From: Morinoia aosen
Taxonomy: Eukaryota; Arthropoda; Malacostraca; Amphipoda; Talitridae
Assembly: GCA_030386875.1 (NCBI GenBank)
Contig: CM059559.1
Span: forward strand, 6,011,177-6,075,176
Length of the DNA: 64,000 bases
Reading direction: 5' to 3'
The notes under the pieces were generated by a model that was not told the origin of the DNA, made no database searches, and worked only from the letters and a program-made list of their open reading frames with translations. Shown here one piece after another: positions 1-64,000 of this stretch. Each line of letters begins with the position of its first letter. Position 1 is the stretch's first letter. The position numbers and the translations under genes were made by a program.

Positions 1-272
1 AGTGAATGCGAATTTTTTTATGTTCTGTTGTGAAGTCTGCAACCGTTTACCTTACTAAAGTTGAATAATGAGCGATCATTTTCTACATATCAGGAAATAT
101 CGAAAGATTTCCCCGCGGTGTTGAAACAAAATGTTTCTTCTGGTAACATTTTTTAATATTTGTTATTGATACAAAAGTTCTATCAAATATTTTCTCAAAT
201 GTGTAGGGGACTGGAACGTGTATTTCCTATACCTCACAACCTCATAAAATAGTTTCGAAATAAAGTAAGTAC
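1..272. other. Non-genic AT-rich flank
   Basis: No open frame with convincing composition and no repeat structure is visible. On the minus strand this is the sequence downstream of the stop codon of the possible terminal exon at 273-463, so it could be 3' untranslated sequence. I see no canonical AATAAA in that orientation. Confidence 0.3.
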
Positions 273-463
273 TTAGACGGAAGAGGTTCTGCGATTTTCT
301 TCAGTAGGTGATGAAGTACGTCGTAAAGCGGCCTCTAAGTCTATTTTTACTCTAATGAAAGCTGTTGTTGGCGCCTCTGGTTGACTGACGGTTGACGTTT
401 TGCTGCTCTTCCCTTTTTTTATTGTCTTGCCGCCCTCCTGCATGGGCTCTCCGCGTGGCAGCT
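273..463 (-). CDS. Possible terminal coding exon beside the minisatellite
   Basis: Reading the minus strand, a possible acceptor (GGTGCAG) at 470-464 is followed by 63 in-frame codons ending in TAA at 275-273. The composition looks like protein and is not repetitive: rich in Lys, Ser, Thr and Glu, with no hydrophobic stretch, and including KKGKSSKTSTVSQPE. The frame stays open to the right only because the adjacent 70-bp repeat lacks stops. I do not recognise a family. If real, it is the last exon of a minus-strand gene whose other exons lie beyond the 7.3-kb array. The alternative is a chance open frame. Confidence 0.22.
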
Positions 464-479
464 CTGCACCATGAAATTT

Positions 480-3400
480 GGGTGTTCCTATTGGGGGCAC
501 CGTCTGAACACTGTGTGTTTGTGTGGCGGGTGTTGCTTGATTGTAACTGTGGTGTCTTCCTCTTGGGGGCACCGTCTGAACACTGTGTGTTTGTGTGGCG
601 GGTGTTGCTTGATTGTAACTGTGGTGTCTTCCTCTTGGAGGCACCGTCTGTACACTGTGTGTGGCGGGTGTTGCTTGATTGTGACTGTGGTGTGTTCCTC
701 TTGGGGGCACCGTCTGTACACTGTGTGTGTGTGTGGCGGGTGTTGCTTGATTGTAACTGTGGTGTGTTCCTCTTGGGGGCACCGTCTGTACACTGTGTGT
801 GTGTGTGGCGGGTGTTGCTTGATTGTAACTGTGGTGTCTTCCTCTTGGGGGCACCGTCTGAACACTGTGTGTTTGTGTGGCGGGTGTTGCTTGATTGTAA
901 CTGTGGTGTGTTCCTCTTGGGGGCACCGTCTGTACACTGTGTGTGTGTGTGGCGGGTGTTGCTTGATTGTAACTGTGGTGTCTTCCTCTTGGGGGCACCG
1001 TCTGTACACTGTGTGTGGCGGGTGTTGCTTGATTGTAACTGTGGTGTGTTCCTCTTGGGGGCACCGTCTGTACACTGTGTGTGTGTGTGGCGGGTGTTGC
1101 TTGATTGTAACTGTGGTGTCTTCCTCTTGGGGGCACCGTCTGTACACTGTGTGTGGCGGGTGTTGCTTGATTGTGACTGTGGTGTGTTCCTCTTGGGGGC
1201 ACCGTCTGTACACTGTGTGTGTGTGTGGCGGGTGTTGCTTGATTGTAACTGTGGTGTCTTCCTCTTGGGGGCACCGTCTGTACACTGTGTGTGGCGGGTG
1301 TTGCTTGATTGTGACTGTGGTGTGTTCCTCTTGGGGGCACCGTCTGTACACTGTGTGTGTGTGTGGCGGGTGTTGCTTGATTGTAACTCTGATGTGTTCC
1401 TCTTGGGGGCACCGTCTGAACACTGTGTGTGTGTGGCGGGTGTTGCTTGATTGTAACTGTGGTGTGTTCCTCTTGCGAGCACCGTCTGAACACTGTGTGT
1501 GTGTGGCGGGTGTTGCTTGATTGTAACTCTGATGTGTTCCTCTTGGGGGCACCGTCTGAACACTGTGTGTGTGTGTGGCGGGTGTTGCTTGATTGTAACT
1601 GTGATGTGTTCCTCTTGGGGGCACCGTCTGAACACTGTGTGTGTGTGTGGCGGGTGTTGCTTGATTGTAACTGTGGTGTGTTCCTCTTGGGGGCACCGTC
1701 TGAACACTGTGTGTGTGTGGCGGGTGTTGCTTGATTGTAACTGTGGTGTGTTCCTCTTGGGGGCACCGTCTGAACACTGTGTGTGTGTGGCGGGTGTTGC
1801 TTGATTGTAACTCTGATGTGTTCCTCTTGGGGGCACCGTCTGAACACTGTGTGTGTGTGGCGGGTGTTGCTTGATTGTAACTGTGGTGTGTTCCTCTTGG
1901 GGGCACCGTCTGTACACTGTGTGTGTGTGTGGCGGGTGTTGCTTGATTGTAACTCTGATGTGTTCCTCTTGGGGGCACCGTCTGTACACTGTGTGTGGCG
2001 GGTGTTGCTTGATTGTAACTCTGATGTGTTCCTCTTGGGGGCACCGTCTGAACACTGTGTGTGTGTGTGGCGGGTGTTGCTTGATTGTAACTCTGATGTG
2101 TTCTTCTTGGGGGCACCGTCTGTACACTGTGTGTGGCGGGTGTTGCTTGATTGTAACTCTGATGTGTTCCTCTTGGGGGCACCGTCTGAACACTGTGTGT
2201 GTGTGTGGCGGGTGTTGCTTGATTGTAACTCTGATGTGTTCCTCTTGGGGGCACCGTCTGTACACTGTGTGTGGCGGGTGTTGCTTGATTGTAACTGTAA
2301 TGTGTTCCTCTTGGGGGCACCGTCTGAACACTGTGTGTGTGTGGCGGGTGTTGCTTGATTGTAACTGTAATGTGTTCCTCTTGGGGGCACCGTCTGAACA
2401 CTGTGTGTGTGTGGCGGGTGTTGCTTGATTGTAACTGTAATGTGTTCCTCTTGGGGGCACCGTCTGAACACTGTGTGTGTGTGGCGGGTGTTGCTTGATT
2501 GTAACTGTGGTGTGTTCCTCTTGGGGGCACCGTCTGAACACTGTGTGTGTGTGGCGGGTGTTGCTTGATTGTAACTGTGGTGTGTTCCTCTTGGGGGCAC
2601 CGTCTGAACACTGTGTGTGTGTGGCGGGTGTTGCTTGATTGTAACTGTGGTGTGTTCCTCTTGCGAGCACCGTCTGAACACTGTGTGTGTGTGGCGGGTG
2701 TTGCTTGATTGTAACTGTGGTGTCTTCCTCTTGGGGGCACCGTCTGAACACTGTGTGTGTGTGTGGCGGGTGTTGCTTGATTGTAACTGTGGTGTCTTCC
2801 TCTTGGGGGCACCGTCTGAACACTGTGTGTGTGTGTGTGGCGGGTGTTGCTTGATTGTAACTGTGGTGTGTTCCTCTTGGGGGCACCGTCTGAACACTGT
2901 GTGTGTGTGGCGGGTGTTGCTTGATTGTAACTGTGGTGTGTTCCTCTTGCGAGCACCGTCTGAACACTGTGTGTGTGTGTGGCGGGTGTTGCTTGATTGT
3001 AACTGTGGTGTGTTCCTCTTGGGGGCACCGTCTGAACACTGTGTGTGTGTGGCGGGTGTTGCTTGATTGTAACTGTGGTGTGTTCCTCTTGGGGGCACCG
3101 TCTGAACACTGTGTGTGTGTGTGGCGGGTGTTGCTTGATTGTAACTGTGGTGTGTTCCTCTTGGGGGCACCGTCTGAACACTGTGTGTGTGTGGCGGGTG
3201 TTGCTTGATTGTAACTGTGGTGTGTTCCTCTTGCGAGCACCGTCTGAACACTGTGTGTGTGTGTGGCGGGTGTTGCTTGATTGTAACTGTGGTGTGTTCC
3301 TCTTGGGGGCACCGTCTGAACACTGTGTGTGTGTGGCGGGTGTTGCTTGATTGTAACTGTGGTGTGTTCCTCTTGGGGGCACCGTCTGAACACTGTGTGT

Positions 3401-6400
3401 GTGTGGCGGGTGTTGCTTGATTGTAACTGTGGTGTGTTCCTCTTGCGAGCACCGTCTGAACACTGTGTGTGTGTGGCGGGTGTTGCTTGATTGTAACTGT
3501 GGTGTCTTCCTCTTGGGGGCACCGTCTGAACACTGTGTGTGTGTGGCGGGTGTTGCTTGATTGTAACTGTGGTGTGTTCCTCTTGCGAGCACCGTCTGAA
3601 CACTATGTGTGTGTGGCGGGTGTTGCTTGATTGTAACTGTGGTGTGTTCCTCTTGGGGGCACCGTCTGAACACTGTGTGTGTGTGGCGGGTGTTGCTTGA
3701 TTGTAACTGTGGTGTGTTCCTCTTGCGAGCACCGTCTGAACACTGTGTGTGTGTGGCGGGTGTTGCTTGATTGTAACTGTGGTGTGTTCCTCTTGGGGGC
3801 ACCGTCTGAACACTATGTGTGTGTGGCGGGTGTTGCTTGATTGTAACTGTGGTGTGTTCCTCTTGGGGGCACCGTCTGAACACTGTGTGTGTGTGGCGGG
3901 TGTTGCTTGATTGTAACTGTGGTGTGTTCCTCTTGCGAGCACCGTCTGAACACTGTGTGTGTGTGGCGGGTGTTGCTTGATTGTAACTGTGGTGTGTTCC
4001 TCTTGCGAGCACCGTCTGAACACTATGTGTGTGTGGCGGGTGTTGCTTGATTGTAACTGTGGTGTGTTCCTCTTGGGGGCACCGTCTGAACACTGTGTGT
4101 GTGTGGCGGGTGTTGCTTGATTGTAACTGTGGTGTGTTCCTCTTGCGAGCACCGTCTGAACACTGTGTGTGTGTGGCGGGTGTTGCTTGACTGTAACTGT
4201 GGTGTCTTCCTCTTGGGGGCACCGTCTGAACACTGTGTGTGTGTGGCGGGTGTTGCTTGATTGTAACTGTGGTGTGTTCCTCTTGCGAGCACCGTCTGAA
4301 CACTATGTGTGTGTGGCGGGTGTTGCTTGATTGTAACTGTGGTGTGTTCCTCTTGGGGGCACCGTCTGAACACTGTGTGTGTGTGGCGGGTGTTGCTTGA
4401 TTGTAACTCTGATGTGTTCCTCTTGCGAGCACCGTCTGAACACTATGTGTGTGTGGCGGGTGTTGCTTGATTGTAACTGTGGTGTGTTCCTCTTGGGGGC
4501 ACCGTCTGAACACTGTGTGTGTGTGGCGGGTGTTGCTTGATTGTAACTCTGATGTGTTCCTCTTGCGAGCACCGTCTGAACACTATGTGTGTGTGGCGGG
4601 TGTTGCTTGATTGTAACTGTGGTGTGTTCCTCTTGGGGGCACCGTCTGAACACTGTGTGTGTGTGTGGCGGGTGTTGCTTGATTGTAACTGTGGTGTGTT
4701 CCTCTTGGGGGCACCGTCTGAACACTGTGTGTGTGTGGCGGGTGTTGCTTGATTGTAACTGTGGTGTGTTCCTCTTGGGGGCACCGTCTGAACACTGTGT
4801 GTGTGTGTGGCGGGTGTTGCTTGATTGTAACTGTGGTGTGTTCCTCTTGGGGGCACCGTCTGAACACTGTGTGTGTGTGGCGGGTGTTGCTTGATTGTAA
4901 CTGTGGTGTGTTCCTCTTGGGGGCACCGTCTGAACACTGTGTGTGTGTGTGGCGGGTGTTGCTTGATTGTAACTGTGGTGTGTTCCTCTTGGGGGCACCG
5001 TCTGAACACTGTGTGTGTGTGTGGCGGGTGTTGCTTGATTGTGACTGTGATGTGTTCCCCTTGGGGGCACCGTCTGAACACTGTGTGTGTGTGGCGGGTG
5101 TTGCTTGATTGTAACTGTGGTGTGTTCCTCTTGGGGGCACCGTCTGAACACTGTGTGTGTGGCGGGTGTTGCTTGATTGTAACTGTGGTGTGTTCCTCTT
5201 GGGGGCACCGTCTGAACACTGTGTGTGTGTGGCGGGTGTTGCTTGATTGTAACTGTGGTGTGTTCCTCTTGGGGGCACCGTCTGAACACTGTGTGTGTGT
5301 GTGGCGGGTGTTGCTTGATTGTAACTGTGGTGTGTTCCTCTTGGGGGCACCGTCTGAACACTGTGTGTGTGTGGCGGGTGTTGCTTGATTGTAACTGTGG
5401 TGTGTTCCTCTTGGGGGCACCGTCTGAACACTGTGTGTGTGTGGCGGGTGTTGCTTGATTGTAACTGTGGTGTCTTCCTCTTGCGAGCACCGTCTGAACA
5501 CTGTGTGTGTGTGGCGGGTGTTGCTTGATTGTAACTGGGGTGTGTTCCTCTTGGGGACACCGTCTGAACACTGTGTGTGTGTGGCGGGTGTTGCTTGATT
5601 GTAACTGTGGTGTGTTCCTCTTGGGGGCACCGTCTGAACACTGTGTGTGTGTGTGGCGGGTGTTGCTTGATTGTAACTGTGGTGTGTTCCTCTTGGGGGC
5701 ACCGTCTGAACACTGTGTGTGTGTGGCGGGTGTTGCTTGATTGTAACTGTGGTGTCTTCCTCTTGCGAGCACCGTCTGAACACTGTGTGTGTGTGGCGGG
5801 TGTTGCTTGATTGTAACTGTGGTGTGTTCCTCTTGGGGGCACCGTCTGAACACTGTGTGTGTGTGTGGCGGGTGTTGCTTGATTGTAACTGTGATGTGTT
5901 CCTCTTGGGGGCACCGTCTGAACACTGTGTGTGTGTGGCGGGTGTTGCTTGATTGTAACTGTGGTGTGTTCCTCTTGGGGGCACCGTCTGAACACTGTGT
6001 GTGTGTGTGGCGGGTGTTGCTTGATTGTAACTGTGATGTGTTCCTCTTGGGGGCACCGTCTGAACACTGTGTGTGTGTGTGGCGGGTGTTGCTTGATTGT
6101 AACTGTGGTGTGTTCCTCTTGCGAGCACCGTCTGAACACTGTGTGTGTGTGTGGCGGGTGTTGCTTGATTGTAACTGTGATGTGTTCCTCTTGGGGGCAC
6201 CGTCTGAACACTGTGTGTGTGTGTGGCGGGTGTTGCTTGATTGTAACTGTGGTGTGTTCCTCTTGGGGGCACCGTCTGAACACTGTGTGTGTGTGTGGCG
6301 GGTGTTGCTTGATTGTAACTGTGATGTGTTCCTCTTGGGGGCACCGTCTGAACACTGTGTGTGTGTGTGGCGGGTGTTGCTTGATTGTAACTGTGGTGTG

Positions 6401-7788
6401 TTCCTCTTGGGAGCACCGTCTGAACACTGTGTGTGTGTGTGGCGGGTGTTGCTTGATTGTAACTGTGGTGTGTTCCTCTTGGGGGCACCGTCTGAACACT
6501 GTGTGTGTGGCGGGTGTTGCTTGATTGTAACTCTGATGTGTTCCTCTTGGGGGCACCGTCTGAATACTGTGTGTGTGTGTGGCGGGTGTTGCTTGATTGT
6601 AACTGTGGTGTGTTCCTCTTGGGGGCACCGTCTGAACACTGTGTGTGTGTGGCGGGTGTTGCTTGATTGTAACTGTGGTGTGTTCCTCTTGGGGGCACCG
6701 TCTGAACACTGTGTGTGTGTGTGGCGGGTGTTGCTTGATTGTAACTGTGGTGTGTTCCTCTTGGGGGCACCGTCTGAACACTGTGTGTGTGTGTGGCGGG
6801 TGTTGCTTGATTGTAACTGTGGTGTGTTCCTCTTGGGGGCACCGTCTGAACACTGTGTGTGTGTGTGGCGGGTGTTGCTTGATTGTAACTGTGGTGTGTT
6901 CCTCTTGCGAGCACCGTCTGAACACTGTGTGTGTGTGTGGCGGGTGTTGCTTGATTGTGACTGTGATGTGTTCCTCTTGGGGGCACCGTCTGAACACTGT
7001 GTGTGTGGCGGGTGTTGCTTGATTGTAACTGTGATGTGTTCCTCTTGGGGGCACCGTCTGAACACTGTGTGTGTGGCGGGTGTTGCTTGATTGTAACTGT
7101 GGTGTGTTCCTCTTGCGAGCACCGTCTGAACACTGTGTGTGTGTGTGGCGGGTGTTGCTTGATTGTGACTGTGATTTTTTCCTCTTGGGGGCACCGTCTG
7201 AACACTGTGTGTGTGGCGGGTGTTGCTTGATTGTAACTGTGATGTGTTCCTCTTGGGGGCACCGTCTGAACACTGTGTGTGTGGCGGGTGTTGCTTGATT
7301 GTAACTGTGATGTGTTCCTCTTGGGGGCACCGTCTGAACACTGTGTATGTGGCGGGTGTTGCTTGATTGTAACTGTGGTGTGTTCCTCTTGCGAGCACCG
7401 TCTGAACATAGTGTGTGCTGCGGGTGTTGCTTGATTGTAACTGTGATGTGTTCCTCTTGCGAACACCGTCTGAACACTGTGTGCGTGGCGGGTGTTGCTT
7501 GATTGTAACTGTGATGTGTTCCTCTTGGGGGCACCGTCTGAACACTGTGTGTGTGGCGGGTGTTGCTTGATTGTAACTGTGATGTGTTCCTCTTGGGGGC
7601 ACCGTCTGAACACTGTGTATGTGGCGGGTGTTGCTTGATTGTAACTGTGGTGTGTTCCTCTTGCGAGCACCGTCTGAACATAGTGTGTGCGGCGGGTGTT
7701 GCTTGATTGTAACTGTGATGTGTTCCTCTTGCGAACACCGTCTGAACACTGTGTGCGTGTGGCGGGTGCTGCTTGATTGTAACTGTGA
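480..7788. repeat. Large ~70-bp minisatellite (about 104 units)
   Basis: The unit on the plus strand reads roughly GTGGCGGGTGTTGCTTGATT, then GTAACTGTGGTGTGTTCCTC, then TTGGGGGCACCGTCTGAACA, then CTGTGTGTG. Unit length varies from about 66 to 74 bp, mostly through the number of GT dinucleotides before GTGGCGGG. Recurrent variants are GCGAGC for GGGGGC, GTCTTC for GTGTTC, TCTGATG for TGTGGTG, and TGTACACTG for TGAACACTG. Short and long units alternate around 640-1340, a dimer higher-order pattern. Divergence rises towards the right edge (7150-7788). Frames of more than 1,000 codons on the minus strand exist only because the unit has no stop there. The plus strand is G/T rich throughout. Confidence 0.97.
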
Positions 7789-7797
7789 TTAGCTCTC

Positions 7798-8120
7798 TGA
7801 TTAGTGAAGTCCCGAACTGAGAGTTAGGTAGGCCTTCTTTTTTGTTGAAATAATACGTTTTTTGTTTTGTCAAGGACTATCTATATTCGGTTCACTGCTC
7901 TCCTGGCTTTAAACGCCTACTACTTTTTTCTTCAACTTTTATCCTGTTCCTCAACCTTTCTTCTCAACTTACTGTTTCTATGCGCACGGGATCCTATGGG
8001 GGAACACACGTTCTGCTTAGACTCCGCGTTCCCTTAACCCCGTACTAAATGTGTCTTCTTCATCATTCCTCTTTTTGAATATCTTTGTTGTGGTAATGGA
8101 GGTTAAAACTAACTTCATTA
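7798..8120 (+). repeat. Dispersed repeat family A, copy 1
   Basis: This is one of about fourteen related copies in the window. Shared blocks in order are a GAGTTAGGTAGGCCTTC-like start, a TTGTTGAAATAA block, TTCGGTTCACTGCT, TTCTTCAACTTTTATC, TCTCAACTTACTGTTTCTATG, a GGAACACAC block, CCGCGTTCCCTTAA, and TACTAAATG before a CTTCCTC-rich segment. It starts directly at the right edge of the large minisatellite. No internal coding capacity is seen, so it is a non-autonomous element of unknown class. Confidence 0.7.
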
Positions 8121-9554
8121 ATTGTAACTCTGATATAAGAGCTGTTTCGAATATCCACTCATTTGGGTCACAACTTAATCTCGTGTTTTGAGTCACCGAT
8201 CCATGCAGTATGGGTGCAGTATTTACAGAAAAAAATTGTCTTTCGCGTATTCTTTTTTTGCATGGGTTGGAAACGTTGACTTTGAAAAATTGTAATTATT
8301 TTTTTTAAACTACCACTAAGTTCCCTGTCAAGTACTTGAAGGAGTGAATGCATTTGGCTTCAGCCGTCCTTCTCATCAGAGGAAGGAATATGAAGTTTTG
8401 AATACTACGTATGACATGTATGCGTTTCTAAGTCTAAAAATAATACTGAGCTGAAAGTTTCAACTGAATGTTTGAGCTGAATGTTTCTATTTTCATTATT
8501 CTTATTCTGCACCACGTTTATCGGTGAACAACAACAGAGAACTCCCCTAGCCCAGAAGACAACACTGGAAATTTTTATTTTTTCATTATTCTGCACCTTG
8601 TTTATCGGTGAACAACAACTCTAACCCAGACGACAACACTGCACACATGCTCCGTACGTGTATACTGGGAGGTGGGAATGGACTTGTTCCACGTAGAAGA
8701 CCTACGATTTTTGAGTTCACATGATCTGGTGTGCTCTTTTCAAAAATATCAACGAAATTATCACATCTGTGAATTATTAGCATGGTAATTCCTACCAAAT
8801 TTCTCTGAATTTTGTGGTCACAAAGGAAGCACTCAGACTTCTTAGAATCCGTTTTTACTCAGATTTGCTGACCACCTTCAAAGGCAATCCAAAAGCAATC
8901 CAAAAGCAATCCAAAAGCAATCCAAACCACCTTCAAAAGCTGACCACCTTCAAAAGCAATCCAACTCATAGCTCCTACCGACGACACGTGCGAAATCGTT
9001 CAGAATATCAGAATTACCGTGAATTCTGCTTGATGCCTTGAAAATGTGTAAAGGTGTTGGATTTGAAGAACTGAAAATTTAGGTTTCATTTAATACTGAT
9101 TATTTCTGTTTATCAAAATCTTATGATAATCATTTAACCAATTTATTTAATTTAAAAATTGATTTTAAATAATACCTGGTGCGCTTCAGCACGAAATTTG
9201 AGCTCTTCAGCTCTGAAGAAATTACACACTTATTTTTAAAAAGAAAGATATAAGATATGTTATCATGTGTAATTTTAGCTTACTCGAAAACAAATTAATA
9301 CATAAACATTGTTCGCGTACCTGCATCGTCAAAAGATTTTTTCAGAGAAAGGAAGTCTCGAAAATAGCATTTTCCGAAAAATCACCCAGTAAATATGTTG
9401 ATTTGCCCAGCAGTGGTGCATTTCTTGTATGGATCAGATTTAAAAATAGTCTCCGTGGAACTGCATATGAGGTCGTCAGATAGTAACCAGCATGTTTGCG
9501 GAACTGATCAATGTTTGTACGTTTGACAGTGTTTTTCTTATTTGCGTTCACCCC
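8121..9554. other. Non-genic stretch with a small 11-bp array
   Basis: It holds only short open frames of low quality. Around 8880-8965 there is a short tandem array of an 11-bp unit (AATCCAAAAGC-like). At 8460-8640 a segment including TTATCGGTGAACAACAAC occurs twice about 80 bp apart. No gene is supported. Confidence 0.5.
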
Positions 9555-9985
9555 TCATTGACATACAACTATCTGAGGGAATCAGCGCCCTGATGCTAGG
9601 AGGAAGATGTGAGATCCCGAGCTGAAGGTCATGAACACTTTCCTTTCGTAGAAATAGAATAATTTTTGGTTTTGTTATGGAGCATATCTTTTTGGTTCAC
9701 TGCTATCCTATTTTCAGCAACTTCTACTCTCTTATTCAATTTTTATCATGTTTCGTAAACTTGCTTCCTAACTTTCTGTTTCTATGCTCAAAGGATCTTG
9801 TGTGAGATGCGACCCCGGTGGAAAAGCGACCTTAAACAATAATAATAATTGTGTGAGAACACACGTGCTTAGATTCTTCGTTCCCTCAAGTCTATACAAA
9901 CTTGTGCTTTCCTCCTTGTTCTCCCCAGAACACTTTTTTAGTGGGTAGAAAATCTCATACTTGCCTATCTAACCCAAGCTAAATC
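9555..9985 (+). repeat. Dispersed repeat family A, copy 2
   Basis: It begins with a degenerate form of the family start (ATACAACTATCTGAGGGAAT) and carries the TTTTGGTTCACTGCTATCC, TTTCTGTTTCTATGC and GAACACACGTGCTTAGATTC blocks, ending near TAACCCAAGCTAA. About 50 bp of unrelated sequence interrupts it near 9808-9855. It is older than the 17.7-kb copy. Confidence 0.6.
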
Positions 9986-10256
9986 CTGCGTCCGTGCTAG
10001 TAGCGAGCCCACCGTGCCTTCTTAATTCCATCTATTTAAGGACTCTAACTTCGTGCGCTATGTATAGTTGCTGTGTGGGAGCAGAATTACAAGTTATCGT
10101 TGGTCCTGTAAGATTCCACTGTCGAATCCATAACGCCCACCTTTGGCAAGTAATTCTCGTTGGACTTGGACCTTCGACGATGCGTAATGAATTCCGAGTA
10201 GCGCACTTTCCTCTCCGGCTGATGTAATTTCTCTAAGAATTATTCAGGGTCATGAC

Positions 10257-10456
10257 TAGGGCTGTGATAATATGCCCTAATCATATTTTCACAGCCTAAT
10301 AATCGCCCACATATACATGTATGTGATTCGTAATAAATCACATAGATAGGATTTCATACATTGTGTAAATACATGTGTAAATCACAAACACACGGATGCA
10401 TGTACGTGATTATGAGGGCTGCAACAATATGATTAGAGCATATTGTCACAGCCCTT
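10257..10456. mobile_element. hAT-type MITE, 200 bp, with 8-bp target duplication
   Basis: The element is flanked on both sides by the identical 8-mer GTCATGAC (10249-10256 and 10457-10464). Its termini are imperfect inverted repeats: TAGGGCTGTGATAATATG on the left against AAGGGCTGTGACAATATG read inward from the right. The similarity continues into the element, with ACATGTATGTGATT and a related inverted partner, making a mostly palindromic structure. An 8-bp duplication with AGGGCTGTG-like ends is typical of the hAT superfamily. No transposase is encoded, so it must have been mobilised in trans. Confidence 0.85.
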
Positions 10457-10464
10457 GTCATGAC

Positions 10465-11309
10465 TTACTTGCGCATGAGTCAGGATTGTTAGCGGGCGTG
10501 CCCAGCGTCTTGAGCCCATGAGAGGTCCAAGGAAATGTCCTGGAAGGAAGCCTGGATCACGTGTCTGGTGGATGGATCACCGCACGTGTGTTTTGAATGG
10601 CATCAATGCGCTTGGTAGGAGGGCTTGAGGTTTGGTGGCTGGGGAGGCCAAGGTTCGTAAATCTGTTTAGTTTGGGGCACAAGTTCTCAAATTTTACCGC
10701 ATTCCGTACGATATTTAACCATGTAAAGCAATTTTTTAGAGTTTCCAATTGTTATGTGCTCTTTCATAACTTAATTTTGCGTGTAAAAGCTTAAATTTTA
10801 TACTTGCTATGAGGACGAATGCTTAATTTGGCAGAGCTGCCTGTGTGTGCCGGACTGCGCATGTCATGTCAAGACCACGTCAATTAAAACATGGCAGGAA
10901 GGAGGCATGTGTTGTATTGCTATCAGTGATAATTAAAAGATAAATTGAAATGTCCGTTTGTGTTGTTCAGCTGTTTGGACTTCAAGGAAATGTGAGATGG
11001 AAATGCTTTTCTCCCTGTCTGCTTGACTTCTTTTACAATGCTTGAAAGATTCTTGTTTTCGACGTCTTGATCAGTTTTCCCGCGATTAGATGATACATGC
11101 GAAATTGTGACGCGTCGGAAATGTATCACTGGAATCCCATTCTGAATGACATATTTTTTAAATACGTGTTCCCAATGAGATCATATTTTTGAATTGAGCG
11201 TGATGTTTTAAAGATAATTATACCATTCATTTATCCCTCAGGAGTAAATCCCCGTATAAACTTTTGTAATATGAATGTATGACTCTTGTATGTAGAGGAA
11301 CTAGGGCTC
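10465..11309. other. Non-genic stretch
   Basis: The longest open frames (65-68 codons on each strand) have no recognisable domain, and splice signals around them are not convincing. No repeat was recognised. Confidence 0.4.
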
Positions 11310-11680
11310 CGGGTTAGATGTGAGGCCCTGTGCGAAAGGCTTTGTATGCCTTCTTTTTTGTTGGCAAAGAATGGGATTTTTATATTTAAACGGACCGTCT
11401 TTTTCGGTTCTCTGCTGTCATTTTCCCATTTCACTGCTGTTCTTTTTCTAGCGCCTCTTTCTTTTTCAAACTTCATCTTGTTTCATGAACTACTTTCTCA
11501 ACGAACTATTTTTAATGCGCAGGGTGTTGTGTGTAGGAGTACACTTAGTACGTAGATTCCCCGTTCCCTAAACTCCATACTAAATGGTGCCTTCTTCCTT
11601 CTTCTCTTCGAAGCATCTTTTTTTGTGGTTAAAATAGCTCAAACTGACTTGCCTAATCTAATATAACCTCTATGATATTT
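11310..11680 (+). repeat. Dispersed repeat family A, copy 3
   Basis: It carries the GTGAGGCCC start, GCCTTCTTTTTTGTTG, TTTTTCGGTTCTCTGCTGTC, CTTTTTCAAACTTCATC, CTCCATACTAAATGGTGCC and CTTCTTCTCTTCGAAGCAT blocks, and ends in TGCCTAATCTAATATAAC. The AATCTAAT tail is shared with other copies. Confidence 0.65.
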
Positions 11681-11744
11681 GATTAGAACGTTGGTTGGTT
11701 TAGAAATGAAGACAGCTTTCTTATCACTTTAGTTTAAACAATTT

Positions 11745-13740
11745 AAACAATTTATTTACCACAGGTGATACAGAGATAAAATGTTTCTTAAGTCTAGTAC
11801 AATGGTCAAATTTGAGTAGAGCAGCCTGTGGGCCCGAATAAGTTCAGTGACTTCTAGGGCATCCTACCATCAAGGTTAGTCTTAGGAGTACAATAATGTT
11901 TAACCTAATTCACTTAAACTAGAGACGCATTAGACTGATCAATGAGATAATTAACTCGAAATTAGATACTTCATTTCACAATATAGTTCATATGGACTAG
12001 GTTTAACAGTATATTCGACAAACGATTCAAGAACAGACTGAAGATCGGCGAAATTAACCAAGGCAAATTACATTATTAGGACCAGTTATGTAGGGGACAA
12101 GGTTTGACTCTGTGATCTTACACGACTAGTAATCTGATAGGAAGTGAGACTCAAGATTTTTTTGAATACCTTATAAGAATTACTTTCACGGATCTCCGCA
12201 GGTATTGAGTTTCAAGTTTTAGTTCCAACGAAGAGGATACTGTGTTGTGACCGAGCCTTTGAGTAATAAGGAAGCATGAATTTACTTCTATTTCGGGTTA
12301 AATGGTCGTGATGACCAGTTTGCGCAGTTAATAGTTGTTTTAGGCTATTGTCGCCATCATTTGTTAATGTTTTGTAAATGAAATTGCGAATGGAGATTTT
12401 GTAGAGATCCGAGAGCTTAAGTATTCGTAAATTTTTGAATGAGACATTTGTGTGAGCATTATATTATAGATTCTTTACCGCTCTTATGGCTCTTTTTTGC
12501 AGGGTAAAAATTTTGTTGGTTTTATTTTTATCAGTTCCGTGTCATGCTTCTATTCCGTATTGCAAGTATGTTGAAATGAGCGTTCGGTAGAGCATTTGTA
12601 AGGCTGTTTCAGGCAGGAAATTTTTAACTTTATTTAGGATTCCGATAGATTTTAATAATATAGAACTAATATGAGCGATGTGCTCTTTAAAGGTTAGATG
12701 TTTGTCTATTATGATGCCCAGGAATTTTATCAAGTTGGTTTCTTCGATTTCACCTTCGCCAATTTGAATGCGTGGGAGAGATATATTTTTCTTGTATGAG
12801 AATGTAATATATTTTGTTTTATCAATATTAAGGCTTATTTTATTAGCTTTAAGCCACAATGAAACCTTATGAAGTTCATTATTTATACGCTCCGCCATCC
12901 TAGCGGGATTTTGGTCTGGAAGGACCGCAGAAAGGGTACTGTCATCGGCAAAAAATATGAATTTGAAGAATGATGTAGATTTAATGATATCATTGATAAA
13001 AATTAGAAATAGGAGAGGCCCAAGGACAGATCCTTGTGGAACTCCATGGCTAATTGTCTGTGGGTCTGATTTTGCGTCGTCAATGACAACGTATTGTTTC
13101 CGGTTTGCTAAGTATGATCTGAACCAATCATGGGTAGCCCCTCGAATGTCATAACAATGTAGTTTCGAGAGTAATACGTTATGGTCCGCACAATCGAATG
13201 CTTTTCGAAAGTCAAGAAATACGGAGAAAACAAGCTTTCCTTCATCTATATGAGAATAAAGGTATTGCAAATGTCGTAGATAAATGCAGACAATTTGTCG
13301 TAGAGGAAAGATTTTTGTTCAAAATACGAATACACTTTTTTATACACAATTTTCTCGAATATTTTGCTAATAATTGGTAGTACAGAGATAGGTCTATAAT
13401 TGTTAATGCAGTTTTTATCACCATTTTTAAAAATAGGGGTGACTCTCGCAATTTTGAAAGAGTTGGGGAAGATACCTTGAGGAAGGGATTGGTTGATAAT
13501 ATAAGATATGCACGGTGCTATTATATCAGCTATAGCCTTAAGAACTTTAGCCGAAAAATTTTTCAATCCACTTGATTTATTTTTCAAGTTTTTTATGCAC
13601 GTAATTACATCGGAGGGATTAGTTGGCGTGAAAAAGAAAGAGTTAGGTTCACGGACATGGTCCATGTATTGCAAGTGGTCTCTGGGTTCACTGAAGACAC
13701 TATCGGCTATATTTTTTCCTATGTTTACATAGGAAATACT
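11745..13740 (-). pseudogene. Broken CR1/jockey-like non-LTR retrotransposon (reverse transcriptase)
   Basis: On the minus strand this is a 5'-truncated LINE. The first open part (13674-13246) carries finger motifs such as IFKNGDKNCINNYRPISVLP and SKIFEKIV. After a frameshift near 13260, the second part (13270-12542) carries RT motif A (FSVFLDFRKAFDCADHN), motif B (SHGVPQGSVLGPLLF), the catalytic FADDSTLSAV of motif C, and the thumb segment KFLGIIIDKHLTFKEHI. A stop codon follows YGIEA at 12541, but recognisable frame continues past it (LQKRAIRAVKNL, YYSKARSQHSILF) to about 12150, then a 3' UTR runs to about 11745. The lesions mean it cannot make an intact protein. Assignment to the CR1/jockey group rests on motif style; the exact clade is uncertain. 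Confidence 0.88.
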
Positions 13741-15279
13741 ATGTATGTTTATTTTTTCCTATGTTCCTATGGTTGTCTGCTTTAGAAAAGCAGACAGCCT
13801 TTTAGGTTGTGTGGCTTAAAAATACAGACAGCTTTATAATTATTTTGGCTTAAAAATGCAGACAGCTTTATAATTATTGTGGCTTAGGAATGCAGACCGC
13901 TTTATAATTATTGTGGTTCAGAAATGCAGACAGCTTCCTTGACACTTTGATTTAAAAGTGCTGGCAGCTCTCTAGGTACTGTTACTTTGAAGACTGTAGA
14001 GGAGAATCAATGAACGTAGACCTCACCGTAAGAGCCCACTAAAGGGCTTCGTAAGACGTGTCCCCGGCGGCGCCGGCAGCCAAGAGAGATCGATCGATGG
14101 TTGCCTCACTCGGAGCACGGTCGTCGGGGTCAAATCCTGCTCTAGCTGGAGCTATGGGCAAGATTAAGATCGATTTCAGAACCCCAGAGCTGAATATAAT
14201 ACTGAAAGACTGCGCTGAATATAATGCTGAAAGACTGCGCTGAATTTTTGAGTTTAAAATTGCATTGATTTAGGATCCAGATCATCAGAGCAATGCGTGT
14301 GGGTCACTGTCTTATTGAATGGATAGAGACGTTGCGATCCTTTGGATGATGACGCCATTGAAGAAGTGAAAATTCAAGACGGTGATATTTTATGACAGTT
14401 TGCATTTATATAACTTATATTTTAAATCGATAGTCTTTGCTATTGCCTTCATTTTAAAGCTATGTCGAGTCGTACAACCTAATTTGATACGTTATATTAC
14501 TTGGTTTTGGTTTATCACATTTTGACAGGGGTTGGATGACCATATGATGTAGCTGAATGAACTTCTAATCACTGATTGTTGAAAGGATATAGTGCGAGGC
14601 CTTCTTCTTCTTCTGAATTTCTTAGTTATGCTGAAATTCCCCATCACTTCTTATTGCATGGTAGCTTTTATTTTTAGTATATTCGTTGGTCTTAATAGAT
14701 AAGTTTAATTAAAGTTTGAAGTATTGAAGTTCATTGTCCCATTTTTTAAATTAAAATATCAAGTATTAGGTTGTAATGCATGGCACACTTGGCTAGGACC
14801 GCTACTATGCAAGTGACAATGACGCTCTGTCCCGCTGAGCCATCTACCGCGTTAGTTGTATCAACTTGGAAGATCCGCCATCGGCCACCCTCAGTACAAT
14901 ATTGTATTGTATCGTATTGTATTGTATTGTATTGTATCGGCCACCCTCAGTAAATATTGCCCATGTTATCCAGTAAATAACACTTCGATAACTCATATCA
15001 TCCAATTACTATTTTCAACATTACCCGTACAATAAAAATTATGTATATCATTCGGTACATATTAACCATATACCTATATTATCTAAAAAGTATTACCATT
15101 CATATTATCCAATACGTATTACCCATATTATCCAGTACATATTACTCATTTTATCTTGTAAACATTACCTGTATTATCAATCAGTACATGTCCCCCATAT
15201 TATCAAGTAATTATTGTAAATATTACTCAAGTCATTCAGCACATGTTACCTATATTATCCAGGCAGTATTGCCCTCATA
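13741..15279. other. Non-genic stretch with short tandem repeats
   Basis: At 13785-13945 there are about four copies of a unit containing GCAGACAGCTTTATAATTAT. At 14885-14940 there is an ATTGT pentanucleotide run with ATCGT variants. At 14770-14880 the minus strand contains GGTAGATGGCTCAGCGGGA, which resembles a tRNA A box, but a matching B box is missing, so I treat it as a possible decayed SINE only. At 15040-15275 there is a loose repeat of TATTACCCATATTATCCAGT. Confidence 0.5.
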
Positions 15280-15850
15280 ATCCACTTTGTTATATCCGTA
15301 CTACCCTCATACCCCAGTAAACCATATCCGTATCACCCTCATAACTCAATAAACCATTTCCGTATTACCCTCATAACCCAGTAAACCATATCCGTATTAC
15401 CCTCATAATCCAGTAAACCATATCCGTATTACTCTCATACCCCAGTAAACCAAATCCATAATACTCTCATTATCCAGTAAACCATAGCTTTATTACCCTC
15501 ATACCCCAGTAAACCATATCTTTAATACCCTCATACCCCAGTAAAACATATCCGTATTACCCTCATGACCCAGTAAACCATAGCCGTATTACCCTCATGA
15601 ATCAGTAAACCATATCCGTATTACCCTCATAACCCAGTAAACCATATCCGTATTACTCTCATAATCCAGTAAACCATATCCGTTTTACTCTCATAATCCA
15701 GTAAACCATATCTTTATTACCCTCATGCCCCAGTAAACCATATCCGTTTTACCCTCATAACCCAGTAAACCATATCCGTATTACCCTCATAACCCAGTAA
15801 ACCATATCCGTATTACCCTCATACCCCAGTAAATCATATCCGTAGTACCC
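15280..15850. repeat. 32-bp minisatellite (about 17 units)
   Basis: The unit is CCCAGTAAACCATATCCGTA followed by TTACCCTCATAA. Units differ at a few sites (ATAACCC/ATACCCC, CCGTA/CTTTA). Divergence is modest and the array ends abruptly near 15850. It looks like an ordinary minisatellite. Confidence 0.92.
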
Positions 15851-16260
15851 GTGTCATTGAGCAAATATCACGTAGATGCCCGTGGCTGGGCCTGCACGTG
15901 TACAAAGTAATCGCTATACTAACGCAAATGTGACGCACGAAGTCTGGTTTGCTCTGGAACAGCGGTGGCCGCACGCTGCTGACTCATGCATGCCTTCACT
16001 CACATTGTATTCTTAGCCTTATTGATCAAGTGAAGTGAAATCACTGAGCTTCAGTAATTCGGGCGTGCTTCAGGACACGCGGATCTATTTTGTTACTTTG
16101 TATGGACTTGTGCACAACGCGGTGAAGACACGCAGATTTTAGAGTACTTGAATGGCGGAAGTTGAAGTGTCTCGCTACAGGCATTTGGTTGTTTTGCTGC
16201 TGTAGTACAGATGTGATTGGCATGTTTCACGTTGCTCGTGTCAGTTATACGGTGAACACA
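15851..16260. other. Non-genic stretch
   Basis: No gene is supported. A 60-codon minus-strand frame at 16223-16041 has no recognisable features. Confidence 0.4.
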
Positions 16261-16261
16261 T

Positions 16262-16412
16262 TGTTATTCATGTTAACATGGGCAACAGGGCTGCTCATGT
16301 TAACGTGGTGAACAGGGCTGCTCATGTTAACGTGGTGAACAGGGCTGCTCATGTTAACGTGGTGAACAGGACTGCTCATGTTAACCTGGTGAACAGGGCT
16401 GCTCATGTTAAC
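16262..16412. repeat. 27-bp minisatellite (about 5 units)
   Basis: The unit is GTTAACGTGGTGAACAGGGC followed by TGCTCAT. There are five or so nearly perfect copies. The unit length is a multiple of three, so a short plus-strand frame runs through it (repeat NRAAHVNVV), which I do not take as coding. Confidence 0.92.
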
Positions 16413-17559
16413 ATTGAGGTGGAGTATACATCACCTTGTGTTGAGATGGCGGTCCACACAGCGACACAGAGATGCTGTCAGGACACACACGTGTGCCGCT
16501 GCTGCTGGAAGGACCGCTCAATATTTACAAGGTCGAGCGCAGTTCCTTCCTTACTCGACCTTCCCTCCAAGGTCTCCCGCTCTGACCTCATTTACGGGCT
16601 CCCAAACTTCCAGTTTGTCCTTGAACCTTTTTTTGTTAGATTTATTCGTTTCTATTAATGGAAGCTTGTTGTATAGGCTGTCTAGCGCCGCCTCATTTTG
16701 CTGACTTGGTGCTATTGCATTCTCATCCACCATGCTGAGGTAATGCATTTGTTTTTGTTATGTTCTTGCCCACATTGCCTCGAGTTTCCGAGGTCTGAAG
16801 TCTAACTTGCTCCGTTATCAGCATGTTTGAATTTCGCCTGGATTTCATTATCATTACACCGTCATTGCACCGTCCGAAGAGAAATGAGTTTTGGAGCTGT
16901 TTACTGAAGCGGATTTTCTAGTCCATGTGGTCGAAATATGCTTGAGTCTGTGTTAGGATCGTAAAATCTTGCGATTGACGCAATTAAAGCTGTTGTATGG
17001 GAGGAATTTGATTGCATTTCATCCCCTTGAATTAAATTTATCAATTGGTTAAGGAACTGTATCCTGGTAAATGGACTTTTAAACTTAAAATAGAAAACTT
17101 AAATAATACAAACCGGGTTTTTATTGGGCTTTGTGTCAGGATCTTCAGTCATTAACAACAGCAGTGAAGAAATGTTCATTTGTTTTTGGGGTTATTTTGA
17201 GGTCTGGGTACACGCGGGAATGTCGTGCGTATATGTTAAAACAACCTGCAATGCGTAGTGAACTTCATTTTTTCTGCTTGTTGCTTTCGAGGCGTCATAA
17301 AAGCCCAAGATAAAGTCCAAATTTTTCCGACGTGCGGTGTTAACATATGCGCCCTAACTGACGTAACACTACCGGCAACTAACCTAGATTTGGACGTACG
17401 AGCGTAAATGCATTCCGAGTCTGGATTTAAATATTTCTGCTCGTTTTTTGTGAATAAATAAAAAGTATTTAATGGCATTCTTTATTTGAGCGCATGGTGC
17501 CTGCAAGCATAACATACATTATACCTCAGCTACTGATATAACTTTAGAACTTTTATATT
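16413..17559. other. Non-genic stretch
   Basis: No gene is recognised. A minus-strand frame at 16748-16551 has balanced composition but no splice sites or family I can support. Confidence 0.35.
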
Positions 17560-17735
17560 TTTTGTCCCCTTTGTTCATTTCTTGAGTTATTTGCTATTTT
17601 TTCTTTATATTTTCTTCATATTCCTTCCCAACTTGCTATTCCCATGGCCAGGTTATCCTGCGTGGGAACACGCCTTGTGCATGCATAGAATACCAGTTTC
17701 CCAATGTCCGTAGTAATTGGTCCTTTTTCTCCCCT
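17560..17735 (+). repeat. Dispersed repeat family A, partial copy 4
   Basis: Only the right half of the family is present: TTCTTCATATTCC, CAACTTGCTATTCCCATG, GTGGGAACACGCCTTGTGCA and TACCAGTTTCCC. A complete copy follows immediately, so two copies lie head to tail. Confidence 0.55.
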
Positions 17736-17737
17736 CA

Positions 17738-18130
17738 GGGGGATACAACTATTGTATCTATGGGAACTATAGCGCTCCCAGGGGGACAATGTGAGGGACC
17801 GAGCTTTGAGTTAGGTAGGCCTTTTTTTTGTTGAAATAAAATGTTTTTGGTAAGTTTAAGGACCACCATTTTTCGGTAAACTGCTGTCCTGTTCTCTAGC
17901 ACCTACCACTTTCTTCTTCAACTTTGGTCTTGTTTCATGAACTTCTTTCACAACTTACTGTTTCTATGCCTTTCTGCGTAGATTCCGCGTTCCCTTTAAC
18001 TCCATACTAAATGGTGCCTTCCTCTCTTTGGATCGCATTTATTGCTGGGTAGGGAGGCTAAAACTGACAACTAATCTAATCTCTAATCTAATGGTCCTTT
18101 CTCTCGTATTTTATGTGGGTAGGGAGTCTT
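17738..18130 (+). repeat. Dispersed repeat family A, complete copy 5
   Basis: This is the clearest copy and serves as the reference. It starts with CCCCTCAGGGGGATACAACT, then ATTGTATCTATGGGAACTAT and AGCGCTCCCAGGGGGACAAT, then GTGAGGGACC, GAGTTAGGTAGGCC, the TTGTTGAAATAAAATG block, ACTGCTGTCCTG, CTTCTTCAACTTTGG, CCGCGTTCCC and ACTAAATGGTGCCTTCC. It ends in a short run of CTAATCTAAT units. The simple tail suggests a retroposed element, but I see no convincing pol III A and B boxes. Confidence 0.8.
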
Positions 18131-19227
18131 GAACTAACCCTCACAACTTACATGAATCTAGTATGTTGTTGAAATCCGTTTTTTAGTTCGAATCCGATCT
18201 TTGGAAGAACATGTGGTTCATTCCTGATTACGTAGTCTGTGTTTAGAATTGAAAATGAACTGACCCAATCGATAATTGTAATTAAAAATAAACTGTTCAT
18301 GTTCGATACAATATGTTCACCCGGTGCTAGAATCTTCAATCCTTACTGATCGACCCATGACATCTATACTGTTCATCGGTGTTACTGATGTTTTTACCTG
18401 AACACGCGATTTTACCATTACTTGTCTCTTTGCAAAAGGTAAAATATTTTATTTTTGGGGAAAATATTTCAAATTTGGGCGTTACGATCGATGATTATTG
18501 AGAGAAAATGAGCAGTGCTTTAACAAGATGTTCGTTAACTAAGCGTATCTTTGGCGTCGAACTTTGAATCTTCGGTTTGAGTTCATGAAATGATGACTCT
18601 TGTCCAAGAACGTATACCAGTACCCCTTACGAACATTTCCTGTGCTGACATGTGCACCCAATGTAACTCAACCATCAAATTTGCATGAATTTATACTTCC
18701 ATAATTTTTCAAACATCAGCATTTCTCGACCAACTTCGCTATTTAGAATACATGGATGTATTCGTACATGACTGGCTTGTCGACCCTAAATAATTATTTA
18801 GAGATATTTAAGCTTTATTGGTCAGCATGGAGAAGTTAACAGCAGTGTTTCAAAGTTTAAGAATCTATTATCATTGAATCTATTATATTATTAATTACCT
18901 TTCAGCCTTTTTACATTCTCTATAAATGAAAAAGATAATCACTGTTTCGCTCGGGCACCTCTATAGCAAGTGCAGCCTCAGTTTTTATCGTGCTTTAATT
19001 TTGATGGCTCATCATGAGTTCATTTTATACACCAGTGATGTGAATACCAATGCTTCGAAATAGCATCTAATTCTGATTACATCAAAAATGATTGCAGTGC
19101 ACATTCGACGCTGACTAAATTCTACTGATACCGATTGCTGTGCTTGTGGAACAAACCTCAAGATACAGAGAGAGAAATGTAAATCGATGACTGATTTAAT
19201 CTATTGCCTGCTGAAGTGGATTTATCA
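18131..19227. other. Non-genic stretch
   Basis: AT-rich, with no convincing coding or repeat structure. Confidence 0.35.
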
Positions 19228-19450
19228 GTTGTCCTGATAACTGACCAGAAGCCCTGATTGATTATATAATTATTGTTTCTATGAATCATGCTCTGACCGT
19301 GATACGCTGGCAACTGACATGAAGCCCTGAATGATTATTGTTTCCATGAATCACGCTCTGTAACCGTGATATTCTGGCCACTGACATGAAGCCCTGACTG
19401 ATAACTATTGTTTCCCTGATTCACGCTCTGTAACCGTGATCCGTTGGCGA
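19228..19450. repeat. ~75-bp tandem repeat (3 units)
   Basis: Three tandem copies share ACTGACATGAAGCCCTGA, ATTGTTTCCATGAATCACGC and TCTGTAACCGTGAT. The first copy is the most divergent. Confidence 0.8.
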
Positions 19451-19615
19451 CTTGCGGGATTTGCTGCCGCACGTGGCGCTATAGCGTATTGGCACGTGTT
19501 AGAAATGCTTTGTCGTTCTGCAACTGCTCGTCAATTGTAAATTTGAAAAATTTGAAAACAATGTTTGGAAAAAGGCTACATTTGATTATTACCTCAAACA
19601 ATAGTCAATCTGATA

Positions 19616-20392
19616 CACAGTGTGGCGCATAAGTAACGCACCCTTTTAAAAATTTAATAATAAATAAACTATGAAAGGTATAACGATGGGGATAATTGCA
19701 AAAAATAGAGGAACTCTTAAAGTTTATTTTACAATTAAGTATGGAAAATAATATCCTTTGAATGATTGCCATTGTTGGTCAAACATAAACGTACTCTTTT
19801 AATGAAGCTGCTCATTACTGCACTTAACAGCTCTGGAGTTATCCTATGATTTCTTAAATAATTTTCAGTTTTAATTCCTGTAGAGTATTAGGCTTGTCAA
19901 TGTAAACTTTTCCTTTTAAATATCCCCAAAGAAAAAAGTCAAGTGGGCTCAGAAAAAGTCAAACGTTTTCTGAAACAGCCTGAATTGAAACATAAGTTCT
20001 AACGGTTCGCGGCCTTCCAAAGCTCCGTTTGTCTACTGTTGATCAGGTTTCTTTGAATCTAGAGACCATTGCTTTTATGCAATTTTTATCAGGACTTCTT
20101 CCATCATTGATAATGTTCCTGTAACTTCTCTGCAGTGCAATAATTGAACCATGACATGAAAAGTAGAGTTTAACAATTTTTGCTCGTTGTTCTTTCGTGT
20201 AGCGCACCATTTTCAAGGTAAATTTCAAAGATTTATTACCGCAATATACACTGGGTATCTGTAGACACTATACGACATGTAAATAAACTTTAAGAGTTCC
20301 TCTATCGTTTACAATTATCCCCATTGTTATACTTTTCTTAGTTCATTTATTAATATTTTTTTAAAAAGGTGCGTTACTTATGCGCCACACTG
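19616..20392 (-). mobile_element. Internally deleted mariner/Tc1-type transposon
   Basis: TA dinucleotides (19614-19615 and 20393-20394) flank inverted repeats of about 120 bp, beginning CAGTGTGGCGCATAAGTAAC and containing ATAACGATGGGGATAATTGC and GAGGAACTCTTAAAGTTTAT on both sides. On the minus strand the N-terminus of a transposase starts at 20228 (MVRYTKEQRAKIVKLYF), a helix-turn-helix region like those in arthropod mariner transposases, continuing to about 20000. The frame then jumps to a C-terminal remnant, SPLDFFLWGYLKGKVY (about 19950-19900), with stops beyond. The D-D-E/D core is missing, so this copy is a deletion derivative that cannot move itself. The left end has two extra bases before CAGTG. 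Confidence 0.9.
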
Positions 20393-20394
20393 TA

Positions 20395-20888
20395 TTTACA
20401 GTTCAGTTAGTGTTGTCAAAATACCGAAATTTTTCAATTTGAAAAAATATAGTTTCGAATTTCGCTGAGAAACACGGCGAATCTAATAACTCTATGTACT
20501 CATATGGTAGAGCGGGCCGTTGTAAAACCACGTCGTCTTGAGCCACTGTTCGGAAAGACATCTTATGCTCACTCGGTAGGAGCAGGAATGAAATTGAATG
20601 CTTCATTGGGTATTTGAAATTTTTAGTCACGTTCGTCAGAGTAACCCAATCAATTTTAATTTGAGTAGTACGCAGCAAACAATCAATGTGTGTTGTGTTA
20701 ATTCTATGGACTGAAGCTGTTTATAAATAAATGATTTTTGTTCACTGTTTTGTTCGCTCTAAAGTACTTAAAACATATAATCTGGTTTCTGATTCTTGAG
20801 TACGATGTCTCAGTAACGTTCTAGATAGTCTCTGCATTTGAACACTAATAAAACCGTCTCTAGAAATACATGAGTTGGATGGTAAGTA
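20395..20888. other. Non-genic stretch with one unrecognised short frame
   Basis: A 91-codon minus-strand frame (20678-20403) ends right beside the mariner. It has balanced composition (for example LQRPALPYEYIELLDSP), but I recognise no domain and see no reliable splice sites. It may be a fragment of an older transposon. Confidence 0.25.
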
Positions 20889-21120
20889 TGCGGAGTGTCT
20901 CAACCCACAAATCAGAGGTCAAAACTGGCAGAGTGGATTAAGTGATAATTTCCTCTCATAGCGGCGTAGATGTCTTACAGGCAGAGTGGCCTAGTTCCTA
21001 GTTCTGTTTCTAGTTAGTAACTTGGCTAGGAAAAGCCAGTTTGGCAACCCTGCGATGAAAACCACGCCTCTAACTTGAGTGTCCTAAAATTCTGGGTTTT
21101 GTGGGTTAGAACACTCTGCA
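20889..21120. mobile_element. MITE with ~24-bp inverted repeats, TA flanked
   Basis: The left end is TGCGGAGTGTCTCAACCCAC and the right end read inward is TGCAGAGTGTTCTAACCCAC, each preceded by TA. The interior of about 190 bp has no coding capacity. TA duplication points to the Tc1/mariner group, but the family is not identified. Confidence 0.7.
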
Positions 21121-22196
21121 TATTTGCCCCCAGTTAACTAACAAGGGTCTACTATGTTCCTACACAATGCAGCATGTACTAATCCTGCATTTTCGAGAAA
21201 TCTGCGGAAGCCTAAAACGTAGAATTCACTACCAAACCATGTACATAATAAACAGGGATATGAGAGCGCGTGTGTTTTTCTGTTTTTTCTATTTTCTGTT
21301 TTTTTTTTCTTTGTAGAAGTGCTAAATTCACCTGACGATGAACATTGAATGGCAACACTATCCATATATGAGCTACGCACGTGCAGTTTCGTGTCTGTGG
21401 TGACGGTGATAACCAAGGTATTATTGAAAAAAATTTGGCTTGCTGACTTCGTTATAGTTGACTTTCAGGTAGTGATAATATCCTCTGCATTAAAAGAGCA
21501 GGTATAATTTTACTGCTGTTTACCTTTTGCGTAATCTGTCCTAAATTCAAATCATGTATGTGAATTGACAGTATCGAAAACATATTTACATCAAATTTGA
21601 AGTTCTGAAACGTACCTCGTCTTTGATACGTCGCATCGATGCTCGATTTTGAAATGGATTTTACCATTTCTGGTAAAATCCATAAGTAATATTGAAACAT
21701 TCTGCCCAAGACAGAAACATCGGATGAAAAGGCAATACCATCAATCCTACGTCCAATTTTCAAATTAAAAATATTAGACTTGAAACGACCTTGATAAGCA
21801 GTACACGTAGCAGATAAAGTATGACATTGGTGTCCTCACGAGGAAACTACCGCTGTGAGTATGGAAGCAGGTGTATCTTCGAAGAGATTGATGACCTTCG
21901 CATTGTTGATTCCTCGTTGCTGTGATATCTGTAGTGTCTTCAAAGAGATTGTTCACCTTGGTGTTTCGTGCGTTTTGAGAGCTGCTCTACTATGCATGGT
22001 TATCAAATTCACCGTGCTTACGAACAAAACTCCTAAATTTCGCTTCTTTTTTATATGTAAGAATTTCGGCTTTCTGATGGCCATAACTGCACTGCTTACT
22101 TATTAGATCGGCGTTTTTCAGTAGCAATTTTCTAATTATGCTTATTTTCAAACATTGCTTTCAAATTTGAGAATTGCGCTTCTCAGGCAACCCTAA
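21121..22196. other. Non-genic stretch
   Basis: Short frames only. A minus-strand frame at 21763-21452 (103 codons) and a plus-strand frame at 21855-22106 (83 codons) have no recognisable motif. No repeats were recognised. Confidence 0.35.
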
Positions 22197-22304
22197 CCCA
22201 GTCTAACTTTTTCGCCACCTGCATGCATGTTTTTTGCCGCCCAAGTAATTAAATCTCTTGGGCGGCGAAAAACATCCATGTTCCGGCGAAAAAGCTAGAC
22301 TGGG
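22197..22304. mobile_element. 108-bp hairpin MITE, copy 1
   Basis: The element is almost wholly palindromic. It starts CCCAGTCTAACTTTTTCGCC, has inner arms GTTTTTTGCCGCCCAAG and CTTGGGCGGCGAAAAAC around ATTAAATCT, and ends GGCGAAAAAGCTAGACTGGG. Two more copies lie at 32496-32603 and 62020-62126, with the same length and fold. Confidence 0.88.
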
Positions 22305-22668
22305 CTGCGTACATGACAGATCGACACTTCTCTGATGCAATTTTCAATTTGAGATGCTTCATTTTTTTAACTCAACACTTGGCTTGCGACGTGACTCACC
22401 GGCGGTCACTGGATCAATTTAATATTGGCCATTTTCAAAATTGATCTCTAAAATTCACTTTAATTTGAGTTCAGTATTGAACTTCAGTTTTGCACTTAGT
22501 CCAGTATTGAACCGGCCCCACTTAATGCGTTAAGAATTGTGTGGGGAAACTAAAGTTTCTTTAGAAAGATTGACAGGCTCTTGAAGTTCAGAGAGTTCAC
22601 GTAGCGGTCGCTGGTAGATGGAGGCTCAGCAGCAGCAGCTTTAGGAAGCGAACTGGCCGCATTGTTGT
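22305..22668. other. Non-genic stretch
   Basis: No gene or repeat recognised. Confidence 0.35.
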
Positions 22669-23178
22669 TACTTCATCAGTGTCGTAATGTCCTTCATCAA
22701 TGTCGTGATGCCCTTTATCAATGTCGTGATGCGCTTTATCAGTGTCGTGATGCCCTTCATCAGCGTCGTGATGCCCTTCATCAGTGTCGTGATGCCCTTC
22801 ATCAATGTCGTGATGCCCGTCATCAGCGTCGTGATGCCCTTCATCAATGTCGTGATGCCCTTCATCAGCGTCGTGATGCCCTTCATCAGTGTCGTGATGC
22901 CCTTCATCAATGTCGTGATGCTCGTCATCAGCGTCGTGATGCCCTTCATCAATGTCGTGATGCCCTTCATCAATGTCGTGATGCCCTTCATCAGTGTAGT
23001 GTACTTCATCAAGGTCGTGATATATTTCATCAATGTCGTATTTCGTCAATGCCGTGATGCCCTTCATCAATGTCATGATGCCTTCATCAGTGCAGTGTAC
23101 TTCAAGGTCGTGATATCTTTCATCAATGTGGTATTTCATCAATGTCGAGATGCCCTTCATCAATGCCGTACTTCGTCA
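22669..23178. repeat. 18-bp minisatellite (about 27 units)
   Basis: The unit is GTCGTGATGCCCTTCATC followed by ARTG/AGCG variants. Because 18 is a multiple of three, frames stay open on both strands and give low-complexity translations (DEGHHDI repeats on minus, INVVMPF repeats on plus). Units become more variable after about 22985. I do not interpret it as a gene. Confidence 0.92.
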
Positions 23179-23636
23179 TGTTGCACTCTAACGCGTAAAC
23201 AAGTCAGTTTGTTTATCAGGAGATAACTCGTGAGCGTATATGGACTTTCGTACGCGTTGTTGCAGTGCACGAACCGATAAGAACTCTTGTTCTGGGGCGA
23301 CTGCCACTATTTCAGCGCTCTATTTCAGCACCCCCGTTTGATCATCATTAAGTCACACGTAACGTTGACGAAGTTCTGTCGTGTTTTCAACGTGCACCAC
23401 TTATACACTTAAAGAGGTAAAATTTTACTTTGTAAATTGAACTATGACCAATTTTTTGACGCGCGTGCGACTTAAAAGCCAAGCTGATTTCAGGGTTCAC
23501 GATGGTATGGGCAACGTATGTTTTCCTATACGTTGTTCTAAATGGGTATCGGTGTCTACGCAAGCGAGCTTATTGCGTTGTAGACGCGTCTGTATGAAAT
23601 GTCTTCGCCTGAAGCGTTTACTACATAAACTCAACA
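23179..23636. other. Non-genic stretch
   Basis: No gene recognised. Confidence 0.35.
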
Positions 23637-23950
23637 CGTGCGCGTAGCCGTAGTAAACACGTGCACGTAGCCGTAGTAAGCTCAACACGTGCAAGTAGCC
23701 GTAGTAAACTCAACATTTGCACGTAGCCGTAGTAAACTCAACACGTGCACGTAGCCGTAGTAAACTCAACACGTGCACGTAGCCGTAGTAAGCTCAACAC
23801 GTGCAAGTAGCCGTAGTAAACTCAACACGTGCACGTAGCCGTAGTAAACTCAACACGTGCACGTAGCCGTAGTAAATTCAACACGCGCACGTAGCCGTAG
23901 TAAACTCAACACGTGCAAGTAGCCGTAGTAAACTCAACACGTGCACGTAG
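23637..23950. repeat. 28-bp minisatellite (about 11 units)
   Basis: The unit is ACACGTGCACGTAGCCGTAG followed by TAAACTCA, with GTGCAAGTAG and TAAGCTCA variants. Confidence 0.92.
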
Positions 23951-25468
23951 GTCTATTTCACACGGACACCGCAGGTGCCTCCAGCTTTGTCATACAGTGA
24001 AATCCTGATATTTTATTCAGAACGTTTGATGCGTAATTTTGCATGTGATTGATAACTTCGTCCGACAGCAAATTAATTTACGCAATTATCTACTTTCAAT
24101 AGTTTGAACTACATTACTACTCACGCTATTAATTAAGTAAAGCAACTACATCTCACGAGGCATCTAATTATTAAGTAGGTACTCATATGTAAAATTCGAA
24201 CTAATTATGTAACAACTCGCACGACAGATTTAATTCAATATCGCGTCTCACGAGACACAAATTTCAAACTATAACTCGACAAAACGAATCCAAATGGCAT
24301 AATTGCAAGACAAAGTATCATAATCGCAAGGAATGGTGTAATAATGGCAAAAGAAGTTCCATAAACGTGTAAAAGCATTATAATGACAATCAAATGTATA
24401 ATAATGGCAATAAAAAGGATCATAATGGCAACAAAAAGTATCATATTGAAAGACAAAGTATCATAATCGCAAGGAATAGTGTAATAATGGCAAGAAAAGT
24501 AGAATAAACGTGAGAAACCATTATAATGGCAATAAAAAGGATCATAATGGCAATAAAAAGTATCATAATGGCAAGACAAGTTTCACAATGGGCTAAAACT
24601 TAAGTAGCCACCCGATCACGTGCCGCCCCTCGGCCCGTTCCTGCTGCCATATTCTGTCCTATGTTCAGTGTCTGTATTTTGGGAGTTGATGATGTGGTCA
24701 CGTGGCCGCATCGTGCCCAAAATTTCCCGGAATTCATATCGGGAGTGGATAATTTGATGATGTGATCGTATCGTGCCAAAATTTCCCGGAATTTAGCTCC
24801 GCTCTTGGCGAAAATTCACTTTTACTCTGAAGGTGAAGGCCTGCTAGCTGCTCGACTTCGCTAACAAAATTCTTCTATTGTAAAAGTTCATGAAATTCAA
24901 GGGATACTAGCTGCTTATCTTCGCCGATGGAATCCAATAATAAAATCCAATGAAATTCAAGGTTTACTGTACTAGCTGCTAGTTCTGAAAATTTGCCCTA
25001 AGTAATTATGAAATAGCAAAAATATTCACGTTGAATGCGGGTGCATCCAAATTTTTTGCACGTCATATGCATGCATCTACGCATATGACTTTTGCGTCGT
25101 TGATGTCAAATTTATCTATGCTGAAAAGTTATATACTGACATGAAGTGTTGATGAATCAATTTAAAAATCTTATGCATCCTCATTTATCACAACTTCATT
25201 AATTTTACTAATTCATTAACTTTCATTTTTGGTTTTACAGCACTACCAACTATTTTTATAAGAGAGGATGAAATTAAGATGAGGGAGGCTGAAACTACAT
25301 TAAAATATAATCTTACCTAATTTCTGTGAGGCGATCTTTCGCTTCATTTCATGTTCAAGTTTTGATGATCGCATTTTTGAACTAATCATAACTTCGCCAC
25401 CACGTCCTGACTTCTCTGCGTAGAATGGCATGTTCACCAGGTGCTGAATAAGCGTCATGACCAACTCA
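23951..25468. repeat. Degenerate short repeats in non-genic sequence
   Basis: At 24295-24590 a loose ~18-20-bp repeat of ATCATAATGGCAATAAAAAG occurs. At 24680-24800 a segment ending CAAAATTTCCCGGAATT is duplicated. At 24835-24975 a segment with ACTAGCTGCT and TTCGC is duplicated. No gene is supported in the rest. Confidence 0.6.
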
Positions 25469-25990
25469 CAAGCCGCGAAAAAAAACTTGGCACTTCAACG
25501 TGCCAAGTCCACAACATGCCTTGACCAGAAAACAAAAAGCTTCAGCGTGCGAAGTCCACATCATTCCTTGACCAGAAAACCAAAACTTCAGCATGCCAAG
25601 TCCACATCATGCCTTTACCAGAAAACAAAAAACTTCAGCGTACGAAGTCCACATCATGCCTTGACCAGAAAACCAAAACTTCAGCATGCAAAGTCCACAT
25701 CATGCCTTTACCAGAAAACAAAAAACTTCAGCGTACGAAGTCCACATCATGCCTTGACCAGAAAACCAAAACTTCAGCATGCCAAGTCCACATCATGCCT
25801 TTACCAGAAAACAAAAAACTTCAGCGTACGAAGTCCACATCATGCCTTGACCAGAAAACCAAAACTTCAGCATGCAAAGTCCACATCATGCCTTGGCCAG
25901 AAAACAAAAAACTTCAGCGTGCGAAGTCCACATCATTCCTTGACCAGAAAACTAAAACTTCAGCATGCCAAGTCCACATCATGCCAAAAA
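25469..25990. repeat. 46/47-bp minisatellite with 93-bp dimer period (about 11 monomers)
   Basis: Two monomer types alternate: one with AACTTCAGCATGCCAAGTCC and CTTTACCAGAAAACAAAAAA, the other with AACTTCAGCGTACGAAGTCC and CTTGACCAGAAAACCAAA. The 93-bp dimer is a multiple of three, so a 186-codon plus-strand frame (25457-26017) runs through it. The translation is a simple repeat and I do not regard it as a gene. Confidence 0.92.
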
Positions 25991-26299
25991 AAAATCCCTC
26001 ACCTTGGATGCTACTGACGGTTTTGCTGAGGCGCTGTGTGTGCGGTGTTGGACGCTACCGCCGCCGCGATACTCGGCCTTATCTTGCCCTGATAGCAGGG
26101 GAGGATCGCAAGATAACCCGTGCCACTGGGTACCGTCCCTTTATTTTTCCTGGTGTGTGATCTTCTGTTGCGACACCCCCAACCGGGACGGATAGCTGTT
26201 GATTTTGTGTTCAAGTTTTGAACATAATATATTTAAACGTTTTATGAATTATTAAGAATTGAAGACTGTCGTTTCTTTGAACTGTGTAATATTTATTTC
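25991..26299. other. Non-genic stretch
   Basis: No gene recognised; it separates the 93-bp array from a family A copy. Confidence 0.35.
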
Positions 26300-26675
26300 T
26301 GCTGGAGTTATATTGCTCTAAGGGATTTAGCGCTCCTGGACGAAATGGAAGGTTCCGAGTTAAAGGTTAGGTTGGAATTCCTGTCGATGAAATTGAATAA
26401 GTGTGTTATTTTGCTGTGAACCGTCTTTTTTTCGGTTCACTGTTGTCTTTTTTCAGTCAATTTTTATTTTGTTTTATTATCTTCTTTCTTATCTTTCTTA
26501 ACTCACATTCTCAATGCACAGGAGGTTTTGTATGGGAGGGAACACACCTTGTGCATAAATTTCGCTTTTCCTTTACTCCAAACTAAATGAGGCGTTCATT
26601 CTTCCTCTCTTTGGAACACTTTTGTGTTGGGGTTAAGAAAACTGAAGCTGGCATTTCTAATCCAATCTAAGATGA
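26300..26675 (+). repeat. Dispersed repeat family A, copy 6
   Basis: A degenerate start (ATATTGCTCTAAGGGATTTA, then AGCGCTCCTGG) precedes GAGTTAAAGGTTAGGTTGG, TTTTTTTCGGTTCACTGTTG, GGAGGGAACACACCTTGTGC and CTTCCTCTCTTTGGAACACT. It ends with TCTAATCCAATCTAAG. Confidence 0.65.
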
Positions 26676-27212
26676 GAAACGCCACCATAAAAACCTGGCG
26701 CAATTTTCTGATTTTTATTCCTTTGATGTATCAAGGAAGTGAGTCTGCGTTTAAAACTAATAATTCCTCCAAATGTGACTTCTAAAAATATCATTTCAAA
26801 ATACTGATTTTGAAATGATCATTTCATTGATTATATCATTTCGTTGATCTAACTGAAAAATTTCAAAATTAAATGTGCGAAACGCTGATGCAACATTGTC
26901 TGTTGTAAATTGATACAAATTGCAACACTTGAGCTGAATGCTCTGATGCCACGGTGAAGCAGCATTTTCTTCTGGTCAATTCATTTAATCTGTAAAACAT
27001 CAGCTAAATGCTCTGCAAAATGTACGGTTTTCTGCTGGTAAAACTCCATTTATATTATGAGAAAAATTCGTAGTAATGAAAATAATGATAGTACATGGCA
27101 GACAAGCGATTGAACTCTGCTTGTCTTCTAACACGCGTTGGTGAAGATGAACCCTTTAGTACGCGTGTAGGTAGAGTTAGCTGCGGACAAACGACGCACT
27201 TAACTACTTTAT

Positions 27213-27510
27213 GGTCACCGTGGCCGAGTGGCTTAGAGCGCGCGCCCTTCACGTTTAGGGTTGACACTTCGAATCCCGCCAGTGCCGCCCGGTTATTCTT
27301 CCCGTTGGGAAAAGGGAGAACTTTGCCACAATTCCCAGGTGTCACAAAATGGGTACCGGATTGACCGGGGGCAACAGTCATTGTGTCTTGACGTTAGTTA
27401 TAAGGCATTTGAAAAACCGGTGTACAAGATGATATGTATCATATTGGAATATTTTTTTTTTTTTGCAATTCCATCTTATGTGAACCCTGAGCCAAGATAC
27501 TGGCTCGCAT
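27213..27510 (+). mobile_element. tRNA-derived SINE (head and probable body)
   Basis: A pol III type-2 promoter is visible: A box TGGCCGAGTGG at 27221-27231 and a B-box-like ACTTCGAATCC at 27266-27276, with the spacing of a tRNA. The anticodon-arm region CCCTTCACGTTTAGGG can fold. The acceptor-stem ends do not pair well and no CCA-adjacent stem is clear, so this is not a functional tRNA. The following sequence up to a T run at 27445-27458 is probably the SINE body, but its end is not defined. Confidence 0.6.
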
Positions 27511-28435
27511 GAACACGTCCTTGCATTTGCTATGCCCGTCAAAATTCCGTTCAGAGTCGCAACGTGTTGGAGTCTCGTGGTGTGCTCGAGTGTGATGTCG
27601 GTATTACGTGAGCCTTGTCATCGCGGTACCCTTATGCGCTATTTATTGCAATACGCGATAATGTTTAATCGAGTTGAATTATTCTCTAAGTAACAAGACT
27701 TTGCGATTTCCTTCGATGTCCATTCGATGCCTAATTTGATTTGGTAATCATCATGTCGTCACTTGATCGTTATTTGTTAGTTGAAGTGAAGTAGGCATTT
27801 TGTTTCAACTTGGAGTTTGTTATTTGTTGCAGTACGTGTTGAGTTCACAATTTGTGGTGTTTATTTCGCAAATTAGGGTGATTTGCTAGTATTATCTCTT
27901 CTTTGATCTAACTAATATGTTGCGTCCGTTTGGTGCACTCAAATATGAAAAGCAAATAAATCTAAAAATTCTCAATGCACTGACGGAATGCCAGCGTAAC
28001 GTCTTCGGCGGTAAACCCCATAGAAAAAAGAAAAAAGTATTATATTAAATCAAGGTGATCAATGCAGACTGCCTGTGTATCCATACTATAGTCTGTGTGG
28101 GAATCTATACAGTGCAATATCGGGTTGTGTAGATTATACAGTAGTGGCGGATTTTGCGTATCCGCTCTGCGCTTGAGAGTGTAAAATTTAATTCTGTTTT
28201 TTTTCAAATTCCTATGAATTTTTAAGAGTTAACTTCCACTTGAACGACGTTTCTTTGAACCCTGTTGAACAGATGTTTCTCTAAATTCTAAAGGTTTTGA
28301 TTCTGTTGAACGTATGTTCCCCTTAAATGAATAGATGTTCAATTCACGTTTACTGATGTATCTCTAAATTGTGCAGGTGTTATTTCTGTTGGACTGAAGT
28401 TTCTCTAAATTGCAAAAGTATCACTTCAATTAGAC
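27511..28435. other. Stretch upstream of the first recognised MDR exon
   Basis: AT-rich with no recognisable exon. The promoter and first exon(s) of the MDR gene must lie here or farther upstream, because the first recognised exon begins in mid-codon after an acceptor; I cannot place them. Confidence 0.35.
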
Positions 28436-28722
28436 TCAGGTATCAATTCAATTGGACTAAGGCTTTGACCCAATTGAACCGATGTATTCAATTGGGGGCT
28501 TCGATTCAATTGGATTAAGGTGTCACTGGGAGTAGACTAAGATATCAACGCAATTGGACTAAGGTATCAATTCAATTGGACTAAGGTATCACTTCAATTT
28601 TACTAAGGCTTCGATCTAATTAGACTAAGATATCAATTCAATTGGACTAAGGTATCACTTCAATTGGCGGCTTCGGTTCAATTGAACTGAGGTATTAATT
28701 ACCTCAATTGGACTAAGGTTTT
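28436..28722. repeat. Degenerate ~27-bp array before MDR exon 1
   Basis: Variants of TCAATTGGACTAAGGTATCA repeat about ten times and stop about 13 bp before the splice acceptor of the exon at 28736. Divergence between units is high. Confidence 0.85.
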
Positions 28723-28735
28723 TTCAAACTTGCAG

Positions 28736-28889
28736 AGGCTCGGAAGGCGGCAGCGGGGGCGGCGAGCACGAGATGGCGCGCCTCATGAAGCAAGTGAGCA
28801 TCGAGAGTCCCTCTCACAAGCTCAAGGAGTGCATCTTCAACTTCGACGAGCCCATGCCGGAGGTGCCCGAGCTCGGCGCCAGGGTCAAG
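28736..28889 (+). CDS. MDR gene, first recognised exon
   Basis: Acceptor TTTTTTCAAACTTGCAG, donor GTGGGT. It encodes a Gly/Ser-rich start (GSEGGSGGGEHEMARL), then the first strands of the GroES fold (CIFNFDEPMPEVPELGARVK). It begins with one base of a split codon and ends in phase 0. An internal ATG at 28773 could start a shorter form if this were a first exon, but the upstream frame is open to the acceptor. Confidence 0.8.
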
Positions 28890-31800
28890 GTGGGTTCACT
28901 CTACCATCTGTTGATCATCAATAAGTCTGTGTCCCGTTGTTGATCATCTATAAATTTGTGCCCCTGTTAAAAATAATAGTATTTAATGAACCCATTTAAT
29001 ATTTGGTCTTTATAAGCCCCTAACAACTTTTGACTTTAATTAAATTTGAGTTGAACATTGAACTTCAGTTTCACCCGTCGCATTCAACGTGTTGAACAGA
29101 ATGTTTCAGTTGATGTGTTTCAGTTTAGCGATTTGGCTGATGCCCTGATGCCTTTACAACCTTCGTACTTTAGGGAATTGAGGCGACTTCGTGCTCTGTA
29201 GCATGTACGTTTGCATAAAGTGCTGTTAGGTACAGATAATGCCTTTAGTTTTTCGGTGAATTTTTATTGGATTGCTTGGATTCTATGGGAGTTGATCAAA
29301 TTTTCATGAAAGCTCCCCGTTCGAAAAAATGTACGCCTGTCTGTAGATACATCCCGTATTATTAAATAAAAACAAACCTGTTCAAGTATACTTGCTTCCG
29401 CAGCTGTATTTCTATGGTTGTATGCGTATGCTGCCATCTGAGTACGCTTTGGTCTTTTGATAGTACACCGTACTTTCTGTAAGTGTAGGCTTGTGACCTC
29501 CCATTGAAGATATGGATATAAGTAAAAGTTTTGCTTTTTAGCATAGCCTAACCGCGAATAAAATCGCTTTAATATAAATCATGTTTCTTTAAAAACATTT
29601 CAATAATAAACAAATCAAAACATTTTATTAATTTTATTATTTTATTAATAATTTTAATGGTTTAATAATTTTATTCTTGAAATGTTTTCGAAGAAATATG
29701 ATTCCCATTAAAGCTATTTTCTTTGCTCTTTATTCTCCCATCGAAGGGTTTATTATCCCTAGCTACCTTCCTGACGGAGAGTATGTGACCCTTAGCTACT
29801 CATCTCAGAATCAGCAGAGTAGACGTTGGGGGTTGTACAATAGGTTTTTTTTAGCTGTGTTTACGGGTGACAAGCCTGTTTTTTTGCTTTTCCTGTTTTT
29901 CTCTTCCTCTTTTCATTTCCTCTTCCTGTTTTCACTTCCTCGTCCTGCTTTCTTTTCCTCTTTCTGTTTTCTTTTTTTTTCCTGCTTTCGTTTCCTCTTT
30001 CTGTTTTCTTTTCTCTTCCTGTTTTTTCCTCTTCCTGTTGTCTTTCCTCTTCCTGTTTTTTTCCTATTCCTGTTTTCATTTCCTCGTCCTGTTTTCTTTC
30101 CTCTCTCTGTTTTCATTTCCCCTGCTATGTTTTTAAAGACTCTTTAATTTTAACATCAGAGTTCTATGGAAGAAGTCTATTAATCTCTCATTTCGTAGTG
30201 TATGTCACATAAGTGAACCACGTATTAAAATTCGCAGTGATATCCACTTCTCAAACACTGGTCTGAAGATTATTCTGGTCAAAGCAGATATATTTGGGAG
30301 AGACAGCGCACAAGATCTGTTTCATTTCTGTGTGGTCCAATAGCCAATCAAAGCTAAGGCCTACTGGTATCTATGCTACGATTTGGAGATAGAGAGATGT
30401 TCTCGGGCCGATTGTGAGGGGTTAGTAGTGTTATTGTGTGGATGTATGTACAATAAGTTGTGGCGTTGTATCCATATCTTCAGTGTCGAGTAATGGCTCA
30501 ATGCTTATATTTTTTATTCATCGCTCCAAGTGGTGTGCTTCACAAATGACTGATTTTAAGATATTTTTGGGCTATTCAAAAGAGTGAGCTCGTGTGCGTG
30601 TGAAAACACGTGCAAAGTGCGAGTCAAAAGCACTGACCATTCTCAAAGAAACGTGTATTTTACACATGTCTTATTGATGGAGAAAATTGTAAGATTTATC
30701 ATTTAATATTTTTAAATAAAAAGTTTAGAGTTACGTTTCCTCCAGGGTCTATTTTGCTGAACATTATGAACATTCTTATTATAAAAAACTAGTCCACCCT
30801 CTTTATTTGAAATAAAAAAGAGGGCAAAATGAGAGAAAGGCCGTAAGAAGTATAAAAATACAATCTCTCGAGAGTTGATGAGGCCGCGTGAACACGGCCC
30901 GTCAAAATATATAGGACTGGAGCTTGTATCACAGATACGCTCATCACACACTGCAGGCTGGCTTCGGACAGACCGACGGACGGACGGACGGACGCGGCTC
31001 TTATTATAGTATAGATTGTGGTGATAGCCACTATGGCATTTTCCACCATGAACATTGCCGAAATTTGCCTGTGCTTTATGTTATTATGATTATTATAATT
31101 ATGTGCGACGTTTCACCACCGAAATTTGCTCCTGCTATACCTATATTATTACTGTAATTATGATTATTACTATTAATAGTCCACCCCCCCCCCTTTATTT
31201 GAAATAATAAAGAAAGCGAAATGAAAAATGGCCGTAAGAAATAAAAAAAATCAAGTGCACGCGGCCCGCCAAAAATGCATAGTAATGTTCGACAAATCAC
31301 ATGACGTACGTTCCTATTTCCTGAGAATTCTTTTGATATTCATTCACACTCGAATTTGATGGATTAATACACCGGAAATTGTGGAGTTGATGAAGCTTGT
31401 ATCACAGATACGCTCATCACACACTGCAGGCTGGCTTCGGACAGACAGACAGACAGACAGACAACCCTTTTAGTATATGTAGTATAGGTTACTATAATTA
31501 TCACTATATAGGAAGTTTCATTACATGTGTCTGTGCGGGCAGGTGCGGAACGCGGGCGTGTGCTACAGGCTGCGGTCGGCGTCGTCGAGCGCGAGCATCA
31601 AGAGCCTGGACGTGCTGGCCATGGGCTCCCCTCTCCACCACTCCGTCAGGGACACCTCCTTGTTCCCGGGATACGAGGTCAGCCGCCTTTTTTAACACAT
31701 ATTAAACGTGAATGCATGCTTTCTCGAGTAGACGAATATGGCTGCGTTTTTTAAGTTAGAGATAAATTTCATGAGTGATGACTGACAAAATTTTCCCGAA

Positions 31801-34800
31801 TCGTGACAGCGTTTCGAATTTGGTAAAATGACTGCGTTTTTTTTAGTTGGAGGTAGAATTTATGAGTGATAACTGACGAAATATTCAGGAATTGCAAATC
31901 GTTACAGCATTATTAAGTGAGAAAAAATGACTGTATTTTCTAAGTTAGAGCTAAATTTCATTTGTGATAACCGACGAAATAGTCGCGGATCGCAAGTCCA
32001 AGTGCACCGGAGGACGCATCTGTGCTGCGAACCACATATAAGATGACGACCTCATCTTATATGTGGTAGCACAGATGCGCACTTTTAGAATATAACAATA
32101 TTCTCGGAGTGTGATGATCAGAAGGGGCTCTTATCACAGCATAGATTACCAAGGCGCCCTTCATACTACTTCCTTTTGTGTGACCCTTGCGTTATTTTTA
32201 TTTGAGACATAATTTATTCATAAAAAACGATTAATTTTTGCCCCATAATTCTGTGCAAAACATCATAAAGTTGAGTTAAACTTCCTCAGCTTCTAATAGC
32301 GCTTTAGTCTGACCTCAGCTGCAGTAACAAACATCTCTTAAATTCAAGTCAAGTAAATGGTAAGTAGATGACTAACGACCCCCAATGTTAACGTGGAGCC
32401 TGACTGGCATTAATGAGTGTACTCAATTTTCGTGTTGGGGCTCAAACGGAGCCAACGTTGGTCTAATGAACTTTACGTCTACTAGGAGCGTTGTACTCAG
32501 TCTAACTTTTTAGCCACCTGCATGCATGTTTTTCGCCGCCCAAGTAATGAATACGCTTAGGCGGCGAAAAACATGCATGCTCTGGCGCAAAAGTTATACT
32601 GGGTGTTTACTCTCACGTGCGTGAAACTGAATTTTGTTCTCTTTAGAAACAATTTTATTGCCTTATGAACTGCTCTTTTTTCTCCTAATCACATTTCTGA
32701 CTCGTTTATTGATATTGAAAATTAGTGACCTCTCAGGGGAATACAGTTGCATCTATGGGAATTAGCGTTCCCAGAGGGAATATGTGAGGTCCCAAGCTGC
32801 AGAGGTTCTTGAAATTTTATTATGAAATATAATGAAAATATAATATAAAAATATTTTATAATGTCGCCGCCACTCGGACGAAGGCTTTACACGTGAAAAT
32901 GAAGGGAGCGCGTCACTGAATTTTATTTTGTTCTTCAATTAATTCGACGGAAATCTTACCTTACTTATTTATCCTCAATTATCTTAGTCTTCGTATGTGT
33001 ATTAATGAATCTTTTCTGCGCATCAGCGTATTTTCGTTGCGTGTGCATTGATCTTTTCACGTGAAAATCAGTGTATGAATTATTCGTATCATGGCTGGGA
33101 TTAGTTGTCATCGCGCAATTATCGATTATGCTAGTCATTTCTATATGTCTTTTGGTAGCGAAAAATCGCACGTGATAACCCAATATTCTTCACATCATCA
33201 TGGTGAACTCACTACTGAGCGTATTTTCATCACTGCGGCTCATGTACCACTTTCATATAAGGATATAAAATGTTAACGATGCTGGTTGTGAAATGACTCC
33301 CGCTGGAGTAATATACTACGCATGTTATCGGCAGTAGAGAGCAATAAAGAAAAAAAAATTGCACCGCTAAGTATGCCTCTTTCTAGCTCAAATCACTCGC
33401 CTGCTCTAGCACACTCGCTCAACAATGTAGAAAGTATCATAAGCAATGCTACTCTAACTCAGAATGTCCTCTCACACGCATCGGTTCGTTGTTCAAATAC
33501 ACGTGTGCAATTATTGTAACTTTCCGGTGTTCAAATGCTCGTGTGCAGTTATTATAACTCTTCGTTGTTCAAATACACGTATGAAGTTATTATAACATTC
33601 AACTCTTCAAATGACTTATCGTTTACCGTAACTTTCTTGATAATATTGTGCAGGTGGCGGGCACAATCGACTCGATCGGCAGCGGTGTGAGCGACACAGA
33701 CCTGGCGGTGGGGGACCGCGTTATTGTGTACCCTTATGAGGGCCACCCTCCTGGGTACGTGCTGGGGTACTTGGTTGTTTGGTACCTCCTGGGGTACTTG
33801 GGTGTTGGGTACCTCTTTGGTACGTACTGTGGTACTTGGGTGTTGGGTACCTCCTGGGTACATGCAGGGGTACTTGGGTGTTTGGTACCTCCTGGGTTAC
33901 TTGGGTGTTGGTACCTCTTTGGTACGTCCTGGGGTACTCGGGTGTTGGGTACCTCTTTAGTACTCCCTGTGGTACTTAGTTGTTGGGTACGTCCTGGGGA
34001 TCTAGTATGTTACCATGGGCTTGTATTCATTACAAATGTTGACGTGAACGTATTTTCGTAACAAATGTTGCCACAACTTATATTTATTACAAATTTTGCA
34101 TGATTTCCGGCAGCTACGGCGAGTACATCGCAGTACCCGAAGTGAAGTACCTCGTCAAGATCCCCGACAACATGAGCCTCAGCGTGGCCGCCATGCTGCC
34201 CTCAGGCGCCCTCTGGGCCATGAACACCGTCTTCAGGGCACGGGAGCAGGTCACCGAGGTCATCAAGAACAAGGGCGAGAGAGGTAATTGTCTCAAACTA
34301 TCACCCGTCAAAAATGACGGGATTTAATATTATCTTGAATAAATCTTCCATATGCGGATGACAAGTAACTATATCCATCCGACATAGTACTACCCGCGAT
34401 TAAAATATTGTGCCAGGGTAGAGGAAAGAAGGTTGAGTCATTTCTACGTGGGAAAAAGCACCTCCTCTTGTTCGGCTAGCCAATAGAACGGCTTCATTTC
34501 AAACAAACTGTATGATGTCATTATTGCGACATGAGAATGTCCAGGCCCGGCGAATAAGTAAAAGTGTTCAGGCCCGGAGAATAGGTAAAAGTATTGCGGT
34601 ACGGAGATGCAGGTATGATGAAGTTGCGCTCGACAGGCACACACAGCGTATTGAGATAGTACATTCATGCAAAAGTAATGATTCATCCAAAATATATAAG
34701 TATCCAAGCACGGAGATGTAGGACAAGTAATAATGGAGTTGCCCTGCGCAGGCACGTGCAGCGTGCTGCTGGTGGGCACGGGCGGGCTGGCGCTGTGGGC

Positions 34801-37800
34801 TCTCCGCATCGTCCGCTACTTCTGGCCCGCCAAGGAGGACCACATTAAGATTACCGTCGCCTGCCTCCGGGACGAGGGCATCTCCATCCTCAGGGATGAG
34901 CTGGGGTCAGTGTTGCTCAGGGTGTCCCATGAAGTGTACTCCCTCTTTGACTGCCCAGTACTATCTATTTCTGTGACGAAGAAATCTCTATCCTCATTAC
35001 TATCTTCGTGATGAGGAAATATCTATCCACATTACTATTTCCGTGATGAGGGAATATCTATCCTCATAACTATTTCTGTGACGAAGGAATCTCTATCCTC
35101 AGGGGTGAGCTGGGGTGAGTATTGTAAGGGGTGTCCCATGAAGTTTACTTCTTTTTGACTGCCCCGTACTTCATTATCTCTTTAACTGCTCAGGAATCAT
35201 GTATTTGGTTTCGATGTAGGTGTTGATAGACATAGATATAAGTCTAATGAGTTAAATTGACAGAAAAGACCATTAAATTCAAAAGTATTTAATATTGTTT
35301 AAAAAAATCAGTTTCGCCTAGCAAAATATTGATGAGTTATCGTCAGTCCAAGTGGGGGCTCGAGCTGAGAGTTAGGTTGGGCTTCTTTTTGTTGAAATAA
35401 AATGTCTTTTGTTTTGTTAAGGGCCAATTTTTTTCGGTTCACTGTTATCCTGTTTTTCAGCACCTATTAACTTTCTTCTTCAACTCTTATCTTATTTCAT
35501 GAACTCCTTTCTCAACTTACTATTTATATGCCCCTTCTGCGTAGATTCCGCGTTCCCTTATCTCCATATTATTTGGTGCCTTCCTCCTTCCTCTCTTTCA
35601 GACGCTTTCTTTAGCAGTTAATGTAATCTATTGTCAGTCTAAACTTTGATGAGTACAGTTTTTTAGAATCCCTTGTATTTTTTTCTCCCGTATTGCTCAC
35701 CATGGAGTAGAATATAAAAGAATGGCGAACTAAGGGGTCTATTCTCGGGGTGCTATACAGAGTGGTACACACGGTACAGAGTGGTTCACACGGTACAGAG
35801 TGGTACACACGGTACAGAGTGGTACACACGGTACAGAGTGGTACACACGGCACAGAGTGGTACACACGGTACAGAGTGGTACACACGGTACAGAGTGGTA
35901 CACACGGTACAGAGTGGTACACACGGTACAGAGTGGCACACACGGTACAGAGTGGTACACACGGTACAGAATGGCACAATTCACACCACCACACACACAG
36001 AGTAGCCCCACACAGCATCCATAAATTGCGATGACCACCACGCAGGGTGGACATCGTGCAGTGGAGCGAGGACCTGTACGAGGAGCAGCTGGTGGACAGG
36101 ACGCGCGACGCGTGCGGCGGCACCGTCGACATCGTCATCGACTTCAGCGCCACCTCGCGCTCCGTCAGGCGCGCCATGAAGTGTCTCCAGCCCGTGAGTG
36201 TTGCGCCGCGCTGTGTGTGGGGGGGACTATTGGGACTGTACGGTGGGATTACTTGGGACTGCACGGTGGGACTATTTGGGACTGTACGGTGGGACTATTT
36301 GGGACTGTACGGTGGGACTATTTGGGACTGTACGGTGGGACTATTTGGAACTGTACGGTGGGACTATTTGGAACTGTACGGTGGGAATATTTGGAACTGT
36401 ACGGTGGGACTATTTAGGACTGTACGGTGGGACTATTTGGGACTGTACGGTGTGACTACTTGGGACTGTACGGTGGGACTATTTGGGACTGTACGGTGGG
36501 ACTATTTGGAACTGTACGGTGGGACTATTTGGGACTGTACGGTGGGACTATTTACAATTGTACGGTGGGACTATTTGGAACTGTACGGTGGGACTATTTG
36601 GGACTGTACGGTGGGACTATTTGGGACTATACGGTGGGACTGTTTGGGACTGTACGGTGGGACTACTAGTGACAGTACAATGTGACTTGTGGCAGTACGA
36701 CTGTGTAGAGCGAGTTCTCAAACATACAGTATACCTGACAAAAATATGTAGGTCACTTCTGTTTCAACGTTGGGACTACTGTCGGAAAACTCGTATTTCT
36801 ACTCGTGTAGTTTGAGAGAATGAGTGTGACGCTCATCATCATATCGTTGTGGGTGATTTTGCTATAGCTAAGGTTTTTTCCGAATTTTTAAGTCGGTGAC
36901 GCGTCTGCAGTTAGCTAGCTCATTGAACAGATGTCAATTCGCTTTTGTAAAATATTCATTTCTTTCTGAGTCTCGAGGCTGGGCATTGTGGGTTAAGTGA
37001 AGCCGAGAAACATTCATCGGATTTAGTCATAACGGTTTAATGGCTAAAGCACAACGTTGACTTTTATTTAGCACAATATATTTAGCTCCAATATCACAAC
37101 CAATTACCACATTTTGCTTCATGATCACAGTCAAATGCTCCTTTTAGCTTCACGATCACACTCGAATACCACATTCAGGTAATATCACATCAAAGAACCG
37201 AATAACCCATTTAGGGTCTACCATCACCACCAAATACGGTGGTGATGGTGGTAGTCCCAAGTAGTCTCAAACACACAGCACCTCCAGAACCATAAGACTG
37301 ATACAAATGGTGACTGTGGCACAGGGCGGAGTGGTGCTGGTGAGCGCAGAGCACGCTGAGAGCTTCCTGGCTCGCTACTCCAAGGAGGCAGAGAAGAGCG
37401 CACACAAACTCGTCGCTGTCCAGCTCGGGTCTCTGGACCAGCTCAAGGAGCTCGTGCACCTGGTCTCCACCAATGAGGTGCGTGTGTTACTAATGTCTAT
37501 TGGCCTTCTTCTTCTGTGGCACCTGGTCTCCACCAATGAGGTGCGTGTGTCACTCATGTCTATTGGCCTTCTTCTTCTGTGGCACTTGGTCTCCACCAAT
37601 GAGGTGCGTGTGTTACTCATGTCTATTGGCCTTCTTCTGTGCCAACTGGTCACCAATGAGGTGCATGTGTTACTCATGTCTATTGGCCTTCTTCTTCTGT
37701 GGCAAATGGTCTCCACTAATGAGGTGCGTGTGTTAATCATGTCTATTGGCTTTCTTCTTCTGTGCCAACTGGTCTCCACCAATGAGGTGCGTGTGTTACT

Positions 37801-38405
37801 CATGTCTATTGGCCTTCTTCTTCTCTGGCATATGTGCCATAGGGGGTACTGATACGTACCTCAACTTTTGGGACTTCTGTCTTTGTTCTTTCAGTTTTTC
37901 TCGTTTTCTGCTACAATTCATATTCATCTTTTCTTTCTATACTTTCCTGATTTGCTGTTTCTATTTTCTATGCACAGAGTATCCAGTGTGGGAACACACC
38001 TTGTGCATGGACTCCCCGTTTTTTACAGTAACAACTAAAAGATTTTTTCTTTTTGCTCCCTTGAGATCGCTGATGATGGGGATAAGATTTCTTAACTAAG
38101 TAATGGAACAACAAAATGAGTGCTTCTCATCTCTCGACTGAAAAGATGGTCATTCCAGTTAAGTTTTCATAAGTTATAACGCATTATTTGTCACATTAAG
38201 TGTATTTATAGTGTGAGTGCGGTTGTGTTCCTGATTTATTTCAAAGAAGGTTCATTTATTTTACTCCATTTGCTTGCAGATCGAGCCCCCGCCCCACCAC
38301 ATCTTCCCGGCTGACCGAGCCAACGAAGCGATTGCCAAGATCGGCAAGGGACAAATCCAGGGCCGTGCGATCCTGGAGTTCCCAGAAGAGGAAGAAGAAG
38401 AGTGA
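28736..38405 (+). CDS. MDR-family NAD(P)-dependent oxidoreductase (zinc ligands absent), eight exons, 5' incomplete
   Basis: Eight GT-AG exons join in phase to 379 codons plus TGA: 28736-28889, 31543-31677, 33654-33754, 34114-34283, 34752-34905, 36046-36193, 37325-37477 and 38280-38405. Residues about 50-185 are the GroES-like catalytic domain (LFPGYEVAGTIDSIGSGV, AVGDRVIVYPYEG, YGEYIAVPEVKYLVKIPD). Residues about 188-320 are the Rossmann fold, with the nucleotide-binding glycine motif SVLLVGTGGLALWALRI and the strand GTVDIVIDFSAT. PGYE replaces the PGHE of zinc ADHs and the four-Cys structural zinc lobe is missing, so a zinc-independent quinone-reductase-like or orphan MDR is likely; substrate unknown. 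The protein ends in an acidic EEEEEE tail. The first exon starts inside a codon, so upstream coding exon(s) are missing from my model. Cytosolic location is inferred. Confidence 0.85.
29876..30124. repeat. Polypyrimidine ~18-bp array in MDR intron 1
   Basis: The plus strand repeats TTTTCTTTCCTCTTCCTG-like units with almost no purines except the G in each CTG. Such mirror-like homopyrimidine tracts can form triplex DNA; this is inference from composition. Confidence 0.85.
30786..31020 (+). mobile_element. Dispersed element with (GACG)n tail, copy 1
   Basis: It shares with a second copy at 31172-31480 the start AGTCCACCC...CTTTATTTGAAATAA, the block GGCCGTAAGAA, ACGCGGCCCG/ACACGGCCCG, then TATCACAGATACGCTCATCA and ACACTGCAGGCTGGCTTCGG, followed by a tetranucleotide run, here GACG. 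A simple-repeat tail suggests a SINE or short LINE 3' end. Confidence 0.65.
31172..31480 (+). mobile_element. Dispersed element with (GACA)n tail, copy 2
   Basis: It has the same order of blocks as the copy at 30786, but the tail is GACA and about 80 bp of extra sequence (31285-31390) lies between the two halves. It ends about 60 bp before exon 2 of the MDR gene. Confidence 0.65.
31543..31677 (+). CDS. MDR gene, exon 2
   Basis: Acceptor TCTGTGCGGGCAG, donor GTCAGC; 45 codons, phase 0 to 0. It contains SIKSLDVLAMGSPLHHSVRD and ends LFPGYE, where zinc MDRs have PGHE. The His-to-Tyr change removes a catalytic zinc ligand position. Confidence 0.85.
31735..32005. repeat. ~95-bp tandem repeat (3 units) after MDR exon 2
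   Basis: Units share ATGACTGCGTTTTTTTTAGT, the TTTCATGAGTGATGACTGAC block and CGTTACAGC, at about 31735, 31830 and 31926. They start about 60 bp after the exon 2 donor. Confidence 0.8.
32496..32603. mobile_element. 108-bp hairpin MITE, copy 2
   Basis: It starts CTCAGTCTAACTTTTTAGCC, has inner arms GTTTTTCGCCGCCCAAG and CTTAGGCGGCGAAAAAC, and ends GCAAAAGTTATACTGGG. It has the same length as the copies at 22197 and 62020, in MDR intron 2. Confidence 0.85.
32705..32815 (+). repeat. Dispersed repeat family A, left-end fragment
   Basis: Only the beginning is present: CCTCTCAGGGGAATACAGTT, ATCTATGGGAATTAGCGTTC and CCAGAGGGAATATGTGAGGT. It is truncated after that. Confidence 0.55.
33654..33754 (+). 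CDS. MDR gene, exon 3
   Basis: Acceptor ATATTGTGCAG, donor GTACGT. It encodes VAGTIDSIGSGVSDTDLAVG and DRVIVYPYEGHPPG, the standard GroES-domain hairpin, and ends in phase 2. The 3' end and donor lie at the edge of a minisatellite that carries further CTCCTGGGTA donor-like copies. Confidence 0.88.
33735..34005. repeat. ~28-bp minisatellite overlapping the donor of MDR exon 3
   Basis: The unit is GGTACCTCCTGGGGTACTTG followed by GGTGTTGG. The first unit overlaps the last bases of exon 3 (CCTCCTGG) and its donor GTACGT. Later units contain CTCCTGGGTA again at about 33852 and 33886, and other GGTACGT steps. Confidence 0.88.
34114..34283 (+). CDS. MDR gene, exon 4
   Basis: Acceptor GATTTCCGGCAG, donor GTAATT. 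It encodes YGEYIAVPEVKYLVKIPDNM and AAMLPSGALWAMNTVF, the junction between the GroES domain and the Rossmann domain. The phases join exon 3 and exon 5 through glycine codons. Confidence 0.88.
34505..34735. repeat. Degenerate duplication including a copy of the exon 5 acceptor
   Basis: CAGGCCCGGCGAATAAGTAA and CAGGCCCGGAGAATAGGTAA are adjacent repeats. A block ending TGAAGTTGCGCTCGACAG, then GCACACACAGCGT (about 34618-34651), matches with substitutions the real acceptor AATGGAGTTGCCCTGCGCAG and exon start GCACGTGCAGCGT (34732-34764). Confidence 0.7.
34752..34905 (+). CDS. MDR gene, exon 5
   Basis: Acceptor TTGCCCTGCGCAG, donor GTCAGT. It encodes the dinucleotide-binding beta-alpha-beta start SVLLVGTGGLALWALRI and the second strand HIKITVACLRDEG. 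Both ends of this exon have a degenerate second copy nearby: an acceptor-like copy at about 34605-34655 and a donor-like copy at 35086-35170. Confidence 0.88.
34906..35170. repeat. Duplication of the exon 5 3' end and donor, with ~40-bp repeats between
   Basis: Exon 5 ends ATCCTCAGGGATGAGCTGGG before GTCAGT, and the following intron has GGTGTCCCATGAAGTGTACT. A second copy at 35086-35170 has ATCCTCAGGGGTGAGCTGGG before GTGAGT, then GGTGTCCCATGAAGTTTACT. In between, ATCTCTATCCTCATTACTAT-like units repeat. The copied donor GTGAGT (35115) is closer to consensus than the original. Confidence 0.85.
35180..35310. repeat. Single arm related to the inverted-repeat element at 41972
   Basis: GATGTAGGTGTTGATAGACA followed by AAGTCTAATGAGTTAAAT matches, with substitutions, the left arm of the element at 41972-42645. 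No second arm is seen here. Confidence 0.5.
35345..35620 (+). repeat. Dispersed repeat family A, copy 7
   Basis: GAGAGTTAGGTTGGGCTTC, the TTGTTGAAATAAAATG block, TTTTTCGGTTCACTGTTATC, TTCTTCAACTCTTATC, CAACTTACTATTTATATGC, GATTCCGCGTTCCCTTA and CTTCCTCCTTCCTCTCTTTC appear in order. It lies in MDR intron 5. Confidence 0.75.
35752..35978. repeat. 19-bp minisatellite (about 12 units) before MDR exon 6
   Basis: The unit is GTGGTACACACGGTACAGA with few variants. It ends about 70 bp before the exon 6 acceptor. Confidence 0.92.
36046..36193 (+). CDS. MDR gene, exon 6
   Basis: Acceptor ACCACCACGCAG, donor GTGAGT. It encodes VDIVQWSEDLYEEQLVDRTR and GGTVDIVIDFSATSRSVRRA, Rossmann-fold strands 3-4. 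It lies between two arrays: a 19-bp array ends about 70 bp before its acceptor, and a 23-bp array begins about 30 bp after its donor. Confidence 0.88.
36222..36680. repeat. 23-bp minisatellite (about 20 units) after MDR exon 6
   Basis: The unit is TGGGACTATTTGGGACTGTA then CGG. It begins about 30 bp after the exon 6 donor. The exon 6 reading frame stays open through the donor and the whole array to a stop at 36685. Confidence 0.92.
37325..37477 (+). CDS. MDR gene, exon 7
   Basis: Acceptor GACTGTGGCACAG, donor GTGCGT; 51 codons, phase 0 to 0. It encodes GGVVLVSAEHAESFLARYSK and LGSLDQLKELVHLVSTNE. Its last 18 bases plus the donor are repeated five more times downstream, all in the same frame. 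Confidence 0.88.
37460..37835. repeat. 63-bp minisatellite carrying six copies of the exon 7 donor
   Basis: Each unit contains TGGTCTCCACCAATGAG followed by GTGCGTGTGTTACTCATGTC and TATTGGCCTTCTTCTTCTG. The first copy is the real end of exon 7 (GAG at 37475-37477). Copied GT steps begin at 37541, 37604, 37661, 37724 and 37787, so spacings are 63, 63, 57, 63 and 63. The frame of exon 7 stays open to a stop at 37852. Confidence 0.95.
37870..38060 (+). repeat. Dispersed repeat family A, degenerate copy 8
   Basis: Weakly conserved blocks: TTCAGTTTTTCTCGTTTTC, TTGCTGTTTCTATTTTCTAT, GTGGGAACACACCTTGTGCA and GACTCCCCGTT. It lies in the last MDR intron. Confidence 0.45.
38280..38405 (+). CDS. MDR gene, terminal exon 8
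   Basis: Acceptor CATTTGCTTGCAG. It encodes IEPPPHHIFPADRANEAIAK and IGKGQIQGRAILEF, the usual MDR C-terminal helix and strand, then an acidic tail and TGA at 38403-38405. Confidence 0.9.
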   Translation: MEPPPHHIFPADRANEAIAKIGKGQIQGRAILEFPEEEEEE

Positions 38406-40534
38406 ACATATTCCCGTTCGAGAAAATCTAATACGAATCAAAACGAGCTGGCGTGTGCGAGTCGAGTCAGTGGTACCAATAGTCAGAGCTCTCCCTGATG
38501 GCTCAGTCTTCTTCTGGCCGCGGGATCTCGGTTTTGTTTGAGGAAGTTAGCTGTCAACTTAAAATTTTCTTCTTGTCATAGCACCCACCAATGGATAATG
38601 CTTTTGTATGCTCAAAGTATTTTGGTTGAGCTGGAGCGCAGCCAGTGTTAGCTTTTCAAATCCACTGCATAATTGCAAATTATTTTTGTTCTTAACAGCT
38701 TGGTTATTCTTATTCATGCGTGTGAACTCGGACACCAGAAATACTTGAAATAAAGAGTTTATTTTGTCTCTCTTTGGCATGTTCATACTCCTCAGCATAT
38801 TGTTTTTTTTTAGTGGTATGAGTGTATATAATTTGGTTCTTACGTTTAATAACTGTGATGTACTGGGCAAACTGCTGTCGTGCAGTACCTGTTAGCATAT
38901 GAGCGTTAATTTTCGGCCTCTTCCTGGAGATATGCCGTGTGTGTTGTGTATATTCGAACCGTCATGGCATCATGTGTTGAATTATCTCCGCCGGATTTTT
39001 ATAATCGCGCGTTTTCAGGCGAATGTTCATTTTATCCTGTTTGTCAAAATGATATGCAATATTGAGACTCCCTGTATCATACGGGATGGAACTGTATTTA
39101 CTCTGCGGCTAGTCTTACTCTCCTGTATTGATAATTATTTCCTTAAATTAAAACGCATTTTTCAGCGTCGCCATTTTTGAAGATTATTTCCTGTAAATGA
39201 TTTATCATTTCGATTATTTTGTCAAAACTAAGCCATCATATTTTTTCTCCTGATTCCAAGACGAATTGATGTATTTTGTGACCCTCACTTGGGCTGGTGT
39301 ATAAGACGCTTTTGATCTGTCGCTAATTCAAAAAAATATCCTCGAATTCTTCACCGTGTTGCTCGTACTCGACGTTGTTTTCGTATGTATGTATATTGAA
39401 TTAGTGTTTGTACAAATGCTTCGTAGCTTTAGAAGAGACCTTTAGTGCTGTATGAAGACTTTTTGTGATGACTGTGATTAAAGAAAGACTTGTCGAGCCT
39501 GGTCTTTTTAAGTAGAGAACGGAAGTTCTGTTGGCCCAGTTACGTATGTTGAGAAAATGTAGGCCTGTTATGTGCTTCGTGCGTCAACATGTCCACGAAA
39601 AACTCTCGAGTTGAGAACTCTAATTTCGATTAAAGTTGTTGTGAAGTTTGATTTTTTTTACTTTGGATTGATTTGGACTTGCAAATTTTGCAATTTCAAC
39701 TGAAAAAGGAGTTTCTTCGATTTTTGGTTTGAGGTAACGAAAAAATATTTAAATCGACCTAATTAGTTTATTCAATCTTCGAGTTCGTGCAGCTTTGCTG
39801 ACGTATTTTTTGCTGCATTTATAAATCCAATGTCAAATCCAAGAGGAACAGGACTGGACTGAGAAGCTGTTGTATCAGGTTGTGCTGTCATGGTTGACGT
39901 GGAGCGTAAATAAATAGCTAATTCAACGCAATATTCGCCCAAATAAATCTGGCAATATTTAAGCTTATGAATTCATTGTTTAGCAAATACTGTAATGGTG
40001 TACCAAGATGACTGTATTTACTTTTAGTGCATTCAGTGATCGCATGAATTTCACCGAATGCTTCATACGATCGTTCTTCGACTCGCACGAATATCTAACT
40101 ACTTCATGAAATGTCACGATGCCAAAATATTTTCGTCTTTTTATATGCTTCCTCTCTCATCAACGTTCACAATTCTAATTTCTGTGGGACAAAGGTAGGG
40201 GCTTTAATTACGCAAAAAAATTAGAAATACCTGAAGAATTTTGCGTGGGAGACACTCGACCGTCTTTTTCTGTGCTTCCTCTCTCTCTTCAACGTTTAAA
40301 ATTTTAAATTACTGGCTTTAATTGTGTTAAAATTTCAGAAGTGCTTGAAGAATTTTGCTTGAGAGAAACTCGTAGATTGGCGACCCCCGCCTGCCGTCGA
40401 GCGCGAGAGTTGTAAGTAGGCCGTGAGGGCTTTGATGGGTAGAAGTAGAAATACAAAGTAAAGTTGTTGATATTTTTATTTGTCCTTCTTGTTATGAACA
40501 TTGAGGAAAAGTTGTTTCTTCAGTTAGATTAGAT
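38406..40534. other. MDR 3' UTR and convergent intergenic region
   Basis: It contains the candidate poly(A) signals. At 40130-40375 a ~125-bp segment is tandemly duplicated (GCTTCCTCTCTC, TTCAACGTT, GAAGAATTTTGC, GAGA.ACTCG). No further gene is recognised. Confidence 0.45.
38749..38754 (+). promoter_or_regulatory. Candidate poly(A) signal of the MDR gene
   Basis: AATAAA lies about 345 bases after the stop, followed by a T/GT-rich stretch. It is a plausible 3' end; an ATTAAA near 39478 is a possible distal alternative. Confidence 0.5.
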
Positions 40535-40790
40535 CATGAGTTATTTTACGCCTCCCTGATCACTACTAAGGTGTTCCAAAGCGAGAAAAGATGATGGCCC
40601 CATTCAGTATGGAGTTTGGGGTCTATGCCCAATGTGTGTTGCCACACAATATTCTCTGTGCAGAGAAACTGCAAGTTTGTGAAACGAAATGAATCTTCAA
40701 AATGAAAGTAGTGGAGGCTGAAAAACATGACAGCAATGAAGCTCCCCCTTGGAGCACTGTTTCCCATAAGTACAATAGTTGTGTACAGCA
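40535..40790 (-). repeat. Dispersed repeat family A, copy 9 (inverted)
   Basis: Read on the plus strand it shows the reverse order: AGGTGTTCCAAAGCGAGAAA, CAGTATGGAGTTTGGGG, TGTGTTGCCACACA, AAAGTAGTGGAGGCTGAAAA, GACAGCAATGAA and CCCATAAGTACAATAGTTGT. Confidence 0.65.
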
Positions 40791-41971
40791 GTGTTTTTGT
40801 ATCTGTACCATTTTAAAAAAAATTTCTGAAAATTATTTGTCTTCTCTGACGTGAGGTGTCTAGAAATTGTTTTTTGGGTAACTATCAAGGTTCTTCTAGC
40901 CTCTGAATTAAATCAAAATTAGTTACCGTATATTTTATGATTTCTTTACTTTAATATTACGAACTTATTTTTCTAGAAAATTGGCGAGCAGATAGTTGCA
41001 TAGTTGCGAGCAGATCCAAACCATCTTCATTGATGGGTGTTGGCTGTGTTATGAGCCTAAGACATGCTTGGATGAAGCGCCTTTGTAGCGTTAATTGAGA
41101 AAGTAAAACATCATATAGCAATTTAAATTTATATATATATTATATAACATTAACATGCAATTTTATACAACACAATCCTCTTCTGATTACCGACAACATT
41201 TCCTCGCATTTAGAAGGCTGTTGAACTCCTTACTTTGTCTCAATGCCATAGAACAGTGCTCAACCTTACCCTACTTAAAACGTACCCAAAACATCAACTT
41301 TGACATTATTTTCCATCGCATAATATTAACATTTTGAACAGAATGTATTTTTGTTTGAATTAACCAACCTAACCATACTCAACTTCACCATAGCTGCTTT
41401 GTTATGACTTTAAAAATTTCATTAAATGCCACGGGAAACTACATACCATTCAACACCACGCCGCCTACCACAAATGAACGTGCGCTTGAACTTGACGTCC
41501 GCCGGAGAGCTTAACAAAAAAATTAATTGATCTTACATGGATTAATATTTTCGGATAGGGTATCGTGTACGAATAGTGAAAATCGTAATGGTACTGATAT
41601 TCTAACATCTGAACGGGTAATTAGAATTGTTGTCAGAATGAATGAATTAGAATTAGCTTAGAATGAATTAGTTTCTTTTCTTGTACTGTCCCAATGCATT
41701 GGGAAAATTTCATTATCAAGGGAAGGATTTCCGGAAAGTTTTCGTCATCGCAGCAATGCAACTGGCGGCGTAATTCGTAAGTCAACTTGGCTACCATGTC
41801 GTAGCCAACAAATTCGCATGTCAAGTTGATTTTTAAAGTTTTTATTTTAAAAAACTTCCGTCTGATTGATTTTATTTTCAATTTTCTATGCCCTTCAGAA
41901 CAAAAGCATTGGATGGTGGAAATCGAAGACTCGGAAACGTACTCTAGCAACATATGTCCGTTTTAATTTCC
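40791..41971. other. Non-genic stretch
   Basis: A 106-codon minus-strand frame (41953-41633) has no recognisable domain. No repeats recognised. Confidence 0.35.
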
Positions 41972-42645
41972 AAGGGATCCCTAATAAATGTACTTTTAGA
42001 CTGCTTAGTACTCATGTTTGTCGATTTAATGTAGGTGTTTCTTGACACATACAAGTCAAATGAGTTAAATCAAAGAAAATATCAATAAATTTAAGATAAT
42101 CAATTATAAAATAAAACTTAGTAGCACCGGGCATAGAAATGAAAAATACAAGAGTAATCGCCAGTTAAAGAATGAGGACATTTTTTTGGCTCTCCCTTAA
42201 AAAAATGTTCTGTCTTAACCCTAAACTACCCAATGTGCCATATATGGTACACTCACTAAAAATGCTAACACAATTTATTTCTTGCCGAATTTGTACCCTA
42301 ATGAAGTCTCTAAAGCTTTCTGTACGTCGGACGGCAGTTCCGTCCCCCATTCTGATGTTGGTGATAACCTGATTCCAGCATCAGTCTAATAATAGTGGTT
42401 GTGTTATTGGGAATATGAGTGAACAAATTTGGGCAGTTAAGGGTTAAGCTGACGGTTACTTATTTATTTTTTGCTCATGTTTCCAGTGTAACTAAGTTTT
42501 CTAATATGGCATTTAATCTTATATTTAATTTTTTCTTTGATTAACCTCATAAAACTTGCATCTATGTACACAAACATCTACATCAACTCAAAATATATGA
42601 GTCGTGGGCAATCAAAGAGTGAGTACATTTTTGGGGGACGCTGTA
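41972..42645. mobile_element. Old inverted-repeat DNA element interrupted by a piggyBac-type MITE
   Basis: The left arm (ATAAATGTACTTTTAGACTG, TTTAATGTAGGTGTTTCTTG, AAATGAGTTAAATCAAAG) is an imperfect inverted copy of the right arm (read inward: CCCCCAAAAATGTACTCACT, GATGTAGATGTTTGTGTACA, TTAATCAAAGAAAA). An internal segment near 42165-42200 repeats the terminal motif again. No transposase frame is seen. Class is uncertain. Confidence 0.6.
42219..42443. mobile_element. piggyBac-type MITE with TTAA target duplication
   Basis: TTAA occurs at both borders (42215-42218 and 42444-42447). The ends are CCCTAAACTACCCAAT on the left and CCCTTAACTGCCCAAA read inward from the right. TTAA duplication with CCCT-type ends is characteristic of piggyBac elements. 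At 225 bp it has no transposase. Confidence 0.85.
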
Positions 42646-42967
42646 TATAGTAGTGACCGTGACTCTGCGGATCATATCAGAACCAGAACATTCATTGAGG
42701 ATCGTTTCGGATTCGACTCAGAAAAGTAATTGCACGTCGTTTCGTCCTGTTCAGTGAATGTACAGTAATTTTTTAAATAAATCGAATTCTTCTGGCCACT
42801 TCATGTAAAATTTTTTTTTTTATGAAATGCTCTGACATCAATAGCACAAATTTACCTTCTATGAATGAGTCAAGGATCAAATTCTCCAATAATTTTGCCA
42901 TCGCAGCGGCGCAGCTGGCTTCAAAAACTTGTTTTTGATATAAAAAGGCTACCTCACCGGCAGTTTT
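42646..42967. other. Non-genic stretch
   Basis: No gene or repeat recognised before the 36-bp array. Confidence 0.35.
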
Positions 42968-44012
42968 TTCTATCCAAAATCCTGAAGTTTTACTTTATAG
43001 AAAGTGCAGCCAAAATCCTGAAGTTTTACTTTATAAAAAGTGCAGCCAAAATCCTGAAGTTTTACTTTATAGAAAGTGCAGCCAAAATCCTGAAGTTTTA
43101 CTTTATAAAAAGTGTAGCCAAAATCCTGAAGTTTTACTTTATAAAAAGTGCAGCCAAAATCCTGAAGTTTTACTTTATAAAAAGTGTAGCCAAAATCCTG
43201 AAGTTTTACTTTATAAAAAGTGCAGCCAAAATCCTGAAGTTTTACTTTATAAAAAGTGTAGCTAAAATCCTGAAGTTTTACTTTATAGAAAGTGCAGCCA
43301 AAATCCTGAAGTTTTACTTTATAAAAAGTGCAGCCAAAATCCTGGAGTTTTACTTTATAAAAAGTGTAGCCAAAATCCTGAAGTTTTACTTTATAAAAAG
43401 TGCAGCCAAAATCCTGAAGTTTTACTTTATAAAAAGTGCAGCCAAAATCCTGAAGTTTTACTTTATAAAAAGTGTAGCTAAAATCCTGAAGTTTTACTTT
43501 ATAAAAAGTGCAGCCAAAATCCTGAAGTTTTACTTTATAAAAAGTGCAGCCAAAATCCTGAAGTTTTACTTTATAAAAAGTGCAGCCAAAATCCTGAAGT
43601 TTTACTTTATAAAAAGTGTAGCCAAAATCCTGAAGTTTTACTTTATAAAAAGTGCAGCCAAAATCCTGAAGTTTTACTTTATAGAAAGTGCAGCCAAAAT
43701 CCTGAAGTTTTACTTTATAAAAAGTGCAGCCAAAATCCTGGAGTTTTACTTTATAAAAAGTGTAGCCAAAATCCTGAAGTTTTACTTTATAAAAAGTGCA
43801 GCCAAAATCCTGAAGTTTTACTTTATAAAAAGTGCAGCCAAAATCCTGAAGTTTTACTTTATAAAAAGTGTAGCTAAAATCCTGAAGTTTTACTTTATAA
43901 AAAGTGCAGCCAAAATCCTGAAGTTTTACTTTATAGAAAGTGCAGCCAAAATCCTGAAGTTTTACTTTATAAAAAGTGCAGCCAAAATCCTGAAGTTTTA
44001 CTTTTTAAAAAT
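42968..44012. repeat. 36-bp minisatellite (about 29 units)
   Basis: The unit is AAAATCCTGAAGTTTTACTT then TATAAAAAGTGCAGCC. Marker variants are TATAGAAAG, GTGTAGCC, CCTGGAG and GTGTAGCTA. The order of variants is repeated with a period of about 11 units (396 bp), so a block of the array was itself duplicated. It gives a plus-strand frame of 392 codons (12-residue repeat KILKFYFIKSAA) that I do not accept as a gene: no splice context and no recognisable fold. Confidence 0.95.
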
Positions 44013-44106
44013 TCAGGATCTTAGCAACGAGAACTGGAAGTAATGTAAAGCCAAGTCGGCAACAGAGCTTTCGCAGCGGGCTGTCCTGCTACGACGAGAT
44101 AAATAA

Positions 44107-44358
44107 CTAGGACAAGTAACACAAGTACCACAAGCAATAACACAAGTACCACAAGCAATAACACAAGTACCACAAGCAATAACACAAGTACCACAAGCAA
44201 TAACACAAGTACCACAAGCAATAACACAAGTACCACAAGCAATAACACAAGTACCACAAGCAATAACACAAGTACCGCAAGCAATAACACAAGTACCACA
44301 AGCAATAACACAAGTAAGACAAGCAATAGCACAAGTACCACAAGCAATAACACAAGTC
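44107..44358. repeat. 21-bp minisatellite (about 12 units)
   Basis: The unit is AACACAAGTACCACAAGCAAT then repeats nearly perfectly. It lies just downstream of the stop codon of the minus-strand C2 gene, so it would fall in its 3' UTR. Confidence 0.93.
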
Positions 44359-44378
44359 ACTGAACACAGGAGCGCTGG

Positions 44379-44456
44379 CTACAGATGCAGGCGGTGCAGC
44401 CGCTCCACCGCCGTCCGCTTGGTGACCGCCTCGCCCCAGTGGGTCAGGGAGCCGTC
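44379..44456 (-). CDS. C2 gene, terminal exon
   Basis: Acceptor TAATACAACAG. It encodes DGSLTHWGEAVTKRTAVERL then HRLHL and TAG at 44381-44379, the C-terminal helix and strand of a C2B domain. A repeat of TTACATGAATTA units starts directly upstream of the acceptor. Confidence 0.82.
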   Translation of the reverse strand, partial: DGSLTHWGEAVTKRTAVERLHRLHL

Positions 44457-47400
44457 CTGTTGTATTAATTATAAGTACGCGTTACGTGAACTGTGAGTAG
44501 GCGTTAAATGAATTATTGGTACGGGTTACTAGAATTATGAGTATGTGTTACATGAATTACATATCACATGAATTCAGAGCAGACGTTACATGAATTACGA
44601 ATACATGTTACATGAATTATGACTACACGTTAAATGAATTTATAAGTCGGAAATGCACTATTCTCAGCTCTCCGGTGACGCTCTGCAGCCTGTGAATAAT
44701 TAGTAATTTTCCTGCTAGCGTGCTCATTTCAGATTCATTCAGTTGTGATAAAATAATTTTTTCTAATATTAGTTGATGAATTCACTTTTCTCTATTTGCA
44801 GGAAAGCGGTATTTCAGATTCATTGAGTTCCATTAAATAAGGTTGCCATTTGACAGTTTTAACGTTCACTTCATGAGAACGAATGTGTTAAATTAACGTA
44901 CAACTTTTGATAAGCTCAAGCGAGGCCGGAATGATTGGTTTGAGCATGAAAAGACGATAAAAATCCTGAATTCACTAGTAAAAAAACACTCCACTGCATT
45001 CCGAAAATCCGTGATAAGTTAGTACCCCCAAAACACGACAATGAAGTAGACATTCAAAAGTTAACGCGCAGAAATGACGTACGTGAGTAGGAAATGGAAA
45101 CATTGGGTATGAAATGTATCACACTTCCACTGTGAAGTGAGTGAGCAGAGTGTGAAAATGAGATCAGGTATAAAAAGCGTCTCACTTTCATCATGAAGTG
45201 AGTGAGCAAAAAGTGAAAATATGATCAGGTATAAAAAGCCTGTCCCTTCCACTGCGAAATGTATAAAAGTGAAAATAGTATCATGTATAAAAAGCGTCTC
45301 ACTTTGACCTTGAAATGAGCGGGCAGTGCTTTATACTTTAATATTCAAACGAAGGGGGGAGGATAGATCAAGTTCAAACATTGCCTGGTAGGAATGAAAT
45401 GAGTGGAAACAGTATCAGGTATAACAAGCGTCTCACTTCCACAGAAGAGGGGAACTCAGGGGAGCACTTCAGTTCCGGGCCCAGCACCACGGTGCCGAGG
45501 AGGACTTCTTTCTTGACAGCAGGTCCGCAGTTGTTGCGTCCGTACACCTGCCGCAGACATGCGCCGTCAGTTTTATCACGGTCACAGGTATACGAGCTAC
45601 GCACGTTTTGATCAGAAAACTTAGTTAACGGGTATTATTAACTAGCTACTCACGTTAGTTTAGCTTAGGTCAGTTAATTCAAAACGCCCTAGGTGTTCCA
45701 AAGAGAGGACGAAGGAAAGCTCAATTTAGCTGTACACATGCCGCAAACATGCATCGTCAGTTTTATCACGACCACATGTATTACCTAGCTATGCCCGTTA
45801 GTTTAGATAAGTTCAAAACTCCCTTAAAACAGCATAGGTGTTCCAAAGAGAGGACGGAGGAGAGCTCCATTAAGCCACACACCTGCCGGAGACGAGCGTC
45901 GTCAGTCACAGCAGGTGACTGACGGTCACACGATCACAAGTGTTATAACTCGGTCACAGATATTACCTAGCTATACACGTTAGCTTAGATTAGATAAGTT
46001 AGTTCAAAAATCCTTTAAAACAGCATAGGTGTTCCAAAGAGAGGACGGAGGAAGGTACCATTTAGCATAAAGTTTAGGGGAAATTTAAACATTTGGTGTA
46101 TCTCAAGCATATTTAGGGAGTATTTACTCATTTGGAAATCTCTGTGCATAAAAAGAATGTTAAGAAAAATGTTCATGAAACAAAATTAATGTTGAAGAAA
46201 AAAGTCCGAGGTGCTTGGGGAAGGGCAGCAGTGAACCGAAAAAAGATAGTCCGTAACGATATAAAAATATATTCAATTTCAACAGAATAAGACCGACATA
46301 ACCTTTAGCTCGGGACCCCCACATCTTCCTCTTGAGAGCCCTTATTTCCATAGATACAATAGATATATCTCCCTGAGGGATGCTATAAATGTTCTAAACA
46401 TGAATAAACGTTTCATAAATAAAATTTAGAAAGATAATCATGCAGGGAGGAGATAAGTAAGGTAACGACAACGATAGCAACCTGCACAACAAGTAGGGAT
46501 GAGATAAGTAAGGTAACGACAACGATCACAACCTGCACAACATGCAGGGATGAGATAAGTAAGGTAACGACAACGATCACAACCTGCACAACATGCAGGG
46601 ATGAGTTAAGTAAGGTAACGACAACGATCACAACCTGCACAACATGCAGGGATGAGATAAGTAAGGTAACGACAACGATCACAACCTGCACAACATGCAG
46701 GGATGAGTAGAGTGAGGTATCGACAACGATCACAACATGCATAACATGCAGGGATGAGTTAAGTGAGGTAACGACAACGATCACAACCTGCACAACGAAG
46801 CTGAGGGTCAGAGCCCTCAGCTCGGAGTCGAGGGCCGCGCGTGAGGTGGAGCATCCCTCAGAAAAGAGGGTTCCCCAGCCGCCGAAGTTCCCAGCGCCCT
46901 CTTCCTGCCTTCTGGAGAGCGAGGTGTTGTTCTGAAGGCCAATCCAGGGGAAGTCTCGTGCCCTGGACGAGCCGGACTTCTCGCTTCCGATGAGCTGCGT
47001 CCTGATCTTTATTTCTGGTTTTACTGCACACAGTAAGAAAAAATTGTGAGTCATCGTCTAGAAAACTCAAAAGTCAGATTTGAACCAATGCTCTCTAGGT
47101 GGGTCGATTTATTTCCGAGTTACTTCTCTTAACTTCTTACGGCAATACGTGGAAGAGAGTCATAGAAATACTTTTCATTTTCTTAAACTTTTAAGGGGAA
47201 ATTTTTATTTGTATTTATATATTATGTTTTTCCCCCACAATTGAAGAAATGACCTGACGCGTTCGCAGAGATTCGCTCACCTTTGAAGTCCGGCATGTTG
47301 GGGCTGATACCGAGCGCTGCCACGTCGAGGTACTGCACGAGGCGCACCTCCAGGCACAGCTCCACAGCCCCCGCCACCGCGTGCTTGCACGACAGCACCA

Positions 47401-50400
47401 GCAGCACAGACCCCTTCACGTCTTGTCTCTGCGGGCAGTAGTTCTTATAGAACTACTGCTACTAATTCTATAAGAACTAGTAGTTCTCACAAAACTACTA
47501 CTATAGAGCAGTAGTCCTTAACCTTTTAATGATGAGACTCGGAGACAGTGCTACGATAGCGTGAGGTCTACCGCCATATATCCCCTACCCAGGTGCAGTT
47601 TGAGAAGTACAATTAAGCGTTTACCGCTGCAAAGAAAAAGGTAATATCCATTGGTAACCTAACCTCACACTATAGTACTAACTACATAGAAGTAGATCTC
47701 ATGCTATAGTACGGAACCTCAAGCTATAGTACTAACTAGAGGTAAATCTCATGCTATAAGTGCGGTAGACCTCACGCTATTGTACTAACTATATAGAGGT
47801 AGATCTCATGCTATAGTGTAGTAGACCTCACGCTATGGTACTAACTAGAGGTATATCTCATGCTATAGTGCGGTAGACTTCACGTTATAGCAACACCGTG
47901 TTTTCTCCCTTCAAACTTGACTAACACAATTTCGCTCAAATAACTCAATCTCCATCTCTTCTTCGAATAACTCAGCCAGTGCAGTACATCAAATTTTCGC
48001 AATGATGCTCGTCATTTCGATGTCGTCAGAGCCGGGGATGTCATTGATGAAGGTGGTTGATAGATATACTCATTGTATGGTCTTAATTAAAACTTCCCAC
48101 AATTTTTCAATTTTTGGCTATCCCGTCCGCTCTCTGAAATCGAGCTATTATCAAGGCAAAAACCTGCAAAAACTGCTAACATGGTAAGTTGTAATGTATG
48201 TATGATACCCATTGGAATAATATTTTTCTTCGATTATATTTGTAATAACGTTCTCATTGAAAATTTTCAGATAACTGGCGTCATGAAACGATAATGAGCC
48301 GCCATGAAATATTCAAACGGTAGTGAGTTAACACTGAAAATTCAAACTGTAAATATAAAAGATCACCTGAATGCCGTGCTTGAGAGGCAGAGTTTTGTAG
48401 ACAATGCCCGGCGTCTGCACGTCCTTGCGCGTGAGTTTGAGCAGCGCATGTCCCACGCTCTGCGTGGGGGCAACCAGGCCCTTCTGGCGCCGGGTGACCG
48501 ACACCGCCAGTAGGCAGTCCTCCAAGTTCTTGTGCTGAGCAGCGCGTGAGAATTCTGGAGTTAGAGCTTGCGATTTCGTTGGGAGAGAATGCGAGAAATA
48601 GAACAAGCGATTTTGATAAGTGATGAATGGGAGAATTAGAACTGGCGATTTCCATAGGAGATGAATGGGATAAATAGAACAAGCGATTTTGATAGGTGAT
48701 GAATGGGATAAATAGAACAAGCGATTTCGATAGGAGATGAATGGGATATATAGAACAAGCGATTTTGATAGGAGATGAATGGGAGAATTAGAACTGGCGA
48801 TTTTGATAGGAGATGAATGGGATAAATAGAACAAGCGATTTCGTTGGGAGAGAATGCGAGAAATAGAACAAGCGATTTTGATAGGAGATGAATGGGAGAA
48901 TTAGAACTGGCGATTTCCATAGGAGATGAATGGGATAAATAGAACAAGCGATTTTGATAGGTGATGAATGGGATAAATAGAACAAGCGATTTCGATAGGA
49001 GATGAATGGGATATATAGAACAAGCGATTTTGATAGGAGATGAATGGGAGAATTAGAACTGGCGATTTTGATAGGAGATGAATGGGATAAATAGAACAAG
49101 CGATTTCGTTGGGAGAGAATGGAAGAATAGAACAAGCGATTTCGTTGGGAGAGAATGGAAGAAATAGAACAAGCGATTTCGTTGGGAGAGAATGGAAGAA
49201 ATAGAACAAGCGATTTCGTTAGGAGAGAATGGGAGAAAGTGATTTCGTTGGGAGAGAATGGGAGAAAGTGATTTCGTTGGGAGAGAATGGGAGAAATAGA
49301 TCAAGCGATTTCGTGAGGAGAGAATGGGAGAAATAGAACAAGCGATTTCGTTGGGAGAGAATGGGAGAAAGCGATTTCGTTGGGAGAGAATGGGAGAAAT
49401 AGAACAAGCGATTTCGTTGGGAGAGAATGGGAGAAAGCGATTTCGTTGGGAGAGAATGGGAGAAATAGAACAAGCGATTTCGTTGGGAGAGAATGGGAGA
49501 AAGCGATTTCGTTGGGAGAGAATGGGAGAAATAGAACAAGCGATTTCGTTGGGAGAGAATGGGAGAAAGCGATTTCGTTGGGAGAGAATGGGAGAAATAG
49601 AACAAGCGATTTCGTTGGGAGAGAATGGGAGAAAGCGATTTCGTTGGGAGAGAATGGGAGAAATAGAACAAGCGATTTCGTTGGGAGAGAATGGGAGAAA
49701 GCGATTTCGTTGGGAGAGAATGGGAGAAATAGAACAAGCGATTTCGTTGGGAGAGAATGGGAGAAAGCGATTTCGTTGGGAGAGAATGGAAGAAATAGAA
49801 CGAGCGATTTCGTTGGGAGAGAATGAGAGAAATAGATCAAGCGATTTCGTTGGGAGAAAATGGGAGAAATAGATCAAGCGATTTCGTTGGGAGAGAATGG
49901 GGAATAGAATACGCGATTTCGTTGGGAGATAGGAAGCATTAGAACTAGCGATTACGTTAGTGCATGCAAATGGTGAAGTAAAAGTTTACGATTTCGTTTG
50001 GAGATGAATGGGAGAATTAGAACTGGCGATTTCGTTTGGAGATGAATGGGAGAATTAGAACTGGCGATTTCGTTTGGAGATGAATGGAAGAATTAGAACT
50101 GGCGATTTCATTAGGAGATGAATGGGAAAATTAAAATTAGCGATTCCGTTAGCAGATGATGTATCAATGCCCCTACAAAAAGTTCTCCACTGAAATTGGT
50201 TTTGAAACTCCAAAACTCCTGCGGAAAGACTATGTGCCACGGGTGTATGATACGAAACTGCCAGTAATCTACTCTTGTACAGGTTCAAACTTCTCGAAGC
50301 ATGGAATTAAAGAACTAGGACACAAGCACACATTTTCCAAAATGTAGTACTTGCTCTTCAGCTTATGACATGGGAAATTGTAATTATATTATTTAAGAAA

Positions 50401-53400
50401 TGTGTAATGTTCTTTTGAAGAAATATTTGTAGAATCATCGTTCTTATTAGAGTCTGAGGTTGAATATTAAGTGATAATAATCGTTGCTTTTCTTTGAACC
50501 AACACGTACCATGCACAGGCCCAAAAATGAATAATGAATGAACATTTCCCATTACGATTTCGGCAACAATGAATTTAATAAAAATTGTACGCACAAGTAA
50601 CGAGGAAAAGTGCTCATTGTCTCTGCGAGAGAGCTAAGTAGCTATATCGCATGCAGATTATTTAATTAGATTAGATAAGTTAGTTCAAGCCTCCCTAGCA
50701 ATTGTTAGGGAAAAGAGAGAAAAACCAATAAGTTCGAAGCAAAGAGCGTAAGCCGTAACTGGAACAGATAACAGACATGACACATGTGTCACAACAGCCC
50801 TGGACCAGCGCAAAGTGGCTGAATTAGAAACATGGATAATTCATAATTGATAGTAAAGAGTTTTCTCAAAATAATAACTCGCAAGATGCCAAATTTAGAA
50901 ATAACTTTAAAAAAATTGTGAAACTAATGCGTTCTTTGACATGCCAATAGTAAAGTGCTTGAGTCATATTAATGTTGATTGTTTACTCACTGTGCCGCAA
51001 CCTTACCCTCACTCACCCTAAAGCAACCTCACCCTTACTCAGCCTGATGCAACTTCACCCTAAGCAACCTCACCCTAAGCAACTTCACCCTCACTCACCC
51101 TAAAGCAACACTCAGGCTCAAAAGGCAGGTCATCTGTGTCGTCGTCTCCAGTACGAAATTTTTTTATTTTGTGGGTGAGTTCCTTGCCTTTGGAGAGCCG
51201 CAAATTTACCTGATGTGGCAGAGGCAAGTTAAAATTATAAATTTTGAATATCACTCAGGTTAAAATAGAACAGATTACGGCGATAGGAACCTTGGATATG
51301 AATACGCCTTAGTCCTTGGACACTAACAGTCCTAGTCCTTGGACACTAATAGTCCTAGTCCTTGGACACTAACAGTCCTAGTCCTTAGACACTAATAGTC
51401 CTAGCCCTTTGACACTAATAGTCCTAGCCCTTGGACACTAATAGTCCTAGTCCTTGGACACTAATAGTCCTAGCCCTGAGACACTAATAGTCCTAGTCCT
51501 TGGAACATTCACGGGCCGCTACCCAAGTTCCTTGCTGCCAGACCCAGTCACGCGCAGGCAACAAAACAGAGGATGGAAGAGATATAACAGTCATACTTAC
51601 AGTCATAAAAATTTTCCCATGCGCCTTAGTACGGCTGTTTTCACTCAAGAAAAACGGGCTGTTTCCCAATTGAAAATCAAGGACGTATATCGCCGGTGGG
51701 AACGCGCCGGTTCCTATGCGTTTTTTAGTTGTATTACGCGCGGTTTAAGGGTCAAATGTCCACTTTTTCGGACACAAAACTGCACGCGAATCGCCGTTGT
51801 TCCGCCCTACCTAACGACCGTTTACCGCCTCAGGACCAGATTCGAATCGCGGCTGGCCGTCCATGGATTATAGGTTAAAAAATCGCTCCCGGTTGCACGT
51901 GCCTCGCCTCACGGGGTGTACAATATTGCACTGGAAGCTTTGGACCTTACAATACATTCACACTTAATGCATTGTGAATGTATTGACTCATTAAGCTAGC
52001 TAAGAACAATATTGTACATCCAATGAGATCGAGGCACGTGCAACTGGGAGCTCAGGTACATAAGACAATACATTAGAAAGCACATAGAATCCCGCTCTTT
52101 CTTGAACTTTTATTACAAAAATGAAACATTCTCTACATTAAAATTTACATGAATATCTTACTTCCATTAATCACAGCCTTCTCACCAATGAATCGCCAAA
52201 ATAATATAGAAATTGAAAATGAAATCGCAATCCATTTAAAATGCTGCAAGTAACAAACAAATATCAACACGTGCACTACATTTTGGGACATATCATATGT
52301 GTACCATTAGGTACATTAAATACCGGCATAAATGAATAGCATTTCCATAATTTCACTACCTTTTTTAGAATTGATTTGAACCTACCTGGTAAAAATTATA
52401 GTACACTTTTATTTCTCACACCTTTTATAAAGGACAAGAATGGACTTGAGCAGTACAGGGAGTTTCTAAATTCTGCTACTCACAACTTGACCGAACCAAC
52501 CGTAGCAATCGCACAAACGTAGTCAACGTTTTAAGGGAACGCGGAATCTGTGCAGAAAGGGTATAAAAACAGTAAGTTGAGAAAAAAGTTCATGAAACCA
52601 GATCAAAGTTGAAGAAGAAAGTAGTAGGCGCTAAAAAACAGGACAGCAGTGAACCGAAAATATGTGGTCCTTTAACATAACAAAAAATTATATTTCAGCA
52701 AAAAGAAGGCCTACCTAACTCATAGCTCGGGCCCTCACATTTTCCTCCCTGGGAGCGCTAGCTCCCATAGATACAATAGTTGTATCCCTCTGAGGAGTGT
52801 CTACATTATATCGCGTGTCCCACAAAAATGTCTCGGAGTTTTGAAATGATTATATCTCCGCTTTAAATTAACATATTTAAAATGTATTTTTTCACAATGA
52901 ATTAAATTTTGTTTCCGTTTCGAATAGTCTAATTTTTTGAAAATCGTTTAATAACCACTTTACAGTGTTCGATTTACTGAAAGAGGTAGAAAATATAACT
53001 GTTCTAAGGAAATGTTTTAAAAACAACAACACTGGTGTTCTTCATTTCTCAATACTTACTGTTTATAATAATTTCACAATGATGTATCCTACATGCCACC
53101 AAGTATTTAAACGCTCTGAGAAGTTTTCTACTCCCTTATTTCATTGTTTGAAGACACCTAAAATGCAGTTCACTAACGAAACAAATAATTTTCATCGTAT
53201 TGGAATATGAGGCAACGAAAAACTGTGAAAAAGTTCGAAGAGCAATTAATAAAAAATTTCCGGAAAGATACACGTCCGATAAGAAAACTGTGTATCGTAC
53301 AGTTAGAAAATTAGAAAGAAAATTAAATGCTCCCCTTACTTGTTCACAGTTTACCGTTGCTTCATATTCTAATACGAGGAAAATTTTTTGATCGTGAGTG

Positions 53401-54035
53401 AGCTGCATTTTAGGTGTCTTCAAATGATGAAATAAGGAAGTAAGTAATGGATTGAGAAATGAAGAACACCAGTGTTGTTTTGAGAACTTTTCCTATGAGC
53501 AATTAGTTGTTCTACCGGTTTCAGCGAATCGATCACTGTAAAGTGGTTAGTAAACGATTTTCAAAAACTTAAATTATCCGAAAAGGGAACAAAATTCATT
53601 GCATTGTGAAAAAAGACCTTTCAAATATATTAATTTAAAGCGGATATACAATCAATTGAAAAGTCGGGAAATTTTTGTGGGACACCCGGTATTTACAGGG
53701 TGTTGTGTGATGCGATGCGGATTTTAACCATAGGCAGAAAAACGCAAAATAAAACGATTTTCAGGAGTGACAAAACCTCACAACTTCTTTGTTTTCGAGA
53801 AATGATGATCTGAAATAATTATAGATTCCTGTAAGAATAGCCTGAAGCGCGTGCCAAAGAAGTTTCGTTTTTACTCGTTGGCTGCATGTCAAGCCCATTC
53901 TTACGGGAATCTGAAATTATTTCAGGTCATTTCTCGAAAACAAAGCAGTTTCGAGGTTTTGTCACTCATGAAAATCGTTTTATTTTGCGTTTTTCTGCAT
54001 TTGGTTAAAATCTGTGCATCGAATTACATAACACC

Positions 54036-54075
<40 letters not shown>

Positions 54076-57000
54076 CATTTAAAATAATGCCACATTGATT
54101 ATTAAAATGGTTTTGTTCAATTTTTCTAGTTTTCGGAAGAGTTTACTTCGATCGGCATTTATTGAATTTAAAATCTCCCCTAACGTTTTGTGATTAAAAT
54201 TTTGCGACGCGTTTCGTCCTGTGTCCACGGACATCATCAGGCTAAAAATAGTTTGAGTGGTGCAGCTAATAAAATTGAGAACGGAGAATGTACCTTCCAC
54301 TACGGAACCTAGGTCGCCTAGCCCTCCTCACTTCGCACACCAACTGTACACCTTCTAACTTGCATCAAATGCACATTTCTACATTCGGGTAACCGCAGCC
54401 ACTCTGCCCACTTCTCCATTCTATTAGCTGCACAACTCAAACTATTTTTAGCCTGATGATGTCCGTGGACACAGGACGAAACGCGTCGCAAAATTTTAAT
54501 CACAAAACGTTAGGGGAGCTTTTAAATTCAATAAATTTCGATCAAAGTAAACTCTTCCGAAAACTAGAAAATTTGAACAAAACTATTATTAATAATCAAT
54601 ATGGCATTATTTTTAATGAAACCTGTATCAAGGAAGGGTTACTACCAAAATATACTGAATATATATATATATATTCTTGATAATCTATACATCAAGAAAC
54701 AAACAAATAAAATATATCATATTTTTTTTCCTAATATAAAGTTATATCAACTCAAATGTAAAGAGAGCCATTTCAACGCTCATGTACATTATATATGCAT
54801 GGTATTCTCGATAGATCTCTCACATTTTTGTTCATTATGGAAATGATTTGCCTGGAGGGAACATTTTGAAGATTAGATTAAATTATAAGTTAGTTTAGGC
54901 CTCCTCATCCGCTACGAAAATAGAACGTATCAAAGAGAGGACGGAGGAAGGCACCATTTAGTATGGAGATGAGAAAATGAGGAATCTATGCTGAAGGGTC
55001 ATAGAAACAGTAAGATGGGAAAGAAGTTCATGAAACAAGATCAAAGTTGAAGAAGAAAGTAGTAGGTGCTGAAAAAACAGGACAGCAGTGAACCGAAAAA
55101 ATATGGTCCGTAACAAAGCAAAAACCTATGTTATTTTAACAAAAAGGCCTACCTAACCTTTAGCTCGGGCCCTCACATTGTCCCCCAGGGAGCGCTACTT
55201 CCCATAGATACAATAGTTGTATCCCCCTGAGGGAGGGGAACATTTTGAATATCATTAAAGAACATAACGGATGAAATTAGAGTTACAACGTAAATTTTCA
55301 ATACCCTACATCAGCTGGGTGACCAATGAACCAGCAAAAAAAAATTTGCAAAAGAATTGCATCATTCATAAATTACATACGTAGGCACTTAAAGTTGACT
55401 GAATGTGCTTGTTTATTGGCTGAATGCTGAACAGCATTTCAAATAACAAGTTCAAAGACTGAAAATTATTTCATTAGAGCACCAAATGGAAAGCAAAGGC
55501 AAAGAATAGCACAAAAGAATTTCCTTGCGTTGCTAATGCGGTTTTAGAGAAATAATTAGAGCACAATTAGCTAGCGCAACTAGCTACCAAAAAAGTATTT
55601 GCAATAAACCATAACCACAAATGATAGATGGGGTGCACTGTTGCGCAGGACTCAATGCACAGAATTACAAATCTTGAAAAACAAATTAAACAAGAGAATA
55701 GTTGAAGACGACATAGCATGGACAGTAAGAAAATGAATAAAAAATGTCTATCATGAAAAGGCAAAACGATAATTACAATATAAAATGACCCAAATTCACA
55801 TCTCTCGGACCCTGTAGGAGTGCTAAGTCCCAAAAGTGCAAGAGTCATACAACGTTGTGCTATTTTTTGGCCATGAGACATATTTAGAGCAATCGATTTT
55901 TCATTATAAACTCACAGTTTTGGTTTATCACCAGCGTTTTCCTCTATTCTTGTTGGCACTGATACAAAGCACTGTGAAAAGCACATTGGTTTAATTTATT
56001 GTTCAATGTCAGCATTTGCACTTATTAATATCGTGAAAATAAGTAACTTATTGTGACATCAATACACATTTGAAAAAAAAAACAGTCTTTATAGCCACTC
56101 TGTGAAAAACTTGCAAATGAATCAAGTGAATGTGAACTGTTCTGTAAACCTGCTCAGTAAACTATCCAGAGTACTTTGATATGAATACCACTGTTCTAGT
56201 TTCAAAACAGTTGGACGAACAACACTTCACATAACTATGTTTGAAAAATTGAACTCAGCTTGAGCTCGAGAAGTGACGAGAAAAATCTGAGGATTAGCAC
56301 AACGGATGATCGCCACAACATCCAAGTAAACCATCAATATAATATCAATAAACATGTTATGGGCATCTGATGCACTACTACGTCACAATTTGCCTAACGC
56401 AATGATTGTGAAGAACACAGTCGAAACACCAAACGCAACCTTTGCAGAGGCAGTAACCGCCAGTATGCTCACGATGACACGCTGTCATTAACTGACAGAT
56501 CGAGTCATGCCGCTTTCAAATGTTACGGCCGTTAATCAACTGAAAATTTTGCGCCTTCGAACCATCCAAGGCCAACTATGAATTTCACGTCCGAGCTTGA
56601 CCGCGCTTGGTTTGGGGCGCGTAGAGGCGGTGTTAAAGCAGAGCAGGCCGACTAGCCTATAAATCGTGCATAATCGACCCTCACGTCCTTAATACACCGG
56701 CGATACGTCCTTGATTTTCAATTGGGTTGCGTGTAAACAGATGAAGAGCAAGTTGCAAGTTTCTTCATAATAGCAGAAGTTTTCAGCAAATTTGTTCATA
56801 ATAGCTGAAATTTTCAGACGGACTTTTCCTTTTGCAGCTAAATGAAAAATGGAAAAGCTCCAGGTTTGGATGGCTGCACGGTTGAATGTCTAAAGAAAGG
56901 AGGAAATGTGGTTATAGAATGGTTGGTGCGTTTGTTAAATGTGTGTTTCGAGGCTAGTAAAGTGCCGGTTGATTGGAGTAGCGCGTGCGTAGTTCCGTTG

Positions 57001-60000
57001 TACAAGGGGAAAGGTGACAGGTATGAGTGCAGTAATTTTAGGGGTATAAGTCTACTGAGTGTTGTTGGGAAGCTGTATGGAAGAGTGTTAATTGGAAGAG
57101 TGAGAGTGTTGACAGATCGTGTGCTTGCTGAAGAACAGTGTGGTTTTAGGTGTGGTAGAGGTTGTGTGGATCAAATGTTTGCTGTGAGGCAGGTGAATGA
57201 AAAATACTTATTAAAGGGAAAGGATGTATATTGGGCATTTATGGATCTAGAGAAGGCGTATGACAGAGTGGATCGCGAGGCTCTATGGCAAGTGGTAAGT
57301 TTGTATGGAGTGGGTGGGAGACTGTTGAATGCGATCAAGAGTTTCTACATTGATAGCAGAGCTTGTGTGAGAGTAGGGAATGAGGTGAGTGAATGGTTCC
57401 CAGTTGTGACAGGTGTGAGACAGGGATGTGTGATGTCGCCGTGGTTGTTTAATTTGTTTATGGATGGTGTGGTGAGAGAAGTGAATGCCAGAGTGTTGGG
57501 AAAAGGGGCGCAGTTGGTGGGACGAAATGGTATGTATTGGGAAGTGTGTCAGCTGTTGTTTGCAGATGATACAGCGCTTGTGGCTGATTCAGAGGAAAAA
57601 CTGAGGAGACTGGTTGCAGAGTTTGGTAGAGTGTGCGAAAGGCGGAAATTGAGGGTAAATGTGAATAAAAGTAAGGTGATGAGATGTTCAAGAGGTGGAG
57701 TGTTTGGAACTTTGGATGTGAGGTTAAATGGGGAAGTTTTAGAGGAGGTAGAGCATTTTAGGTACCTCGGGTCGGATGTGACTGTTAAGGATAGTATGGA
57801 AGTAGAAGTGAAGCATCGAGTGAGTGAAGGTTGTAAGACATTGGGTGCAATGAGGAAAGTTTTTGAATGCAGGAGTTTGAGTATGAATGCTAAGAGGGGA
57901 CTGTATGAAAGTTTGATTGTGCCAGTTTTGTTGTATGGAGCAGAGTCCTGGGGGTTGAGAGCAGCTGAGAGGAGGAAGTTGGATGTGTTTGAGATGAAGT
58001 GTTTGAGGAGCATGTATGGAGTAACTAGAAGAGATAGGATCAGGAATGAGTTGGTTAGGGGGCAGACGGGTGTTATCAAAAAGTTGAGCAGGCGAGTGGA
58101 TGAAAGAGTGCTTGGATGGTTTGGGCATGTTGAAAGAATGAATGCTGAGCGGCTGGTGAAAAAGATATATATGTCGGAAGTGAGTGGTCTTCGAGCGCGA
58201 GGTAGACCACGGATGAGTTGGATGGATGGGGTGCGACGTGCTTTGTATGAGAGGGGTCTGACTGTGGACGTGGCGAGAGGGATGGCTGCGGACAGAAGTG
58301 AGTGGGGGCAGTGTATAAGGAGGTAATTTTATTTTTGACGCGTTACTGGAAGCTGCCCGCGTGTGATGGGGTTGACCTGTCATGTGCGGGGGGAGGGGCT
58401 GCACTCAATGAAGCGGTCGGGGTAAACCAGCTGTGGCTGTCGGGCCTGACTGTGAAAGGTGGTTGTGCTGGGCTGCTGCTGATCCTGGCAGTTCAGGTGC
58501 GGCCAGTGCTGCCTCTCTCGCCTCCTAGTGACTAAGTGTGGTGATTGTGGCCTGCTGTCGGCTACCCTCCCATAGGGAGGATAAGCCCGGTATATGTATG
58601 TATGTATATGTAGCTAAAGTGGACGTCTTTGTTCTCTATCTGAAATTGTTCTTACTCACAGCATTTCTGAATTCTATTTTCAAAATTTAGGTGCTGCTAA
58701 ATAACATAAACTTTAGTTGTGACTGAACACAAAAATGCCCTGATAGCGCGTAACGAAACTCGATAGCTGTTAGTGAAAGTAGTCATGAACTTCGATCTGT
58801 ACATTTGAGGGCTTGTAAGATTTTACCCTGGGCAAAATATCCTTAAAAAAACATTTATCCAGTCGATTAGCATAATTTTAGTAGCCAAGGTAACAAAGAA
58901 ACTCGATCTAGAAAAAACTTTAATATTCGATTAAGGCATAACTTAATGCCAGTCATTTTAAATAAACTCTAAAAAACAATAAAATGATAATTCGAATGCC
59001 AAGTAGAACGTTATCTCAGATTGGGAAGATTGGGTAGAGAAGATATGATCTTGACGAGTCGAAAGGAGTTCAGCGTAAAAATAATTATATGCACACGTAT
59101 TAGAATAGGCTAATTATGTACCTGACCCACTAATTTTTGCGAACAAATTTCAAACAGTATTGTTTTGGACTCCAATCGTTAAAAGTAAATAACAATAGGA
59201 GCTGCAAAATTAGACGTCCACGTCGACATTCTACCTTAAAAACATTTAAAATGCCTCATAGATGTTGCCCCAAATCAAATAACTCGCCACAAGTTCCAAT
59301 GACCCCTCAGGCTAGAAGAAATAAATAAAAAACCTGAAGAATCCATTTTGGTTTTATGGTCTGTACTTGATTTCACCATCGAGTGAAACTCCACAGTGTG
59401 TTGAGGAACAACAAAAGAACTACGAGTAAAATTCAAGGAGTTAACTGTCAATCACCGAGTTAACTCTCATGGTTGACATACGGTACCTCGATGTCAACGT
59501 ATTTCAAGGACGGGACTTTGGCATCGTCATCTTGCTTGTCCGAGATGAGAGAAGCTTCGTACCTTGGCAGCTTGGTCACTTTGAGGATGTCCACTTCCAG
59601 CCTGAATAATAACGGAGCTTATTATCACGTGAGGTATACGTGCGTGGGTCACAGAATCGAGAAGAAAATGACAGCAGAAATGAGCCAAGCGGCCCATTCT
59701 CGGTGGTTGTGATCAATCCCCGTGTCGTCTAACATCAATCACGCTCAGGCACCAACGAACCGCATTTACAATCACGCACAGGCACCAACGAAACGTATTT
59801 ACAATCACACGCAGGCACCAACGAAACGTATTTACAATCACACGCAGGCACCAACGAAACGTATTTACAATCACACGCAGGCACCAACGAACCGCATTTC
59901 CAATCACACACAGGCACCAACAAAACATATTTACGATCACGCACAGGCACCAACGAAACGCATTTACAATCACGCACAGGCACCAACAAAACACATTTAC

Positions 60001-62643
60001 AATCACGCACACGCATGTGCACCAACGAAACGTATTTACAATCACGCGCATGCACCAGTACATTAACACACTATCTCATGACGTAGCGGTTACGCAAAGG
60101 GTGGTCTCATAATTTTACGATTTTCATCTCTTCATGTGAAATATTACGGCGATATTTCATCTTATTTTCATCCATATTGAAATTTATTGCTCTTTAGTTG
60201 GACATGACTGACTAGTTTAACTTTTTCGAAATGGTATCTGTAATTTTAGCCGCCCTTTACAGAAACTATACGGCGAAAATCTTAGATGCCCCGATGAAAA
60301 AGTTCGACAGTGATAACCGTGGCTGATCACCCAAAATCACCTATTTTTTTTCCGTGCTATGCTGACGTTATTACACGTACAACGCGACTTAAATCTCAAA
60401 CGTAAGGCACAACCTACATCAGGTTGTGCCCCATCAAGTGGAGAAAATGCTTTCTAAATCAACGATACTGGAGTTGTATTACTATTTACTCACTTCTTTT
60501 CCTTGGAGAACTTGTAGGCGATGTAGACGAAACCAAACGTGTACTGAGCGATTGTATGGGACTGTAGATTTGCCTGAAAAATGGTGAGCAGCTAAAAGTG
60601 ATTCGATGAAGTTAAGAGTTAGTTTAAGCCTCTCTAACCACAAGTTTTACGTAATATTAAAAATGCTATTAGGTGCACACATTCTCCCTCAACTTTTTGA
60701 TCTTATTATCCCACTAGTTATAATACCAATCCTTGCTTCTCGAAAAAATGTATCGCTGATGCACCAAAATTTGAAATTAATTATGGCTTTCTTCAATCTT
60801 TTTAACTCATGGCCCAAATGCAATTGTTCGGACCAATACCACATATTCCTCTAACTTGATTGCGATTCATTCAGTTGAAAAGGTAGTACCTTCTTGGCCC
60901 CGATGCTCTGCACCGTCGCTTTGGACCTGAGGTTGACTTTGACTCTGGTCCCCCCCGCTGCGGCCGCCGTGTATTGGTAGTTCGCTTGTGACGATCCCTG
61001 GTCTCCCGCTACCAGTCCTAACAGTCTGCTCAGCGAGCCTTTCTCGGTCACTGCAATGACGAAAATTATTTATTCATGATAGACATTGTCTGGAAACTTA
61101 ACGTGAACTTAACGAGCCTTTCTCGGTCACTGCAATGACGGAAAATATTTCTTGATAATGGACATTGTCTGAAAACTTATCGTGATGCCGGAGGAAGGTA
61201 AAGAGCTATAGATGGCATAGAGAGTAGACGAAATAGACGAAACGTGTGGTGGAGCAGGATTTGGAAAATTTGAACCTACTCACAAAGTTTTGTGTAGATT
61301 TGTGTTTGTTATCATATTTCACATTATAGTGGCTCAAAACTTTTTTGTGGATTTTTCGGAAGTTATTTGGCAAGAGAGTTTGTCAAAATTCTTTAAAATG
61401 TGATATCTGATTTTTAGATACGTGAAATTGTTGGAGCTCGAATGACAGTCACAATTGTCACGAAAAAGCTCACCTTTTCGCCTATCAAGAGTACAGTCTC
61501 AAAAATAATGACAGTGTGTACACTAAATGAAAAAACGTCTTCCTTAAAACATATATATACATTGAAATTAATTTGCCTAAAAATTAGGGAGATTCTATCA
61601 TGCAGTTTCCATTGTTCAATGTATTTTCAAAAATAGTATTTCAATGGTTGATTGAGATTATTTAGATCTTGTTACAAACCTGGTGTATGCTGTTCGCTAG
61701 CTTCGTAAGGTTAATGGCTAGCTTATATGCCATTATTTAATGGGTAGAATATGGTACTATATAGTTGTTGAAGTACCAATAGGTAATTTAAAATTACCCA
61801 AAGTAAGTACTTTTTTTACACCGAGGAGTCAATTTTCGCAGACGGTTTTAAAAATTAGGCTGGCGGTGAAAAACATCGAAGTAAATGATGGAAAAATTTG
61901 AAAAAACATAGGTATTGAATTTCCTAAAATTTTCCAGTACTAATTTAGTCTCCAGAATAAATTCCTAATTTTATCGTTTAGACACGTTGACCACGTTCGA
62001 CCGGTTTAAAGGTTGCTAACCCAGTCAAACTTTTCGCCGCCTGCATTCATGTTTTTCGCCGCACAAGTAATTAAATCTCTTGGGTGGCGAAAAACATGCA
62101 TGCTCCGGCGAAAAAGTTAGACCGGGAAGTAAACTGAAAATTGCAACGATGAATTGATTTCTTCCTGTACCTGCACATGACTGTTTAACGACACTGTACT
62201 TAATTTTTGGTAATTTTTGAATATGAAGATAAATAGAAGAACCAAATTCAGGGGAAAGAATGTATTCTTCATATTGAATATGTTCTTATCATACGGTGAA
62301 CATTATTCTCATCTCTTTTTACCGAGAAGACTGCTAATTTCCTATGAGAAGAACTTATCGTTTAAAGTTCTGTATAACTTACTTGAACCTTAATTCATCT
62401 CAATAATTAGAACACACGCGCACTGATAAAGTTCTGACAAAAAATCTGTCATGTACCTCCTTCGACGCGCTGCATTTCGTCATTTGGTTCGATTTTCTTC
62501 TCGTTTTGGCTGCTGGACAGCCACTGGAGGATGCTGTTGGCAACCACCGGTCCCACAGCGGCCTGTGAGCTCTCGGTTGACGGTGGCCGGCTGTCAACCG
62601 CCACACAGGCCGCCTCTTGTGGCGATATGAACGGCGCCGGCTT
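44379..62643 (-). CDS. Double-C2-domain, synaptotagmin-like protein, ten exons, 5' incomplete
   Basis: Ten minus-strand exons (A to J) have GT-AG borders and phases that join to 464 codons plus TAG. Residues 1-125 are low-complexity Ser/Ala/Gln-rich linker. Residues about 126-270 fit a C2 domain (FGFVYIAYKFSKEK, LEVDILKVTKLP, VNLRLSKGKELTHKIKKF, CLLAVSVTRRQKG), and about 278-464 a second (GSVLLVLSCKHAVAGAVELC, IKIRTQLIGSEKSGS, ALTLSFVVQVYGRNN, EVLLGTVVLGPEL, LTHWGEAVTKRTAVERLHRL). The final W-x-E...LHRL block resembles the synaptotagmin C2B end. The usual Asp clusters of Ca2+-binding loops are not evident, so calcium-independent binding is inferred. A membrane anchor, if any, would be in missing upstream exon(s). 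Exact orthology is not established. Confidence 0.72.
44460..44645. repeat. Degenerate ~20-30-bp repeat before the C2 terminal exon
   Basis: Variants of GTTACATGAATTATGAGTAC repeat about seven times, immediately upstream (minus-strand sense) of the terminal-exon acceptor. Confidence 0.75.
45105..45440. repeat. ~60-bp degenerate repeat containing the donor of C2 exon H
   Basis: Units share GCGTCTCACTTCCAC (the reverse complement of exon end GTGGAA plus donor GTGAGACGC), GAAGTGAGTGAGCA, GTGAAAAT and ATCAGGTATAAAAAGCG. The unit at the exon edge (45430-45445) is the real junction; others at about 45118, 45177, 45236 and 45296 are variants. Confidence 0.75.
45437..45547 (-). CDS. C2 gene, exon H
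   Basis: Acceptor TCTGCGGCAG, donor GTGAGA; 37 codons, phase 0 to 0. It encodes VYGRNNCGPAVKKEVLLGTV and VLGPELKCSPEF, the seventh strand of C2B with the LLGxVxLG motif of synaptotagmin-type C2B domains. Both its acceptor (towards 45720 and 45890) and its donor (towards 45110) have degenerate copies. Confidence 0.8.
45548..46000. repeat. ~160-bp degenerate duplications containing the acceptor of C2 exon H
   Basis: GTACACCTGCCGCAGACATG with CGTCAGTTTTATCACGGTCA (45542-45585, the real acceptor region) recurs as GTACACATGCCGCAAACATG at about 45723 and CACACACCTGCCGGAGACGA at about 45889, each with TAGCTA and TAGTTTAG segments and a GGTGTTCCAAAGAGAGGACG block, the last belonging to family A. Confidence 0.75.
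46000..46385 (-). repeat. Dispersed repeat family A, copy 10 (inverted)
   Basis: Plus-strand order is TTAGATTAGATAAGTTAGTT, GGTGTTCCAAAGAGAGGACG, a ~65-bp unrelated interruption, GTTCATGAAACAAAATTAAT, AGCAGTGAACCGAAAAAAGA, CCTTTAGCTCGGGACCC and TTCCATAGATACAATAGATA then CTCCCTGAGGGA. Confidence 0.75.
46430..46787. repeat. 51-bp minisatellite carrying seven copies of the exon G donor
   Basis: Read on the minus strand each unit holds TTGTGCAG, then GTTGTGATCGTTGTCGTTAC. First intron bases fall at 46787 (real), 46736, 46685, 46634, 46583, 46532 and 46481, exactly 51 bp apart. One copy has CAT in place of CAG. The exon G frame stays open through all units to a stop at about 46413, giving a 17-residue repeat (VVIVVVTLLISSLHVVQ). 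Confidence 0.95.
46788..47023 (-). CDS. C2 gene, exon G (middle of C2B)
   Basis: Acceptor TTACTGTGTGCAG, donor GTTGTG; phase 1 to 0. It encodes VKPEIKIRTQLIGSEKSG, an insert rich in Gly/Arg with NFGGWGTLFSEG, and ALDSELRALTLSFVVQ. The insert is long for a C2 domain. The exon end CAG and its donor recur every 51 bp downstream. Confidence 0.8.
47281..47428 (-). CDS. C2 gene, exon G1 (start of C2B)
   Basis: Acceptor ACTGCCCGCAG, donor GTGAGC. It encodes KGSVLLVLSCKHAVAGAVEL and LEVRLVQYLDVAALG, the first two strands of C2B, ending in phase 1. Confidence 0.8.
47429..48366. repeat. C2 intron with hairpin repeats and a degenerate ~55-bp array
   Basis: At 47436-47520 the sequence GTAGTTCTTATAGAACTACT and related inverted units make short hairpins beside the exon acceptor. 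At 47640-47890 units with CTATAGTACTAACTA, AGGTAGATCTCATGCTATAG and GCGGTAGACCTCACG repeat four to five times. Confidence 0.75.
48367..48534 (-). CDS. C2 gene, exon F
   Basis: Acceptor CACGCGCTGCTCAG, donor GTGATC; 56 codons, phase 0 to 0. It encodes HKNLEDCLLAVSVTRRQKG and SVGHALLKLTRKDVQTPG, the last strands of C2A. A large minisatellite begins about 45 bp upstream of its acceptor. Confidence 0.8.
48580..50155. repeat. Large compound minisatellite before C2 exon F (38-bp and 66-bp periods)
   Basis: Two zones are visible. 48595-49100 has a 38-bp unit (GATGAATGGGAGAATTAGAA, CTGGCGATTTCCATAGGA). 49100-49900 alternates a 37-bp unit (GAGAATGGGAGAAATAGAAC, AAGCGATTTCGTTGGGA) with a 29-bp form lacking AATAGAAC, giving a 66-bp dimer. 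49980-50150 returns to the 38-bp type. Shared GCGATTT shows common origin. Confidence 0.93.
50156..50999. other. Intronic stretch without recognised exon
   Basis: A 63-codon plus-strand frame (50156-50347) has coding-like composition (KKFSTEIGFETPKLLRKDYV) but no supported exon structure. A partial family A end (TTAGATTAGATAAGTTAGTT) is at 50664-50690. Confidence 0.3.
51000..51118. repeat. Degenerate array carrying copies of the exon E donor
   Basis: On the minus strand TGTTGCTTTAG then GGTGAGTGAGGG marks the exon E junction at 51099/51098. Related GTTGC.TTAGGGTGAGG units repeat down to about 51005, the farthest one (near 51009-51028) again being GTTGCTTTAGGGTGAGTGAG. Confidence 0.85.
51099..51209 (-). 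CDS. C2 gene, exon E
   Basis: Acceptor TGCCACATCAG, donor GTGAGT; 37 codons, phase 0 to 0. It encodes VNLRLSKGKELTHKIKKFRT and DDLPFEPECCFR, the middle strands of C2A, which exactly fills the gap between exons D and F after an 8.3-kb intron. The donor and the preceding TGTTGCTTTAG are repeated in the adjacent array. Confidence 0.7.
51296..51505. repeat. 23-bp minisatellite (about 9 units)
   Basis: The unit is ACACTAATAGTCCTAGTCCT then TGG, with AACAG and AGCCC variants. Confidence 0.92.
51506..51884. other. Intronic stretch with a pol III B-box-like sequence
   Basis: CCAGATTCGAATCGCGG at 51835-51851 resembles a tRNA B box but no A box is found at the right distance. A 25-base match in inverted orientation to 56698-56722 (CCCAATTGAAAATCAAGGAC core) suggests a shared repeat. 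No exon. Confidence 0.35.
51885..52052. mobile_element. ~168-bp palindromic MITE
   Basis: The left arm GCTCCCGGTTGCACGTGCCT and GTGTACAATATTG is an inverted match to the right arm CAATATTGTACATCC and AGGCACGTGCAACTGGGAGC. The middle has its own inverted pair ACATTCAC / GTGAATGT. Target duplication is not clear. Confidence 0.75.
52525..52800 (-). repeat. Dispersed repeat family A, copy 11 (inverted)
   Basis: Plus-strand order: AGGGAACGCGGAATCTGTGC, AAACAGTAAGTTGAGAAAAA, GTTGAAGAAGAAAGTAGTAG, ACAGGACAGCAGTGAACCGA, GGCCTACCTAACTCATAGCT, GGGAGCGCTAGCTCCCATAG and ATACAATAGTTGTATCCCTC. Confidence 0.8.
52811..53689. mobile_element. Palindromic (inverted-duplicated) mariner 5' end
   Basis: TA flanks both ends. 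The left half and the right half read inward are the same sequence for about 400 bp: GTGTCCCACAAAAAT, CCGCTTTAAATTAA, TTTTTGAAAATCGTTTA, AACCACTTTACAGTG, ACACTGGTGTTCTTCATTTC and GAAGACACCTAAAATGCAG. Each half then starts the same transposase: plus strand from 53163 (about 55 residues including YEATKNCEKVRRAINKKFPE, with one frameshift), minus strand from 53408 (MQLTHDQKIFLVLEYEATVN, about 25 residues). The halves meet near 53335. So the element is two 5' ends of one mariner joined head to head, with the catalytic part missing. Confidence 0.88.
53695..54038. mobile_element. ~340-bp palindromic MITE
   Basis: The left arm (GGGTGTTGTGTGATGCGATG, GATTTTAACCATAGGCAGAA, AAACGCAAAATAAAACGATT) matches the right arm read inward (CGGTGTTATGTAATTCGATG, GATTTTAACCAAATGCAGAA, AAACGCAAAATAAAACGATT). 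The arms are about 150 bp and the centre about 45 bp. It follows the mariner palindrome within 6 bp. Confidence 0.85.
54039..54073. repeat. (TA)n microsatellite
   Basis: About 16 TA units lie between the MITE and the Penelope-like pair. Confidence 0.95.
54195..54255 (-). ncRNA. Hammerhead-ribozyme-like core, minus-sense copy
   Basis: The inverted arm has the same core on the minus strand: CTGATGA (54240-54234), stem II GTCC/GGAC, GAAA (54215-54212) and CGCGTC. Sequence in the core is identical to the plus-sense copy. Confidence 0.58.
54435..54500 (+). ncRNA. Hammerhead-ribozyme-like core, plus-sense copy
   Basis: CTGATGA at 54453-54459 and GAAA at 54478-54481 are the two invariant core segments. 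Between them GTCC/GGAC can form stem II. After GAAA, C-GC-G then TC gives a two-base-pair stem III followed by the cleavage dinucleotide (UC, 54486-54487). Stem I can form between TTTTTAGC before the core and GCAAAA after it, with one mismatch. Minimal type I hammerheads with tiny stem III are known from Penelope-like elements. Confidence 0.6.
54885..55248 (-). repeat. Dispersed repeat family A, copy 12 (inverted)
   Basis: Near-complete copy. Plus-strand order: AGAGAGGACGGAGGAAGGCA, CCATTTAGTATGGAGATGAG, GTTCATGAAACAAGATCAAA, GACAGCAGTGAACCGAAAAA, AGGCCTACCTAACCTTTAGC, CCCCCAGGGAGCGCTACTTC and ATACAATAGTTGTATCCCCC then TGAGGG. Confidence 0.82.
55249..56841. other. Intronic stretch before the LINE insertion
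   Basis: A degenerate inverted family A copy lies at about 55600-55860 (GGACAGTAAGAAAATGAATA, CTCTCGGACCCTGTAGGAGT, CCCAAAAGTGCAAGAGTCAT). The rest is AT-rich with no recognised exon or repeat. Confidence 0.4.
56842..58326 (+). CDS. Non-LTR reverse transcriptase, N-terminally truncated
   Basis: The frame encodes the RT core in order: KNGKAPGLDGCTVECLK, then PLYKGKGDRYECSNFRGISL, motif A AFMDLEKAYDRVDRE, motif B GVRQGCVMSPWLFNLFMDGV, and motif C LLFADDTALVADSEEK with the catalytic aspartates. Post-RT segments HFRYLGSDVT, PVLLYGAESWGLRAAERRKL and LGWFGHVERMNAERL are typical of RTE-like and related LINEs of arthropods. It lacks the endonuclease domain and the front of the RT. The ATG used here is formed at the target-site junction, so it is not the native start. 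Catalytic residues look intact but the element could not retrotranspose by itself. Confidence 0.92.
   Translation: MKNGKAPGLDGCTVECLKKGGNVVIEWLVRLLNVCFEASKVPVDWSSACVVPLYKGKGDRYECSNFRGISLLSVVGKLYGRVLIGRVRVLTDRVLAEEQCGFRCGRGCVDQMFAVRQVNEKYLLKGKDVYWAFMDLEKAYDRVDREALWQVVSLYGVGGRLLNAIKSFYIDSRACVRVGNEVSEWFPVVTGVRQGCVMSPWLFNLFMDGVVREVNARVLGKGAQLVGRNGMYWEVCQLLFADDTALVADSEEKLRRLVAEFGRVCERRKLRVNVNKSKVMRCSRGGVFGTLDVRLNGEVLEEVEHFRYLGSDVTVKDSMEVEVKHRVSEGCKTLGAMRKVFECRSLSMNAKRGLYESLIVPVLLYGAESWGLRAAERRKLDVFEMKCLRSMYGVTRRDRIRNELVRGQTGVIKKLSRRVDERVLGWFGHVERMNAERLVKKIYMSEVSGLRARGRPRMSWMDGVRRALYERGLTVDVARGMAADRSEWGQCIRR
56843..58611 (+). mobile_element. Young 5'-truncated RTE-like LINE with 7-bp target duplication
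   Basis: AGCTAAA occurs immediately before (56836-56842) and after (58612-58618) the insert. The element begins inside the reverse-transcriptase domain, keeps an intact frame to TAA, has a ~255-bp GC-rich 3' UTR, and ends in a TATG/TGTATG short tandem run (58591-58610), the kind of simple-repeat 3' end typical of RTE-type LINEs. It sits antisense in intron D of the C2 gene. Intact frame and identical target duplications argue for recent insertion. Confidence 0.88.
58619..59486. other. Intronic stretch downstream of C2 exon D
   Basis: AT-rich with short frames only. No exon or repeat recognised. Confidence 0.4.
59487..59601 (-). CDS. C2 gene, exon D
   Basis: Acceptor TTATTATTCAG, donor GTACCG (a GTATGT six bases downstream is a possible alternative but would break phase with the next exon). 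It encodes LEVDILKVTKLPRYEAS and an acidic SDKQDDDAK loop in the place of the first calcium loop. Confidence 0.72.
59738..60062. repeat. 33-bp minisatellite (about 10 units) in C2 intron C
   Basis: The unit is CACGCAGGCACCAACGAAAC then GTATTTACAATCA. Variants include ACCGCATTTCC and an inserted CACGCATG unit near 60010. The unit is a multiple of three, so frames are open on both strands. Confidence 0.92.
60183..60326. mobile_element. ~144-bp imperfect-hairpin MITE, copy 1
   Basis: It shares CTCTTTAGTTGGACATGACT, GACTAGTTTAACTTTTTCGA, CTGTAATTTTAGCCGCCCTT and AAAATCTTAGATGCCCCGAT with a second copy at 63472-63614. The two halves are imperfect inverted copies of each other (ACTTTTTCG...GCATCTGTAATTTTAGC against ACTTTTT...GGCATCTAAGATTTTCGC). 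Confidence 0.8.
60494..60573 (-). CDS. C2 gene, exon C
   Basis: Acceptor CATTTTTCAG, donor GTGAGT. It encodes AQYTFGFVYIAYKFSKEK, the first beta strand of C2A. It ends in phase 2. Confidence 0.78.
60890..61050 (-). CDS. C2 gene, exon B
   Basis: Acceptor CGTCATTGCAG, donor GTACTA. It encodes EKGSLSRLLGLVAGDQGSSQ and GGTRVKVNLRSKATVQSI, linker ahead of the first C2 domain. The acceptor and about 20 exonic bases are duplicated upstream at about 61111-61140. Confidence 0.75.
61051..61190. repeat. Duplication of the exon B acceptor and exon start
   Basis: AACGAGCCTTTCTCGGTCAC then TGCAATGACG occurs at about 61111-61140 as a near-perfect copy of the exon B junction (61032-61061). The following GACATTGTCTGGAAACTTA is also duplicated. 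The period is about 80 bp. Confidence 0.88.
61191..62019. other. C2 intron A, AT-rich part
   Basis: No exon or repeat recognised. A short plus-strand frame at 61442-61636 has no recognisable features. Confidence 0.35.
62020..62126. mobile_element. 107-bp hairpin MITE, copy 3
   Basis: It starts CCCAGTCAAACTTTTCGCCG, has inner arms GTTTTTCGCCGCACAAG and CTTGGGTGGCGAAAAAC, and ends GGCGAAAAAGTTAGACCGGG. It is the third member of the family seen at 22197 and 32496. Confidence 0.88.
62457..62643 (-). CDS. C2 gene, exon A (first recognised)
   Basis: Acceptor ACTTACTCAACAG, donor GTACAT. It encodes 62 codons plus one base: a Pro/Ser/Glu-rich linker with VGPVVANSILQWLSSSQNEK. No transmembrane segment. 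A degenerate second copy of the acceptor and exon start lies upstream (about 62752-62775). Confidence 0.7.
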
Positions 62644-62880
62644 CTGTTGAGTAAGTTAGAGGCTGTGCAAATGCTGATTGTTTGTAATTTTTAGAGATTT
62701 CCAGCTGAAGGATACCAATTGTCAACAGTTTTTAACTTAGGGATCCCAGCGAAATGAATGGTGCTGGCTTCTGTTGAACTAGTTTTAGGTTGCGCTAGTG
62801 CTGATTGTTCGTAATTTTTTTGAGATTTCCAGCTGAAAAAAAGCAGTTGTTAACAGTTTTCAACTTAGGGAGACCAGTTA
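62640..62880. repeat. ~120-bp duplication including the exon A acceptor
   Basis: GCCGGCTTCTGTTGAGTAAG with GCTGATTGTTTGTAATTTTT and GAGATTTCCAGCTGAA (62636-62714) recurs as GCTGGCTTCTGTTGAACTAG with GCTGATTGTTCGTAATTTTT and GAGATTTCCAGCTGAA (62763-62840). Read on the minus strand, both contain an intact CAACAG acceptor followed by AAGCC. Confidence 0.85.
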
Positions 62881-63115
62881 TAACAAGGCTTTCCAATTCA
62901 GGGATGCCAGTTATAACCGGGCTTTTCAACTCAGAGAAAATAGGTGTTACCAGGCTTTTCAACTAAGAGATGCGAATGATCTTAGGCTTTTCAACTCAGG
63001 GATACCAGTTATTAATAGACTTCTCATGTCAGGGATACCAGTCATTACCAAGCTTTTCAACTCAGGAATACCAGTTATTTAGAAGGCTTTTCAACTGACT
63101 GAAACCAGTTTGAAT
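62875..63115. repeat. ~32-bp minisatellite (about 7 units)
   Basis: The unit is GGCTTTTCAACTCAGGGATA then CCAGTTATAACC, moderately diverged. It continues from the preceding duplication, whose CAACTTAGGGATCCCAG block looks like a founder unit. Confidence 0.88.
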
Positions 63116-63471
63116 TTGTTCATGGCTAACATTTTAAACATTGCGGTTTTTAAATGAATTTATATAGCTATAAAGACTGCTTAGCATTTGGTATAATGCT
63201 GCAGGGTTACCAGTTGATGAGTGACCTGAGTGGTCAAATTTTGTTACGAAAATAACATAAACTTGAAGATTGTGGACGGAAAAAAGCACACCTGGCAACT
63301 CTGTTTTAATTTTTAGCATTTCTGAAGTCATTTTGTTCAGCTAGGTCTTCTACTTGAATGTATTAAAAAACTAATCGGATTAAAGAATTTAGCAAGAAAT
63401 GCATTCAGTGAGTAGGAGTTGGAAAATGACACAACCTAAAATGGCGCTTTCTGGTCAAACATGTCACCGAT
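63116..63471. other. Non-genic or intronic stretch
   Basis: No exon recognised. Confidence 0.35.
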
Positions 63472-63614
63472 TTATTGTTCTTTAGTTGGACGTGACTGAC
63501 TAGTTTAACTTTTTCGAAATGGCATCTGTAATTTTAGCCGCCCTTTGCAGAAACTATTCTGCGAAAATCTTAGATGCCCCGATAAAAAAGTTCGACAGTG
63601 ATAAGCGTGGCTAA
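63472..63614. mobile_element. ~143-bp imperfect-hairpin MITE, copy 2
   Basis: It is a close copy of 60183-60326 in the same orientation, including CTTTAGTTGGACGTGACTGA and TTCGACAGTGATAAGCGTGG. Confidence 0.8.
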
Positions 63615-64000
63615 CTGAACGCTTGGCTTACAAAAAATGTTGGTAATTTTACCATACAAGAATGTAAAAAAATTTCAAATATTTTGTAAATGTATAGTAG
63701 TACTTCTTCCTTTGATGGGAATTTTGTCATTTTAAAACACGCAGTTTTTGTAACTTTTCCCTATTGCACACCAATTTATAATTAATGAATATAATTGGTA
63801 AAATTAAAATATTCAATTAATTTACTAAGCGAAATTTATAAGTGGTGACATTTAAACAATCAGTTATTACAATTATTGAAACTAAAGTTCTTAACGCACT
63901 TGCTCTCATTTCATTGTCTCTCCATTACGAATAATATTTCAAAATCATGCCTCAACACAAATGTAGCATGTGTCCCGATTAAATGTTGCGAACATTGTTT
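63615..64000. other. AT-rich right flank
   Basis: No gene or repeat recognised. Upstream exon(s) of the C2 gene, if on this side, lie beyond the window. Confidence 0.35.

Follow-up and report, generated by a model that had tools for sequence, protein, structure and literature searches.

In the arthropod Morinoia aosen, exon-intron junctions of two neighbouring genes have been copied into the adjoining introns, as seen in a stretch of 64,000 nucleotides (hereafter, the window) at C4:6011177-6075176 of a 1.99 Gb assembly with 29 contigs. The copying was confirmed in the window and found to recur in other genes of the genome. We consider it likely, with a probability of about three in four, that the window arrays are junction-spanning minisatellites of the kind known from lancelets as "mirages", and that they are a by-product of general local tandem duplication. 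Targeting of the splice junctions was not demonstrated.

The two genes and their surroundings

The plus-strand gene, MDR, and the minus-strand gene (the second gene) were modelled with eight and ten exons, respectively (Table 1). The spliced MDR protein matches the Pfam families ADH_zinc_N_2 (5.5e-12) and ADH_N (6.3e-7), and its alignment to a solved dehydrogenase, 2h6e, has no gap where exon 5 joins exon 6 or where exon 7 joins exon 8. The first-pass annotation had called the second gene C2; this label is left unconfirmed, because the spliced protein matched no Pfam family at E<=1. Its exons G and H in that annotation correspond to H and I of the present ten-exon model. All modelled introns of both genes are GT-AG, and with codon usage learned from chaperonin genes the modelled frame was the best one in 18 of 18 exons (MDR 8/8, second gene 10/10).

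Several other elements lie in the window. In the longest intron of the second gene, positions 56842-58326 (plus strand) hold an open frame that includes a reverse-transcriptase domain (Pfam RVT_1, 1.9e-36 for the piece scanned). A satellite with a 70-bp unit, about 104 copies and 94% matches occupies positions 482-7787. Furthermore, interspersed stretches that are alike by eye, with a core like gatacaactattgtatctatggga, occur in introns of the second gene near 55225 and near 52795 and, in a diverged copy, near 46370; they look like a short mobile element.

Table 1. Genes, junction-spanning arrays and near-junction arrays of the window
Feature	Position	Strand	Remarks
MDR gene (zinc-type alcohol dehydrogenase / VAT-1-like)	28736..38405	+	8 exons; open spliced frame, GT-AG, Pfam, alignment, codon usage
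MDR exons 1-8	28736-28889, 31543-31677, 33654-33754, 34114-34283, 34752-34905, 36046-36193, 37325-37477, 38280-38405	+	
Second gene (formerly C2)	44379..62643	-	10 exons A-J; 464-codon open spliced frame, codon usage
Second-gene exons A-E	A 62457-62643, B 60890-61050, C 60494-60573, D 59487-59601, E 51099-51209	-	
Second-gene exons F-J	F 48367-48534, G 47281-47428, H 46788-47023, I 45437-45547, J 44379-44456	-	
MDR exon 3 donor (33754) array	33747..33999	+	copies at 33792 (GT lost), 33857 (GT kept)
MDR exon 5 acceptor (34751) and one upstream copy	34608..34764 (approximate)	+	copy boundary 34636; weakest case, score 12.5
MDR exon 5 donor (34905) and copy	34871..35149	+	copy with 35 exonic bases lies 209 bp downstream (boundary at 35114); 35-bp array in between
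MDR exon 7 donor array, 63-bp unit x6	37456..37830	+	boundaries 37477, 37540, 37603, 37660, 37723, 37786, GT in all
Exon A acceptor (62643), 127-bp unit x2	62622..62871	-	copy at 62770
Exon B acceptor (61050), 79-bp unit x2	61034..61185	-	copy at 61129
Exon E donor (51098) array	50997..51114	-	copies at 51042 (GT lost), 51016 (GT kept)
Exon H donor (46787) array, 51-bp unit x7	46439..46796	-	weak donor gttgtg repeated
Exon I acceptor (45547) and upstream copies	45547..45882	-	45737 (AG lost), 45882 (AG kept)
Exon I donor (45436)	45152..45436	-	copy at 45246 (GT lost) in 56-bp array
22-bp array	28504..28667		ends ~68 bp before MDR exon 1 acceptor
23-bp x19 array	36223..36665		begins ~30 bp past MDR exon 6 donor
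38/66-bp array	48570..50159		~36 bp from exon F acceptor (48534)
22-bp array	44467..44640		~11 bp from exon J acceptor (44456)

Copies of junctions in the window

For each of the 34 junctions of the 18 exons, we searched up to 600 bp away for an ungapped copy that reaches both sides of the junction. At the score thresholds of 12 and 20, which like that of 16 were not preset, a local junction-crossing copy including exonic bases was found at 10/34 and 9/34 junctions, respectively. The ten at score 12 (six donors and four acceptors) are exactly those that the first-pass annotation had named. The arrays it had reported next to MDR exons 1 and 6 and second-gene exons F and J are also present, at about the distances given in Table 1. 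In MDR, the best ungapped copy contains 8 exonic bases at the exon 3 donor, 13 at the exon 5 acceptor, 35 at the exon 5 donor and 22 at the exon 7 donor; in the second gene there are 22 at the acceptor of A, 17 at the acceptor of B, 11 at the donor of E, 9 at the donor of H, and 6 at both the acceptor and the donor of I. When junction windows were compared with the flanks of unrelated introns as a non-local control, score 12 was reached in 0/318 trials and score 10 in 2/318; chance matching is thus an unlikely source of the window copies.

The splice dinucleotide, GT or AG, is retained in 18/22 window copies. Such retention might reflect selection for repeated splice sites, whereby extra copies recruit U1 or other factors and aid exon recognition, and the copy of the exon 5 donor in fact scores 4.9 as compared with 1.3 for the modelled site, with smaller gaps at exons B, H and I. 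However, the site is lost in 4/22 copies, strong and weak donors have both been copied, and 24 of the 34 junctions have no copy at score 12; we therefore regard this selection as highly improbable. The arrays at exon 7 (37456-37830) and exon H (46439-46796) leave the reading frame of the exon open, for a total of 175 and 202 codons, respectively. Since their units of 63 and 51 bp are also divisible by three, splicing from a later donor copy would give a longer protein without a frameshift.

In the MDR exon 5 and exon 7 units, the exonic portions (35 and 22 bases) are conserved coding sequence and show no gap against 2h6e; against the next match, 1rjw, one residue is gapped in the exon 5 portion. 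The gapless alignment of these parts with 2h6e implies that the copying went from exon to intron, and thus the earlier claim that the duplications were born across the junctions gains support from old coding sequence within the units. In the opposite order of events, the exon end would have shifted into a pre-existing intronic array, and its exonic bases would be captured repeat. This order would agree with the small exonic overlap, just 6-11 bases, seen at half of the ten junctions. It is nevertheless very unlikely as a general account, given the exon 5 and exon 7 units and two copied exon ends of CCT delta, which likewise lie inside gaplessly aligned protein. At the five junctions with an overlap of at most 11 bases, capture of the exon end may have occurred.

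Junction copies in other genes of the genome

Elsewhere in the same genome, we located eight chaperonin (CCT) genes and spliced them against solved chains. Among the 74 junctions in 37 introns that were well supported at both ends, copies were found at 8 (score 12), 6 (score 16) and 5 (score 20), and both donor and acceptor boundaries were affected. Ten of 47 chaperonin introns had been set aside for short support at one end; nine of their 20 sides were later counted, with 1/9 copied at score 12 and none at 16, and 11 were left out. The mitochondrial-type chaperonin had a copy at 0/18 junctions. For kinesin, 2/16 junctions were copied at score 16, in models that are less secure, as they were built from either a distant kinesin-1 reference or the joined exons of the gene itself. 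Of the 22 junction sides in 11 kinesin introns, six that seemed doubtful were set aside, one of them with a copy of score 27, and locus L053, a near copy of L052, was left out of the count. The best solved match to the kinesin-1 exons was 2y5w, a fly protein. In the same genome, 115 matches to PF00379, a cuticle domain characteristic of arthropods, were obtained, in line with an arthropod host. Altogether, 8/117 chaperonin and kinesin junctions outside the window were copied at score 16 (6.8%, interval 3.0-13.0%) and 11/117 at score 12. The window is richer than these genes (9/34 vs 8/117, Fisher P=0.0036).

One might ask whether wrong exon ends or assembly errors created this appearance. The junction positions of both window genes are predictions of the gene models, the second gene is without a Pfam match, and its donor at 46787 is weak. 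Against this, both spliced frames are open, codon usage backs every exon, MDR is backed by homology, and the same pattern occurs in chaperonin genes modelled on solved proteins. Such an artefact is thus extremely improbable.

The search outside the window also provided some separate observations. At a minus-strand kinesin exon end (L054), a donor with at least 40 exonic bases is copied 205 bp into the intron. Kinesin exons are paired at equal or near-equal scores within contigs (C16 45.76/47.11, C3 20.9/22.7, C2 33.79/37.78 and C20 35.93/36.03 Mb), and these pairs are segmental duplications or unmerged haplotypes. The near-identical loci L052 and L053 on C2, the sole pair compared as DNA, are 98.4% identical. 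Between them an intronic 32-bp array differs in copy number (20.6 vs 10.6), and an 18-bp array at the kinesin donor is equal, with 8.9 copies each in this one pair of loci. Seven near full-length chaperonin frames without introns were found at C27:56.8-71.8 Mb and C26:20.82 Mb (L004-L010). The one inspected (L007) is bacterial-looking, which suggests that bacterial sequence may be present in the assembly. No telomere repeat array was found in six 400-bp contig ends.

Frequency of copied junctions relative to random points

The null tests included 32 window junctions, that is, the 34 minus the outer acceptors of MDR exon 1, which has no copy, and of exon A, which has one, and 92 outside junctions, those of the chaperonin genes. 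The control points outside the window came from chaperonin introns, whereas the 117 outside junctions include those of kinesin. By plain coverage at score 16, 8/32 window junctions (25%) were copied as compared with 23.7% of 4770 intron points, and 6/92 chaperonin junctions (6.5%) as compared with 8.2% of 19458 points. There was no excess in either set, and the outcome at scores 12 and 20 was similar. The first-pass annotation had proposed a process that targets splice junctions for tandem duplication, and had offered for comparison the rate at random intragenic points. That proposal is unsupported: the rate at junctions does not rise above that of random intron points in the window (25% vs 24%) or in the independent genes. 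The plain counts of the window were also rejected as proof of targeting, since the window had been picked for its repeats.

Because expanded arrays inflate plain coverage, that comparison unfairly favours the null, and for this reason several nulls were used, with conflicting outcomes. With birth coverage, in which each array is counted once (at score 16 only, with the mitochondrial-type chaperonin included), an excess was observed both in the window (8/32 vs 5.8%, P=0.0004) and outside (6/92 vs 1.8%, P=0.007). When arrays were placed at random in their own introns, with 20-40 bp into the exons allowed, 8 spanning arrays stood against 1.4-2.4 expected in the window (P<=0.0015), and 6 against 1.5-2.6 in the chaperonin genes (P 0.004-0.044), an excess weaker than that of the window. 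These two stricter nulls may in turn favour junctions unfairly, because an exonic copy under selection stays recognisable longer; the 2- to 4-fold excess that they give in independent genes is confounded by this slower exonic decay. We therefore also compared edge points, for which detection leans on the intronic side and is less sensitive to exon conservation, with cut-offs of its own and a limit of 35 bp on the extension into the exon. The window again showed an excess (8/32 vs 5.3%, P=0.0002; vs 8.8% for points within 400 bp), and the chaperonin genes showed no significant excess (2/92 vs 1.2%, P=0.31). The picture was unchanged with exonic limits of 45 and 60 bp; at 80 bp the significant excess was gone in the window too (P=0.14). 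Some of the excess over the stricter nulls is expected, as exon-derived copies remain recognisable longer and the window was chosen for its repeats. A true, modest preference for junctions may exist but is not shown by these results.

The distribution of copies along the introns bears on the same question. In the window and CCT genes pooled, a local copy was found for 13-18% of the intron points that lie 3-50 bp away from a junction. The share was 24% between 50 and 200 bp, 16% between 200 and 400 bp and 13-15% between 400 and 2000 bp, and it fell to 3% for points deeper than 2 kb. The junctions themselves were copied in 14/106 cases (13%; window and CCT), a rate from a separate count, as the tally by distance counts some junctions twice. 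The junction is the shoulder of an exon-flanking duplication zone rather than a peak. Transposon insertions, as at the RVT_1 frame, may dilute the deep introns. Arrays that do not span a junction and lie within 100 bp of one numbered 15 in the CCT genes, with 7.2 expected (P=0.002), and 9 in the window, with 6.3 expected (P=0.14). Within exons, local copies were found at 0.7% of 458 points, as expected if selection removes exonic duplications.

It could be argued that duplications arise preferentially at exon-intron boundaries, with R-loops, a nucleosome edge or the change in G+C content there as possible causes. Spanning arrays exceed random placement and birth coverage both inside the window and in independent genes, and the MDR exons have 60-68% G+C within surrounding 2-kb windows of 38-48%. 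However, nothing exceeds plain coverage, the junction forms no peak relative to the first 200 bp of the intron, and the independent genes are without a significant excess when detection leans intronic. We consider such a preference unlikely, and it is likewise unlikely that the boundaries are a true hot spot of birth, two to four times above the flanking intron, with junctions copied into introns by a boundary-linked DNA process.

Local tandem duplication as a probable source of junction copies

The reading that we favour, that the arrays are by-products of general local tandem duplication, could proceed as follows. A segment of about 20-130 bp would be tandemly duplicated by slippage or template switching, probably anywhere in a gene. 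Duplications within exons would be purged by selection, few being seen there. A duplication straddling a boundary would leave the exon with its own splice site, and the extra piece of exon and the second site would fall within the intron; such a duplication could be tolerated, as neither the original exon nor its splice site would be lost. The intronic extra copy would normally be spliced away, and the array might afterwards expand or contract like any minisatellite, as is seen here for an intronic array only. By this mechanism, the rate at junctions would follow the local density of duplication, and a machinery directed to splice junctions would be unnecessary.

If the rate of about 7% observed for the 117 junctions outside the window holds genome-wide, junction copying would continually supply cryptic splice sites and partial copies of exons. 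Both the choice among near-identical splice sites and the origin of new exon ends or introns from junction copies would then become testable. Furthermore, mirages would be no peculiarity of lancelets and could turn up in any genome with intense local tandem duplication.

Comparison with known systems

In the AGGT model of intron gain, the duplicate supplies both ends of a new intron. Intron gain through tandem duplication of exonic sequence containing AGGT has been described, and the present arrays are similar in that splice signals are carried by tandem duplication (PMC4974935, PMC3087553). However, the copies found here adjoin their own junction inside an existing intron: the 22 window copies are 38-335 bp from it, and none is at the opposite splice site.

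Human segmentally duplicated genes have internal tandem repeats at exon-intron boundaries that are able to alter splicing (PMC2812944). These are boundary minisatellites, as are the arrays described here. The human repeats differ from one recent paralogue to another and can give rise to new introns, for which there is transcript support (PMC2812944), whereas in the present case the copies lie within existing introns.

The closest likeness is with the mirages of lancelets, and the view of the first-pass annotation that no duplication of this type had been described is contradicted by them. Mirages are described as boundary-spanning repeat arrays, with units that include exonic bases, at both 5' and 3' boundaries; the units are 10-72 bp in Adh3 and about 150-160 bp in globins, AG/GT is retained in many copies but not all, and the repeat number differs while splicing is normal (PMC3087553, PMC3902484). 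The present arrays are alike in several respects. Exonic bases together with the adjoining splice site are duplicated at 10/34 window junctions, both boundary types are affected (six donors and four acceptors, and both also among the chaperonin genes), the unit lengths overlap, and AG/GT is present in most copies, 18/22. The sole junction array that we compared between near-identical loci, at a kinesin donor outside the window, has an equal copy number in both. Among the matches listed in our literature search, which was thin on subscription papers, there was no report of mirages outside lancelets, and this is weak evidence of absence. The present case differs in that the rate was measured across unrelated genes, that it is known from DNA sequence alone, and that the host is an arthropod, a member of another phylum. 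Thus, as far as the literature search shows, these are mirage-type arrays in a new phylum.
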